Shown piece by piece: positions 1 through 64,000 of a stretch of 64,000 bases of DNA. Each line of letters opens with the position of its first letter. The stretch's first letter is position 1. Both the position numbers and the translations under genes were made by a program. This DNA is from Hysterangium stoloniferum (taxonomy: Eukaryota > Basidiomycota > Agaricomycetes > Hysterangiales > Hysterangiaceae), in assembly GCA_015178975.1 (NCBI GenBank), contig WHVD01000176.1, forward strand, positions 1 through 64,000. Reading direction: 5' to 3'. The notes under the pieces are model-generated. The model was not told the origin of the DNA and searched no databases. It saw only the letters and a program-made list of their open reading frames with translations.

Positions 1-149
1 TCCGGATGTTTATCGGTGCTTTTGATGTTCCCATCATCCACATGCACAATATGATGACCAGCAGTTTGTGACTAGGGCGGAAGATGGTTTTCGCCTTGGG
101 AATGATGTGGGGATGGAACGTCCCTGCATTGGGTCCTACTCAAAGGAGG

Positions 150-1589
150 TCAGATGGCATTAATCAAATGACGGCCTTGCCCAATGCGCTGGGCGAATGA
201 TCCCGTGAACAGCGATCCATCCGGCATGAGGGGGGCCATACTCTCTAAGGTTGACTCCCTTTCCCTTGTCTTCCCATGAGATACATGGGGTAGAGTCGGG
301 ATCTGTCTCGGTGCCCCCAAGGCTACGGTCATCCACAGCGGGTGGGCGGTCAGCCGCATTGGTGCCCTTGATTTTACCGTCATCCACAGCGGGTGCGTGA
401 TCAGCCGCGTCGGTGCCCACGACGTGACCACCATCCACAGCGGGTGAATTATCAGCGGCGTCGATGCCCTCGCTGTTACCGTCATCCACAGCGGGTGGGC
501 GCCCTTGAGGTTACCGTGATCCGCAGCGGGTGCGTGATCAGCCGCGTCGGCGTCCTTGACGTGCGGGTTTTGAAGACGAGAGTATGCCAAATACACGATC
601 GCGCCGAGCAGCGTGAATACAACAGCGATGTGTATCAAGGCAATACAGGCACTGCCAATCACCACAGCATGTGTAGAAAATCATTTTCAAGTATATATGT
701 AACTATTCGTCGCTGCACATAACACTCACCGTTGCTTGAGCTCACAACAGATCGTCTCCTTGATCTGTACATGCAGCATGCGTCGCAAGTGCGCGACGCA
801 CCTGGGTCTGCCTCTTAATGGCTTGCTCATCAACACTGTCACAAGGCTGTCTTTTTATAATGGATGCAGTCTAACGGGAGTGCAACCGGTAAGTGACAAC
901 ATAGCAGGCGACAAATAAGAGCCACCCGACACATACATCACTGTAACAAACCAAATCCAAGGAGCGTTTCATGTCACTCACGGGAAGCCAACCGAATAAT
1001 CCTGCAGCCTGCTCCAGGTTCAACTTGAGTGTGTGAATAGCTTAAATCCTGTGACAGCAGCCAAGAAGGGACTGAAACGCCTGTTGAAACCAGGAGCTGG
1101 TAGCCAAGTGATATAGACATATTGGTCAGTATATCCAACACCTTGAACTGGGTACCTGAGACATAGTGGTGAAGGATGACTGATAAAAATCTTTGCGAGG
1201 CGGTGTTGACATCGGCGCTGTGGCAGTAATGCAAGTATGGTGGAGGAGGTGGCAATGGGAGAAAGAAGGGTAGAGACACGTACTGAGCGTTTGAGATGCT
1301 GCCTATGAATATCCAAGTGGCAATAGAAATAATGCTGGGAACCATGGATAGCATGAAGTTCAACTGTGTCATCAACAGACACAGGAACATTGATGGGAGT
1401 GATATCGCTTAGGACGACGAGGGGTTTGGTGAAACCGAGGGGCTTCATCGTCGTTGTAGAAGTGATGATTTTATTCAAGTGCTTGGATTCGGTGGTAGTG
1501 CAGAATACACCTGTGGTGGTAAGGAACGAGGTTGTACCAATGAGCGATAATATAGCACCAAACATATCATCGATTGCATTAGGAAGCAT
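150..1589 (-). pseudogene. T-family membrane protein with 17-residue repeats, copy T1 (decayed)
   Basis: Function unrecognised. The ATG at 1589 opens with residues MLPNAIDDMFG and a hydrophobic segment. A frame change near 1370-1400 leads into a second hydrophobic segment and a proline run. An intron at 941-981 (GTGAGT...ACAG, 41 bp) joins the flanking exons in frame. The next exon reads PAMLSLTGCTPVRLHP, then a TAA near 858. A second intron (673-729) has a good donor but its acceptor AG has become AC. After it come a membrane segment (IALIHIAVVFTLLGAIVYLA), then acidic 17-residue repeats with a frameshift, and a tail SWEDKGKGVDLREYG. The stop, frameshifts and lost acceptor make it a pseudogene. 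The sister at 54864-56372 keeps that acceptor. Confidence 0.65.
300..562 (-). repeat. 51-bp coding minisatellite in T1
   Basis: Tandem 51-bp units encode about 17 residues each in the pattern DAADHAPAVDDGNIKGT. About five units are present and one is shortened, which shifts the frame. Because 51 is a multiple of 3, a frame without stops stays open through the array, which explains the overlapping open frames here. Sister arrays are at 12770-12960 and 55281-55595 with different unit numbers. Confidence 0.85.
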
Positions 1590-1614
1590 ATAGATATTTA
1601 TTTAACCAATTAAT

Positions 1615-1910
1615 AGTGATTATTGAGTGTCCCGCACAACCTGACGTGTTTTCTTAAGATAGGTCAAGCTATAAATTTCCATTTCCTTTCTATTAAAAAG
1701 TAGTATGGGTTGGCTTACTGTCAATGCACAAACTACAATGGCTTCATAAGCTTGTAATGAAGTACTTGTACCAATCAATATGTCAGTCAGTGAATCACCA
1801 TCTGACATGATAAGTTGGGTGTACATGGGTTAAATCAGGCATCAGCCCACTGAGCGTAGTCAAAGTACAAATCAGTAAACTTTTTCATTTTTTCATTTTG
1901 ACGTCAGCGG
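1615..1910. repeat. Interspersed repeat Z, copy 1
   Basis: This stretch upstream of T1 matches parts of 27076-27343 and 18225-18370. Shared landmarks are a segment ending in 'gtgaatcacc', followed by 'aaatcaggcatcagcccact' and a T-rich run. No coding sequence is evident. The 27 kb copy sits in a visible target-site duplication, so Z is probably a mobile element. Confidence 0.6.
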
Positions 1911-1922
1911 AATGACAATAGT

Positions 1923-2670
1923 TCTGAATTATTTATGGACAAAAAAAGAGTATTTATCTTTATTGTTTTAGATGTAATGAAACCATATCGGCCGATACCC
2001 TACACAACCTCTATTTGGCCAAAGACCAGACGGTTGAGAAACGAAGCATCGGTCTCGCCTGTTTTAAGCGTTGGAATGATGCTTCTTAACGGCGCTTAAT
2101 CTGACCTGGGGACCCATGATAGGCAAGTCGCTAATGCTCAGTGTCGGTCATGGGAGGCCGTTGGCTGTGGTACGTGACTCGTGTATGGTATTTGAGCCGA
2201 TTTTCGGACGTCTCGGGGATCAAATTCTGTATTTACCCCTACTTTTTGAATTGTGGTTTTAATATGGAATGGAAACATCGTCTCTGCTTTTAGCTTGGGT
2301 TCGAAACAGCCGAAATACATGTCTCAAGTATAAAGACGAGAGACATGTATTGGTGTTTATATCTGGAAGGCCGAGTAAATTCGTTGATTACCTTCCTTCC
2401 TTCCTTCTTCACTGGCGTAGTCGTAGGGTCTATGGCCTCGGTAGTGCATTGACTTGGTATACATTAAACCTGTGACACGACATCAGGTGCGGCTAAAGAT
2501 TGGCGAACGTTGCATGCGATCAAATGTCATGGTTGTGGGCGATCCCGGCGGAAGCCCTTCGATATATTAACTGATACATTAAAAAATTATATTCCTAGTC
2601 AAAAATGTACTCGCTTATTATTGGGTAGCTTCAACCCCATCCTCGGATTTGTTGGGTATACGCGCTTTTC
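1923..2670 (+). repeat. X module, left arm of an inverted repeat in S1
   Basis: This arm is a shorter inverted copy of 3297-4150. Shared landmarks are 'gagaaacgaagcat', the run around 'gtcggtcatgggaggccg', and 'gggtatacgcgcttttca' at the inner end. A + strand reading (residues HVLVFISGRPSKFVDYLP) recurs in other X copies near 53980 and 58070, which hints at a former gene, but stops surround it. Function unknown. Confidence 0.75.
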
Positions 2671-2759
2671 ATATCAATTGGGTGGATTATTCATCACAAG
2701 GTGGTGAAAGACACAGCCTTGGGAGTTCTTACCAGCGTGATCCATGGGGACGAGTAATC

Positions 2760-3300
2760 CATGTGAGCTGTAAAACTTAATTTATCATGCCTTGTATGAT
2801 CGAAGTAGAGCGTGGGTTTATTTTCCAGCAGCCTAAATGGGGAACATGACTCGCAGTTCCACCTCGTCTCCTGACCATACGCCTTCCTACCCACTAAGAG
2901 TCGTCATATGGGCATACAAGGTGGATGTTTTCGGTTCCCAGAAGAGATGATAGGACGGAGGGCAATGGCACAGGGGTGGCATTAGGCCGCCGAAAAGTTA
3001 CAGTGGTAAGTACAGCGGGAATTGGAAATGGTGGATAACGGGTTATTTTTACGTTCTTGTACAGACTTTTCGTATTTTTTATTTTTGCGTTCATCTTGAC
3101 CTCGACTATAAACAAGAGACTGTTCATGCGCTGTTTGATTATCCTATTAAGGAAACGAAGCAAAGGGACGCATTAATGAACCCAATGAAAGCCACAATGA
3201 AGGAACAACCCATCGATCGATTCTTCGCACCTGCTTACAGGCAATTTCAACGTCTTTCACATAGAATTCATCTTCTTGACAGCTATCGCACCACTATTTG
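2760..3300 (+). pseudogene. P family, copy P1 (fragment between X arms)
   Basis: Function unrecognised. Landmarks shared with other P copies are 'cagcctaaatggggaac', a GTAAGT donor near 3005 and the exon with residues ETVHALFDYPIKETKQRD (about 3115-3170), ending near LSHRIHLLDSYRTTI at 3297. The fragment stops where the opposed X arm begins, so the 3' exon (DEVQILCVMGETKGKGVEVD in the 43 kb copy) is missing. A reverse-strand frame is also open, but the + reading is the one conserved between copies. Confidence 0.5.
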
Positions 3301-4150
3301 AAAAGCGCGTATACCCAACAAATCCGCGGATGGGTTGAAGCTACCCAATAATAATCGAGTACATGTTTGACTAGGAATATAATTTTTTAATGTATCAGTT
3401 AATATATCGAAGGGTTTCCGCCGGGATGGCCCCCCCACCATGCTATTTGATCGCATGCAACGTCCGCCCATATTTAGCCCCACCTGATGTCGTGTCACAG
3501 GTTTAATCTATACCAGGTCAATACACTACCGATGCCATAGACCCTACGACTACACCAGTCAAGAATGAAGGAAGTTAGGTAGTCAACGAAGTTACTCGGC
3601 CTCCCAGATATAAACACCAATGCATGTTTCTCGTCATCATACTTGCGCCATGTATTTTGGCTGTTTCAGCCCTCCTGGCGATCCTCCACCATTTGATGGC
3701 GCTCCAAGCCTCGTGTGATTGTGACCCGTGTGATCACTGGTTGTGGAGAAAGAAGCCAAGCTAAAAATAGAGTCGATGTCTCCACATTAAAACCACAATT
3801 CAAAAAGCAGGGGCAAATAAAGAATTTGATCACCGAGACGTCTGAGACACGAGTCACGTACCACAGCCCACGGCCTCCCATGACTGACACTTAGCATTAG
3901 CGACTTCCCTATCATGGGTCCCAAGGGCACCCATGTCAGATTCTGCGCCATTAAGAAGCATCCTTCCAACGCTAAAAAAAAGGCGATACCGATGACACGT
4001 GACCTAAATTGATGCTTCGTTTCTCAATCGTCTGGTCTTTTTGTGTCTTTGGCCAAATAGCGGTTGTGTAGGGTATCGGCCGACATGGTTTCATTACATC
4101 TAAAACAATAAAGATAAATACTCTTAGTTTTGTCCATGAATAATTCAGAC
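3297..4150 (-). repeat. X module, right arm of the inverted repeat in S1
   Basis: Reverse complement of the left arm 1923-2670, with extra sequence deleted from the left arm. Both arms start outside at a 'gaattattcatgg'-like site and end inside at 'aagcgcgtataccca'. The 626-bp spacer holds the P1 fragment. Such opposed arms would fold into a large cruciform or recombine with each other. Confidence 0.75.
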
Positions 4151-4231
4151 CCCCGTATTAGCCTGGAAGGGCCATAAAACAATAAATGGGCTGATTTTGG
4201 GGGCTGAACTAGTACTCTGTTAACCGAATAA

Positions 4232-4528
4232 TTTTGAGACGACAGGAACAATGTTGCTGTGACAAAAACCGGCAATGCTCATACCCCAAAACGCGGGAAC
4301 ACTGCCAGATCGTATATCGGACTAGACCACCTGCTTATATTTTCCCTTTCATCGTACGAGCGCATTTTTCACCCGCACGCGTATATATGTATGCGATGGT
4401 ATGAAGTGCAACCTTAGTCGTTTCCCTACAGCCCGCTGGGCAGCGGCTGAGTCTTGGGCATCCGCTGCCCCTCTTCTATTCTAGCTCGGTCCAATTTTGT
4501 CAGTTGTGCCGTCTTTCATGGTCCGGTA
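4232..4528 (+). promoter_or_regulatory. V leader, copy 1 (putative former promoter region)
   Basis: Non-coding block found only in front of short-type units (also 13805-14096, 58697-58985, and reversed at 52773-53062). It holds an AT-rich 'tatatatgtatg' TATA-like stretch near 4382, then 'cccgctgggcagcgg' (a palindrome with one central mismatch) and 'cccctcttctattctagctc'. Long-type units have the end of P here instead. The promoter role is inference from position and composition. Confidence 0.4.
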
Positions 4529-5640
4529 AATAAAACGAGGAGAAGAAGTGAAGCAGTAGCCAACCCAATCAAAGCCAAACCATGAAGCATCCATCGACCT
4601 GACGCAACAACTTGGGAGCTCCCAAATCAAGCTCGGCCTCTTCCACTTTTATTTCATGTCCTTTCCATCCACATTCAATGCCCTCTCTCTTCTCACGCTC
4701 GTCGCATTGTAGATAGACTCCATCTTGGACAACGTCCTCCTACTCTCCCAACCTCCCAACCTCCCAACCTCCCCAAACCCAAACCCAAACCCAAACCTGT
4801 CCCCTCAAAGTCCGCAACGATGACTATTTCCACGAACCTCGTCGATAAATCACTGACCCGGTTTTCCTTGCGAGCTAACTTCTACGTCGAGGCATTACAA
4901 CGGACTGCATCGGTGGTAACGGCGTACTTGGTGGTGCCTCAACAACGCCTGGAATCGCGCTGGGACTGATTGCTTTGGCGTTTGAGGACAGGGTTCAGGA
5001 TCCTGTTGACGATCCCCGTCAGTCGAAGTGACGAGCGAGAGAGCTTCGGGTTGTCGACATCCATGGACAGTTGCGGCAACTGTGCTTCCTCTAAATATTC
5101 AAAGTAAATGGCATGCACGTACCCTCTTGTCTTGTTGCATCTGTTGCATCTCTTTCTGAGTCACCTTCTCTCGACATTGCATGGTCTCGACAAGACACAG
5201 TGGGTAAATGAGGTTCTGCGACGGGACTGTTGGGAATTTTCTTGTTAGGCCATCATGGTGCAGTGTTTGGCAAGGCTTAGACTTTGGCAATGGCCTTGAA
5301 CTCGTCAACATAACTTATCGAAAGGCGACGCGCAAGAATATTTGCCCATGCTGCGTGACCCTGGTGGCAGGCTGTATGACCCTTGCTGTGGGATTCAATG
5401 CAAAGCTGTCAGCCTGATGCCTGGATGCCTCAGACACGATCAGTCGACTGGCTCAGGACTTAGGCAGCAGGGATCGGGCAAGCTGGCACCTATTCAGGCC
5501 GACACAGCTGAGAATGATATTCGGTTTCTTCCGATACTTTTACCAAACCGTGCCTCCAATTTCTCCCCATTCTAGCACAGCTCCCCATGCAAATATTATG
5601 AGTATGGATTTACCCTCAAGTGATAGAGCGTTATATAATC
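4529..5640. repeat. W/D module, copy 1
   Basis: Conserved block between V or P and the 3' end of Q. Its + strand reading (residues KSATMTISTNLVDKSLTRFS near 4810-4870) recurs in all seven W copies. The D half is conserved as well, but a - strand reading (GLEKETKKEMQQMQQDKRV in sister copies) is equally protein-like, so coding strand is undecided. A (CCCAAA)n microsatellite lies at about 4774-4798. Function unknown. Confidence 0.5.
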
Positions 5641-5689
5641 CTTTATGAATTTGAAGAGTTTATTCCCCAACGGACCGGTCGATTGTCTA

Positions 5690-6600
5690 AGGGTGCTTAG
5701 AGGTATCCACCAAGGTGTGATAGGAATATCGAGGCGACAGCATAGCCGTCACTTGGAAGTTGCGGGGAACCATTTTAGCTGGCGAATCCTCAATAAACAC
5801 CATGAGATAAATTGCGTGCGCCAGCACTACTATGACTCTGCCGATGTTCGCTTCTTCGCTAGTGCCAAGCCCGGATATAAAGGCGGTATACGTATTTATG
5901 AGAAGCCATTTCCCCCTATATCGGATTTTACCCGTGTAAGATGGCCTCCTTTAAAATTATTTTAGCATGCAATGGATGGCGTTTACCAGAATGAACATGC
6001 CTCAAGGGATCCACCCCCTCTTTAACAATTATGCTCAATTGCCCCACTGTTAGCTGTTTTTTAAGCAGCCTATTCCTTGTCTTTTCCCCCTCCTCTGTGT
6101 CTATGAGCCTTGCAACCCCCCTTTGGTGCTCCTCTACACGTCGTGTGTTGAAGAAGCACTTCCCAACCAACATGGAGATCTTGTTGCCGTACAGTAGCTT
6201 CTTCCCGATCTGTTCCATTGCCAGACCACAAAGATAACCGGGGCTGATTTCGACTTCCGTTCAATGACGAATAACAGCTTTGAGCCAGCTACTCATGGCG
6301 TCTCTCTCAATGTCGGAAATGCCTTGCTCAATCCCTGATGAATCTAGCAAGCCTTGCGGCGGCTCTAGGCCAGTTGCAAAACCACGGCACTAAACAAACA
6401 AAAAGTCCCACACATTGGAATCGATGCTCGAAACAGAAGATTACCATACCAGTTGCTGAACCCATGAATCAAGCGCTTTCTTGTTGATAGGCACATGCTC
6501 GTCACGACCTGGTCTGTGATAACAGACGCCGTGATCCTCTCTATTACATGCCAATTGGCTCTGGAGTATATCCTGAAAATGACTTTCGAGCACTCCGATC
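5690..6600 (-). pseudogene. Q family, copy Q1 (short subtype)
   Basis: Unrecognised gene. Exon 1 lacks its first ~35 codons but reads ESHFQDILQ...DSWVQQL to a donor at 6449. The 60-bp intron 6390-6449 (GTATGG...TAG) leads into exon 2 (CRGFATGLEPPQGLLDSS). Exon 2 has an in-frame TGA (after VIRH, near 6262) that the inverted copy at 51.03 kb shares, so it predates the duplication. Exon 3 has the short-subtype deletion between AKMVP and RNF, and exons 4-5 are absent. Clearly non-functional. Confidence 0.65.
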
Positions 6601-6779
6601 CTGTTACGGATGAATGTTTATTGACAAGAAATACCCAATCCTATGATGTTTCAGCAGCCGAGGCGAAGGTGCTCAAGTTTATCTTGAAGAGTGAGTCAAC
6701 TTCGTGGTGAGAAACGCGCACTTTATTCCTGACGTGCTCGTAGTATACCAATTTTTGAACCATCCCAGCATGGGGTTGT

Positions 6780-7030
6780 AATTATGCCAGCTTCTCCTTC
6801 CTGCCAATGTGCATTTAGCTAACGCTCATCCTCCGTTGTTTATACAATTGGACCTTGGTAGAGCTTGTCCAGCTATTTCATTTACATGGACATAATGATC
6901 TGAGTGACCTCATTTATGCCATCTTTTCAGCAAAATGTTTAAAATCGTTTTCTTGCATATTTAAGACTATCTATATTTTTCATATTATCATTATTCCTAT
7001 CCCCTGTCACAACAGTGCCACAGATCGACA
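6780..7030 (-). mobile_element. Copia 3'-end fragment ahead of P2
   Basis: Non-coding sequence with landmarks shared with the copia remnants at 16.8-17.06, 27.8-28.0, 34.5-34.7 and 46.75-47.0 kb: 'ccaatgtgcattt', 'gacatcatgatctgagtgac'-like text and 'tatcactattcctatcccc'. In coding copies this lies just downstream of the RNase H end, so it is probably 3' untranslated or LTR sequence. Here it turns into P upstream sequence after about 7030 rather than into RNase H. Confidence 0.5.
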
Positions 7031-8040
7031 TAAGCTCGGCCCACCCCACCTCCACCCATCTGCACCCTCCCCGTTCTGTGATCCAGTAGTCCACTGGCAG
7101 CTTATTCCCTGGCATACACGCTCATCCCAACCACACAAACAACATTAGTGCAATTACTAGTGGATGTTTCTCACTCGGGTTATATGCAATATTGACAATG
7201 AGCAAAGAAACAACAAAACGCCCACCAGAGAGGATAATTACTTGGCACCCATTCCCCCACAATTGCACATCGTTGTGTTGTTAGTGATAGATATAATGGG
7301 GCATCAACCTCTTCAGAAAGAAATTCTCGTCGGCAAGAGCCCATTCATTGGACTCAGCTACAATTCACTTGAGCTATAAAACTTAATTAATAATCGCTTG
7401 TACGATCTCAGTGGAGCGTGGTTCATTTTCTAGCAGCCTAAATGGGGAAACTGATCATGAGGGAAAGCACTCCCGCCGCTACCTCTAGTGTCCCGACCAT
7501 ACGCCTTCCCACCTCACTAAGAGCCGTCATATCGGCATACGCCGTGCATTTATTTTTGTTCCCAGGAGGGAGGATAAGATGGAAGGCAACGGCACAGTGG
7601 TGGCATAAGACCGCCGAAAACCTACAGTGGTCAGTACAACGGGAATTGGAGATGGGTCTTGTACAGACTTTTCATGTTCTGTCTCTGTTTCGTTCTTCTT
7701 GACCCCAAATATAAAAATGAGACTATTAATACGCTCTTTGGTTGTCCTAAAAGAAGACAAAGCGAAGCAACGCGTTGGTCAAGTCAATTGAAGCCAACGA
7801 TGAGAAAAAAACCATCCATCGATTCTACGCAACTATCTATAGGCACTTCCATCAAGCTTAACGTCTTTCCCGCAGAATTCATCTTCTCATCAAGATTTTG
7901 TACGGTAACAGACGCCCTGTTCCCACTCGTCGGGTACGGAAAGAGACAATGGCTTGATTCCCAGTTCTTGTACGGGGACCTTTTCGGTGTGGCTTTTCCT
8001 TTTCTTGTTTAGCACGGGTGGTAGCCAAATAATATCGTTG
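7030..8040 (+). pseudogene. P family, copy P2 (degenerate)
   Basis: The upstream part 7030-7440 is conserved with 20070-20480 and 42480-42860 but has no convincing coding frame. The coding-like part holds a form of the exon read as NSNKETIHALFGCP elsewhere (about 7700-7760) and an intron donor copy, 'tacggtaacagacgcc', near 7900. A deletion removes the intron 3' end and the start of the last exon. Function unknown; not intact. Confidence 0.5.
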
Positions 8041-8069
8041 TGGCGTCGCTCATTGTACTATAAATAAAC

Positions 8070-9240
8070 CGAAGAAAATAAGTGAAGCATTAGCCCACCC
8101 AATCAAGTCAAACCATGACACAAAACAACTATCGACTTGACGCACCTACTTGTGAGCTCCCAATCAAGCTCGGCCTCTTCCACTTTTAATTCATTTCCTT
8201 CCCATCCATGTTCAATGTCCCCTCTCTTATCACGCTCGTCGCATTATTGATAGGCTCCATCACGGACGACGTCTTCCTACTCTCCCACCCTCCTAATCTC
8301 GCCAAACCCAAATTTTTCCCTTCAAAGTACGCGACGATGTCTATTTCCACGAATATCGTGGAGCAATCGCTTACCCTGTGTTGCTTTCGAGGTAACTGAT
8401 CGAGCTTGTACGTCGAGGGACATTACAGCGGGCTGGATCGGTTGCAACGGCATACGTGGTGGCGGCGTGAACAACACCTCGAATGTTGACGGGGCTGATT
8501 TCTTTGGCGTTTGAGGAAGGGTGCAAGATCCTATTTCGGAGGCTTATGATCCCGTTGAGTGGAAGTGGCGAGCGAGAGAACGTGTGGTCAACATTCATGG
8601 GCAGTTGCGGCAACAGTGATCCTTGTCCCTTTCTGCTTCCTTTTTCTCCTTCTCTGGGCTTTTCGCGGATGTCTGCCGCCATGGCAGTGAGCTGGAAAAA
8701 TTTACTGACGCTGTTCCTGTGGAAATGCTAGGAATATTAGGAGAACTATCTCATGAGTTTTTGGGTATGACTGGGTCGGCGCTCTTGGACATGTTGAAGT
8801 GACGAGCGAGAGAGCTTCCGGTCGTCGACATCCATGGGCGACTGCGGCAACAAGTGCTGTGACTGTGGCGGGACGATATTCTCTTGTTCGGCCGTCATGG
8901 TGCAGTGTTTGGCAAGGAGGCTTAGGCTTTGGGCCTGGCGTCGGTTCGTCAATATACATTATCGAAGGCGATGCGCGATAACACTTGCCCTGGATCTGGC
9001 TGTGTGACCTTGTAGTCTGCGCGGGATTATAAGCAGAGAACTACGAGCCTGACACCTGGGTACACCAGGGTCGGCAGGTTTACTGGACGCCAGCTCAAGA
9101 CTTGAGCAGCCGGGGACCTAGCGGACAGACCTGATCAGGATTTTCGGATTTATCCGACACTTCTACCTCCACTTTCTCCGCATCCTAGCACAGTTCTCTA
9201 TGCAGACCTTATGAGTATGGATTTACCCTTAAATGATCCA
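8070..9240. repeat. W/D module, copy 2
   Basis: The + strand reading from about 8208 (SLITLVALLIGSI then ATMSISTNIVEQSL) matches other W copies and stops at GN*. In this long subtype 'ggtaactgatcgagct' follows where short-type copies read through. The D half (8770-9240) matches the 5.1, 14.4, 22.1 and 59.6 kb copies. Coding strand and product are uncertain. Confidence 0.5.
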
Positions 9241-9496
9241 TCGATGTATGATCCTGAATGGATATCAAGAGTTTATCCCCCGACGGAACGCTCAATGATT
9301 TAAGGGGGCCTGTCCAAGAACAGGTGTAAGAAGGCAAAGTTCCAAGTAATAGGGATAACAATCTCAAACCATCGTTGGAACACTTCCAGGGCTGAGAAAA
9401 CCATCCTGCGGATATCATACTTTGTGTTATTCTTCGAAGAATCTTACGATAGGTCGAACATCATTCAGGTAATGAGTAAATACGCTAGGTATATGG

Positions 9497-11328
9497 ACCA
9501 GTTTAGTCACACGCTCGTCCGTGCTTCTTCAAAAGGGATATGTAGTTTGTGTTGGAACTTGGTGACACCCCTACCAACGGAGTCGCAAGCAGACATAGGA
9601 GTGAATGCACTTCGTCCATCAAATTATTCAAGCTCGTGGCCAACATCTCCCGGGGATATGTACAACCGTCTCAAAAAGACCAGGAAGTCGTGAAGGGCGC
9701 AGATTGGGCTATCCGTCCGCACTGCCGTGCGCGCAATTTCGCGTTTTGGAGATTGTGAAATTAACGACGATGAGCCCCTTATTAGCATCGAGGAGCCAAC
9801 AAACACTAAATATTTTGATTTCGGGTTGCGAATTAATATTCTGATAGCCGAATAATTTTGAGACGACAGGTCCGCGATGGTGTAACTGTGGACTCACGCA
9901 GCATTTTAACCCCGATGGAAACATTGATATTAATTCGATCAATGTTTTCTGCAAGTACTGAAAATGAATTTACCTTAGTCTGTAAAACGTAAAGCGCTAT
10001 ATCCAATAGAGATCCATAAATGCTGCGAAGCCAAGGTTCCTGTGTGAAACAGGAGGAGAAAATCGATATTTGCAGGAAAATCAGTTTCATGTGTCCAGGG
10101 TGGTTTCGATCCTATCTGCATATTTCTCATTTGGCCATTCTCCAAAACCAGCAACGGTAAAACTTACAACCTCATCCAGAATTTGAAACAGTTTTTAATC
10201 ACATTGAGGTCCTCATGTGACAGGTCCCCTCCATCATGCACCGCCCTAATAATGAAGAAGAAATGTCCACTAGTAGTAAAACGTAGTGGAGTGGTGATAA
10301 TAGCATCAGGCGGGCTACAGAGGTATTCGCCAAGGTGTGATATGAATATCGAGGTGACAGCATAGCAGTCCCTAGGAAGTTGCGACCCGACCAGGGCAGT
10401 GTAGAGCATAGGAACCATTTTAGCTATCTCGTCCTCGCAAAACGCCATGAAGTCGATGACACGTGCCATCACTACTATGACTCTGCCGATATTCGCTTCT
10501 TCGCTAGTGCCAAGCCGGACATTAAAGGCGGTATGCGTATTTATGACAAGCCCTTTCCCCCGATTTGACGCGGGTAAGATGGTCTTCATTAAAGTTATTT
10601 CAGCATGCAATGAATGGATTTTACGCGAAGCGAACATGCCTCAAGAGATCCACCGCGTCTTTAACGATTCTGCTCAATTGCCGCACAGTTAACTGTGTGT
10701 TAAGCAGTCTAGTCGCCGTCATTTCCTCGCGAGTGAACATGAGTGTTCGGGCAACTCTTTGGCACTCCTCCACACGTCGCGTGTCTAGCAAGCAGTTCCA
10801 AATCAAAACAGATATCTTGGTGCCGTGCAGGAGCATCGTTCCAATCCGCTCTAATGCCATACCACAAAAGTAACCGGGGCCGACTTCGACTTCCGGTGGA
10901 TTGCAAATAACGGGCTTCTTCCACGCAAAACACCGTCTCTCTCAATGGAGGACATTATTTGCTCACTTCCTGATGAATCCAGGAAACCTTGCGGCGGCTC
11001 TGGGTTCTAGGCAAGTTGGAAAATCACGGCACCAAACGAAAAAAGCCTGACACATTGGAGTCCATGCTCTAAACAAAAGGTTAACATACCAGTTGCTGAA
11101 CCCATGAATAAAGCGCTTGGTTGTGATCGGTACATGCTCGTCACGACCTGGTCTGTGATAACAGAGGCCGTGACCTTCTCGATTGCACGCCCATAGTCTC
11201 TGGAGTGTATTCTGAAAATGAGTTTCGAGGACTGCGATCCGTGGATGTTCCAGGGTAGCAGGCGAGATCAATCGAGGCAGCTCTTCGGCATCGTCAGGGT
11301 GACTGGGTACTACCTCGTGTTCAGACAT
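9497..11328 (-). pseudogene. Q family, copy Q2 (long subtype, most complete exon set)
   Basis: The ATG at 11328 starts MSEHEVVPSHPDD. The intron-1 donor is at 11089, but the acceptor at 11030 has become GG instead of AG. Exon 2 carries ALERIGTMLLHGTKISVL and LTVRQLSRIVKDAVDLLRHV. Exon 3 (about 10560-10168) reads EEANIGRVIVVMARVIDFM and GLSHEDLNVIKN-like residues. Intron 3 is 10116-10167 (GTAAGT...TGCAG, 52 bp). Exon 4 has SIYGSLLDIALYVLQTKVNS. Intron 4 is 9841-9897 (GTGAGT...TCAG). Exon 5 runs toward the family-wide stop after a KHGRACD-type end. The translation is largely hydrophobic-helical; no known domain recognised. Confidence 0.65.
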
Positions 11329-11366
11329 GGGGAAGGCGAGATATAGACAATAGGCGTGTTACAAGA

Positions 11367-11530
11367 ATGGAACATCGACATATGCTTCATTTAGCCAACA
11401 TGACCATCAACAAATATGGTGTAATAATAATGAATATATTATTGACAATCACCCGCCGCTTGGTCTAAGTTGTTCGAGTAAAAAAGCATCCATTATTTTA
11501 CGAGCTGAATTCAATCTATCTCAGTACGAA
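11367..11530. repeat. E repeat, copy 1
   Basis: Begins 'catcgacatatgcttcattt' and matches 24988-25160, including the AT-rich 'gaatatattattgaca' stretch and 'gctgaattc'. The Q2 upstream sequence breaks abruptly into it near 11367. No coding frame is shared by the two copies. It may be the edge of a mobile element. Confidence 0.55.
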
Positions 11531-11800
11531 AAAATAACTGTACCGGAGCGAGAGAGCAACTTAAAGTTACATCGTTACAGGGCCGCCATTCGACAGATTT
11601 TACCCATACCAGCTGATACAGTCCGAGGTAGGCCGCTAACAGAGTTGTCGCGGGAGGCCGGGGTCGAAGCTAGGAAAGTCCAATGAAATCGGACTTAGTA
11701 ACCCGATGTTGACGTCCCGCAAACAAATATATAGGTGTATAGTGGTGTTAGTCTCTAACTTACGCAATATATAGGATAATAGACAACTCACTGGGCTGTT
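11531..11800. other. Single-copy spacer, no feature seen
   Basis: No open frame of note, no repeat partner in the window and no RNA gene pattern recognised. It separates the E repeat from the orphan reading frame that follows. Confidence 0.5.
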
Positions 11801-11849
11801 AATTTTGAACCGGAAGGTCCACCATCCAATCTTGAGTTGGCTCAGTAGT

Positions 11850-12607
11850 ATGTCGAATTACTGGGGGTGGGTGCTGAGGCAGTCGTTCCCCGGTTACGGT
11901 ACTGAAAAAAATGCGTTAGACGAGACCAAAGCAAATGAAAATGCCACGTACTTCAGCAGTCAGGAATTGCAAGGAAGGCCTTGCGTGGATGCCCCGTTGC
12001 ACCAAGCTGCTGAAAGACGAAGAAAGAGGGAAGATAACATTAGAAAGGACTACCACGGTTTAAGAGATGGACGTACATTTAATTATCCACCACGCAGCAC
12101 CTCAATGGTGTCTCAAGTGCTTGCACAACATGTATTCAGCCTAGGAAACTCCGAAGACACAATAGTCACAAAAAAGACACAGTTGAACGATAATGAATGG
12201 GTTAAAATATCGAGCAAGATGATAAAACAAGCACCCCGTTCTCAAAGATACGAGCCAGAACCAACCGAGTGACCCCCCTAGTTCATGAACCAGAGAAATG
12301 GATGAAAAGAAAGAAATAGAAATATCCAAAGAAAGAAGAAGAAGAAGGAGAACTGGAAAAGCAAGATGTCTGGCTGGCCTCTGCCAATACTACTCGTCGG
12401 ATGCTTAATCCGCTTACTTCGTTTGGTGGTGGCGGACCCGGAGGCAATGGTTCTATCCGAGCAGCTAGAGGTCCGCCAAGTGTCTTTGACGAACGTTGCG
12501 GTGGATTGTTGAACATACGGGACTGGCTTTCCGACCTGTTGCCACCCAAGGTCAGGCATAAGTGCTGTCGCACTGAGGCATCCCCCACTTTCCTAGATAC
12601 TATCTGA
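11850..12607 (+). CDS. Orphan hypothetical protein (possibly broken or two-exon)
   Basis: No homologue recognised. An ATG at 11850 opens a frame to 12272 (residues MSNYWGWVLRQSFPGYG ... AAERRRKREDNIRKDYHG ... RYEPEPTE), rich in charged and polar residues. A second open stretch in another frame, about 12316-12607, begins PKKEEEEGELEKQDVW, has a glycine run (TSFGGGGPGGNGS) and ends at a TGA at 12605. Either a missed intron or a small indel near 12250-12315 separates them; I see no strong donor-acceptor pair. Unlike its neighbours it has no second copy here, which argues against a shared repeat. A retroelement ORF fragment is another possibility. Confidence 0.4.
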
Positions 12608-12769
12608 TGACATTAATTAAATGATGTCGGAAAAACCTTGCACAATGTGCTGGGCGAATGATCCTGTCAATAGCGATCCACCCAGCATGAGGGGGCCATA
12701 CTCTCTAAGGTCGACTCCCTTTCCCTTGTCTTCCCACGAGATACGTGGGGTAGAGTCGGGATCTGTCTC

Positions 12770-12960
12770 GGTGCCCCCACGGCTACCGTCATCCACAGCG
12801 GGTGGGCGATCAGCCGCATTGGTGCCCTTGATGTTACCGTTATCCACAGCGGGTGCGTGATCAGCCGCGTCGGCGCCCTTGAGGTTACCGTGATCCGCAG
12901 CGGGTGTGATCAGCCGCGTCGGCGCCCTTGACGTTCCCGTCATCCACAGCCAGTGCCTGA
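12770..12960 (-). repeat. 51-bp coding minisatellite in T2 (3' part)
   Basis: Repeat units encode DAADHAPAVDNGNIKGT-type 17-residue blocks; about four are visible. Continuity with the rest of the exon is restored if the LTR at 12966-13210 and one copy of TCAGC are ignored. Confidence 0.8.
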
Positions 12961-12965
12961 TCAGC

Positions 12966-13210
12966 TGTTGAAATAAAATCTTAAAGCTCGTGATCTCAAG
13001 CAATGATGAATATCATTTCCGTTTGACCCTATGTGTCTCGTAGGAGGCAAACGGATGGCGTAAGTACAAGAAATCTATACTAGTTATATACGCCTTGAGA
13101 ACAATAGACGTATGGCAACAAAGGGTTAAGCCAAACTCCAAAAGAACAATAGGGTGGCAAATTGCCGGTGTGGCACCTTGTGCATGCTCGCACAGCCCTA
13201 TATTCTAACA
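12966..13210. mobile_element. Solo LTR (245 bp) with 5-bp target duplication
   Basis: The element begins TGTTGAAAT and ends TTCTAACA (LTR-type TG...CA ends). It is flanked by TCAGC at 12961-12965 and 13211-13215. Removing it restores the T2 exon, as judged against copies at 200-660 and 55200-55750, which have no insertion. No partner LTR or internal retroelement sequence is adjacent. No second copy seen in the window. Confidence 0.85.
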
Positions 13211-13584
13211 TCAGCCGCGTCGGCGTCCTTGACGTGCGCGTTTTGAAGACGAGAGTGTGCCAAATACACATCGCGGCGAGCAGCGTGAATACCAGAGCGA
13301 TGTGTATCAAGGCAATACACGCACCGCTGATCACCACAGCATGTCTATAAAATCATTGTCAAGTATATAACTATTCGTCGCTGCACATAACACTCACCTT
13401 TGCTTGAGCTCATGTGTACATGCAGCGCATGTGGGAAGTGCGCGACGAAGCTGGGTCTGTTTCCGAATGGCTTGCTCATCAACACTGTCGCAAGGGTGTC
13501 TTTTGAGAATGGATGCAGTCTAACAGGAGTGCAACTGGTAAGTGACAGCATAGCAGGCAACAAATAATGTGATCGGTATGATAC

Positions 13585-13800
13585 CGTGAAAGCCCACAAT
13601 GAAGGAAAACCCATCGATCGATTCTTCGCACCTGCTTACAGGTAATTTCAATGTCTTTCACATAGAATTCATCTTTTTTGACTGCTATCGCACCACTATC
13701 TTCTATGGTACCAGACGCACTGCGTCCCGCCTTTTATCCAAAGTTGAAACTAGCTCATGTGGGTCTTAGCTAGTGTACAAGGCACAAATACTGTGTGTGA
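13585..13800 (+). pseudogene. P family fragment (P3)
   Basis: Short decayed stretch matching the P exon around 'cccatcgatcgattcttcgcacc', then 'ttctatggtaccagac' (a mutated form of the P intron donor region) and a piece of the last exon near 'gtgtgatggggcaaac'. It is joined on the left to T2 and on the right to a V leader, the arrangement of the short-type units. Confidence 0.5.
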
Positions 13801-13804
13801 TGGG

Positions 13805-14096
13805 GCAAACAATGTTGTTGTGACAAAAACCGGCAATGCCCATACCCAAAACGGGGGAACACTGCCAGATCGTATATCGGACTAGACCACCCGCTTATAT
13901 TTTTCCTTTCATCGTATGAGCACATTTTTCACCCACACGCGTATATATGTATGCGATGCTATGAAGTGCAACCTCAGTCGTTTCCCTACAGCCCCGCTGG
14001 GCAGCGGCTGAGTCTTGGGCATTCGCTGCCCCTCTTCTATTCTAGCTCAGTCCAATTTTGTCAGTTGTGCTGTTTTTCATTGTCCTGTAAATAAAA
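13805..14096 (+). promoter_or_regulatory. V leader, copy 2
   Basis: Same non-coding block as 4232-4528, with 'gtatatatgtatgcga', 'ccccgctgggcagcgg' and 'cccctcttctattctagctc'. A promoter role is inferred only from its conserved place ahead of the W module. Confidence 0.4.
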
Positions 14097-15200
14097 CGAG
14101 GAGGAGAGTGAAGCATTAGCCAACCCAATCAAAGCGAAGACAAAACATCTATCGACCTGACGCACCAACTTAGAAGCTCCCAAATCAAGCTCGGCCACCT
14201 TCCCCTTGGGACTGATTGCTTTCGCGTTTCAGGACAGGGTGCAGGATCCTGTTAACGATGCTTATGATCCCCTTCAGTGGAAGTGACGAGTGAGAGAGCT
14301 TCTGGTTGTCGACATCCATGGACAGTTGCGGCAACTGTGATGCTTCTTCTAAATATTCAAAGTAAATGGCATGCCCGTACCCTCTTGTCTTGTTGCATCT
14401 GTTGCATCTCTTTCTTAGTCTCCTTCTCTAGACCTTGCGTGGGTTTCGACAAGACACAGTGGGCAAGCGAAAGAGCTTCTGGGACTGTTGGGAATTTTCT
14501 TGTTCGGCCATCATGTTGCAGTGTTTGGCAAGGCTTAGAGTTTGGGCATGGCCTCGAACTCGTCAACATACTATTAGGTATAACGAGTATTGTAGAAGTA
14601 AACGCGCGTATGAAAAAGGTGAGACAAAATGTCTCGAAAAGACGCAATGCGTCATATGTTCAATCTCCTCTCGAATGTATTCTTATATATGTGTAGTATA
14701 GTAAGGGAATCTCTCAGCGAATGTTTATTCGCTGAGAGTAAGTGACATGTGTATTGCCTTATCACGAAACAAAAACTTATCTATGTATATAGTACTTAAA
14801 CGTCTTTAGGTATTGTATAATATAGCGAACGTTTATTCGCTGAGATACTTAAACGTCTTTACATACCTTATCGAAGGCGACGTGCAAGAAGACTTGCTCA
14901 TGCTTCGTGACCCTGGTGGCAGGCTGTGTGACCCTTGCTGTGGAATTCTATGCAAAGCCGTCAGCCTGATGCCTGGATGCCTCAGACACGATCAGTCGAC
15001 TGGCTCAGGACTTAGGCAGCGGGGATCGGGCAAGCTGGCACCTATTCAAGCTGACCCGGCTGATAATGATATGCGGTTTCTTCCGATACTTTTACCAAAC
15101 CGTGCCTCCAATTTCCCCCCATACTAGCACGGCTCCTCATGCAAACATTCTGAGTATGGATTTACCCTCAAGTCATAGAGCGTTATAATCCTTTATTAAT
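14097..15200. repeat. W/D module, copy 3 (W truncated, carries an insertion)
   Basis: Only the ends of W remain: 'ctcccaaatcaagctcgg' runs straight into the 'gggactgattgcttt' part, with the middle deleted. The D half is nearly complete but is interrupted by the 289-bp insertion at 14572-14860. After it the sequence resumes at 'cttatcgaaggcgacg' and continues into the 3' end of Q3. Confidence 0.55.
14572..14860. mobile_element. 289-bp hairpin-bearing insertion with ACATAC duplication
   Basis: Absent from all other D copies, which read 'cgtcaacataccttatcga' straight through. Flanked by ACATAC at 14566-14571 and 14861-14866. Inside: a perfect 12-bp-arm hairpin (CTCTCAGCGAAT / ATTCGCTGAGAG, 14711-14738, 4-nt loop), a second related hairpin near 14824-14842, and a 16-bp direct repeat at 14793-14808 and 14846-14861. 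No coding potential. Probably a small non-autonomous mobile element of unknown class. Confidence 0.7.
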
Positions 15201-16236
15201 TTGAAGAGTTTATTCCCCAACGGACCGGTCAATTGTCTAAGGGTGCTTAGAGGTATCCGCCAAGGTGTGATAGGAATATCGAGGCGACAGCATAGCAGTC
15301 ACCAGGAAGTTGCAGGGAACCATTTTAGCTGGCGAATCCTCGATAAACACCATGAGATCGATTACATGCGCCATCACTACTATGACTCTACTAATGTTCG
15401 CTTCTTCGCTAGTGCCAAGCCTGAATATAAATGCGGTATACGTATTTTTGCGAAGCCATTTCCCCCGATATCAGATTTTACGCGGGTAAGACTGCCTTCT
15501 TTAAAATGATTTTAGCATGCAATGGATGGCGTTTACCAGAAGTGAACATGCCGCAAGAGATCCACCCCCTCTTTAACAATTATGCTCAATTGCCCCACTG
15601 TTAGCTGATTTTTAAGCAGTCTATTCCTTGTCTTTTCCCCCTCCCCTGTGTGTGTGAACCTTAAAACCCTCCTTTGTGCTCCTCCACATGTCGTGTGTTG
15701 AAGAAGCACTTCCCAACCAAAATGGATATCTTGGTGCCGTACAGCACTTTGTCCCAATCCGCTCCATTGCCAGACCACAAAAGTAACCAGGGCCGACTTC
15801 GAACGTCCGTTGGATTACAAATAACAGGTGCGAACCACCTAGTCATGCCTTCTCTCTCAATGTCGGACATACCTTGCCCAACTCCTGATGAATCCAGCAA
15901 GCCTTGTGGCGGCTCCAGGCAAGTTGCAAAACCACGGCACTCAACAAAAAAACAGTCCGACACATTGGGGTCGATTCTTGAAACAAAAGCTTAACATACC
16001 AGTTGCTGAACCCATGAATCAAATGCGTCCTTGGTGATCGATACATGCTCGTGACCTAGTCTGTGGTAACAGATGCCGTGACCCTCTCTATTACACGCCC
16101 ATAGTCTCTGAAGTATATCCTGAAAATGACTTTCGAGGACTGTGATCCGTTGAGATGCCAGGGCAGAAGGCGAGATCAATGGGGGTAGCACTTCGACCTG
16201 GTCAGGGTGACTCAGTACTACCTCGTGGTCGGACAT
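15201..16236 (-). pseudogene. Q family, copy Q3 (short subtype)
   Basis: The ATG at 16236 gives MSDHEVVLSHPDQVE; an in-frame ATG three codons upstream (16245) also exists. Exon 1 ends DSWVQQL. Intron 1 is 15940-15999 (GTATGT...GAG, 60 bp). Exon 2 contains GLLDSSGVGQGMSDIE and a frameshift near 15660-15780. Intron 2 starts GTAAAATC near 15476, and exon 3 begins EEANI. Exon 3 shows the subtype deletion and runs to the piece read GPLGNKLFKFIKDYK in sister copies. Exons 4-5 are missing. Confidence 0.65.
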
Positions 16237-16349
16237 GGGGAGCATGAGGGATAGACAAGAGGTGTGTTACGAGAATGGAAAGAGAACCGTTGACAAGGTT
16301 CATCAGGCTCTTTCTATGTTTGTGAGACACCGCTTTGAATGTTGTTCGA

Positions 16350-16800
16350 ATTGCCAATTAACACTGGTCTACTAAGTCAATGGAAAAGGCCCCACCTCCA
16401 AAGATGGCCTTTAAACGCCAAGGGCCATAAGTATTATATGATAGCATTATGACTGTAAATACGGAAAATAATAGATTAGTTATCATAAATAAACTGAAAA
16501 GAGAAAGGCTGTGACGTATGTACAAAACTGGCTTGGTTACTTTATCTGAAGATCTACGTTCATATTGACAAGGGACTTTGTACTTCGTGTTCAGGCAAAC
16601 ATCAGTGAGAGAACCTTTTCTTTCTATCCTTCTGCCGACGTATCGACTGGTGCGGCTGAGTTGGGCGCCACCATCCTCGGCTTTCACTCTTCATTCTTTT
16701 TATTAAAAAAGAAATAGATTGGGCTACACTTCCATTAAAAGTGAAGACGGAAAAGGAGGAGTAAACACGTTTATGATGAAGCCAAGTGAAAAAGGTAATT
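16350..16800 (-). repeat. N block (upstream of Q3), conserved reading of unknown nature
   Basis: Found upstream of most Q copies (also 27.4-27.7, 32.2-32.4, 42.0-42.2, 46.55-46.7 kb). A - strand reading YVGRRIERKGSLTDVCLNTK is conserved, but the rest is AT-rich. It may be the outer part of the copia element or a separate small gene relic. In 19.28-19.60 and 24.10-24.42 kb the same reading is joined to a Q exon-2-like segment. Confidence 0.4.
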
Positions 16801-17960
16801 CCACCAGCTTCTCTTTCCTGCCAATGTGCATTTCCCTGGCAGCTCATCGTGTGTTGTGTATAAAATTTGACCTTGTCGGAACTTGTTCACCCATTTCATT
16901 TGCATGGACACCATGATATGAGCGACTTCAATGATGTCATGTTTTCCCTGTTCTTCCATATTAATCACTCTCCTTATTTTCCATATTTCCACCCCCCACA
17001 CATATTATCACCCATATCTCTCACATTATCACTATTCCTATCCCCTATGACAATAGGCCCACAGATGGGCAGAAGGAAATAGACCAAGATGATGTGTGTA
17101 ATAAATATGTGTCCATGGGGATAATGGTTTTGTAAGTATGTCGGTGATCATTTCTTTTGTCGAGCGGCAATGGAGTTTTATGGTGCCGTTTTCAATTATA
17201 AAGTGGTATTTGACTTCGATATGTTTCATTTAGAAGTGTACTATCATTCCTTGATTGTCTCCCAAAGTAGCTGTTGGTTCTTCATGTATGATATTGAGTT
17301 CTTCTAAGAAGTGTCCTGTCACATGGCTTCGCAGGCGGCTTCTCACAGTGCCACAGTAGTCTGTTTTCTGGATGACATCCCAATCCAAGAAAGATTCTGT
17401 ATCCTCCTATAAAGCGCCTATCCTCAGTCCCCTCCTGCAAAATCATGATCTGAATAACTATGTAAGCATAAATTTCCTACTCCTAAGCGTAATTCTTGCT
17501 CTAGTCGTAAACATATATTCATTTTCCGTGATGGAAACTGAGATAGTTTATTGACTGAATAGGCGATATCAGGACACGATATGACAGCTACGAACATGAG
17601 ACTTCCAATAAGCTCTCGATAGGGCAGGTTGGTTGTTTCTTCTTTTTCCTCACTAGTTTCTGGCCGTGTGATGGAGCTATAATCGATTCCAAGTGGGATG
17701 GGAGACCACGTTGGTTTAGAATTCAGTATGTTGCATTTTCCCGCGAGATTTTCGATATAGGGAGATATAAACTGATTTAGATTTCACGTCATTCCAGATA
17801 CTCATTCCTAAGATCCAGTGCACTTCACGTTCTCTTGAAATTCCAAATTGTTCATTAAATGCCTTTTCTAGCTCTAGTAGACGTTGATCTTCATCTCCCA
17901 CTGATGTAGCATTGTCAACCCAGAAACCCATTAAAGCCTAAATCTTATCTTCCAACATCT
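16800..17960 (-). mobile_element. Ty1/copia remnant C1 (RNase H and RT pieces)
   Basis: Order on the - strand is RT then RNase H. The RT piece (17931-17716) reads WVDNATSVGDEDQRLLELE and then REREVHWILGMSIWND, the copia pattern of a [YW]VDD-type catalytic box followed by LGM. The second aspartate of the box is Asn here. The RNase H end (17229-17038) reads KHIEVKYHFI and STKEMITDILTKPL, typical of the copia C-terminus. Pieces are separated by stops and frameshifts. No gag or integrase in this copy. Confidence 0.8.
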
Positions 17961-17969
17961 TGAAAAATA

Positions 17970-18225
17970 CTGCACTGTCATAATCCTAGGCAAACCAGTG
18001 TTTCCCATGAGCTTGTGTGTATGGCTGTGTCGGCGTCTTGGACATGTTGGGCGATCACCGTAGGATTATTTAGTTTGACCCTAAGAAAGATCAAGGAAGA
18101 CGTCTTCAGGCCGTAATGCTGCGGTGGTTAGCAAGGCCAAGGATTTGGGCATGCCTTCGACTCATCAACATATCTTATCGAAGGCGACGCGCGATAAGAC
18201 TTGGGTAACTACAGAATTAAGGAAA
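17970..18225. repeat. D-module fragment next to C1
   Basis: 'ggacatgttgggcgatcaccg' to 'cttatcgaaggcgacgcgcgataa' matches D sequence at 38.6-38.85 kb and 22.2 kb. Joined abruptly to copia on the left and to a Z piece on the right. Confidence 0.5.
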
Positions 18226-18370
18226 AAATGTTAGTCAGTTTCAATAGCATGCATTCAACTCCCAACTTACACACATGATAGGTCAGGTGTACATGTGTTA
18301 AATCAGGCATCAGCCCACTAAGCATGGTCAAAGTACAATTCGGTAAACTTTCTTTTTTTTTCATTTTGAC
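18225..18370. repeat. Interspersed repeat Z, copy 2 (partial)
   Basis: Matches the part of 1615-1910 around 'aaatcaggcatcagcccact' and the T-rich run. It interrupts the Q4 exon-2 homology at its 3' side. Confidence 0.5.
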
Positions 18371-18992
18371 AGTTAGCTGTTTGTTAAGCAGTCTAGTCAC
18401 CATCATTTCCTCGCGTTGTACATGAAATTTAGGGCCATTCCTTCGTACTCCTCCACAGGTCGGGTGTTGAACAAGCACATTCCAACCAAAATGGATATCT
18501 TGGTGCCGTACAGTAGCTCCGTCCCGATCCACTATAATTCCAGACCACAAAAGTAACCCGGGCAGACTTCGACTTCCGTTGGATTGGGAATAACAGGCTT
18601 CTTCCACGCAGCAATGGCGTCTCTCTCAATGTTGGACATGCCTTGCTCACTTCCTAGCCTTGCGGCTGTGCTACGCAAGTTGCAAAACCACGGCACTAAG
18701 CGAAAGAAATTCCGACAAATGGGAGTCGATCCTCGAAACAAAAAATTAACATACCCGCTGCTGAACCCGTGAATCAAGTGCGTCCTTGCTGATCGATAGA
18801 TGGTCGTCATGACCTGGTCTGTGGTAACAGAGGCCGTGACCCTCTACAGTACACACCCATTGTCTCTGGAGTATGCCCCGAAATTGACTTTCGAGAACTT
18901 AGATCCTTTGAGAATCCAACGTAGCAAATGAGATCGATGGAGGTGGTTCTTCGACATGGTCAGGGTGACTGGGTACTACTTTGTGGTCAGAC
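18371..18992 (-). pseudogene. Q family, copy Q4 (exons 1-2 only)
   Basis: Exon 1 is readable from 'gtcagacatgggg' (ATG at about 18992) through ALDSRVQQR-like residues. The 61-bp intron 1 is near 18695-18755. Exon 2 carries ATCLE-related residues, NPTEVEVCPGYFCGLE and a diverged LLNKQLTV. It breaks at 18371 into the Z repeat, so exons 3-5 are missing. Several frameshifts. Non-functional. Confidence 0.55.
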
Positions 18993-19282
18993 ATGGGGAA
19001 CACGAGACACAGACAAGAGGCGTGTCACAAGAACGGAAAAGAGAACCGTTGACAAGGTTCATCTGGCTTCTTCTATTTTTGTGACACCACCGCTTTGGAT
19101 GTGGTTCAAATTGCCAATTAACACTTGCCTACGAAATCACTGGAAAAGCCATGGCCTTTAAACGCCGAGTGCCATAAATATGATATGATAGACTTGAAAT
19201 ACAGAAAACAAGACGCTAATTATAATAAGTGAACTGAAAAAGAAAAAGGCTGTGAAGTATGTCAAAAACTCGTCGGTTCTCT

Positions 19283-19603
19283 TTATCTCAAGATTCGCTT
19301 GCATATCGACAAGCTTGGACTTTGAATCAATGTTTCGTGAACACGTTCCATGTATATAATGCAGATCTCAGTGAGAGAACCTTTTCTTTGTATCCTGCTG
19401 CCGATATAACGCACAGCCCCCGAGTGGTGCGGATGAGTTGTGCACCGCCGTCCGGATTCCCCCTCTATATCATGTATGGCACTGTCCAATAAAATAGATA
19501 TCTTAGTGTCATACAGTAGTTTAGTCCAGATCCAGTGCAATATCAAACTACAAGAGTACCCCTGGCCGCCGTGAACTTGTGATGGATGAATATTTATTGA
19601 CAA
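19283..19603 (-). pseudogene. Q exon-2-like segment fused to N reading (copy a)
   Basis: An open - strand frame joins GYSCSLILHWIWTKLLYDTK (a diverged form of the Q exon-2 core GYFCGLALERIGTKLLYGTK) to IQRKGSLTEIC of the N block. A sister at 24100-24420 keeps the core better (LALERIGTKLLHDTRMSILL) and has the same junction. Either an older gene combined both parts or one rearrangement was duplicated. Function unknown. Confidence 0.45.
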
Positions 19604-19789
19604 GAAATTACCAATCCTATGATGTATCAGCAGCCGAGGCGAACGTGCTCAAGTTTATCATGAAGAATGAATCAAATTCGTCGTGAGAATCACGTCTGTT
19701 AGGTAAACCTAACACTCGGACTTTCTTCCTGACGTGCTCATAGTATAACAATTTTTGAACCATCACAGCATGGGGTTGGAGCCTGGTGA

Positions 19790-20070
19790 CTTATGATGGA
19801 GTCAGATGAACAAAGTAATTACGCCAGCTTCTCCTTCCTGCCAATGTGCATTTGGCTGGATCCTCATCCTCCGTTGTTTATACAATTGGACATTGTTAGA
19901 ACTTGTAACCTATTTCATTTACATGGACATCATATCATGATCTGAACGACCTTATTTATGCCATGTTTTCAGGAAAATATTTTAACTTGTTTTGTTGCAT
20001 ATTTATCACTATCTATATTTTCCATATTATCACTATTCCTATCCCCTGTCATAACAGCACCACAGATGGA
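19790..20070 (-). mobile_element. Copia 3'-end fragment ahead of P5
   Basis: Same non-coding landmarks as 6780-7030 ('tgccaatgtgcattt', 'tatcactattcctatcccctgtc'). It passes into P upstream sequence after about 20070. Confidence 0.5.
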
Positions 20071-21140
20071 CATAAGCTCGGCCCGCTCCACCTCCACCCA
20101 TCTGCACCCTCCCCGTTCTGTGATCCAGTAGTCCACTGGCAGCTTATTCCCTGGAATATTCCCTCATCCCAACCAGACAAACCACATTCGTGCAAGTACT
20201 AGTGGATGTTTATCACTCGCGTTATACCTAACATTGACAATGACAAAAGAACCAAAAAAACACCTACCAGAGATAATAATTACTTGGCACCCATTCCCGC
20301 ACAATTGTACATCTTTGCGTTGTTAGTGATAGGTATAATGGGGTATCAACCTCTTCAGAAACAATTGTCGGCAAGAGCCCATTCATTACACTCAGCTACA
20401 ATTCACATGAGGTATAAACTCAATTAATAATGGCTTGTACGATCTCAACGGAGCGTGATTCATTTCCAGGAGCCTAAATGGAGAAACTGAGGGAAAGCAC
20501 GTTACCCCTAGTGTCCCGACCATACGCGTTCCCACCTCTAAGAGCCGTCATATCGTTATATGCCGTGCATTTTTTCTGTTCCAAGTATGGGGGATGGGAT
20601 GGAAGGCAATGCCACAGAAGTGGCATTAGACTGCCGAAATGTTACAGTGTTCAGTACAACGAGAATTGTAGATGGAGGTAATGGGCTGATTTTACGTTCT
20701 TGTTCAGACTTTCATGTTCTGTCTCTTTTTCGTTCTTCTTGATCTCAACTCTAAAAAAAAACTATTCATGCGCTCTTTGGTTGTCCTGAATGAAGACAAA
20801 GTGAAGTAACACGTTGGTCAACCCAATTGAAGCCAATGATGAAAAAATAGCCTCCAGCGGGTCCCCATTGGAATGAAAAGACGCACTAGGTCCCGTTTTC
20901 TATGCGCAGTCGAAAGACCTCGTCAGGGTCTTAGCCGAAGAGTTACAAACATTAATTGTGATGGGTGAGACGAAAGGAAAAGGTGTAGAAGTAGATTCAA
21001 AACCGCAGAACGGTAAAGTAGGCAGTGCAGGGGTGCGGAAAGAGAGAGTGGCTTGATTTACAGTTATTGTCCGGGCACCTTTTGCGGTGTGGCCTTTCTT
21101 TTTCTTTTTTAGCACGAATCGCAACCAAACAATGTTATTA
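20070..21140 (+). pseudogene. P family, copy P5 (internal deletion)
   Basis: Upstream part conserved with 7030-7440. A coding-like part begins near 20560 (AVHFFCSKYGG...). Sequence matching the HALF exon is weak (about 20760-20790). A deletion removes most of the exon before 'cagcgggtccccattgg', after which the last exon is recognisable: LSRRVTNINCDGXDERKRCR-type text in one frame, and in the family frame KGKGVEVDSKPQNGKVGSA (about 20955-21030). Not intact. Confidence 0.5.
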
Positions 21141-22300
21141 TAGCGTCGCCCATTGTCCTATACATAAAACGAAGAGAAGAAGTGAAGCATTAGCCAACCC
21201 AATCAAAGCCAAATCATGAGACAAAACATCAATCGACTTCACGCACCTACTCGTGAGCTCCCAAATCAAGCTCGGCCTCTTAACACTTTTAATTCATCTC
21301 CTTCCCATCCATTTTCAATGTCCCCTCTCTTCCCACGATCGTCGCATTATTGATAGGCTCCATCAGGGACGACATCTTCCTACTCTCCCACTCTCCCAAT
21401 CTCGCCAAACCCAAACTTGTCCCTTCAAAGTACGCGACGATTTCTATTTCCACGAACCTCGTCGAGCAATCGCTGACCCAGTGTTGCTTTCGGGGTAACT
21501 GATCTACCTTGTACGTCGAGGGGCATTACAGCAGGCTGGATCGGTTGTAACGGCGTACGTGGTGGCGGCATGAACAACGCCTCGAATGTCGATGGGACTG
21601 ATTGCTTTGGCGTTTGAGGATAGGGCGCAGGATCCTGCTGCGGAGGCTTATGATCCAGTGGAGTGGAAGTGGCGACCGAGAGAGGTTCTGGGTGTCAACA
21701 TTCATGGGCAGTGGCGGCAACAGCGATCCTTGTACCTTTCTGCTTCCTCGTTCTCAATATCTGGACTTTTCGCGGATGTTTGCCGCCATGGCAGTGAGCT
21801 GGAAACCTTTCCTGACGCTTTCCCTGTGAAGGTGTTAGGAAGATTAGGAAAACCAACATAGCTAATGAGTTTTTGGGTATGACTCGGTTGGCGCTGTTGG
21901 ACATATTGAAGTTACGAGCGATAGAGGTTCCGGTCGTCGACATCCATGGGCGATTGCGGCAACTGTGATGCGGCCTCTATATATTCAAGGGAAATGGGAT
22001 GCCTGTACCCTCTTGGCTTGTTGCATCTGTTGCATCTCTTTCTTATCTCCGTCTCTGGACTTTACGCGGGTTTCGACGAGACACGCTGCTTAAACGAAAA
22101 AGTTTCTGGTTCGTTGTCAACTATGAGTAGGTGCTGTGACAGTGACGAAACGATATTGTCTTGTTCGTCCGTAATGGTGCAGTGTGTGGCAGGGAGGCTT
22201 AGGCTTTGGGCGTAGCCTCAGCTCGTCAATATACCTTATCGAAGGCGACGCGCGATAATACTTGGCCAACTACAGAAATAAAGAAGAAATGCTAGTCAGT
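21140..22300. repeat. W/D module, copy 5
   Basis: W is readable on the + strand (KYATISISTNLVEQSLTQCC near 21427-21490). The following + frame from about 21586 reads AEAYDPVEWKWRPREVLGVN, which also recurs at 44.15 kb (AYYPIQWKWRGRALVVVI), the best case for the + strand being coding. The D half (21900-22250) is conserved and joins Q5 near 22310. Confidence 0.5.
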
Positions 22301-22309
22301 TTCAATAGC

Positions 22310-23990
22310 ATGAAGTCAACTCGTCAACCCAAACGCAAATTCTAGGGCGCTGACTGCCCTATCGGCAGGGAACTGGAGGCTGCCAGCGTCTGCGCAGATG
22401 GTATTAATCCGATCAATGTTTTCTGCCATCAATGTGACATCCTTAAATAATTCATCGAGTTCATTTATAATGAACATATAAGTGGTGTAGCGATCAAAGT
22501 CGGCACACGCAAATGAATCTATCTTGGTCTGTAAAACGTCAAGCGCGATATCCAATAGCTTTCCATAAATGCTGCGGAACAAAGGATCCTGTGTGAAACA
22601 GCAGGAGAAAATCCACATTTGTGGGAGGATGAGTTTCATGTGTTCAGATTGGTTTCGATCATATCTGCATATTTCGCATTTCGGCCATTCTCCAAACACA
22701 GAAACGGTAAAACTTACGACCTCCTCCAGAATTTGAAATAGTTTTTAATCACATTGAGGTCCTCATGCGACAGGCCCTGTGCGACATGCAACTCTATAAT
22801 AATGGAGGAGAAACAGTCAGTAATACTAGAATATAATAAAGTGATGAGGGTGGCAGCCGACGGGCTACAAAGGCATTCGCCAAGGTGTGATATGAATATC
22901 GAGGGGACAGCATAGCAGTCACCAGGAATTTGCGACTCGACCAGGGCAGTGAAGAGCACCGGAACCATTTTAGCTGGCGCATTTTCGATGAACCTCATTA
23001 AATAGATTACATATACCATCACTACTATGACGCTGCCAATCATCGCTTCCTCGTCAGTGCGAAACGGGGTTCTAAAGGCGGCATGCGCATTCATGAGAAG
23101 AAATGTCTCCCGATACCGTATTTTACGCGGATAGGATGGTCTTCATTGAAATGATTTCCGTATGCAATCAATGACCGTCATAAGAAGCGAACATGCCTGA
23201 AGAGATCCACCACGTATTTAACGATTCTGCTCAATTACCCCACAGTTAGCTGTTTGTTAAGCAGCCTAGTCATCGTCTTTTCACCCTCGCCTGTCAATAT
23301 GAGTCTATGGGAAATCCTTTGGTACTCCGCCACACGTCGCGTGTATAGCAAGTACTTCCAAAGCAAAATGGATATCTTGGTGCCGTACAGTAGCTCCGTC
23401 CCGATCCACTATAATTCCAGACCACAAAAGTAACCGGGTCCGACTTCGACTTCCGGTGGATTGCGAATAACGGGCTTCTTCCACGCAGCAATGGCGTCTC
23501 TCAATTTCGGACATGCCTCGCTCACTTCCTGATGAATCCAGCAAGCCTTGCGGTGGCTCTATTCAAGTTGTGAAATTACAGCACTAAACGATAAAAAGCC
23601 CGACACATTGAAGTCGAGGCTGGAAACAAAATATTAACGTACCAGTTGCTGAACCCATGAATCAAAGGCTTGCTTGTTGATCGGTACGTGCTCGTCACAT
23701 GAGTGTCTCTGGAGTATATCCTTGACATTCCAGTACAGCAGGCGGGATCAATGGGGGTAGCACTTCGACCTGGTCACGGTGACTCAGTACTACCTCGTGG
23801 TTGGAAATGGCGAGCGTGAGATAGAGACAAAAGGCGTGTCCCAAGAATGGAAAGACAACCGTTGCCAAGGTTCATCAGGCTTCTCCTATTTTTGTGAGAC
23901 ACCTCTTTGAATGTACTTCGAATTGCCAATTAACACTGGTCAACCAAGTCACTGGAAAGGGCCCGGCGTCCAAAAGTACTATTAGCCGAG
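22310..23990 (-). pseudogene. Q family, copy Q5 (long subtype, 3' truncated)
   Basis: The start codon has become ATT near 23806 and exon 1 is internally deleted. Exon 2 (about 23570-23160) keeps SQSTGSRSRTRLLLW in one frame and shifted family residues in another. Exon 3 (about 23094-22714) reads AMIGSVIVVMVYVIYLM, VAQGLSHEDLNVIKNYF. Intron 3 keeps GTAAGT near 22720. Exon 4 reads SIYGKLLDIALDVLQTKIDS, FACADFDRYTTYMFIINELD, LMAENIDRINTI. After that the copy breaks; exon 5 is absent. Dead copy. Confidence 0.6.
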
Positions 23991-24099
23991 ATGAGATTTA
24001 AGCGCCGACAGTCATCAATGTTATATGATAGCCTGTAAATACAGAAAACATACATTCATGATAATACATGAACCGCAAAAGAAAATAGCTGTGAAGGCT

Positions 24100-24420
24100 T
24101 TAAAACCCTGGTCTGTTTTCTGATCTGAAGATTTTCGTGCATACTTTGAAACAATCCATGGTGTTCATGCAAACACCAGTGAGAGAACCTTTTCTTTCTA
24201 TCCTTCTAGCGACGTAACTCAAATTGTCCGAATGGCGCGGACGAGTTGTGCGCCGTCCGGAGTCCCCTTCTATATTGTGTATGGCCCTTTCCAACAAAAT
24301 TGACATCCTAGTGTCATGCAGTAGCTTCGTCCCGATTCGCTCTAATGCGAGACTACAAGAGTACCCCGGTGACTTGAACTTGTTTCGGACGAATTTTATT
24401 GACAAGGAAGAAATGACCAA
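24100..24420 (-). pseudogene. Q exon-2-like segment fused to N reading (copy b)
   Basis: Open frame of about 106 codons. It contains GYSCSLALERIGTKLLHDTR (Q exon-2 core) followed by MSILLERAIHNIEGDSGRR and then RRIERKGSLTGVCMNT (N reading). Same arrangement as 19283-19603. A stop-free run over this length in surrounding decayed sequence is notable. Function unknown. Confidence 0.45.
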
Positions 24421-24479
24421 TCCTATGACATCCCGCCCGAGTCGAAGATGCCCAAGTATTTATGATGGGGACGCGTAAA

Positions 24480-24895
24480 CGTTGTCGTGAGAACCGCGTA
24501 TGTTGGGCACACCTAAACTCGGCCGTGTAGTGACCAATTTTTTAACGCTGACAGCACGAAGTTGGAGCCCCGTGGCTTCTGATGAGCCAGATGACATACA
24601 GTGAGTACGCCAGCTTCTCTGTCTATGTCGGAACAATCCGACAATGGTAATCAGGCGTCAAGACCCCGATGAGACGTTGACCGAACAGCTGATCAGGTCA
24701 TGATTTGGTAGAACGATTACCGCAACACCTGGCCAGGAACCCAGCTTTTCACTCATGCTAAGCAGGCATTCCGCGGCTATAGGCACGCCAGTTGCCGAAA
24801 CGTTGGTGGTTTAGACCTCGCGCTCGTTGATCAGGTTTATACATCTGATTTAGGGGCCCAAGCGGAATATGTGGTAAGTAGAATATTTATTGAAA
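24480..24895. other. Single-copy spacer with a short hairpin
   Basis: No convincing coding frame. The first ~130 bp resemble sequence near 19690-19810 (upstream of copia ends). The remainder, 24610-24895, has no partner in the window. A perfect 7-bp-arm hairpin (TGTCGGA / TCCGACA, loop ACAA) sits at 24626-24643. Confidence 0.4.
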
Positions 24896-24987
24896 ACGGG
24901 AATTGAACGCGCCGCTAACAAAGCTTAGTAATTAAAAATGTTTACAAGAGGGTGTTATTACAATTACACTACAAGACCTACATCGAC
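24896..24987 (-). tRNA. tRNA-like remnant (pseudo-tRNA or tRNA-derived element head)
   Basis: On the - strand the sequence starts GGTCTTGTAGTGTAATTG, a fair RNA polymerase III A-box. Some 50 nt later it has GCGTTCAATTCCCG, a good B-box and T-loop. The anticodon region (CTCTTGTAAAC) resembles a tRNA-Thr(TGT) loop but the stem does not pair. The 3' acceptor strand that should pair with GGTCTTG is missing and one T-stem pair is mismatched. I read this as a decayed tRNA or the head of a tRNA-derived short element, not a working tRNA. Confidence 0.35.
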
Positions 24988-25160
24988 ATATGCTTCATTT
25001 AGCCAACGCGACCATCAACAACTATTGTATAATCATAACGAATATATTATTGACAACCACCTGCCGCTGGGTGCTATAATCGCTATTTAAAGCAGTATTT
25101 ATTGGTCAGTTGTTAGAGTAAAAAAAGGATCCATTATGTTACCCGCTGAATTCTATTTAT
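24988..25160. repeat. E repeat, copy 2
   Basis: Matches 11367-11530 starting at the same point, 'catcgacatatgcttcattt'. It carries about 25 bp more in the middle ('ataatcgctatttaaagcag'). It abuts the tRNA-like sequence. Confidence 0.55.
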
Positions 25161-25321
25161 TTATATCATACTATCACCAATTCATTTACATTGAGTTTAG
25201 ACTGTCACGACGCCATCAGTTCCCTGCCTTCATCTCCCCAGCAAGCCCAACCGCCCTAGGCCTCGGTTTGGGTTTCTTTTCACTTTCAGCCACCACCGCT
25301 TCTTCAGTAAACGAAGGATAA
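25136..25321 (+). CDS. Small hypothetical reading frame after E repeat
   Basis: ATG at 25136, 61 codons, reading MLPAEFYLFISYYHQF then SPASPTALGLGLGFFSLSAT. The ATG is not conserved in E copy 1 (ATT TTA there). Not recognised; could easily be chance. Downstream 25322-25620 holds no feature I can support. Confidence 0.2.
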   Translation: MLPAEFYLFISYYHQFIYIEFRLSRRHQFPAFISPASPTALGLGLGFFSLSATTASSVNEG

Positions 25322-25619
25322 ACATTATGGGTTCACGATGAGGCGAGGCAATGTTGGGACTGATCTACCACTTCAATTCACAGCACCTGCTTGTAATGAA
25401 ATAAATGACTATGAATATCAAAGCCGAAGGCGACAGATATGAGAATAACTCACTCCTTAAGTGGATCGTAGAAGAACTATTAATTTTTGTTCACATCCGG
25501 ACGTCAAGCTAAGGGGATCCTCCAGCCAAACGATTGATGTGTCAACTCAAACTAAGAACCGTACTTCATCACCTTTGTCAACACTGCAGTCATCATAAAT
25601 CGCTTTTGATGTTGGTTGC

Positions 25620-26455
25620 TTTTGGGGGGCTTAGAGGTAAGGCTGTCGTCGCCCCTAGTGTTATCGGGATACGCCGTGCATGTTTTCGGTTCCCAGCAGA
25701 GAGGATAGGACGGAAAGTAATGGCCCAGGGTTGGCATTAGACCGCCAAAAAGGTACAGTGGTCAGTACAGCGGGAATTGGAGATGGGGATAACGGTTTGA
25801 ATTTACGTTCTTGTACAAACCTTTCATGTTCTCTGTCTTTTTTCGTGTTTATTGACCTCAACTCTAACCAAGAGACTATTCATGCGCTCTTGGGTTGTCC
25901 TGTAAAGAGGAAAAAGCGAATCGATGTGTCAGTCTACCCAGCTAAAGCCAAGAATGAAAGAAAAAGCATCAATCGACTCTACCCACCTGCTTATAGGCAC
26001 AACCATCAACCTCAACGTCTTTCCCGTAGAATTGATCTTCTCGGCAGGTTTTCATCGCGATTTTCTACGATAACAGACGCCCTCTTTCCACTCATCGAAC
26101 CATTGATTGGTCCGCACCGGACTGTCGTTGTGGCCTGCAGCGGGTGTTCGCCACTGGAATGAAAAGAGAGTCTGGGTCCCGCTTACTATGCGCAGTCAAA
26201 ACCAGCTCATGAGGGCCCTGGGCGACGAGGTACAAATACTGGGTCTGACGGGGGAGACAAAAGGAAAAAGTGTAGAAGTAGATTCAAACCAGCACGAATG
26301 TAGAGTAGGCAGTGCAGTGCAGCGGTGCAGAAAGAGACAATGGATTGATTTCCAGTTCTTGGACAGGCACCTTTTGGGCTTTGGGTTCTTTTTGGCGGCC
26401 CGGGCCATAGCGAAACGATATCGTTGAGTCGTTTGTAATTGTCCTGTAAATAAAA
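25620..26455 (+). pseudogene. P family, copy P6 (best-preserved open frame)
   Basis: From 25680 a frame stays open for 160 codons: MFSVPSREDRTESNGPGLAL, then NSNQETIHALLGCP, then LSRRIDLLGRFSSRF. Sister copies suggest an intron from 'tacGGTAACAG' to 'gcctgCAG' that joins into GVRHWNEKTLWVP in phase 1. In this copy the donor GT is AT, so the reading runs into the intron and stops at 26162. The last exon, in another frame, reads RSQNQLMRALGDEVQILGLT and GKSVEVDSNQHECRVGSAVQ. Product unknown. The downstream W/D module is missing: P6 is joined to Q6 near 26530. Confidence 0.5.
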
Positions 26456-26529
26456 CGAAGCGAAGAAGATAGGCATTAGTCAACCCAATTAATGTCAAAC
26501 GGTAACAAAAACATCTACGGGTTCCACCC

Positions 26530-26932
26530 ACCTATTCATGTCGTCTCTCTCAAAGTCGGACATGGCTTGCTCAATTCCTGATGAATCCAGCAAGCCTTGC
26601 GGTGACTCTAGGCAAGTTGGAAAACCTCGGTACTAAACGAAAAAAGTCCGACACATTGGAGTCGATGCTCGGAACAAAGGATTAACATACCAGTTGCTGA
26701 ACCCATGAATCAAGCGCGTCCTTGTTGATCGGTACATGCTCGTCACGACCTTATCTGTGAAAACAGAGGCCGTGACCTTCTCTCTTACACGCCCATAGTC
26801 TCTGAAGTGTATCCTGAAAAAGACTTTGGAGGATTTCGATCCGTTGAGATTCTTCAGAGCAGCAGGCGAGATCAATGGGAGTAGCTCTTCGGCATCATCA
26901 AGGTGACTAGGTTCTACCTCGTATTCAGACAT
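26530..26932 (-). pseudogene. Q family, copy Q6 (exon 1 and start of exon 2)
   Basis: The ATG at 26932 gives MSEYEVEPSHLDDAEELLPL. Intron 1 is 26633-26690 (GTATGT...TAG, 58 bp). Exon 2 ends after GLLDSSGIEQ-type residues, where it is fused to the P6 tail. A frameshift lies in exon 1 near 26830. A truncated, dead copy. Confidence 0.6.
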
Positions 26933-27075
26933 GGGAAACATGAGATATAGACAAGCAGCATGTCACAAGAATGGAAATACACCCGTTGGCAAGGTTCATC
27001 AGTCTTCTTCCATTTTTGTGAGAGACTGCTTTAAAATTGCCAATTAACACTGGTCTACTAAGTCACTGGAAAAGG

Positions 27076-27343
27076 TATTAAAAATAGTATGAGTTGGCTT
27101 ATTGTAATACACAATCTACAAGTGGGTAATGGACTTGTAATAATAGTACTTGTTTGTCAATCAATGTGTCAGTTAGTGAATCACCTTCTGACCTGATAGG
27201 TAGGATGCTAGTTTAAGTGTACACTGGTTCTGGCATGTATTAACCTCAGAAAACATGGTCCACAATTAGCATCCTCCTATGAAAAAGTGAGGAAATGGGT
27301 GAACCACCCCTAGGAAAGGGGTGGTTTCATCACCAATTCCAAC
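27076..27343. mobile_element. Z-family insertion with AAAAGG target duplication
   Basis: Sister copies read 'cactggaaaaggcccggc' without interruption (e.g. 41850). Here 268 bp are inserted between AAAAGG at 27070-27075 and 27344-27349. The left part matches Z at 1690-1830. Near the right end is a hairpin, AACCACCCCT / AGGGGTGGTT (27302-27326). No coding sequence. Confidence 0.7.
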
Positions 27344-27349
27344 AAAAGG

Positions 27350-27800
27350 CCCGGCATCCAAAGGTACTGTTAGCCAAGATGAGCTTTAAACATCGAGAGT
27401 CAACACATAGTGTTATGACAACTGAAAATGCAGAAAATAATACATTAATTATAATATATAAACTGAAAAAGAAAAAGGTTGTGAAGTATGTACAACATGG
27501 GCCTGTTCTATTCATCTGAAGATTTCCATGCATATCGAAAAGGTGGTTCGAAACAAAAATTGGTGTTCATGCAACCATCAGGAAGAGAACCTTTTCTTTC
27601 TATCCTTCTGCTGATATGTCATGCAGCTGAGTTGGGCTCTGTGATCCTCCAGCTCTTTCACTTGTCATTCTTTTTATTAAAAAAGAAATAGAAAGGGGTA
27701 TACTTCTATTCAGGGTCCACACAGAAAAAGGAGGAGTAACAATGCTGATGATGAAGCCACATGAAAAAATAATTACGCCAGCTTTGCTTTCCTGCCAATG
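27350..27800 (-). repeat. N block, copy at 27 kb
   Basis: Matches 16350-16800 and 41880-42280 in order: 'aaaggcccggcatccaaag', 'gaagatttcc', 'tctatccttctgc', 'gtcattctttttattaaaaa'. No intact frame. Confidence 0.5.
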
Positions 27801-29840
27801 TGGCATCTCTTCCTCTCTTCTTTATAAAAATCTTGTTAGAACTTGTCCACTGATTTCATTTACACCGACATCATGATCTGAGTGACTTCCATTATGTCAT
27901 GTTTTCCCTTTTCTGCCATATTTATCTCTCTCCTTATTTTCCATATTCTCACAACCCATACATATTATCTCTACCCATGTCTCTCACATTCTCACTATTG
28001 CTATCCCCCATGACAATGGGCTGAAAGATGGGTGGAAGGAAATAGACTAAAACAATGCATCTAATTGGGGATAATGGTTTGGCAAGTATGTCAGTTTTGT
28101 CAAGTGGTAATGGAGTTGTAAGGTGCTGTTTTCAATTAAAAGTCGAATAAAGTGACATTTGACTCTGACATGTTTCTTTTGATGGAGTGGACATTGAATG
28201 GAAGGAAATGCCTCCATCCCTTGATTGTCTTTGAATATAGCCATCAGTTCTTCATATATGATTGAGTTGTTCTAAGAAGTGTCTTATCTACACAACATCA
28301 TGGGTAGCTTCTGAAAGTACCATGCTAGTCTGTGTTCCAGATGACCAATATACAGGTCCTGATCCAAGAAATATTATGTGTCCTCCCATATCACCTATCC
28401 TCAGTATCCCCTGCAAAGTCCCCATCTGAGTATCTGTGTGAGATATGTTTCCTACTCCTAGCCATTATTTCTGCTCTCCAGTCTTGAAGAGATGTTCATT
28501 TAATGAGGTTCCAATGGTTCAGAGAAGGATTAGATGAATACTGATATATTGTATTGACCAAATAAGCAATAATAGGTCACAACACAACAGCTGTGAACAT
28601 GATGCTTCTAATAGGCTCTGGATAGGGCAGGTTGGTTGTTTCTTCTGTTTCTTCACTAGTTTATCACTGTGAGATGGAACTAAAATTGATTCCAAGTGGG
28701 ATAGGAGATCACATTAGTTTAGAATTCAGTATGTTGGATTTCCTCATGAAAATCATATAGAGTTCTTCACCATTCATTTCCCCCTTGTCTGGTTCCAGAT
28801 ACTGCTTTCAATAATAGCAATGCAGGATGCACCTTTCCTGACCCTTCTGTTTGCTGCACCTACACTCTTTCCTTCATCATTCCATGTAAGCATACTGATT
28901 TAACATGAAATTGGAAAATAGCTAAATCTCCTGATCTACCTAGAGCTAAGAAAATTATAATGGGAGTCTGTGTGTGTGCCCCATTAGCCCCTGGCTGAAA
29001 CCAAAGAGTTCACCTGACTTCCAGAGGAATTAAATGGATTAGTCCTTCTATTACCAGACTTCAGACATGGATCTTCTTGCCACATGTTACTACCTCTTTT
29101 AGGACAATTTCTAGCCCAATGATCTTGTTACCCATATTTAAAACATCCATTTGAGCAAGGTTCTTTCCAAGTTGGAATTCCTTGTGCACTATCATGTACA
29201 CATTGTGGGGACCTGAATACATACCTGCCTCCCCTTGCAGCGAATACTGAACCTTCTGAGAGTGTGTGATGAACCTCTGTTCTTAATTTCTTGACAATTT
29301 CTTTGACTGTGTCCAATTCATAGTCAATTATTGATGACATAATGTCAAGCTCCTCTGGCAGCATACTCATAAACAGGCTGAGATAGCTCATGTCCTCTAT
29401 ATATAATCCACTTCCAATAGTTTCAATCTGATTGAATCCATTTGAACTTTATATTCAATACTATCTGTTCTGTCATTGCACATTCAAACAAGTGCTGACA
29501 ATAACACTTGGCTATTGGCTAAACCCATTCTGTATGTTTTTTTTCACTTGTTCCATGCATACCTTGGATTGTCATTCACCATAATTACCACCCTTGGTTC
29601 ATCTTCAACACATAACATAATTTTGCTATAGGCTCTTTTCTTTCGAAGTTCCCAGGCCTCTTCTATTTGTGGCTTCACCAGTTTAAGGGCTCCAAAACAT
29701 GTGCATAGCAGGGGAGTGTAAATTCCCTGGTAATAAGTTCCCAGTAATCTATTGACTCAAGTGTGGTCTTCATACTCACACTCCATGTAAAATAATTATC
29801 TTTTCTCAGCTGTGTATTCATTTTTCCAGTGATACCCCTG
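27800..29840 (-). mobile_element. Ty1/copia remnant C2 with gag zinc-knuckle relic
   Basis: RNase H end at 28244-28047 (KHVRVKCHFIRLLIENSTLQ). Gag at 29391-29128 (SYLSLFMSMLPEELDIMSSI ... TVKEIVKKLRTEVHHTL), typical of copia gag helices. It continues in frame to a decayed CCHC knuckle near 29110-29150: CFKYG, a stop, then QDHWARNC. The second Cys is Tyr, and the stop stands where a residue is expected. Most of protease, integrase and RT is deleted. This is the only copy here retaining the knuckle. Confidence 0.8.
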
Positions 29841-30079
29841 AATTATAATTTATAAATTTAAACGGTTATTCCCCATCGGTCGATTATCTCAGTGTTTTGT
29901 TGAGGGACAAGTGCAAGAAAGCAAAACTTGAAGTTTTAGGAGTGACAATCTCTTTCTTAAATCATCGCTCGAGCTCTTGAAAGACTGAGGAAATCATCCT
30001 TCGGATATCATACTTTGAGTTACACTTCGAAGAATCTTAAGCTAGGTCGAACATCATTCAGGTAATGGATAAACACGTT

Positions 30080-31989
30080 AGTCATATGGCACAGTCTAGT
30101 CACACGCCCGTCCGTGCTTCTTCAAATGGGATAGGAAGCTTGTGTTGGAACTTGGTGAGACCCCGACAAATGGAGTCGCAAGCAGACAAAGGAGAGAATG
30201 TACGTCGTGCATCAAAACCCCCAAGGTCGTCGTCCAACCCTCCTCTCCGTGCATCTCGAAAAAGTCTAGGAAGTCGTGGAGAGCAGGGATTGGGCTATTC
30301 GCTCGCACTGCCGTGCACGCAATTTCGGGTTCTGGAGATTGTGAAATTAACTCCGATGAGCCCCGTATTAGCCTTGAGGCGCCATGAAACAATAAATGGT
30401 CTGGTTTTGGGTTCTGAATTAGTATTCTGATAGCCGAATAATTTTGAGACGAGAGGTCCGCGATGGTGTAACTGTGGACTCACTGCAGCATTTTAACCCC
30501 GATGGAAACAATGATATCAATTCGATCAATGTTTTCTGCCAGTAATGTGACATCCTTAAATAATGCATAGAGTCTATCTAGAATGCATAGATAACCGAGG
30601 TAGCGAAAAGGGTTGCCACACGCAAATAAATCGATCTTGGTCTGTAAAACGTCAAGCGCGATATCCAATAGAGTTCCATACATGCTGCGGAGCCGAGGAT
30701 CCTGTTTTAGCAGCAGGAGAAAATTGATATTTGCGCGTGAATCTATTTCATGTGTCCAGGTTGGTTTCGATCGTATCTGCATAATTCTCATTTCGGCCAT
30801 TCTCCGAAAGGAGCAACGGTAAAACTTACGACCTCATCCATAATTTGAGATAGTTTTTAACGACATTGAGGTCCTCATGTGACAGGCCCCATCCATCATA
30901 CACGTCCTTAATAATGGCGGATAAACACTCAGTAATAATAGAATTATCTAAAGTGGTGAGGGTGGCAGCCGACCGAGTACAGAGATATTCGCCAAGGTGG
31001 GATATGAATATCGAGGCGACAGCATAGCAGTCACCAGGAAGTTGCGACCCAACCAGGGCAGTGTAGAGCACAGGAACCATTGTAGCTGGCGCATTCTCAC
31101 TGTACGCCATGAAACCGAGTACACGCGCCATCTCAACTATGACTCTGCCGATGTTCATTTCTTCGCTAGTACCAAGCCAGGTTGTGAATGCGCCATAGGT
31201 CCTCGTGAGAAGATTTCGCCCGATATCGTATTTTCAGGGGGTAAGATAGTCTTCATTAAATTGGTTTCAGCATGCAATTAATGGCTTTCATCAGAAGCGA
31301 ACATGCCGGAAGAGATCCACCCCCTCTTGAACCATTATGCTCAATTGCCGCACAGTTAGCCGTTTGTTAAGTTGTCTAGTCGTCCTCATTTCCTCGAGCG
31401 TGTCCAACAGCCTTCGGGCAACTCTCTCGTACTCCGCCACACGCCATGTGTATAACCAGCATTTTCCAACCAAAATGGACATCTTGGTGCTATACAATAG
31501 CTTTGTCCCGATTCGCTCCAATGCCAGACCACAAAAGTAACCGGGGCCGACTTGGACTTCCATTGCATCACGAGTAACGGGCTCCGTCCACGCAGCAATA
31601 GCGTTTCTCTCAATTTCGGACATACCTGTTGAATTCCTGGATCCAGCAAGCCTGGTGGCGGTTCTACCCAAGTTGCAAAATCACGGCACTAAACGGGAAA
31701 AAAAGTCCGATACATGGCAATCCATCCTCGAAACACGAGGTTAAAATACCCGCTGCTGAACCCACGAATCAAGTGCGCCCTTGGTGATCGATATATGGTC
31801 GTCATGACCTGGTCTGTGGTAACAGAGGCTGTGACCATCTACATTACACGCCCATTGTCTCTGGAGTATGCCCCGAAAATGACTTTCGAGGACTTGGATC
31901 CTTTTAGATTCCAAGGAAGCAGGTGAGATCAATTGGGGTACCTCTTCGACATGGTCAAGGTGACTGGATACTACCTCGTGGTCAGACAT
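30080..31989 (-). pseudogene. Q family, copy Q7 (long subtype, all exons traceable)
   Basis: ATG at 31989 (MSDHEVVSSHLDHVEEVPQL). Intron 1 is 31689-31749 (donor GTATTT). Exon 2 (about 31688-31270) has LALERIGTKLLYSTKMSILV. Exon 3 (31158-30826) reads MNIGRVIVEMARVLGFMAYS to GLSHEDLNVVKNYLKLW. Intron 3 has a good GTAAGT. Exon 4 has LLDIALDVLQTKIDLFACG. Exon 5 ends LSHLKKHGRACD then TAG at about 30096. Small frame changes occur in exons 1-2, but exons 3, 4 and 5 are each open. Product unknown. One of the better templates for the family. Confidence 0.65.
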
Positions 31990-32167
31990 GGGGAACGTGA
32001 GATACAAGCAAGAGGGGGTGTCACAAGTATGGAAACGAGAACCGTTGACAAGGTTCATTAGGTGGTCTATGTTTGTGACACGGCGCTTTGGGTGTATTTC
32101 AAATTGCCAATTCACACTGGTCTACTAAGTCACCGGAAGGACAACTGTAAATACAGAAAATAATTAA

Positions 32168-32475
32168 TTAATTTAAATGAATAAGCTGAAAAAGAAAAAC
32201 GCTTTGAAGTCCAAAACTATTCTCGTTATCTGAAGATTTCCGTACATATCGACAAAGGACTTTGTACTTCGTGTTCATGGAAATATCAATGAGCAAACCT
32301 TTTCTTTCTACCCTTCTGCCGACATACCGAGTGGTGCGGCCGAGTTGGCCTCCGCCATCCTCCGGCTCTTTCACTTGTCATTCTGTTTCTTGAAAAAGAA
32401 ATAGAATGGGCTATACATCCATTAAGAGTAAAGACAGAAAAAGGAGGAGTCAGAGTGCATCTCATGAAGCCATAT
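32168..32475 (-). repeat. N block, copy at 32 kb
   Basis: - strand reading EPEDGGGQLGRTTRYVGRR then ISMNTKYKVLCRYVRKSSD, conserved with 16.6 kb. Its right end is cut by the LTR at 32476 inside the motif 'gaagccatat'. Confidence 0.5.
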
Positions 32476-34111
32476 TGTTAAGGTGCATACATGGAGGGTT
32501 TCCAGAGAAACCCACGGGAAAACTGGTAGGACTTGGCTTCAGCTTATAGGCTGTGCCCTTGCGAGATCGTCTTGTCCAATTTCAAATGGGTGGACAGAAA
32601 TCCTGGGGAGTCCAGGTGGGGTTCATGGGTTGAGAGGTTGGGGAGTTGAGATGAATAAGTTGGAGGTCGAGGAATAGATGGGTCAGACCCCATGGGCTCC
32701 GACAAGTAAGAGCAGTGTGTTTCAAAGAGGAATTTAGAGCGGAAAATATACTAAGATTACTGGGGGGAATCTAAGCTGATTTTCTGACTGGATTGTATGT
32801 ACAACATGTTAGGGTACGTACATGGCAGGTTTCTGGAGAAACCCACAGAATATCTAGTAGGACTTGGCTTCAGCTTATAGGCTGCACCCTCGTGAGATCA
32901 TGTTGTCCAATTTCAGACAGGCAGATGGGAATCCCGGGGAGTCCAGGTGGGGTTCGTGGGTCATGGGGTCATGGGTCGAGAGGTTGTGAGTTGAGATGTA
33001 AGTCAAGATAGGTAAGAGAGATAGATGCACCAGAGCCCGTGGGCTCCAACTAGTGTGAGCGATGTAATTCAAGTAGGAGTTTAGAGTGGAAAATGTATTA
33101 GATTACTGGGGGGAATCTAAGTCAATTTTCTGACTGGATTGTATGTACAACATCTGCCAGTTTAAATAGACTGTGGAGTGAATGACATACCAAATCCAGT
33201 AATGATGAAACGAAACTATCAAAACATAAAATGAGAATAGTAAACACCAATTTCGTGTTAGGAACGGGACGGAATGGGATGGAGTCCGAATCATGACAAA
33301 TCATAAACCATAATGGGAAATGGAGTGGGAGCGGAGTCCAAATCATGACAGGTCATTTGACTAAAACAGGAACGGGGCTCTGTTAGAGGGATGATGGGTT
33401 TTCTGAGTGGGGTCTGGTGACTGATGTGTGGGACGAGGTCAGATATAGACAGGGATGGAGTCTGGGGTTTTCTGGTGACTGAAACACAACATAACGAAGT
33501 TGAACATAGACAAGTCTGATATACAGAGTCCAATGGGAATTCTGGTAAACTGACAATGGGTGCATAGGTGCGGGTGTGTATAAGTTAGTGCCCAGAGTCC
33601 AGCAGGATTTCTGGTTGTAACACAACATCTGCCAGACTATATAGACTGTGGAATGAATAACATACCAAATCCAGTAATAATGCAAACTAAACTAGGAAAC
33701 ATGAAATGAGATAAATAAACACCAAACTTGGTGTTAGGAATGGAACAGAGCAGAGCAGAGTCCAAATCGTGACAGGTGATAAAACCATAATGGGAATGGA
33801 GTGGGAGCGGAGTCCAAATCGTGACAGGTCATTTGACTATAATGGGAACGGGGCTCAGTTAGAGAGCTGACGGGTTTTCTGAGTGGGGTCTGGTGACTGG
33901 TGTGTGGGACAGGGTCAGAGATAGACAGGGACGGAGTCTGGCAGGTATTCTGGTGACTGATACATGAAGTAATGAAGGTCAAATGTGGACAGGTCGATGT
34001 ACAGAGTCCAGCAGGTATTCCGGTAAACTGATAATTGGTGCATGTAGGCATGTAGGGTGCAGGTGTGTATAAGTTAGTGCCTGGAGTCTGGTGGGATTTC
34101 CCATTGTAACA
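32476..34111 (+). mobile_element. Solo LTR A, interrupted by nested LTR B
   Basis: Outer LTR begins TGTTAAGG and ends TTGTAACA. It is flanked by CATAT at 32471-32475 and 34112-34116. The empty site survives at 27757-27770 ('gaagccacatgaaaaa'). Removing the nested element and one 5-bp duplication leaves about 815 bp. No internal retroelement region remains, so it is a solo LTR. The open frames across it are not conserved genes. Confidence 0.92.
32807..33622 (+). mobile_element. Solo LTR B (816 bp) nested in LTR A, same family and orientation
   Basis: Begins TGTTAGGG and ends TTGTAACA, flanked by CAACA at 32802-32806 and 33623-33627. The insertion point equals the inner sequence 'gtatgtacaacatctgccag' that LTR B itself carries uninterrupted near 33141-33160. 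This explains why the block looks like an A-A-B-B duplication. Confidence 0.92.
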
Positions 34112-34165
34112 CATATGAACAAAGTAATTATGCCAGAATCTTGGCTGGAAGGCCACCCCCTGTTC

Positions 34166-34479
34166 AAATAATCTGCTAGCCTAGTGATCACAGTACAAGG
34201 ACTCTCTACTGTTAGAGCATAGCCACTAAGAGTAGAGTGGGTAGATGCTAAACTGGTGATATGTATAACTAGGTTTCAGATGAGGGATCTACTCCTCATC
34301 TGAACTAACTATATACTAGAATACATGGTCTGTGCACTGGTCTGTGCATGAACATGCTACAGATTTAGTGAACACTAAACTAAATATAACAATCACATGT
34401 GTGAACTGGTAGGAACCTATACAGTCACAAGATGAGATATGAGATTACAATTAATCATGTTATCATATTATAATATCTT
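34166..34479. mobile_element. 314-bp insertion flanked by CTGTTC
   Basis: The sister at 42293-42330 runs 'cttggctggaagtccacccgctgttgtttattaaattgacc'-like without the insert. Here CTGTTC at 34160-34165 recurs at 34480-34485, and the homologous sequence then continues ('tctataaaattgg'). Inside is a hairpin with 11-bp arms (TTCAGATGAGG / CCTCATCTGAA, 34275-34304). Class unknown; no terminal repeats recognised. Confidence 0.55.
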
Positions 34480-34485
34480 CTGTTC

Positions 34486-36535
34486 TCTATAAAATTGGAG
34501 CTTGTTAGAACTTGTCCACAGATTTAGTTTCCACAGACATCATGATCTGAGTGACTTCAATTATGTCATGTTTTCCCTTTTCTTCCATATTTATCACTCC
34601 TTATTTTCCATATTCTCACAACCCATACACCTTATTGCTACCTATCTCTCTCACATTTTCAGTATTCCTATCCCCCATGACAATATGCAGCAGAAGGAAA
34701 TAGACCAAGACAATGTGTCTGATAAAATGTGTGTCACTGGGAATAATGGTTTTTGTAAGTATTTGATGATCATTTCTTGTGTTGAGTGGGAATGAAGTTG
34801 TAAGGTGCTGTTTTCAATTAAATGTTGAATAAACTGATATTTAACTTTGATGTGTTTCATTTGGCACAGTGCACATTGATTAGAAGCATATGCTATCATT
34901 TCTTGATTGTCTTTGAAAATATCCACGGGCTTTCATATATGATATTGAGTTCCTCTAAACATTGTCTTATCCACATAACTTCATGGGCAACTTCTGAAAG
35001 TGCTGTGGTTGTCTATTTTCTGGATGACCAGGATATAAGTCCTGATCCAAGGAAGATTGTGCATCCTCTGTTGAATCATGTACCCTTAGTATACACTGCA
35101 AAATCCCTATCTGAATATCAATGTAAACATAAATTTCCTCCTCCTAAATGTAATTCTTGCTCTCTAGTCATAAATAGATATGCATTTGGCAAGATGTCAA
35201 TGGGTAAGAGTAGGATTAGATGAATACTGAGATAGTGTATTGACCAATTAAGCAATATCAGGACAGAGCTACAAACATGAGACTTCCAGTAGGTTCTTGA
35301 TAGGGCAGTTTGGTTGTTTCTTCTTTTTGCATCACTATTTTCTGCCTCTGTGATGGAACTAAAATGTATTCCAAGTGGGACAGGAGATCATGTTGATTTA
35401 GAATTCAGTGTGTTGAATTTTCATGCAATACTTTTGACATCGGGAGATATAAACAGACTTCACATCATACCAGACACTCCTTCCCAAAATCCAATGAGCT
35501 TCACTCTTATTCAAAATCCCAAATCATTCATTAAATACCTTTCTAGCTCTAGCAGAAGCCAATCTTCATCTCTCATGATGTGTGATCATTGATTCAGAAA
35601 CTATTACGACCAGAATTCCCACCAGACTCCATACATCAGACTTGTCCACATTCATCTTCATTACTTCATATATCAGTCACCAGAATACCACCAGACTCCA
35701 TCCCTGTCTATCTCCATCCCCATTCCATGCATCAGTCACCAGGCCCTGCTTGGAAAACCTGCCATCCCTCTAACTGAACCCCATTCCTATTATAGTCAAA
35801 TGACCTGTCATGATTCGGAGTCCACTCCCACTCTGTTCCCATTATGGTTTTATGACCTGTCATAATTTGGACTCCACTCCGTTCTGTTCCATTCCTAACA
35901 CCAAGTTTGGTGTTTATTTATCTCGTTTTATGTTCGTTAGTTTCATTTTCATTATTACTGGATTTGGTATGTTATCCATTGCACAGTCTATATAGTCTGG
36001 CAGATGTTGTACATACAATCCAGTCAGAAAATCAGGTTACATTCTCCCCAGTAATCTTGTATATTTTCCACTCTAAACTACTCTTTGAATCACACCGTTC
36101 TTACTAGTCAGAGCCCATGGGCTCCGACGCATCTATCACTCAACCTCTGACTTATCTATCTCAACTTCCCGACCTCTCAACCTACAACCTCTCAACCCAC
36201 GAACTCTGCCTGGACTCCCTGGGATTCCCATCCACCCATTTGAAATTGGACAAAATGATCTCATGAGGGCACAGCCTATAAGCTGAAGCCAAGTCCTACT
36301 GGCTTTCCTGCAGGTTTCTCTGGAAACCCTCCATGTACACACCCTTAACAGAAACACACTATACTACAGCCCAAATTCTGTCTTCCCACATCTTGATAAA
36401 TACTGCACTGTCATAATTTGAACAAGTCCAATTGAGCTCCTTCACCAGCAAATCATATGGAGTTTTTAGCCATTTATTTTTCATTCCTCATCAATGTTGT
36501 GGGGACCTGAATACATACCTGCCTCTCCATCAGTA
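34486..36535 (-). mobile_element. Ty1/copia remnant C3 (split by LTR C)
   Basis: RNase H end at 34926-34651 (KHIKVKYQFIQHLIENSTLQ ... STQEMIIKYLQKPL). RT piece about 35600-35440 with EAHWILGRSVWYD. The solo LTR at 35602-36350 separates this from the RT-gag junction at 36351-36535, which continues after a further insertion at 37802-38345 (gag). Stops throughout. It shares its gag-RT junction with C4 and C5. Confidence 0.75.
35602..36350 (-). mobile_element. Solo LTR C (749 bp), same family as LTR A/B, reversed
   Basis: Reverse complement of LTRs A/B: starts TATTACGACCAGAA (the TG end mutated to TA) and ends CCCTTAACA. Flanked by GAAAC at 35597-35601 and 36351-36355. The empty site survives in copia C4 at about 47808-47825 ('cccagaaacacactacacc'). 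Shorter than A/B by about 66 bp of internal deletions. Confidence 0.9.
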
Positions 36536-37801
36536 AAATGGGCATATGCGCTGGAGCCTCCAGAAGGCTCCAGAAGCACAGTATTCAGAGAATATTGCCA
36601 GTTTCAAATGCTATAAGTATATCATGGAATGTTTGAACTATGACTGGTATGCTACTGTGACTGACACATGTTTATCATGTTATGTCACATTATTTCCCAG
36701 CAATATAGTGGCTCAGGGTTCTAGCCAGCTGTATACATAAATCTATGTGAATGTATTTACCCTCTCTCAGAGCCTCTAGGAGCCATTGACTATCTGTTAA
36801 CTTTTGGGAATTCGGTAAATGAGCAGCAAGGACTCAAAACATACAGGGGTATTAGTAAGCGGGTTACTAGGCTATATAAGGATGAGTCATGTATAGTAGT
36901 ACTCATCCATTTAAAATGAGTTAACTGTCACCTACACAGACAAATGGAAAGTTATATGATCTAAGAACAGCGCCACCGAAAACTTAACACTATCCTCTCT
37001 AGCTTGTTGAATAGGCCAAATAAGAAAGAGACCTCAGGTTCCAAGTAATGAAACTCTGTTAGATTTCTCCTTTAAATGCTCGAGAAGCAATATTGTTGTT
37101 GGAAACCACTAAGCCAACATTGGCTTAGTGGTTTCCAACATAAAGTAAACTCCGATACTCCAAAGACCTCACTTGGTTGTGAGTTCAGTTCAATCTCCAC
37201 CCATACCAATAGTTTGAAGCCCAAAAATAAGTGGCAAAATAACTTGTATTTGGCATTAAGAGGGATAAGAATTACTTAATATCTAGTTGGCCCACACACA
37301 ATATTGGCTACCGCTTTAACAGGTCATAGGGAGTCACTACTGACCTTCAGGTCGGAGTTTAGTTTTATGTTGAAAACCACAAAGCCAACATTGGCTTAGT
37401 GGTTTCCAACAATTGTCTGTTATAAAATAATACATATTATTGATTTTTTGCACTTTGAGCACTCTGAGAGCCTCTGGGAGTCAGCACCTATCCTCTACAG
37501 CCAAGAAAAGGGACAGAAGAAAACCGCGTCATGGCCAGCAGCTCCAGTGGCTAAACCACTTCACTGATGTCATTGCAGAAAAGGCTGAAGTGTAACAAAT
37601 ACACTCAGTCGATACCGATAAGTGGTTCGACTGAGGTATGGTGGTGCAACTATGTTAGTTAAATATGTTATCGCTAATGTGAGGGTAGGGGGGGAAGACA
37701 ATGGTAGACGTGTTTAAGGTACCCCCTTGACGTAGACTCAGGGTGCTTGGCCATGTACGCTTGACATGTACTTAGGGCGCTAGAGCCTGTTTTAACATGA
37801 A
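36536..37801. mobile_element. About 1.27-kb insertion of unknown class inside copia C3 gag
   Basis: Copia homology stops near 36535 and resumes at 'cttctgagaacatgggg' (37802), as judged against 47985-48040. The inserted sequence has no partner elsewhere in the window. It holds an 8-bp-arm hairpin (CTGGAGCC / GGCTCCAG, 36551-36573), two 'agcctct(a/g)ggag' boxes near 36772 and 37471, and the 315-bp palindrome-ended element. No convincing gene. Confidence 0.55.
37097..37411. mobile_element. 315-bp element with 44-bp palindromes at both ends
   Basis: Each end is a 44-bp near-perfect palindrome: 37097-37140 has 21-bp arms and a 2-nt centre; 37368-37411 has two mismatches. Inside them 'taaagtaaactccga' (37141) is matched by inverted 'tcggagtttagtttta', so terminal inverted repeats extend to about 59 bp. 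Ends are TGTTGG...CCAACA and the flanks are ATTGT at 37092-37096 and 37412-37416, a 5-bp target duplication. It could be a small solo LTR with palindromic ends or a foldback/MITE-type element. No coding capacity. Confidence 0.88.
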
Positions 37802-38345
37802 GCTTCTGAGAACATGGGGTGAACTTCTTTTTTTATTTTAATGTGGCACATTTCATTGAGTATTTCTTCGACTGTGTCCAATTCACAGTAATTGTCGTCA
37901 GCATGACGTCAAACTCCTCCGGCAGCATATTCATAAACAGGCTGAGATAGTCCGTGTCCTATTAACATAATCCACTTCCAATAGTTTCAATCTGATTAAA
38001 TGCATTTGGGCTTTATATTTGATAATACCCGTTCCATCATAGGGCATTCAAACAAGTGCCGACAATAAAATTGTTCAACTATTGGTTAAACACATTCTGT
38101 ACGTTGTTTTTAACTTGTCCCATGCGTCTCTTGGATCGTCATTCACCATATTTACTACCCTCGGTTTATCTTCAATCCTCAACATAATTTAGCTATAGCC
38201 TCTTTCTTTCGAAGCTCCTAGGGAACTTCAATTTGTAGCTCCTCCGGTTTAGTAGGGAAGTTCCCCGGTAACAAGTTTCCATTGATTTAACGATTCGTGT
38301 ATAGTCTTCATAATCGCACACCATGTGAAATAATTATCTTTTCTC
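37802..38345 (-). mobile_element. Copia C3 gag portion (continuation)
   Basis: Matches gag of C2 (29270-29830) and C4 (48040-48265): 'cgactgtgtccaattcacag', 'cactccggcagcat'-like text, 'ataatccacttccaatag', 'gtttcaatctgat'. Frame broken many times. The right end 'aataattatcttttctcagct' is the same as in C2 near 29800. Confidence 0.7.
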
Positions 38346-38379
38346 AGCTTGGGGAAGACATGATAGGCCCAGTGCTAAT

Positions 38380-39360
38380 TTCTTTTATTTTTAATTTTCT
38401 GGAGAGCTTCAGGTTGTCGATATCCATGGATCGTTGCGGCAACTGTGATACATGCTCTGGATATATTCAAGGTACATGCCGATATGGTTTACGCATGTAC
38501 CCTGTTGCCTCAGCGATGCTCTGCCTCAGGTGCGCTGGGCAGCCGGAAACCGTTCTTTACGAACTTCCTGTGGATATGTGAGAAAGCTTAGGAAAACCAA
38601 TGTATCCCATGAATTTTTGCGTATGGCTGTGGCGGCGCTTTTGGCCATAATGGGCTTTGAGAGATCACCGTATGATGATTTAGGTTGACCACAAGATGTA
38701 TTTTAGTCCGTCAATGTAAGAAGGATCGAGGAAGACGTCTTCAGAAGAATCACGATAGTCGTGTTCGGCCGTCATGGTGCGGTGTTTAGCAAGGCTTAGG
38801 CTTTGGGGATGGCCCCAACTCGTCAACATACCTCATAGAAGGACGCGCCATAAGACTAACCCAACTACAGAAAAAAAGAAAAAAAGCTAGTCAGTTTCAA
38901 TAGAATGAATTCAACGTGTCAACCAAAACGCACATCCTGCAGGTCGGCGACCGCCCTGTCAGCATGGAACTTTTGGCTGTCAGCGTCTGCACAGGTCTTA
39001 GCCGATAGCCATCTCAACAGACTTAATCATGCTGCGTAACCATTGTTGCGGGATTCTATGCGGAGTGTGGTCAGCCTGATGCCTGAGTGCCCCAGACACG
39101 ACCAGCCGACTGGCTCAGGACTTCGCATTGGTAAACATACTCTTCTTATGCAGGAGTGTTAAATCCTTAAGAATTCGATGAGGAGCGGGAATCGGGAAAA
39201 CCGGCACCAAGTCAGGCCCATCCGCCTGATCAACACTTTCGGTTTTTTCCGACACTTCTACCTAACCGTACCTTCAAGTTTCTCCCAGGGTCTCCCTGCA
39301 GATCCTGTGTGTATGTATTCATTTTTTGGAAATGATAGATGGTTGGATAATAATTTATGA
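38380..39360. repeat. W/D module fragment, copy 8
   Basis: Lacks W. 'gagcttcaggttgtcgatatccatgg' to 'cctcatagaagg' matches D. 38880-39180 resembles the stretch downstream of Q5 (22270-22400) and 44540-44640. 39040-39350 matches the 3' flank of Q ('gcctgatgcctg', 'cgacacttctacct'). No reliable gene. Confidence 0.45.
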
Positions 39361-39559
39361 ATTTAAAAAGTTTATTCCCCATCGGGGGATTGTCTCAGTG
39401 TTCTGTTGGAAAACAGGTGCAGGAAGGCAAGACTTGAAGTTATGGGAGTAGTAATCTCTTTCTTCAATCACCGTTTGAGCCATTTAAAGACTGAGAAAAT
39501 CATCCTTCGGATAGCATACTTTGCGTCACTCTTCGAAAAATCTTAAGCTACGTCGAACA

Positions 39560-41506
39560 TCATTCAGGCAATGAGTAAATGCGTTAGTCATATGCAACAG
39601 TCTAGTCACACGACCGTCCGCTCCTCTCCAAGAGGAATAACTAGTCTGTGTTGGAACTTGGTGAGACCCCTACAAACTGAAACTCAAGCAGACAGAGGAA
39701 GGATTGTACTTCGTCCATCAAATCAGTCACAAATATCTCCTCCCCGGGGATGTATACAACCGTCTCAAAAAAGGCCAGGGAGGCATGAAGGACACAGATA
39801 GGACTATCCGCTCGCACGGTCGCGCACGCAATTTCCGGGTCTGGAGACTGTAAAATTAACGACGATGAGCCCCTTATTAACATCAAGGCGCCATGAAACA
39901 CCGAAGTGTCTGATTTCGGGTTCTGAATTAGTATTCTGATAGCCGAATAATTTGAGACGACAGGTCCGCGATGGTGTAACTGTGGACTCACTGCAGTATT
40001 TTAACCCCGATGGAAGCAATGATTCGATCAATGTTTTCCGCCAGAAATGTGCCATCCTTAAATAATCCATCGAGTTCATTTATAATGCATTTATAAGTCA
40101 TATAGCGAAAAGGGTCGGCATACGCAAATGAATCGGTCTTGGTCCGTAAAACACCAAGCACGATATCCAATAGAGTCCCATAAATGCTGCAGAGCCAAGG
40201 ATCCTGTGTGAAACAGTAGGAGAAGATACATATTTGGCCGGGAATCACTTCCATGTTTCCACGTTGGCTTCGATTCGTATCTGCATGTTTTGCATTTCGG
40301 CCATTCTCCAAAAACAGCAACGGTAAAACTTACGACCTCATCCAGAATTTGAGATATTTTTTAACGACATTGAGATCCTAATGTGACAGGCCTTGTGTAT
40401 CATGCACCTGCGTGATAATGGGGGAGAAACAGTAGGTAATAAGAACATATTGTGAAGTGGTGAGGGCAGCCGACGGGCTACAGATATTTGCCAATATATG
40501 ATATGAATATCGAGGCGACAGCATAGCAGTCCCAGGAAGTTGCGACTCGACCAGGACAGTGAAGAGCACGGGAACCATTTTCGCTGGCGCATCCTCCATA
40601 CACGTCATGAAATAGATTACATACGCTATCTCTCCTATGACTCTACCGATATTCGCTTCTTCGCTAGTACCATACGAGAATCTAAAGGCGATATGGGTCT
40701 TCGTGAGAAGCCGACTCACCCGATATCGTATTTTGCGCGGGTAAGATGGTCTTCATTAAAATTATTTCAGCATGTAATGGATGACTATTTCCAGAAGCCG
40801 ACATGCCCCAATAGATCCAGACCCTCTCGAACTATTGTGCCCAATTTCCGCACAGTTAGCTGTTTGTTAAGCACTCTATTCACCATGATTTCCTTATGCG
40901 TGTCCTCATCCGCGTCCTCATCCGTGTCATCGAGCCTGTCGGCAACTCTCTGGTACTCTTCGACACGTCGCGTGTAGTACAAGCACTTTCCAACCAAAAT
41001 GGACATCTTAGTGCCGTAGAGTAGCTTCGTCCTGATCCGCTCTAATGCCAGACCACAAAGGTAACCGGGGCCGACTTCGACTTCCGTCGACTTACAAATA
41101 ACGGGCACCTTCCATGCATCAATGGCGTGTTTCACAATGTCGGACATGCCTTGCTCAATCCCTGATGATTCCAGTAAGCCTTGTGGCGGTTCTATGCAAG
41201 CTGCAAAACCACGGCACTAAACGAAGAAAAAAATGTTCGACACATTGGAGTCAATCCTCGAAACACAAGATTAACATACAATTTGCTGAACCCATGAATC
41301 AAGCGCGTCCTTGTTGATCGGTACATGCTCGTATCAAGACCTGGTCTGTGGTAACCTCTCTATTACACGCCCATAGTCTCTGGAGTATATCCTGAAAATG
41401 ACTTTCGAGCACTGCGATGCGTTGAGATTCGAGGGCAGTAGGGGAGATCAATCGGCAGCTCTTCGACATGGTCAGGGTGACTAGGTACTATCTCGTGGTC
41501 AGACAT
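39560..41506 (-). pseudogene. Q family, copy Q8 (long subtype)
   Basis: ATG at 41506 (MSDHEIVPSHPDHVEEL-type start). The intron 1 region is near 41215-41275 with GTATGT donor. Exon 2 (41147-40785) reads MSDIVKHAIDAWKVPVI and GPGYLCGLALERIRTKLLYG and has an extra acidic run (DDTDEDADEDTHKE). Exon 3 (40719-40378) is shifted after SQLPG. Exon 4 (40320-39988) reads SIYGTLLDIVLGVLRTKTDS and LAENIDRIIASIGVKILQ. Exon 5 has VYIPGEEIFVTDLMDEV. Several frameshifts. Upstream is the 234-bp LTR at 41536. Confidence 0.6.
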
Positions 41507-41535
41507 GGGGAACGTGAGATATAGACGTGAAGCAT

Positions 41536-41769
41536 TGTAATCCCGTCGTCAATTGGGATCACTGGCGGTCACACAAGTTGACAGGACCACGGTGTATTGT
41601 CCAGAGCAGAACAAGATACAGTCAAGTGCAGCGTACGGTAAGATCTAAGGTCCTGAAAACTTCCTGGCTACTGATACGGTGCAACACGGTGATTATGTAA
41701 TCACGTGTTTTGAAACGAGAATGTAAAACTAAAGGGTCTGTACGTAAGACTGGGGGCACCAGGATTACA
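41536..41769. mobile_element. Solo LTR (234 bp) with AGCAT duplication
   Basis: Ends are TGTAATCC...GGATTACA (8-bp inverted, TG...CA). Flanks are AGCAT at 41531-41535 and 41770-41774. It lies in the otherwise conserved spacer between Q and N; other copies read 'gatatagacaagaggcgtgtc' there. No second copy seen in the window. Confidence 0.85.
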
Positions 41770-41799
41770 AGCATGTTATAAAGCGTTCATTAGGCTTCC

Positions 41800-42470
41800 T
41801 CTATTTTTGTGAGACACCGCTTCAAATTTCCAATTAACACTGGTCTACTAAGTCACAGGAAAAGGCCCGGCATCCAAAGATACTGTTAGTCGAGATGAGC
41901 TTTAAAGAGAGTCAAAACATAGCGTTTTGACAACTGTAAATGCAGAAAACAATACATTAATTATAATAAATAAACTGAAAAAGAAAAAGGCTGTTTAAGT
42001 ATGTACAACACGGGTCTGTTCTCTTCATCTGAATATTTCCGTGCATATCGACAAAGGACTTTCAACTTCGCGTTCATACAAACATCAGTGAGACTTTCTA
42101 TTCTTCTGCCGATGAACCGAGCGGTGCGGCCGAGTTAAGCTCCGCCATCCTCCGGCTCTTTCACTTTTCATTCTTTTTATGAGCAAAGAAATAGAATGGG
42201 CTATAGTTCCATTAAACGTAATGTCAGAAAATGAGGAGCAAAAACGCTTATGATGAACCTACATGAAAAAGTAAGTCCACCAGTATCTTGGCTGGAAGTC
42301 CACCCGCTGTTGTTTATTAAATTGACCTTGTTAGAACTCGTCCCCCTATTTCATTCACACGACATCATGATCTGAGTGACTTCAATTATGTCATTTTTTC
42401 CCTTTCTTCCATATTTATCACTACCCATATCACTCATATTATCACTGTTCCTATCCCCTGTCGTAGCGGT
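41800..42470 (-). repeat. N block plus copia 3'-end fragment ahead of P9
   Basis: 41800-42280 matches N blocks at 16.35, 27.35 and 32.17 kb. 42280-42470 matches the copia 3' end ('atcatgatctgagtgacttc', 'tcactgttcctatcccctgtc'). It turns into P upstream sequence after 42470. Confidence 0.5.
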
Positions 42471-43670
42471 CCCACAGATGGGCATGGCTCCGCCCGCTCC
42501 ACCTCCACCCGCCTCCACCCTCGTTCTGTCCAGTAGTCTACTGGGAGATTATTCCCTGGAATATACTTTCATCCGCAGACAAACCACATTCCTGCAAACA
42601 CTAGTAAATGCTTATTACTCATATTATCCGTAACATTGACAATGAGGGAAGAAACAACAGAATACCCATGAGAGATGATAATTACTTGGCACCCATTCGT
42701 GCACAGTTGCATATTTTTGCGTTCCTCGTGATAGATGTAATGGGGAATCGACCTCTTCAGAAAAGAATTATTGTCGGCGGCAAGAGCTCATTCATGTGAG
42801 CTATAAAACTTAATTTATAATGCCTTGTATGATCTAAGTAGAGTGTGGTTCATTTTCCAGCAGCCTAAATGGGGAACATGAGGGAAAGCACCCTCGCAGT
42901 TCCCCCTAGTGTCCTGACCTTAGGCATTCCTACCCCACTAAGAGCCGTCATATCGGTATACGCCGTGCATGCTTTCGGTTCCCAGCAGAGAAGATAGGAC
43001 GGAGGGCAACGGCACAGGGGTGGCATTAGGCCACCGAAAGGCTACAGTGTTAAGTACAGCGGGAATTGGAGATGGTGGATAACGGGTTGATTTTACGTTC
43101 TTGTACAAACCTTTCGTATTGTCTTTTTTTTTCATTTATCTTAACCTCGACTGTAAAAAAGAGACTATTCATGCACTCTTTAATTGTCCCATTAAGGAAA
43201 CGAAGCAAAGGGACGCATTAATGAACCCAATGAAAGCCCACAATAAAAAAAAAACCATTGATCGATTGTTCGCACCTGCTTACAGGCACTGCCATCAAGC
43301 TCAACCCCTTTCACATAGAATTCATTTTCTTGACAGCTTTCGTACCACTATTTTCTACGGTAACAGACACCCTGTTTCCGCTCACTTGAATGAAAAGACG
43401 CTCTGGGTCCCGCTGTTTATGCACAGTCGAAACCAGCTCATTAGAGTCTTAACCGACGAGGTACACATACTGTGTGTGATGGGGGAAACTAAAGGAAAAG
43501 GTGTGGAAGTAGATTCCAAACCGCAGGAAGGTAAAGTAGGCAGTGCAGTGGTGCGGAAAGAGACAAGGGATCGATTTCCAGTTTTTGTACAGGCATCCTT
43601 TGCGCTGTGGCTTTTTCTTTTTGGGCCAAACAATTTTGTTGCGCCGTCTTTGTTTGTACTGTAAATAAAA
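42470..43670 (+). pseudogene. P family, copy P9 (long open 3' part)
   Basis: From about 43101 one frame is open for 187 codons: DCKKETIHALFNCPIKETKQ, then HCHQAQPLSHRIHFLDSF, then NEKTLWVPLFMHSRNQLIRV, DEVHILCVMGETKGKGVEVD and KPQEGKVGSAVVRKE, ending at a TAA at 43664. The intron expected after TTIFYG is partly deleted so that the frame is bridged, which makes the open frame partly accidental. The GTAAGT donor of the earlier intron is mutated to TTAAGT (near 43048). Product unknown: no domain recognised. Confidence 0.5.
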
Positions 43671-43699
43671 AGAAGAGAAGAAGCAAAGCATTAGTCAAC

Positions 43700-44620
43700 C
43701 CAATCAAAGCCAAACCGTGAGGACAAAACACCGATCGACTTGACGGACTTAGTTGCAACCTCCGAAATCAACCTCGGTGTCTACCACTTTGACCTCATTT
43801 CCTTCCCATCCACATTCAATGTCATCCAATGTCATCGCTCTTTCACGCTCGTGGCATTGTTGATAGGCTCCATATCAGACAATGTCGTGCCACTCTCCCG
43901 CTCTCTCAATCTCGCCGAACCACACTTGTCCGTTCAAAGTTCGCGACGATGTCTATGCCCACCAACCTCGTCGAGAAATCGCAGACCCAGTATTTTTTGC
44001 AAGCTAACTGATCGAGCTTGTGCGTCAAGGCAATACAACAGGGTGGATCGGTTGTGACGGGGTACGTGGTGGCGGACAACGCCTGGAATGACAATGGGAC
44101 TTATTACGTTGGGTTTGGGGGCAAGGTACAGTATTCTGTTGTGGAGGCTTATTATCCCATTCAGTGGAAGTGGCGGGGGAGAGCGCTCGTGGTTGTCATC
44201 ACCCATGGGCGATTGTGGCATGTGTGATGCTTCCTCTGGATATTCAAGGTAAATGGCATGCATGTACCCTCTTCCTCTTGTCTTGTTGCATCTCTTGCAT
44301 CTCATTCTCATTCTCCTTCCCTGTCTTTTACGCGGCTTTCAACGAGACACGCTGGTTAAACGAAAGAGCGTGGGGTACGTTGTCAACTATGAGCAGGTGG
44401 TGTGACTGCTACGAGACTTTGGTGTATTCTCCTGTTCGGAGATCATGGTGCAGTCTTTGGGAAGGCTTAGACTTTGGGCATGGCCTCGACTAGTCAGCAT
44501 ACCTCATCGAAGGCGACGCGCGATAAGAATTGCCGAACTTCATAAATAAAGAAAAATGTTAATCAGTTTCAATAGCATGAATTCAACGCGTCAACCAAAA
44601 CAGAAATCCTATGGGTCGGT
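43700..44620. repeat. W/D module, copy 9
   Basis: On the + strand the W reading is clear: EINLGVYHFDLISFPSTFNV and, after a frame change, FATMSMPTNLVEKSQTQYFL. A following + frame (44018-44227) reads DNAWNDNGTYYVGFGGKVQY and AYYPIQWKWRGRALVVVI. A - strand frame over the same part is also open. I favour + as the original coding strand. Product unknown. Confidence 0.5.
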
Positions 44621-44639
44621 GACTCCCCTGTCGGCTTCC

Positions 44640-46304
44640 CGGTTCTGGAGATTGTAAAATCAACGACGATGAGCTCCTTATTAGCTTCGAGGCGCCATTC
44701 CACACTAAAGTATCTTATTTCGGGTCCTGAATTAGTATTCTGATAGCCGAATAATTTTGAGACGACAGGTCCGCGATGGTGTCACTACAGCATTTTAACC
44801 CCGATGGAAACAATGGTTTTAATTCGATCAACGCTTTCTGCCAGAAATGTTCCATCCTTAAATAATGCATAGAGTTCATTTATAATGCATGTATCATAGC
44901 TGTAGTGAAGGGGGTCGGCACACGCAAATAAATCGATCTTGGTCTGTAAAACGTCAAGCGCAATATCCAATAGAGTTTCATAAATGCTGCGGAGCCAAGG
45001 ATCCTGTGTGAAACAGCAGGAGAAAATCGATTTTTGTAGGTAAATCAGTTTCATGTGTCCAGGTTGGTTTCGATCGTATCTGCATATTTCTCATTTCAGC
45101 CTTCTCTAAAAACAGCAACGGTAAAACTTACGACCTCCTCCAGAATTTGAAATAGTTTTTGATCACATCGAGGTCCTCATGTGACAGGCCCCGTCTGTGA
45201 TGCACCTCCTTAATAATGTCGGTGAAACAGTCAGTCATAATAGAATATTCCAAAGTGGTGAGGGAGTCAGTCGACGGGCTACAGATATATTCGCCAAGGT
45301 GTGATATGAATATCGAGGCGACAGCATAGCTGTCACCAGGAAGTTGCGACTCGACCAGAGCAGTGAAGAGCCCAGGAACCATTTGAGCTGCCGCATCCTC
45401 GATGAAAGTCATGAAATAGATTACATACGCCATCACTACTATGACTCTGCCGATATTCACTTCCTCGCTAGTGCGAATGCAAGATATAAAGACGAAATAT
45501 GTATCCACGAGAAGCCACCTCCCCCGATCTCGGATTTGACGCGGGTAAGATGGTATTCATTAAAATGATTTCAGCATGCAATGAATGGCCATCAGCAGAA
45601 GCGAATATGCCTCAAGAGATCCACCCCCTCTTTAATGATTCTGCTCAATTGCCGCACAGTTAGCTGTTTGTTAAGCAGTCTAGTCGCCATCATTTCCTCA
45701 TGCGTGTCCTCATCCATATTATCGAGCCTGTCGGCAACTCTCTCGTACTCCTTCACACGTAGCGTGTAGTACAAGCACTTCACAATCACAATGGACATCT
45801 TGGTCCCGTACAGTAGCCTCGTCCCGATCCGCTCTAATGCCAGACCACAAAAGTGGCCGACTTCGACTTCCGGTGGATTACGAATAACGGGCTTCTTCCA
45901 CGTAGAAATAGGGTCTCTCTCAATGTCGGACATCCCTTGCTGACTTCCTGACGAATCTAGCAAGCCTTGCGGCGACTCTAGACAAGTTGCAAAACCACTG
46001 CACTAAACGAAAAAGAAGTCCGACACATTGGAGTCCATCCTTGAAACAAAAGCTTAACATACCAGTTTCTGAACCCATGAATCAAATGCGTCCTCGGTGA
46101 TCGATACATGCTCGTCACGACCTCGTCTGTGGTAACAGAAGGCGTGACCATCTACATTACACACCCTTTTTCTCTGGAGTATGCCCCGAAAATGACTTTC
46201 GAGGACTGCAATCCGTTGTTGATTCCAGGGTATCAGGCGAGATCAATGGGGGCAGCTCTTCGACATGGATCAAGGTGATTGGGCACTACCTCGTGGTCAG
46301 ACAT
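44640..46304 (-). pseudogene. Q family, copy Q9 (long subtype)
   Basis: ATG at 46304 (MSDHEVVPNHL-type). Exon 1 has a frame error near 46215. Exon 2 (45963-45592) is open: LDSSGSQQGMSDIERDPIST, LALERIGTRLLYGTKMSIVI, LLNKQLTVRQLSRIIKEGVD. Exon 3 (45508-45128) is open: SEEVNIGRVIVVMAYVIYFM to GLSHEDLDVIKNYFKFWRRS. Exon 4 (45054-44785) is open: SIYETLLDIALDVLQTKIDL. Exon 5 breaks after the first third (about 44640). Exons 2-4 all open makes it one of the youngest copies. Confidence 0.65.
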
Positions 46305-46499
46305 GGGGAACGTGAGATATAGACAATAGGCGTGTCACAAGAATGGAAAGAGAACCGTTGACAAGGTCCATATGGATTTTTCTATTTTTGGGAGACACCG
46401 CTTTGAATGCAGTCCAAATTGCCAATCAACACTGGTCTACTAACTCAGCATGCACAAGTACTGTTAGCCGAGTATGAGATTGAACGCCAAGAGTTATAA

Positions 46500-46780
46500 C
46501 ATAGCGACACGACAACTGTAAATACAGAAAATAATACATTGATTATAATAAATAACTGAAAAGGAAAAAGCTGTCAAGTATATATAAAATTAGTTTGGTC
46601 GCTTTATCTGAAGATTTCCGTGCATATCGACAAGGGACTTGGTACTTCGTGTTCAGGCAAACATTAATGAGAAAGCCTTTTCTGTCTATCTTAACGCTTA
46701 TGATGAAGCGACTTGAAAAAGTAATTAAGCCAGGTTCTCGCTTTCCTGCCAGTGTTCATTTGCCTGGAAGGCCATCCTCT
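46500..46780 (-). repeat. N block, copy at 46.5 kb (shortened)
   Basis: Matches other N blocks ('gaagatttccgtgcatatcg', 'caaggga', 'gcgttatgatgaag'-like) but lacks the YVGRR part by deletion near 46690. Confidence 0.45.
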
Positions 46781-48265
46781 GTTGTTATTAAATTGGACCT
46801 AGTTAGAACTTGACCACCGATTTCATTTAGACTGACCATGATCTGAACGACTTCAACCATGTCATGTTTTCAGGACAAACCTTATACCCGTTTTCTTCCA
46901 TATTTATCCCTATCCATATTTTCTATATTCTCACAACCCATACATATTATCGCTCCTCATACCTCTCGCTTTATCACTATTCCTATCCCCCGTGACAATA
47001 GGCCCACACATGGGCAAAATAAATAGACCAGCACAATGTGTATAATACATGTGTGTCGATGGGGATAATAATTTTGTTAAGTATGTTGACAATCATTTCT
47101 GTTGTCTGGCGGCAGTGGAGTTGTATGGTGCTGTTTTCAATTAAATGCCGAACAAAGTTATATTTTACTTCATGTGTTTCATTCAGTGTAGCGGACATTG
47201 ATTAGAAGTGAATGCTATCATTCCTTCATTGTCGTCGAAAACAAGACACAGGTCCCGCTCCAAGAAATATTGTGTATCCTCCCGTCGATCGTCTATCCTC
47301 AGTATCCCTGCTAAATCTCCATCTGAATATCTCTGTAAGTATCAATTTCCTCCTCCTAAACGTAATTCTTGCTCTCTAGTCGTAAACAGATATTCATTTG
47401 GCGAGATTGCAGTCGGTAAGAGCAGGATTAGACGAATACTGAGATAGCTTATTGACCGAATAAGTGATAAAGGACACGATACAACAGCTGTGAACATAAG
47501 ACTTCCAATAAGCTCTAATTTAGTCGTTTTTTCTTTTTCCTCACGAGTTTCTAACCGCGCGATGGAACTAAAATCGATTCCAAGTGGGATAGAAGAGCAT
47601 GTTGCTTTAAAATTCAGTATGTTGCATTTTCCCAGGATATTTTCGATATACGGAGATATAAACCGATTTAGACTTCGCGTCCTACCAGATACTCATTCCC
47701 AAAATCCAGTGAGCTTCACTTTCACTCGAAATTCCAAATCGATCATTAATTGCCTTGTCTGGCTCTAGTAGAAGTCGATCCTCATCTCCCACTCATGTTG
47801 CATTGTTCACCCAGAAACACACTACACCCCCAATTACATCTTCCCACATCTTTAAAATACTCCGCTGTCATAACCCGAACACGTTCAATTGAGTTCCTTG
47901 GTCATAAAGTCATATAGAGTTTGTCACAATTTATTTCCGAATTCCTCGTGCCCATTGTGAGGACCTGAATGCACACCTTCCTCTCCTTGCAGCAAATGTT
48001 GAGCCTTCTGAGAATGTGGGACGAACCTCTTTTCTTATTTCAATTTGATGCAATTAATTGACGACTTCTTCGACTGTGTCCAATTCTTAGTCAATCGTTG
48101 TTGACATGACATGCCGTCAAACTCCTCGTCGTCACATTCACGGGCTAAGATAGTCTGTCCCCTCTATAACATAATCCACTTCCCATAGTTTCAATCTGAT
48201 CGAATCCATGTGGGTTTTATATTCGATAATAGCGGTTCCATCATAGCGCATTCAAACAAGTGCTG
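46780..48265 (-). mobile_element. Ty1/copia remnant C4
   Basis: RNase H end 47198-46983 (HEVKYNFVRHLIENSTIQLH, TTEMIVNILNKIII). RT piece about 47810-47640 with WVNN in place of the catalytic WVDD box and HWILGMSIW. 160 bp further upstream the sequence is already gag (about 47960-48265), so protease, integrase and the first half of RT are missing at the same junction as in C3 and C5. Stops in every domain. Joined to the 3' flank of Q10 near 48268. Confidence 0.78.
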
Positions 48266-48479
48266 ACGCTGTCACCCTGATGCCTGGATGCCCCAGGACT
48301 TGAGCGGCTTCAAACCTGCACCTGCACCCGAGGGACCTAGGCCGACACGGCTGATCAGCATTTCCGGAATTTTCCGGCACATCTATCTCTAATTTCTCCA
48401 CATACTAGCACAGTTCTCTATGCAGACCTTATGGGTATGGATTTACCCTTAAGTCATAGATCGTTATGTAATCCTTTAT

Positions 48480-50400
48480 TAATTTTAAAACTTCATTCCC
48501 GAACCGAACGCTCGATTGTCTAAGGGTGGTTGCTGTTAAAGAACAGGTGCAAGAAGGCAAAGTTTCAAGTCATAGGGGTAGCAATCTTAAACCATCGTTT
48601 GAGCCCTCTGATGACTGAGCAAATCATCCTTCGGATATCATATTGTGCGTTACTCTTTGAAAAATCGTAAGCTACGTCGAACATCATTAAGGTAATGAGT
48701 ACATACGTTAGTCATATGCAACAGTCTAGTCACATGCCCTTCCGTGCTTCTTCAAGAGGGATAAGTAATTTGTGTTGGAACTTGGTGGGACTCCGACAAA
48801 TGCAGTCGCAAGCAGACAGAGGAGCAATTGTACTTCATACATCAAGTCAGTCACGAATATCTCCTCCCCGGGGATGTATACAACCGTCTCAAAAAAGGCC
48901 AGGAAGTCGTGAAGGGCACATATTGGGCTATCCGCTCGCACTGCCGTGCACTCAATTTCGGGTTCTGGAGATTATGAAATTAACGACGATGAGCCCCTAA
49001 TTAGCCTCGAGACGCCATCAAACACCGAAATATCTGATTTCGGTTGCTGAATTATTAGTCTGATAACCGAATAATGTTGAGACGAGAGGTCCGCGATGGT
49101 GTAACTGTGGACTCAATGCAGCATTTGAACCCCGATGGAAACAATGATATTAATTCGATCAATGTTTTCTGCCATCAATGTGACATCCTTAAATAATCCA
49201 TCGAGTTCATTTATCATGCATTTATAAGCGATGTAGCGAGAAGCGTCGGCACACGAAAATGAATCGATCTTGGTCTGTAAAACGTCAAGCGCAATATCCA
49301 ATAGAGTTTCATAAATGATGCGGAACCAAGGATCCTGTGTGAAACAGCAGGAGAAAATCGATATTTGTAGGTAAATCAGTTTCATGTGTCCAGGTTGGTT
49401 TCGATCGTATCTGCATATTTCTCATTTCGGCCTTCTCTAAAAACAGCAACGGTAAAACTTACGACCTCATCCAGAATTTGAAATAGTTTTTGATCACATC
49501 GAGGTCCTCATGTGACAGGCCCTGTTCATCATGCACCTCCCTAATAATGAAGGAGAAACAGCCAGTAATAATAGAATATCGTAAAGTGGTGAGGGTGGAA
49601 GCCGAGGCCCCAGAGATATTCGCCAATGTGTGATATGAATTTCGAGGCGATAGCATAGCAGTCACGAGGAAGTCGCGACCTGACCAGGGCAGTGTAGAGC
49701 ATAAGAACCGTTTTAACTGGCTCATCTTCGATAAACGCCATCAAATAGATTACATGCGCCGTCTCTACTATGAATCTACCGATCATTATTTCTTTAATAG
49801 TACCATACCGTAATATCCAGGCTGCATACGCATCCATGAGAAGCCATTTCCTCCGATATCGGATTTTACGTGGGTAAGATTATCTTCATTAAAATGATTT
49901 CTGAATGGCCATCATCAGAAGTGAACATGCCTCACGAGATCCACCCCCTCTTTAACGATTCTGCTCAATTGCCGCACAGTTAGCTGTTTGCTAAGCAGTC
50001 TAGTCACCGTCGTTTCCTCGCGAATGAACACGAGCGTTGGGAAACTCTTTGGTACTCCTCCACACGTCGCGTGTATAGCAAGCACTTCACAACCATAATG
50101 TATATCTTGGTGCCGTACAGTAGCTTCGTCCCGATCCGCTCTAATGCCAGACCACAAACGTCACGGGGGTCGACTTCGACTTCCGGTGGATTGCGAATAA
50201 CGGGCTTCTTCCACGCAGCAATAGCGTCTCTCTCAATGTCGGATATTCATTGCTCGCTGACTGATGAGTCCAGAAAGCCTTGCGGTGGCTCTAGGTAAGT
50301 CACCAAACCACGGCAATAGACGAACAAAGATGTCCGACACATTCCAGTTCCTGAACCCATGAATGAAATGCGTGCTTGGTAATCGATACATGGTCGTCAC
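48480..50400 (-). pseudogene. Q family, copy Q10 (long subtype)
   Basis: Exon 1 is strongly decayed and intron 1 is lost near 50340. Exon 2 (about 50298-49915) carries RPSHVCG-type and LLSKQLTVRQLSRIVKEGVD residues. Exon 3 (49837-49459) reads EIMIGRFIVETAHVIYLMAF; a frame error lies in the middle. Exon 4 (49385-49113) is open (IIYETLLDIALDVLQTKIDS, LMAENIDRINIIVSIGVQML). Exon 5 (about 49060-48726) ends NYLSLLKKHGRACD then TAG. A good source for exons 4-5. Confidence 0.65.
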
Positions 50401-50689
50401 GACCTGGTTTGTGGCAACAGAGGACGTGATCCAGCGTCCAGCCAAACGCACATTGGCAGGAAGGAGAAGCTGGCGTAATTACTTTGTTCATCTGACTCCA
50501 TCATAAGCCACCAGGCTCCAACCCCATTCTGGGATGGTTCAAAAATTGGTATACTACGAGCACGTCAGGAATAAAGTGTGAGTTTCTCACCACGAAGTTG
50601 ACTCACTCTTCAAGATAAACTTGAGCACCATCGCCTCGGCTGCTGAAACATCATAGGATTGGGTATTTCTTGTCAATAAACATTCATCC

Positions 50690-51715
50690 GTAACAGGATC
50701 GGAGTGCTCGAAAGTCATTTTCAGGATATACTCCAGGGACAATTGGCATGTAATAGAGAGGAACACGGCGTCTGTTATCACAGACCAGGTCGTGACGAGC
50801 ATGTGCCTATCAACAAGAAAGCGCTTGATTCATGGGTTCAGCAACTGGTACGGTAATCTTCTGTTTCGAGCATCGATTTCCAATGTGTGGGACTTTTTGT
50901 TTGTTTAGTGCCGTGGTTTTGCAACTGGCCTAGAGCCGCCGCAAGGCTTGCTAGATTCACCAGGGATTGAGCAAGGCATGTCCGACATTGAGAGAGACGC
51001 CATGAGTAGCTGGCTCAAAGCTGTTATTCGTCATTGAACGGAAGTCGAAATCACCCCCGGTTATCTTTGTGGTCTGGCAATGGAACGGATCGGGACGAAG
51101 CTACTGTACGGCACCAAGATCTCCATGTTGGTTGGGAAGTGCTTCGTCAACACACGACGTGTAGAGGAGCACCAAAGGGGGGTTTCAAGGCTCATAGACA
51201 CAAGCGAGGGGGAAAAGACAAGGAATAGGCTGCTTAAAAAACAGCCCACAGTGGGGCAATTGAGCATAATTGTTAAAGAGGGGGTGGATCTCTTGAGGCA
51301 TGTTCATTCTGGTAAACGCCATCCATTGCATGCTAAAATCATTTTAAAGGAGGCCATCTTACGCGGGTAAAATCCGATATCGGGGGAAATGGCTTCTCAT
51401 AAATACGTATACCGCCTTTATATCCGGGCTTGGCACTAGCGAAGAAGCGAACATCGGCAGAGTCATAGTAGTGCTGGCGCACGCAATTGATCTCATGGTG
51501 TTTATTGAGGATTCGCCAGCTAAAATGTTTCCCCGCAACTTCCTGGTGACGGCTATGCTGTCGCCTCGATATTCCTATCACACCTTGGTGGATACTTCTA
51601 AGCACCCTTAGACAATCGACCGCTCCGTTGGGGAATAAACTCTTCAAATTCATAAAGGATTATAAGGCTCTATCACTTGAGGGTAAATCCATACTCATAA
51701 TATTTGCATGGAAAG
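50690..51715 (+). pseudogene. Q family, copy QS2 (short subtype, S2)
   Basis: Exon 1 is truncated as in Q1 and ends DSWVQQL at a donor that is mutated (GTACGG, near 50852). Exon 2 starts CRGFATGLEPPQGLLDS, has the shared TGA after VIRH, then GMERIGTKLLYGTKISMLV-type and TVGQLSIIVKEGVDLLRHVH, ending AKIILKEAILRG. Intron 2 begins GTAAAATCC at 51367 and ends GGCACTAG near 51438; the joined codon is Gly in phase 2. Exon 3 has the short deletion and runs into GPLGNKLFKFIKDYK-type sequence. Non-functional. Confidence 0.65.
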
Positions 51716-52772
51716 CTGTGCTAGTATGGGGAGAAATTGGAGGCACGGTTTGGTAAAAGTATCGGAAGAAACCGAATATCATTCTCAGCTGTGTCGGCCT
51801 GAATAGGTGCCAGCTTGCCCGATCCCCGCTGCCTAAGTCCTGAGCCAGTTGACTGATCGTGTCTGAGGCATCCAGGCATCAGGCTGACAGCTTTGCATAG
51901 AATCCCACAGCAAGGGTCATACAGCCTGCCACCAGGGTCACGCAGCATGGGCAAATATTCTTGCGCGTCGCCTTTCGATAAGTTATGTTGACGAGTTCAA
52001 GGCCATTGCCAAAGTCTAAGCCTTGCCAAACACTGCACCATGATGGCCTAACAAGAAAATTCCCAACAGTCCCGTCGCAGAACCTCATTTACCCACTGTG
52101 TCTTGTCGAGACCATGCAAGGTCGAGAGAAGGTGACTAAGAAAGAGATGCAACAGATGCAACAAGACAAGAGGGTACGTGCATGCCATTTACTTTGAGTA
52201 TTTAGAGGAAGCACAGTTGCCGCAACTGTCCATGGATGTCGACAACCCGAAGCTCTCTTGTTTGTCACTTCCACTGACGGGGATCATAAGCCTCGTCAAC
52301 AGGATCCTGCAGCCTGTCCTCGAACGCCAAAGCAATCAGTCCCAGCGAAATTCCAGGGGTTGTTGAGGCACCATCAAGTACGCCGTTACCACCGATGCAG
52401 TCCGTTGTAATCCTCGACGTAGAAGTCAGCTCGCAAGGAAAACCGGGTCAGTGATTTATCGACGAGGTTCGTGGAAATAGACATCGTCGCGGACTTTGAG
52501 GGGACAGGTTTGGGTTTGGGTTTGGGTTTGGGGAGGTTGGGAGGTTGGGAGAGTAGTAGGACGTTGTCCAAGATGGAGTCTATCTACAATGCGACGAGCG
52601 TGAGAAGAGAGAGGGCATTGAATGTGGATGGAAAGAAAATGAAATAAAAGTGGAAGAGGCCGAGCTTGATTTGGGAACTCCCAAGTTGTTGCGTCAGGTC
52701 GATGGATGCTTCATGGTTTGGCTTTGATTGGGTTGGCTAATGCTTCACTTCTTCTCCTGATTTTATTTACCG
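51716..52772. repeat. W/D module in S2 (reversed)
   Basis: Reverse complement of 4529-5600. A GGGTTT microsatellite at about 52506-52530 has one unit more or fewer than the S1 copy. The W reading on the - strand is SKSATMSISTNLVDKSLTRF. Confidence 0.55.
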
Positions 52773-53062
52773 GACCATGAAAGACGGCACAACTGACAAA
52801 ATTGGACCGAGCTAGAATAGAAGAGGGGCAGCGGATGCCCAAGACTCAGCCGCTGCGCAGCGGGGCTGTAGGGAAACGACTAAGGTTGCACTTCATACCA
52901 TCGCATACATATATACGCGTGCGGGTGAAAGATGCGCTCGTACGATGAAAGGGAAAATATAAGCGGGTGGTCTAGTCCGATATACGATCTGGCAGTGTTC
53001 CCGTGTTTTGGGGTATGAGCATTGCCGGTTTTTGTCACAACAACATTGTTCCTGTCGTCTCA
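52773..53062 (-). promoter_or_regulatory. V leader in S2 (reversed)
   Basis: Contains the perfect 14-bp palindrome CCGCTGCGCAGCGG at 52850-52863 and an 'atacatatatacgcg' TATA-like stretch near 52905. Promoter role inferred only. Confidence 0.4.
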
Positions 53063-53099
53063 AAATTATTCGGTTAACAGAATACTAGTTCAGCCCCCA

Positions 53100-54325
53100 A
53101 AATCAGCCCATTTATTGTTTTATGGCCCTTCCAGGCTAATACGGGGGGTCTGAATTATTCATGGACAAAACTAAGAGTATTTATCTTTATTGTTTCAGAT
53201 GTAATGAGACCATATTGGCCGATACCCTACACAACCGCCATTTGGCCAAAGACCCAAAAAGACCAGACGATTGAGAAACGAAGCATCAATTTAGGTCACG
53301 TGTGATCGGTTTTTTTTTTTTTTAATATATTTATATACCGCGTCGCATAACTAAGATACATAGCGGTTGGGAGAAAAGTACCCTAATGGTAGGTGGGGGC
53401 GGCAAGATGTGTATGTAGCTGGTTGGTATGGGCAAGAGGGTCGAATGTAGGGCGGGGAAGAGCAGGGATGGTGGGTGATCGGTATCGCCTTTTTTTTAGC
53501 GTTGGAAGGATGCTTCTTAATGGCGCTGAATCTGACATGGGTACCCTTGGGACCCATGATAGGGAAGTCGCTAATGCTAAGTGTCGGTCATGGGAGGCCA
53601 TGGGCTATGGTACGTGACTCGTGTCTCGGACGTCTCGGTGATCAAATTCTTTATTTGCCCCTGCTTTTTGAATTGTGGTTTTAATGTGGAGACATCGACT
53701 CTATTTTTAGCTTGGCTTCTTTCTCCATAACCAGTGATCACACGGGTCACAATCACACGAGGCTTGGAGCGCCCATCAAATGGTGGAGGATCGCCAGGAG
53801 GGCTGAAACAGCCAAAATACATGGCGCAAGTATGATGACGAGAAACATGCATTGGTGTTTATATCTGGGAGGCCGAGTAACTTCGTTGACTACCTAACTT
53901 CCTTCATTCTTGACTGAGTCGCTAATGCTCAGTGTCGGTCATGGGAGGCCGTAACACCCGAAATACATGTCTCAAGTATAAAGACGAGAGACATGTATTG
54001 GTGTTTATATCTGGAAGGCTGAGTAAATTTGTTGACTACCTACCTTCCTTCCTTCTTCACTGGCGTAGTCGTAGGGTCTATGGCATCGGTAGTGCATTGA
54101 CTTGGTATACATTAAACCTGTGACACGACATCAGGTGCGGCTAAAGATTGGCGAACGTTGCATGCGATCAAATGGCATGGTTGTGGGCGATCCCGGCGGA
54201 AGCCCTTCGATATATTAACTGATACATTAAAAAATTATATTCCTAGTCAAACATGTACTCGATTATTATTGGCTAGCTTCAACCCATCCGCGGATTTGTT
54301 GGGTATACGCGCTTTTCAAATAGTG
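53100..54325 (+). repeat. X module in S2 (mosaic)
   Basis: 53150-53900 corresponds to the S1 right arm in reverse. After a break at 53915-53955 the sequence switches to the S1 left-arm version, recognisable by 'catgtctcaagtataaagac' and 'ccttccttcc'. Open + readings are LTWVPLGPMIGKSLMLSVGH (about 53530) and HVLVFISGRLSKFVDYLPSF (about 53990). Gene status unknown. Confidence 0.65.
53311..53474 (-). mobile_element. 164-bp poly(A) retroposon with 9-bp target duplication
   Basis: Starts with 13 T (a poly(A) tail on the - strand), preceded by GTGATCGGT at 53302-53310, and ends before GTGATCGGT at 53475-53483. The S1 partner (about 3985-4008) has the uninterrupted site 'cgataccgatgacacg', so S1 is the empty allele. 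No coding frame of its own; the frames over it are chance. A short SINE-like or processed RNA copy. Confidence 0.88.
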
Positions 54326-54329
54326 GTGC

Positions 54330-54770
54330 GATAGCTGTCAAGAAGATGAATTCTATGTGAAAGACGTTGAAATTGCCTGTAAGCAGGTGCGAAGAATCGA
54401 TCGATGGGTTTTCCTTCATTGTGGGCTTTCGTTGGGTTCATTAATGCGTCCCTTTGCTTCGTTTCCTTAATAGGACAATCAAAGAGCGCATGAACAGTCT
54501 CTTGTTTATAGTCGAGGTCAAGATGAACGCAAAAATAAAAAATACGAAAAGTCTGTACAAGAACGTAAAAATAACCCGTTATCCACCATTTCCAATTCCC
54601 GCTGTACTTACCACTGTAACTTTTCGGCGGCCTAATGCCACCCCTGTGCCATTGCCCTCCGTCCTATCATCTCTTCTGGGAACCGAAAACATCCACCTTG
54701 TATGCCCATATGACGACTCTTAGTGGGTAGGAAGGCGTATGGTCAAGAGACTAGGTGGAACTGCGAGTAC
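54330..54770 (-). pseudogene. P family fragment in S2 (reversed)
   Basis: Reverse complement of 2820-3300: the P exon ETVHALFDYPIK-type on the - strand, GTAAGT donor near 54612, and the upstream 'cttcctacccacta'. Same truncation as P1. Confidence 0.5.
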
Positions 54771-54863
54771 GGCTGTGCGGGACACGTGACAATCAGTATT
54801 CATCGCCTGAATAATTATCTATACAAACTCGCCAGCATTTCCTGATCTTCCAAGTTCGGCTGC

Positions 54864-56372
54864 ATGGTTCCTAATGCAATCAATGATATTTTTGGCGCTA
54901 TAATATCATAACCTCGTTCCTTACCACTCCAGGTTTATTCTGAACTACCACTGAATCCAAGCACTTGAATAAAATCATCACTTTCTGACACCCTTGCGAC
55001 AGTGTTGATGAGCAAGCCATTCAGAAACAGACCCAGCTGCATCGCGCACTTCCCACATGCGCTGCATGTGCACATCAAGGAGATTATCTGTCGCGAGCTC
55101 AAGCAACGGTGAGTATTATGTGCAGCGACGAATAGCTATATACTTGACAATGATTTTCTAGACATGCTGTGGTGATCGGCGGTGTGTGTATTACCTTGAT
55201 ACACATCGCTCTGGTATTCACGCTGCTTGGCGCGATCGTTTATTTGGCACACTCTCGTCTTCAAAAACGCACGTCAAGGATGCCGATGCGGCTGATCAGG
55301 CACTGGCTGTGGATGACGGGAACGTCAAGTGCGCCGACGCGGCTGATCACGCACCCGCTGCGGATCACAGTAACCTCAAGGGTGCAGACGCGGCTGATCA
55401 CGCACCCACTGTGGATAACGGTAACATTGGGGGCATCGACGTCGCTGATCATCCACCCGCTGTGGATGGTGGTCACGTCGTGGACACCGACACGGCTGAT
55501 CACGCACCTGCTGTGGATGATGGTAACATCAAGGGCACCAATGCGGCTGATCGCCCACCCGTTGTGGATGATGGAAACCTTGGGGGCACCGACACAGATC
55601 CCGACTCTACCCCACGTATCTCGTGGGAAGACAAGGGAAAGGGAGTCGACCTTAGAGAGTATGGCCCCCTCATGCCAGATGGTTTACTGTTCACAGGATT
55701 ATTTGCCCAGCGCATTGGGCAAGGCCGTCGTTTAATTAATGCCATCTGACCTCATTTGAGCAGGACCCAATGTTGGGACATTCCATCCCCACATCGTTCC
55801 CAAGGCGAATACCACCTTCTGCCCCAAGTCACAAACTCCCGGTCATCATAGTGTGCATGTATGTAGATGATGGGAACATCAAAAGCGACGATGAACATCG
55901 GACTATACCCCACGCATCTCGTGGGAAGACAAGGTGATGGGGGTCGATCTTAGAGAGTATGGCCCCTCATGGTGGGTGGATCGCTATTGACGGGATCATT
56001 CGCCCAGCACATTGTGCAAGGTTTTTCCAACATCATTTAATTAATGTCATCAGATAATTACTGGACTTAATTTGAGCAGGACCCAACAATGAGACGTTCC
56101 ATCCCCACATCAGTCCCAAAACAAATACCACCATCCACCCCAAGTCACAAACTGTTAGTGATGATGGATCTGAGTATACGGTACTGGGTTTGTGTCGGTT
56201 ATTTTTATTTTTCATCATCTATTACTCAACTATCCTACTATTTACAGAATTTTCCTTCATGGGCAACGACAATGAAGCCACTGATCAGAAAGTGTTGGCT
56301 GGTACGAGCACGCAGACAGACCTGTCTCCAGCATTTGGTTCGTACACTTCATGTCTTTGCATGGATCTATAA
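54864..56372 (+). pseudogene. T-family membrane protein, copy T3 (best 3' half)
   Basis: The 5' part is largely deleted (MVPNAINDIFG near 54864, then a jump to DTLATVLMSKPFRNRPS near 54990). Intron 55109-55161 (GTGAGT...CTAG, 53 bp) joins ELKQ-R-HAVVIGG in phase 2. The membrane segment (ITLIHIALVFTLLGAIVYLA) is intact. A one-base loss near 55268 shifts out of the acidic repeat frame. The 3' end is duplicated: 55600-55760 recurs diverged at 55910-56060. The second version continues through an intron ending TTTGAGCAG, an exon NNETFHPHISPKTNTTIHP, an intron 56188-56247 (GTTTGT...ACAG, 60 bp) and a last exon GNDNEATDQKVLAGTSTQTD ending TAA at 56372. Function unknown. Confidence 0.6.
55281..55595 (+). 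repeat. 51-bp coding minisatellite in T3
   Basis: Six units of 17 residues (DAADHAPAVDDGNIKGT pattern), the longest of the three arrays. Variation is mostly single-base between units. Confidence 0.85.
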
Positions 56373-56399
56373 AAATTAAAAGAAAATCAGCGATACTTG

Positions 56400-56880
56400 C
56401 AGATATTCCTGTGACAGCGTTGCTCCCGGTTGTCCCATTCGTTCACCATATTGTGTCTTGCCAACTCAACCCCCGACATGCTAGCACTAGCGCTACCACC
56501 ACCACAATGGACAGTGAAGGGATCAATAATCATGGATCCGGATAAGGTAGTGACTCCTTTATCCTAATGTGGAATTGGGGGAATTAATATTTTGTGCAAA
56601 TATAGAAGTCTATGCAGAGATGTCGTATAGGGCATCTGGGGGGTTCATAATCTAGTACTCAGTACGTTACACCACTTGTTTCTCTCATACATCCTTGCCC
56701 TCACACGACGGTACTGGGCACGGTGCACTTGCCGGACGAGCTTATGAGCAGTCCGGATCCTGTGCCGAGGCCAAAGTTTTCACCTCTGACTTCCCTGAAT
56801 TCAAATATCAAGAAATACCTCGTTAATTGTGACTTATTTTAATACCACAAGAAACACAAAACTGACGACCGCGGATGCAG
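56400..56880. other. Single-copy region after T3, no clear gene
   Basis: A + frame to 56545 reads LPVVPFVHHIVSCQLNPRH then SATTTTMDSEGINNHGSG, possibly read-through of T 3' untranslated sequence. The rest shows nothing I can support and has no partner in the window. Confidence 0.3.
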
Positions 56881-56916
56881 CCCCTAACGTGACACCAAGC
56901 ACAAGGTCTCCAACCG

Positions 56917-57075
56917 ATGGCCATCCCAGACGTCCTTACCGTGATGAAGCCGAATCCGACAGGTTCGTCCGCATCAATGCCCAACCCTAAGAACCAGCAC
57001 CAGTATGAAGGACATGGTGATGGTTCGCATGTCTCAAAAACGTCCGTCCTCCGGGACGGGAACGTCTTCAGGTTG
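56917..57075 (+). CDS. Short unrecognised reading ahead of a Q fragment
   Basis: ATG at 56917, MAIPDVLTVMKPNPTGSSAS then HVSKTSVLRDGNVFRLQ, followed at 57076 by GTGAGT (possible donor). It then merges with Q-derived sequence in another frame. Single copy here. A second frame over the same bases is also open, so coding status is doubtful. Confidence 0.25.
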
Positions 57076-57084
57076 CAGGTGAGT

Positions 57085-57470
57085 CCCGTCGGCGAGAGGA
57101 TAGCCCAATCTGTGATCTCCACGACTTCCTGGACCTTTCGGAGAGGATTGCCTATATGCCTGGGGAGGAGAGGGGGTTGAATGATTTGATGGACGAAGTT
57201 CGTTCACTCCTATGTCTGCTTGCGACTCCATTTATCGGGGTCTCAACAAGTTCAAACACAAACTACATATCCGTCTTGAAGAAGCATGGACGGGGGTGTG
57301 ACTAGACTGTTCCATACAACCAACGTATTTACTCATTACCTAAAAGATGTTCAACCTAGCTCAAGATTCTTCGAAGAGCAACACAAAGTATGATATCCCA
57401 AGGATGGCCTCCTCAGTCCTCCAAGTTCTCAAACGATGATTTAAGACAGAGATTGCTGCTCCTATAACTT
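57085..57470 (+). pseudogene. Q family fragment, exon 5 and 3' flank, on + strand
   Basis: Contains residues SLLCLLATPFIGVSTSS and VLKKHGRGCD followed by TAG, then the 'attcttcgaagagcaacac' flank. Besides S2 it is the only Q piece on the + strand. It is diverged from all - strand copies (SERIAYMPGEERGLNDLMDE in place of VVYIPGEEIFVTDLMDEV), so it is probably older or from another subfamily. Confidence 0.55.
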
Positions 57471-57960
57471 CAAGAATTGTAAAAATTATTATATAACGAT
57501 CTATGACTGAAACAAAATGATTACATACCCAAAAAGGTCTGTATGGAGAACTAGCCTGCTATGTGGAGAAAGTTGAAGGTGGGGCTAGGTAGAAGTGTCA
57601 GAAAAATCCGAAAATCCTGATCAGGCCAACAGGGATCAGGTACCCGATCGCTGTTCAAACATTCAAGTCTTGAGCCAGCCGACTGATCGTGTCTGGTGCA
57701 CCCAGGCATCAGGCTGATGGCACTCTGCATGCAATCCCGCAGTAAGAAATCTCCCACCCAGGGTCACACAACATGCTCAAGCCTGTTCAGATGGTTGTCA
57801 GCCAAGATCTGTGCAGACGCTGGCACCTGGAGCCCACGGCAAGCAGTGTGGGGCAGCCTGCAGTTCCCTGCAGAAAAAGCAGTCACAAAACCGTAGGATT
57901 TGCATGTTTGTTGACGGGTTGAATGCATTCTATTGAAACTGACTAGCATTTTTTCTTTAA
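57471..57960 (+). repeat. Q 3' flank and D fragment, + orientation
   Basis: 'gaaaatcctgatcaggcc' to 'ccaggcatcaggctga' matches, reversed, the Q 3' flank at 9020-9180. 57780-57960 matches 38930-39010 and 22265-22390 in reverse. No gene. Confidence 0.45.
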
Positions 57961-57974
57961 TTCTGTAGTTACCC

Positions 57975-58420
57975 AGAGGCTTGGAGCACCAATCAAATGG
58001 TGGAGGATCACCAGGAGGGCTGAAACAGCCGAAATACATGGCTCAAGTGTGGAGACTGTATAATGACGAGAAACATGTATTGGTGTTTATATCTGGGAAG
58101 CCGAGTAAATTCCTTCATAGGGTTTATGGCATCGGTAGTACATTGACTTGGTATACATTAAGCCTGTGACATGACATCAGGTGGGGCTAAAGATTGGCGG
58201 ATGTTGCATGCAATCAAATGGTATGGTGGGAGGGCGATCCCAGCGGAAGCCCTTCGTTAGGAGATATATTAACTGGTACATTAAAAAATATTATTCCTAG
58301 TCAAACATGCGCTTGATGATTATTGGGTAGCTTCAATCCATCAGCGGATTTGGTGGGTATATGCGCTTTGTATATTAATTGCGTGAATTATTCATAACAA
58401 GGTGGTCAAAGACACGGCCT
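57975..58420 (+). repeat. X module, third copy
   Basis: The + reading is continuous over 63 codons: SPGGLKQPKYMAQV then DEKHVLVFISGKPSKF then GIGSTLTWYTLSL. Matches S1 2300-2670 and S2 53960-54310. It ends near the 'ttcataacaaggtgg' boundary also seen at 2690. Confidence 0.6.
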
Positions 58421-58696
58421 TGGGAGGTTTTACCAGTGTTATTTATCGATATCGAGACGAGATAGGCAAGTGTGTATGAGAATGCAAAAGGGAAAGGTAG
58501 GCTGTTAGTGACAGGTGCTGTTTCTGTAGTAACACTGCCTACGTTTGTATTGCTGTGCACGCAATTTCAGGTTCTGGAGATTGTGAAATGAACGACAATG
58601 ACCCCCGTATTAGCCTGGAGGGGCCATAAAACAATAAATGGGCTTATTTTGGGGTCTGAACTAGTATTCTGTTAACCAAATAATTTTGAGACGACA
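58420..58696. other. Spacer; part matches Q exon 5 (58550-58690)
   Basis: 58420-58550 has no partner seen. 58555-58690 ('cacgcaatttcaggttctggag' to 'cgacaggaac') matches Q exon 5 and intron 4 sequence, as also at 4145-4250 in S1, where it precedes V. Confidence 0.4.
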
Positions 58697-58985
58697 GGAA
58701 CAATGTTGTTGTGACAAAAACCGGCAATGCTCATACCCCAAAACGCAGGAACACTGCCAGATCGTATATCGGACTAGATCACCCGCTTATATTTTCCCTT
58801 TCATCGTACAAGCACATTTTTCACCCACACCCATATATATGTATGTGATGGTATGAAGTGCAACCTTAGTCGTTTCCCTACAGCCCCGCTGCGCAGCGGC
58901 TGAGTCTTGGGCATCCGCTGCCTCTCTTCTATTCTAGCTCAGTCCACTTTTGTCAGTTGTGCCATCTTTCATGGTCCGGTAAATA
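58697..58985 (+). promoter_or_regulatory. V leader, copy 4
   Basis: As in the other V copies. The perfect palindrome CCGCTGCGCAGCGG is at 58886-58899, preceded by 'catatatatgtatg'. Function inferred from position only. Confidence 0.4.
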
Positions 58986-60032
58986 AAATGAGGAGAGGAA
59001 GTGAAGCATTAGCCAACCCAATCAAAGCCGAACCATGAAGTATCCATCGACCTGACACAACAACTTGGGAGCTCCCAAATCAAGCTTGGCCTCTTCCACT
59101 TTTATTTCATTTCCTTTCCATCCACATTCAATTCCCACTCTCTTCTCACGCTCGTCGCATTGTAGATAGGCTCCATCTTGGACAATGTCCTCCTACTCTC
59201 CCAACCTCCCAACCTCCTCAAACCCAAACCCAAACCTGTCCCTTCAAAGTCCGCGACGATGTCTATTTCCACAAACCTCGTCGAGAAATCACTGACCCGG
59301 TTTTGCTTGCGAGCTAACTTATATGTCGAGGCATTACAACAGACTGCATCGGTGGTAACGGCATACTTGGTGGGCGTATCAACAACAGCTTCAAATCTCG
59401 CTGGGACTGATTGCTTTAGCGTTTGAGGACAGGGTGCAGGAGCCTGTTGACGAGGCTTATGATCCCCGTCAGTGGAAGTGATGAACGAGAGAGCTTCTGG
59501 TTGTCGACAACCATGGACAGTTGCAGCAACTGTGATGCTTCCTCTAAATATTCAAAGTAAATGGCATACCCATACCCTCTTGTCTTGTTGCATCTGTTGC
59601 ATCTCTTTCTTAGTCTCCTTCTCTAGACCTTGCATGGGTTTCGACAAGACACAGTGGGCAAACGAAAGAGCCTCTGGGACTTTGTCAACTATGAGCAGGG
59701 GCTGTAACTGCGACGGGACTGTTGGGAATTTTGTTGTTCGGCCGTCATAGTGCAGTGTTTGGCAAGGCTTAGAGTTTGGGCATGGCCTCGAACTCGTCAA
59801 CATACCTTACTTGAAGGCGACGCGCAAGAACACTTGCCCATACTGCGTGACCCTGGTGGCAGGCTGTGTGACCCCTTGCTGTGGAATTCTATGCAAAGCC
59901 ATCAGCCTGATGCCTGGATGTCTCAGACACGATCAGCCGACTGGCTCAGGACTTAGGCAGTGGGGATCAGGAAAGCTGGCACCTATTCAGGCCGACATGG
60001 CTGATAATGATATTCGGTTTCTTTTGATACTT
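58986..60032. repeat. W/D module, copy 11 (longest open W reading)
   Basis: The + frame from about 59178 is open for 82 codons: DNVLLLSQPPNLLKPKPKP, SATMSISTNLVEKSLTRFCL, YVEALQQTASVVTAYLVG, ending SV*. The next + frame (59472-59750) is also open, as is a - strand frame (59803-59552) with KETKKEMQQMQQDKRVWVC. Coding strand of the D half is unresolved. Confidence 0.5.
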
Positions 60033-60360
60033 TTACCAAACCGTGCCTCCAATTTCTCCCCATACTAGCACGTCTCCCCATGCAAACATTATGAATATGG
60101 ATTTAACCTGAAGTAATAGATCCTTATAATCCTTTATGAATTTAAAGAGTTTATTCCCCAACGGACCGGTTGATTGTCTAAGCGTGCTTAGAGGTATCCG
60201 CCAAGGTGTGATATAGGAATATCGAGGTGACAGCATAGCAGTCACCAAGAAGTTGCGGGGAACCATTTAACCTGGTGAATCCTCAATAAACACCATGAGA
60301 TCGATTACATGTGCCAGCACTACTAAGACTCTGCCGATATCTGCTTCTTTGTCCTTCTAA
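60033..60360 (-). pseudogene. Q family, copy Q11 (short subtype, 3' end)
   Basis: Open reading RNFLVTAMLSPRYSY then GPLGNKLFKFIKDYKDLLLQ then WGEIGGTVW and stop at 60033. It begins in exon 3 near 60350 and is truncated there. Same short-subtype structure as 5.7, 15.2 and 51.5 kb. Confidence 0.55.
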
Positions 60361-60379
60361 GAAGTCAATGTTAGTTGGT

Positions 60380-60900
60380 CACTGCCATGCATGCAATTTC
60401 AGGTTCTGGAGACTGTGAAATTAACGATGATGACCCCCTTATTAGCATGAAGGTGCAATCAAACAATGAAGTGGTCGGTTTTGGGTTCTGAATTAGCATT
60501 CTGATGCCGAATAATTTTGAGACTCCAGGTCTGCGAGGGTGTAACTATGGACTCACTGCAGCATTTTAACCCCAATGGAAAATATGATATTAATCCGATC
60601 AATGTTTTCTGCCAGCAATGTGACATCCTTAAATAATTCCTCGAGTCCATTTATAATGCATTTATAAGTGGTGTAGCGAGAAGAGTCAGCACATGCAAAT
60701 GAATCGATGTTGGTCTGTAAAACGTCAAGTGCGATATTCAATAGAGTTCCATAAATGCTGCGGAACCAAGGATCCTGTGTGAAACAGCAGGAGAATATCG
60801 ATATTTGCTGGCGAATCAATTCCATGTGTCCAGGTTGGTTTCGATTGCATCTGCATATTTCTCATTTAGGTCATTCTCTAAAAACAGCAACCGTAAAACC
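60380..60900 (-). pseudogene. Q family fragment, exons 4 and 5 start
   Basis: Exon 4 (60825-60553) is open: SIYGTLLNIALDVLQTNIDS, LLAENIDRINIIFSIGVKML. Intron 4 and the first part of exon 5 follow (to 60380). Intron 3 is at about 60850-60895 but its donor GTAAGT is now 'GTCATAGG'-like. Joined to the unrelated right-end region at 60900. Confidence 0.6.
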
Positions 60901-60904
60901 TATG

Positions 60905-61284
60905 ACCAGTGGTAATAGGGTTTATACACGGTCATAAACTCAGGTAGACAGAGCAACAAGCCAAGTCCAGAAGTGGAAGGAGGTCTATCAATGATCGTAC
61001 AAAGCATTGGAGCATTTCCAAGGGAACACACAAATTCCAGAGACTAACACCACGAACCTCATTATTATGCTGTCAGAATGGATGGATGACCATCAGACAT
61101 GTGGAAAAAGAGGCAAGATGGCCGAGGCTAAAGAAGCAAGTTGTAGGAAGGGAAAATGGGAATTGGCTTGGTTTTGGAAGTTGGAGGTCACATTTAATGA
61201 TGAAAGTGAGATTGGGGGGCTGTGGATAGGTGGACAATAGAAGGTGAGAATTGTTGAACCATAAACTGCATTTTTATAACAGAC
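60905..61284. other. Start of a different sequence domain, no gene called
   Basis: A + frame of 77 codons (61007-61240: LIIMLSEWMDDHQTCGKRGK...) is open but not recognised. Composition changes to A/G-rich here. It may belong to the KDZ-like remnant that follows. Confidence 0.3.
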
Positions 61285-61570
61285 ACCTAGTTATTCGTAT
61301 TGAGTGGTTGCATGCAAAGGGTAGCCATGTCAGATGGGATGAGGAGGTACATGTTACTTGGTGCTGAAGGAGAACAGATTGGAAAAACATTCAGATACCT
61401 GGAAAACATTTGGAAAGGATGACAAGGATTAGAATAATGGAATAACAATGTCACTTGTGGGCAGCAGCCTTTGCTCACCGTCAGATGCTCCTTTTTAGGA
61501 ATCTGGCAGAAATTGCAGAGGGGCATTATGAGGAATTGAGAAAAGAGCCTTATCCAGATAATAGTTTCTA
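61285..61570 (+). pseudogene. KDZ-type transposase C-terminal remnant
   Basis: Reading with frameshifts: RIEWLHAKGSHVRWDEEV, then (another frame) GKTFRYLENIW, then HLWAAAFAHRQMLLFRNLAE and EIAEGHYEELRKEPYPD before TAA. The W-x-EEV block followed by a short helix and an AYA-x-RQ-like box resembles the C-terminal part of fungal KDZ transposases. Everything upstream, including the catalytic core, is absent. Assignment is from memory of the family. Confidence 0.5.
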
Positions 61571-61982
61571 ATTTGTGTTAATTTAATTAGTACCTCGTGC
61601 AGACATTTTTCATTCATACATATGTAGGCATCATGAGCCCAATAGCTCAGACATCGACTGATGCAGGCGATGTTGCCAGAGGTGCTATGCCATGGTATAG
61701 ATCACCTGGAGGCTAGAATTGTCAAATTGGAGCTGTGATTCCCTGCAAAGCTTCCCCCCCCCCAGGTTCTCTATATAAAAAATGGATAGGTGATCTACAT
61801 CCTTCTTCACTTGGAATTGGGTGGATGAGGTAGTCCAGTTGTGGAAGAGATCCAAACACTTGAGATGCCCCACTCACCGAAAATAGTGTACAAACTACCA
61901 GCTATTATACCATTTACAATAAGCCTATCAGCAAAACTTGGAAGCAATCCTTGAATCATTCATGTATGAAATGCATAACTGT

Positions 61983-62202
61983 TGTAAGGGAGTGACACTC
62001 CCTACACTGCGATTTGGTAATATTTGATCCCATTGTTTACCATTTCCCATTGTTCCACCCCTTGTTCTGACTCCTATTGTTCTCATTCCATTATTCTCCA
62101 CTTGTATATATTCTGTACATGTGGATTATAATATAGTAGTGGTTTCTTCCCCATCACTCATTCTAGTGTCTGTCTGCACCTGCAGCAGATACTAGTCTTA
62201 CA
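61983..62202. mobile_element. LTR-like block TGTAAG...CTTACA (220 bp)
   Basis: Begins TGTAAGGGAGTGACACTCCC (which contains a 7-bp-arm hairpin) and ends GTCTTACA, giving a 6-bp inverted end of the TG...CA type. AT-rich 'tataatatag' lies near 62128. Immediate flanks do not show a matching 5-bp duplication (ACTGT against ATGTG). It may be one LTR of a longer element or a decayed solo LTR. Confidence 0.4.
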
Positions 62203-62520
62203 ATGTGCTGTTCTGCAAGTAAACAAATAGGGGAACTGGCAAGTTTGCTTTGTGAAATGCCACAGACTATTTTCCATCATGAAAATGACTCATATCATTC
62301 TGGGCATCAATATCCAATTTCATCATCACTGTAGTGCAACATTCACATAGCCACTACTGCACTAAGTTCTGTCATCTCTATTCTCAGACCTGCTGTCTAC
62401 CATGAACATACTGTCTTGCAAATGGAATTTATTGATAGTGTCTGTCTGCACTGATATCCAGTTACACTATAAGCTTAAATGCTCCAGATTATACTGTATA
62501 TGCCTATCTTACAAATATTA
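62203..62520. other. Spacer, nothing recognised
   Basis: No open frame of note. 'gtgtctgtctgcac' at about 62439 repeats a piece of the LTR-like block. Possibly internal retroelement sequence. Confidence 0.3.
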
Positions 62521-62527
62521 AGATTTC

Positions 62528-62700
62528 ACATTGTGGTTCATCCTATGTAATACTGATATTTTGCTCTACTGGTCATCCTATGGGATCCTGAGACTTTGCT
62601 CTCTTGGTCATCTTATAAGATCTCAATATTTAACTCTGTAGGTCATCCCATGGAATCTCAGGGTCTCTCCCTGTGGCTCATACCATAAACTCAATATTTA
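62528..62700. repeat. Tandem repeat, about 36-bp period, about 5 units
   Basis: Units start 'ggtcatcctatg' and contain 'atctcaatattt' or 'ttgctct'; starts are near 62534, 62570, 62605, 62641 and 62676. A degenerate continuation appears at 63483-63640 with the same 'aatctcaagattt'-type core. Confidence 0.7.
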
Positions 62701-62799
62701 AAAATGTTTTACTGAACCTATATACTGGAATTTCCATCAGTTAATGCACAAAATCTTAAGATGAGATAGTATATGGTCCACTGATACATTGACACCAAT

Positions 62800-63425
62800 G
62801 TGTGAACACCCCAACAATCTGCATATTATGTATTGTGTATATACCTACAGATCTCAGGAATCATTGCTGTGTGAGCACCCCTATAATCTGTATATCAGGG
62901 ACTGTGTATCCATCCTAGGAATCTCAGAAATGACCTCTGTGTCAGAAACTCTGTAACGTGCATACCATGTTTCCTGTGGCTCCCCTAGGATTCTCAGGAC
63001 TCACTGCTGTGTGAGCAGTCCTATAATGTGCATATCATGGACTGTGTATCTACCTAAAGAGCTCATGAATCACCTCTGTGTGAGCCATTTTGTATTATGT
63101 ATATAAAGTGCTGTGTGAGGACCCTAGGAATCTTAAGAATTAATACTGTGTGATCATCCCTATAATTATATTTAAGTGTTTATCTGAGAATCTCAGGAAC
63201 CACTGTTTCACACGTACCCTATAATCTGCATATCATAGACTGTGTGTCTCACCTATGAATCACAGGAATCATCCCCTGTGAATATGCCTAGACTCTATGT
63301 ACTGTGTATCTATCCTAATAATCTCATTAATTACTGCTGTATGAGAACTCCTATAATCTGGATACCATGCCTTGTGTGCTTTCTCTAAGAACCTCAGCAA
63401 TGTGCACTGTGGGAACATCCCTTTA
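62800..63425. repeat. Tandem repeat, about 67-bp period, about 9 units
   Basis: Each unit has 'ctgtgtgagca', 'cctataatctgcatat', 'gactgtgtatc' and 'ctcaggaatca'. Starts are near 62868, 62936, 63008, 63076, 63145, 63208, 63276, 63337 and 63404. Units are diverged by substitutions and small indels, so the array is old. Non-coding. Confidence 0.75.
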
Positions 63426-63639
63426 TACTAACCCATTTCCATCAGTTTAATGCACAGAATCCTACATAAGATCACATGTAGTACATGGCCCATAGGCTGT
63501 ATAGGTCAATCTTACAAATCTCAGGATTTTCCTTTGTATTATATTCTTAAGAATCTCGAGATTATGCTATATGTATGTATCAAGTTTATAAATCTCAAGG
63601 TTTCACCCTGTGGATCATCCTCAAGAATCTGAAGATTTT

Positions 63640-64000
63640 AATCTGGGTGACGACGCTGCGATTGACTATGAATTGGAAACAATTGAAGAAATCATCAATA
63701 AATTGTGACAAATTGAAATAAGAAAAGCGGTTAGCCCATGCTCTCAGAAGGTTCAGCATTTGCTGCAAGGAGAGGCAGGTACACATTCAGGTCCCCACAA
63801 CGTGCATGCGATGTTGTACGAGGAATGGGAAATAAATGGCTAAAAGCTGTATATGATTTTATGTCAAGGAACTCAATTGAACGTGTTCGGATTATGACAA
63901 TGTAGTATTTTTCAAGTTGTAGGAAGATGGAATTTGTGCTGTAATAGGTCTCTGGGTCGACGATGCCACATCAGTGGAAGATAAAGATCAACTTCTACTA
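63640..64000 (+). mobile_element. Ty1/copia remnant C5, + strand, cut by the window edge
   Basis: Gag piece (DYELETIEEIINKL, near 63665) joins through 'caggtccccacaa' to RT: SDYDN near 63890 and, at the end, LWVDDATSVEDKDQLLL with an intact VDD box. The gag-RT junction is the same as in C3 and C4. The only copia remnant on the + strand; it continues past 64000. Confidence 0.78.

Follow-up and report, generated by a model that had tools for sequence, protein, structure and literature searches.

The window, by which we mean the whole stretch of 64,000 nucleotides from Hysterangium stoloniferum that was analyzed, carries an ordered array of repeated segments built around a gene, Q. Reference blocks (P1, P2, QL, Q, R1, R2, and X) were taken from one unit and then mapped back; matches shorter than 150 bp were removed, matches to the same block within 600 bp were joined, and P1 matches nested in R1 matches were removed. 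Between positions 2700 and 50430, 40 blocks were mapped, in a single (+) orientation throughout (Q, 10; R1, 8; P2, 6; P1, 5; QL, 4; R2, 4; X, 3). The ten Q copies of this interval all lie on the minus strand, in agreement with the earlier note, which had counted at least ten on one strand. The Q copies, the P-type spacers (to which no strand is assigned) and the Ty1/copia fragments are as follows:

5553–6605, minus strand: Q copy 1, partial, exons 1 to 3; exon 2 with a stop, exon 3 split in two
9106–11372, minus strand: Q copy 2, five exons recognizable, broken; stops in exons 2 and 4, exon 5 split in two
15105–16379, minus strand: Q copy 3, exons 1 to 3, broken
18369–19145, minus strand: Q copy 4, exons 1 and 2, each with stops
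22398–23958, minus strand: Q copy 5, exons 1 to 4; exon 1 fragmented, exon 2 with stops, exon 3 open
26516–27075, minus strand: Q copy 6, fragment of exon 1 and part of exon 2
29839–32132, minus strand: Q copy 7, five exons; exons 2, 3, and 4 begin out of frame
39344–41526, minus strand: Q copy 8, five exons; exon 1 fragmented, stops in exons 3 and 5
44636–46447, minus strand: Q copy 9, exons 1 to 4; exon 1 partial, exon 5 absent
48324–50433, minus strand: Q copy 10, broken, with five exons; exons 2 and 5 interrupted by stops
50692–51743, plus strand: inverted Q copy, exons 1 to 3, mirror of copy 1
60195–60907, minus strand: Q fragment beyond the 2700–50430 interval
3988–5346: V1+P2 spacer, the V of the earlier note (self-comparison and block mapping)
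6835–8989: P1+P2 spacer (block mapping); coding signs absent by shared stops and codon periodicity
13713–14571: P2 spacer (block mapping)
19991–22258: P1+P2 spacer (block mapping)
25662–26500: P1+P2 spacer, partial (block mapping)
42309–44534: P1+P2 spacer, reference copy (block mapping; stop and periodicity tests)
17378–17983, minus strand: Ty1/copia RNase-H-region fragment, broken (this and the next three by block mapping and peptide comparison)
28357–28741, minus strand: Ty1/copia RNase-H-region fragment, broken
35040–35596, minus strand: Ty1/copia RNase-H-region fragment, broken
47253–47873, minus strand: Ty1/copia RNase-H-region fragment, broken

Self-comparison of the window, a check of the kind suggested in the earlier note, gave 191 non-trivial matches of at least 150 bp (143 direct and 48 inverted), 146 of them 75 to 85% identical. 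Between 2700 and 50430, 37 of the 39 block-to-block steps obeyed a cyclic order whose 13 allowed steps were a list drawn up post hoc, with the data already seen; none of 10,000 label shuffles with strands kept matched this figure (shuffle mean 11.7, maximum 22). The step tallies were 5/5 for P1 to P2, 6/6 for P2 to QL or Q, 4/4 for QL to Q, 3/3 for X to QL, and 7/10 for Q to R1. The claim of a fixed, recurring order, as opposed to a random scatter of repeats, was thus borne out. Of the detailed order P - W/D - Q - N - copia, the elements W/D and N had no clear one-to-one counterpart. The spacers between Q copies were of two kinds, P-type and copia-type, but they did not strictly alternate, and the supposed V leader (about 3988 to 5208) was a variant of P2 with a different first half. 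The array pattern extends, with inversions, across most of the 162-kb contig (C86), over the full length of which 86 of 111 steps obeyed the cycle (shuffle mean 28.1, maximum 43). Since 50519–53310 is an inverted copy of 3988–6778 (96.5% identical), the Q copy at 50692–51743 is reversed in direction.

By the gene model, Q is a family of predicted protein-coding genes that lie on the minus strand, with five exons and a product of 535 to 548 aa (about 540 codons). Splice signals were common to 19 aligned copies and also to five aligned near-complete copies, the introns measured 59 to 61, 55 to 56, 53, and 119 to 120 nt, and the frame was kept in all five spliced models; from frame and conservation, one intron would be of the GC-AG type. 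Four copies outside the window were open from ATG to stop, with five exons and consistent splice sites; the loci examined outside C86 had been chosen for a full-length match. In the DNA examined, all five exons were open in 4 of 35 Q clusters with at least three exons, and in none of the 10 such clusters of the window, which holds no complete copy. A genome search with exon 3 returned 669 candidates, including 150 scored matches on 32 contigs; among these 150, 52 rows spanned residue ≤2 to ≥138 and 38 of the 52 were stop-free (both counts were tallied manually). In a neutral simulation with substitutions only, the stop-free fraction fell from 4.8% when each lineage had diverged by 5% to 0.55% when it had diverged by 10%.

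No match to spliced Q was found in Pfam (two spliced proteins), NCBIfam, or PHROGs, and neither of the two proteins matched a transposase or Rep/helicase. The five-exon model and the lack of a Pfam match uphold the description of Q as an unrecognized gene family on the reverse strand, and, with no Pfam family assigned, no known transposon protein is found there, as the earlier note had also held. The single PDB match (E 0.24) was not convincing and the exon-3 profile had none, while exon-3 patterns gave 10 and 25 pattern matches in viral and prokaryote contigs, respectively, none of which was confirmed as a relative. Among the open-licence papers listed, the entries and abstract openings held no mention of the family.

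Pairwise comparison of the four open Q genes (six pairs) gave Ka/Ks of 0.53 to 0.63, showing apparent mild purifying constraint on these copies; median values per exon, from open exon copies, were 0.61, 0.70, 0.96, and 0.71 for exons 2 to 5. Many copies with a common exon-intron structure, the presence of both open and broken members, and constraint on the open ones would place the Q array among large gene families with pseudogenes. Codon periodicity was absent across 19 copies pooled and weak in 32 copies (p < 0.05 in 3 of 31 windows, lowest 0.012). Separately, we noted that the case for constraint depends on few open copies and that the exon 4 median of 0.96 counts against it.

The spacers told a different story from the one proposed, in which P is a forward gene forming a convergent pair with Q. 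Shared stops singled out no strand or frame in P1 or P2, codon periodicity in both was unconvincing (27 windows, lowest p 0.026), and the 193-aa ORF of P1/P2 had no Pfam match. P behaves as a spacer, apparently non-coding, and is not supported as a gene. Blocks of P and Q lie next to each other in a set order, as two coding families co-expanded as a convergent pair would, but with P1, P2, and V lacking a standout frame or convincing periodicity, and the P ORF lacking a Pfam match, we give this reading almost no credence. An ordered, repeated cassette does exist; a second gene family is not supported, and the two-families reading is thereby reduced to one gene family with flanking spacer. Of the intact P/Q pair expected elsewhere in the genome, the open Q genes were found. 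Nine weak Pfam matches in 145 window ORF pieces, of one member each (best E 0.0069), were judged to be chance. The window had no Rfam match and no tRNA, and 11 short matches to the TTAGGG telomere repeat, found on seven contigs but not on C86, were uninformative.

Some spacers carry fragments of other genes. Block R2 recurs in some of them as a broken fragment, and the last 134 to 135 residues of its peptide were 59 to 60% identical to open frames of 1443 aa, in a piece of one of which Pfam RVT_2 was matched at 8.2e-45. Judged by this RT/RNase-H likeness, R2 is the RNase-H region of a Ty1/copia element, and the copia remnants of the earlier note are real. In contrast to Ty1/copia LTR retrotransposons, the array holds the RNase-H-region fragment only, and the copia piece is not Q, which keeps its introns and has no Pfam match. 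Pfam-domain fragments of the host gene PEX13 (peroxin-13) occur in spacers of some units outside the window, with none in the window among the matches listed; an apparently intact PEX13 lies on contig C25, around 33.2 to 34 kb. In the array units, the likeness to peroxin-13 is that of a passenger fragment only.

The Q copies have kept their introns, unlike a retroposed family, which is marked by intron loss; since introns are retained in the aligned copies, Q would not have spread by retroposition of mature mRNA. Direct matches existed for 42 pairs of window Q copies, which were 75.7 to 88.9% identical. The main expansion is probably old, because these copies differ by about 11 to 24% and copies on the same contig are no more alike than those on different contigs (mean difference 0.171 in 87 pairs within contigs versus 0.162 in 189 pairs between). 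Purely local tandem duplication would be expected to make neighbors more alike, which they are not. In a tree of 24 copies, internal branches were short and the copies were not homogenized by contig. The ends of the units were scattered and no sharp common ends were seen, and spread by a fixed-end element seems improbable; conservation fell off beyond the Q coding region and not at a common edge. Left similarity ends crowded modestly, with 178 of 727 ordered comparisons in four 20-bp bins (−420 to −480). A LINE-like fixed 3′ end was rejected, as the left ends are spread and this crowding is only modest, and so was RIP, since C-to-T changes were not favored before A and showed no CpA-type bias.

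We consider it likely that the interval represents a degenerated portion of an old, DNA-level, genome-wide expansion of the orphan gene Q and its flanks, now mostly pseudogenes in the DNA examined. Segmental duplication, together with ectopic recombination among the repeats, would have spread the units at the DNA level; after duplication most copies may have been freed from selection and become pseudogenes, while a minority would still encode a protein, with a putative role. Q could instead be the protein, or a passenger gene, of an unrecognized DNA-level mobile element (e.g., Helitron-like) with head-to-tail insertion and fragment capture. The many exon-3 candidates and the scatter of scored matches over contigs, a divergence independent of position with short internal branches, the captured PEX13 and copia pieces, the modestly crowded left ends, and the lack of a Pfam match to a host function are all consistent with this; we nevertheless regard it as unlikely, since sharp shared termini are not seen, conservation falls off beyond the coding region and not at a common edge, and none of the 145 window ORF pieces (at least about 80 aa) matched a recombinase, transposase, or helicase/Rep. 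That Q is itself an undescribed selfish or mobile intron-bearing protein of about 540 aa, driving its own DNA-level spread across repeat-rich regions with no recognizable transposase and capturing host and retrotransposon fragments, seems quite unlikely.

A parallel from fission yeast also bears on the question. The wtf family of Schizosaccharomyces pombe is described as multi-exon, with pseudogenes, and often near LTR-retrotransposon remnants (PMC11497594). The open multi-exon Q genes amid pseudogenes and LTR-element remnants have a similar genomic habit, and Q might by analogy be a selfish family working like these spore killers, sustained by drive or gene conversion; with the 24 tree copies not homogenized by contig, we find this very unlikely. 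The likeness is one of habit, the two not being known to share sequence homology, and Q differs in its much larger number of candidate copies, which lie in ordered segments.

Annotation is likely to mask a family such as Q as a repeat, given its many copies and lack of a named domain, and open members may be missed. The array also offers a test case for why a fungus retains intact copies while most of their relatives decay, and for how PEX13 and copia pieces become passengers in segmental arrays.

The window covers C86:1-64000. Reference blocks cut from one unit (P1, P2, QL, Q, R1, R2 and X) were mapped back to the array interval, 2700-50430 of the 162-kb contig C86, where 40 blocks were found, all in plus orientation and with 37 of the 39 steps in cyclic order. 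None of 10,000 label shuffles matched the observed order; since the allowed steps were drawn up after the data were seen, and matches below 150 bp as well as P1 matches within R1 had been removed before counting, this test speaks for non-randomness and is not a prediction. The array, proposed in the earlier note as an ordered cassette, is real and ordered, with either P1-P2 or R1-R2-X as the spacer between Q copies. To its right, 50519-53310 is an inverted copy of 3988-6778 (96.5% identical). The pattern continues to approximately 158 kb of C86, with inversions, and is broken between 94 and 114 kb, where long open frames lie (C86:94001-114400; loci L012, L013, and L014), which we read from their sequence as putatively Ty3/gypsy-like. 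It was also noted that 2849-6778 and 50519-54768 form an inverted duplication of about 95-98% identity flanking much of the array on both sides, with a related copy of the arm, oriented as the left one, at approximately 151.6-157.9 kb. A further block, A, is repeated at 1-918, 12636-13567 and 54987-56154, and holds a 51-bp tandem repeat with a potential DAADHAPAVDDGN-like peptide beside a hydrophobic stretch.

On the Q minus strand, stop-poor spans tile in shifting frames, and splice signals are conserved near the frame changes in aligned copies. Intron boundaries were read from five near-complete copies, and the predicted gene has these features:

Intron 1, GTATGT..(T/C)AG, 59-61 nt
Intron 2, GCATGT..AAG, 55-56 nt; a GC-AG intron common to L021, L025, L026 and L028
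Intron 3, GTARGY..CAG, 53 nt
Intron 4, GTGAGT..(A/C)AG, 119-120 nt
Spliced L021 (C151), 545 aa, open
Spliced L025 (C544), 540 aa, open
Spliced L026 (C544), 548 aa, open
Spliced L028 (C25), 535 aa, open
Spliced L024, the fifth near-complete copy, premature end at 534 aa

Two spliced proteins gave nothing in Pfam at E 1, one gave nothing in NCBIfam and PHROGs, no convincing match for Q was seen in PDB, and exon-3 patterns detected no relative on viral and prokaryote contigs. Together with the splice signals and the open spliced proteins, these results support the proposal that Q is an unrecognised reverse-strand gene family. A Cys/His-rich stretch in exon 1 may resemble a motif of mushroom hypothetical proteins.

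In the DNA examined, 4 of 35 Q clusters with at least three exons were open in all five, a fraction that is no genome-wide estimate because loci outside C86 were picked for full-length match. In the window, none of the 10 such clusters was open in all five, and the other matches comprised one or two exons. Exon 3 had 669 candidates in the genome, of which 150 were scored, on 32 contigs (dense on C544 at 1.16-1.50 Mb, C25, C151, C193, C208, C250, C239, and C86); among the near-full-length scored matches, 38 of 52 rows were stop-free by hand count, and these counts include contigs that look like near-identical duplicates of one another.

The six pairs among the four open genes had Ka/Ks of 0.53-0.63 at 71-79% protein identity. 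In a neutral simulation limited to substitutions, 10% divergence gave a mean of 5.6 stops with 0.55% of runs stop-free, and 5% divergence left 4.8% stop-free. Over open copies, median Ka/Ks was 0.61 for E2 (22 copies), 0.70 for E3 (14), 0.96 for E4 (9), and 0.71 for E5 (18). Pointing the other way, codon periodicity was absent over 19 pooled copies and weak over 32 (3 of 31 windows), as expected if most copies are pseudogenes.

The other half of the suggested convergent gene pair was not supported: in P1, P2, and V, no frame stood out and codon periodicity was not convincing, and P is here treated as a probable spacer. Among the matches listed, 17 of the 19 contigs with P matches also had Q matches. 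The copia remnants were borne out. The R2 peptide (171 aa, C86:64008-64520) matched 1443-aa open frames on C75, C442, C511, and C112 at 59-60% over the peptide's last 134-135 residues. In the C112 frame, a segment of 476 aa contains RVT_2 (8.2e-45, residues 135-359), lying upstream of the R2-matched part with slight overlap. The R2 matches in the window hold stops:

17427, R2 match, 3 stops
47282, R2 match, 2 stops
28391, R2 match, 6 stops
35043, R2 match, 6 stops

Separately, C86:158724-162023 (L018:4724-8023) is an open 1100-aa Ty1/copia gag-pol frame with Pfam gag, integrase, and RVT_2, truncated by the contig end.

Outside the window, some array units carry fragments of PEX13. The frame at C86:122559-123158 (minus strand) includes 120 aa that matched Peroxin-13_N (2.9e-05). 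In the genome this domain has 46 matches on 17 contigs, each contig also having a listed Q match, and none of the domain matches listed falls in the window. The match at C25:33553-33948 sits in an open 410-aa frame, the start upstream of it is one we take to resemble that of PEX13, and this gene is apparently intact; a few kilobases away, Q exon 3 is matched at C25:37459 and 39750. Eight places in the DNA examined resemble just the last 31-34 bp upstream of the C25 domain, so these array PEX13 fragments start within coding sequence.

How the units spread was also considered. Retroposition of mature mRNA is ruled out because the introns are retained. Across 727 ordered comparisons, similarity ends were scattered and, as a provisional result, no sharp element ends were seen, with 178 left ends grouped in bins -420 to -480. 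Internal branches were mostly short in a tree of 24 Q copies, mean difference was 0.171 for same-contig pairs (87) versus 0.162 for other pairs (189), and the Spearman coefficient of distance and divergence was 0.17 (p = 0.12); recent copies, e.g., C151:3476 and C151:94734, were exceptions. No CpA-type bias of RIP was observed. The units would have spread by old DNA-level duplication, with segmental rearrangement ongoing. At a guess, the array may be heterochromatic. As a gene family that has expanded and includes pseudogenes, it is of an ordinary kind, yet unusual in its size and in belonging to no named family; the open Q copies make its function accessible to testing.

The assembly comprises 111 Mb in 554 contigs. 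Transposase of Plavaka, a basidiomycete family, had 68 matches in it (66 above the curated cut-off) and none in 14 control genomes, which makes a basidiomycete genome probable. Finally, C86 shares stretches of 99-100% identity with C322 and C436; these could represent haplotype copies or else have arisen by recent duplication.
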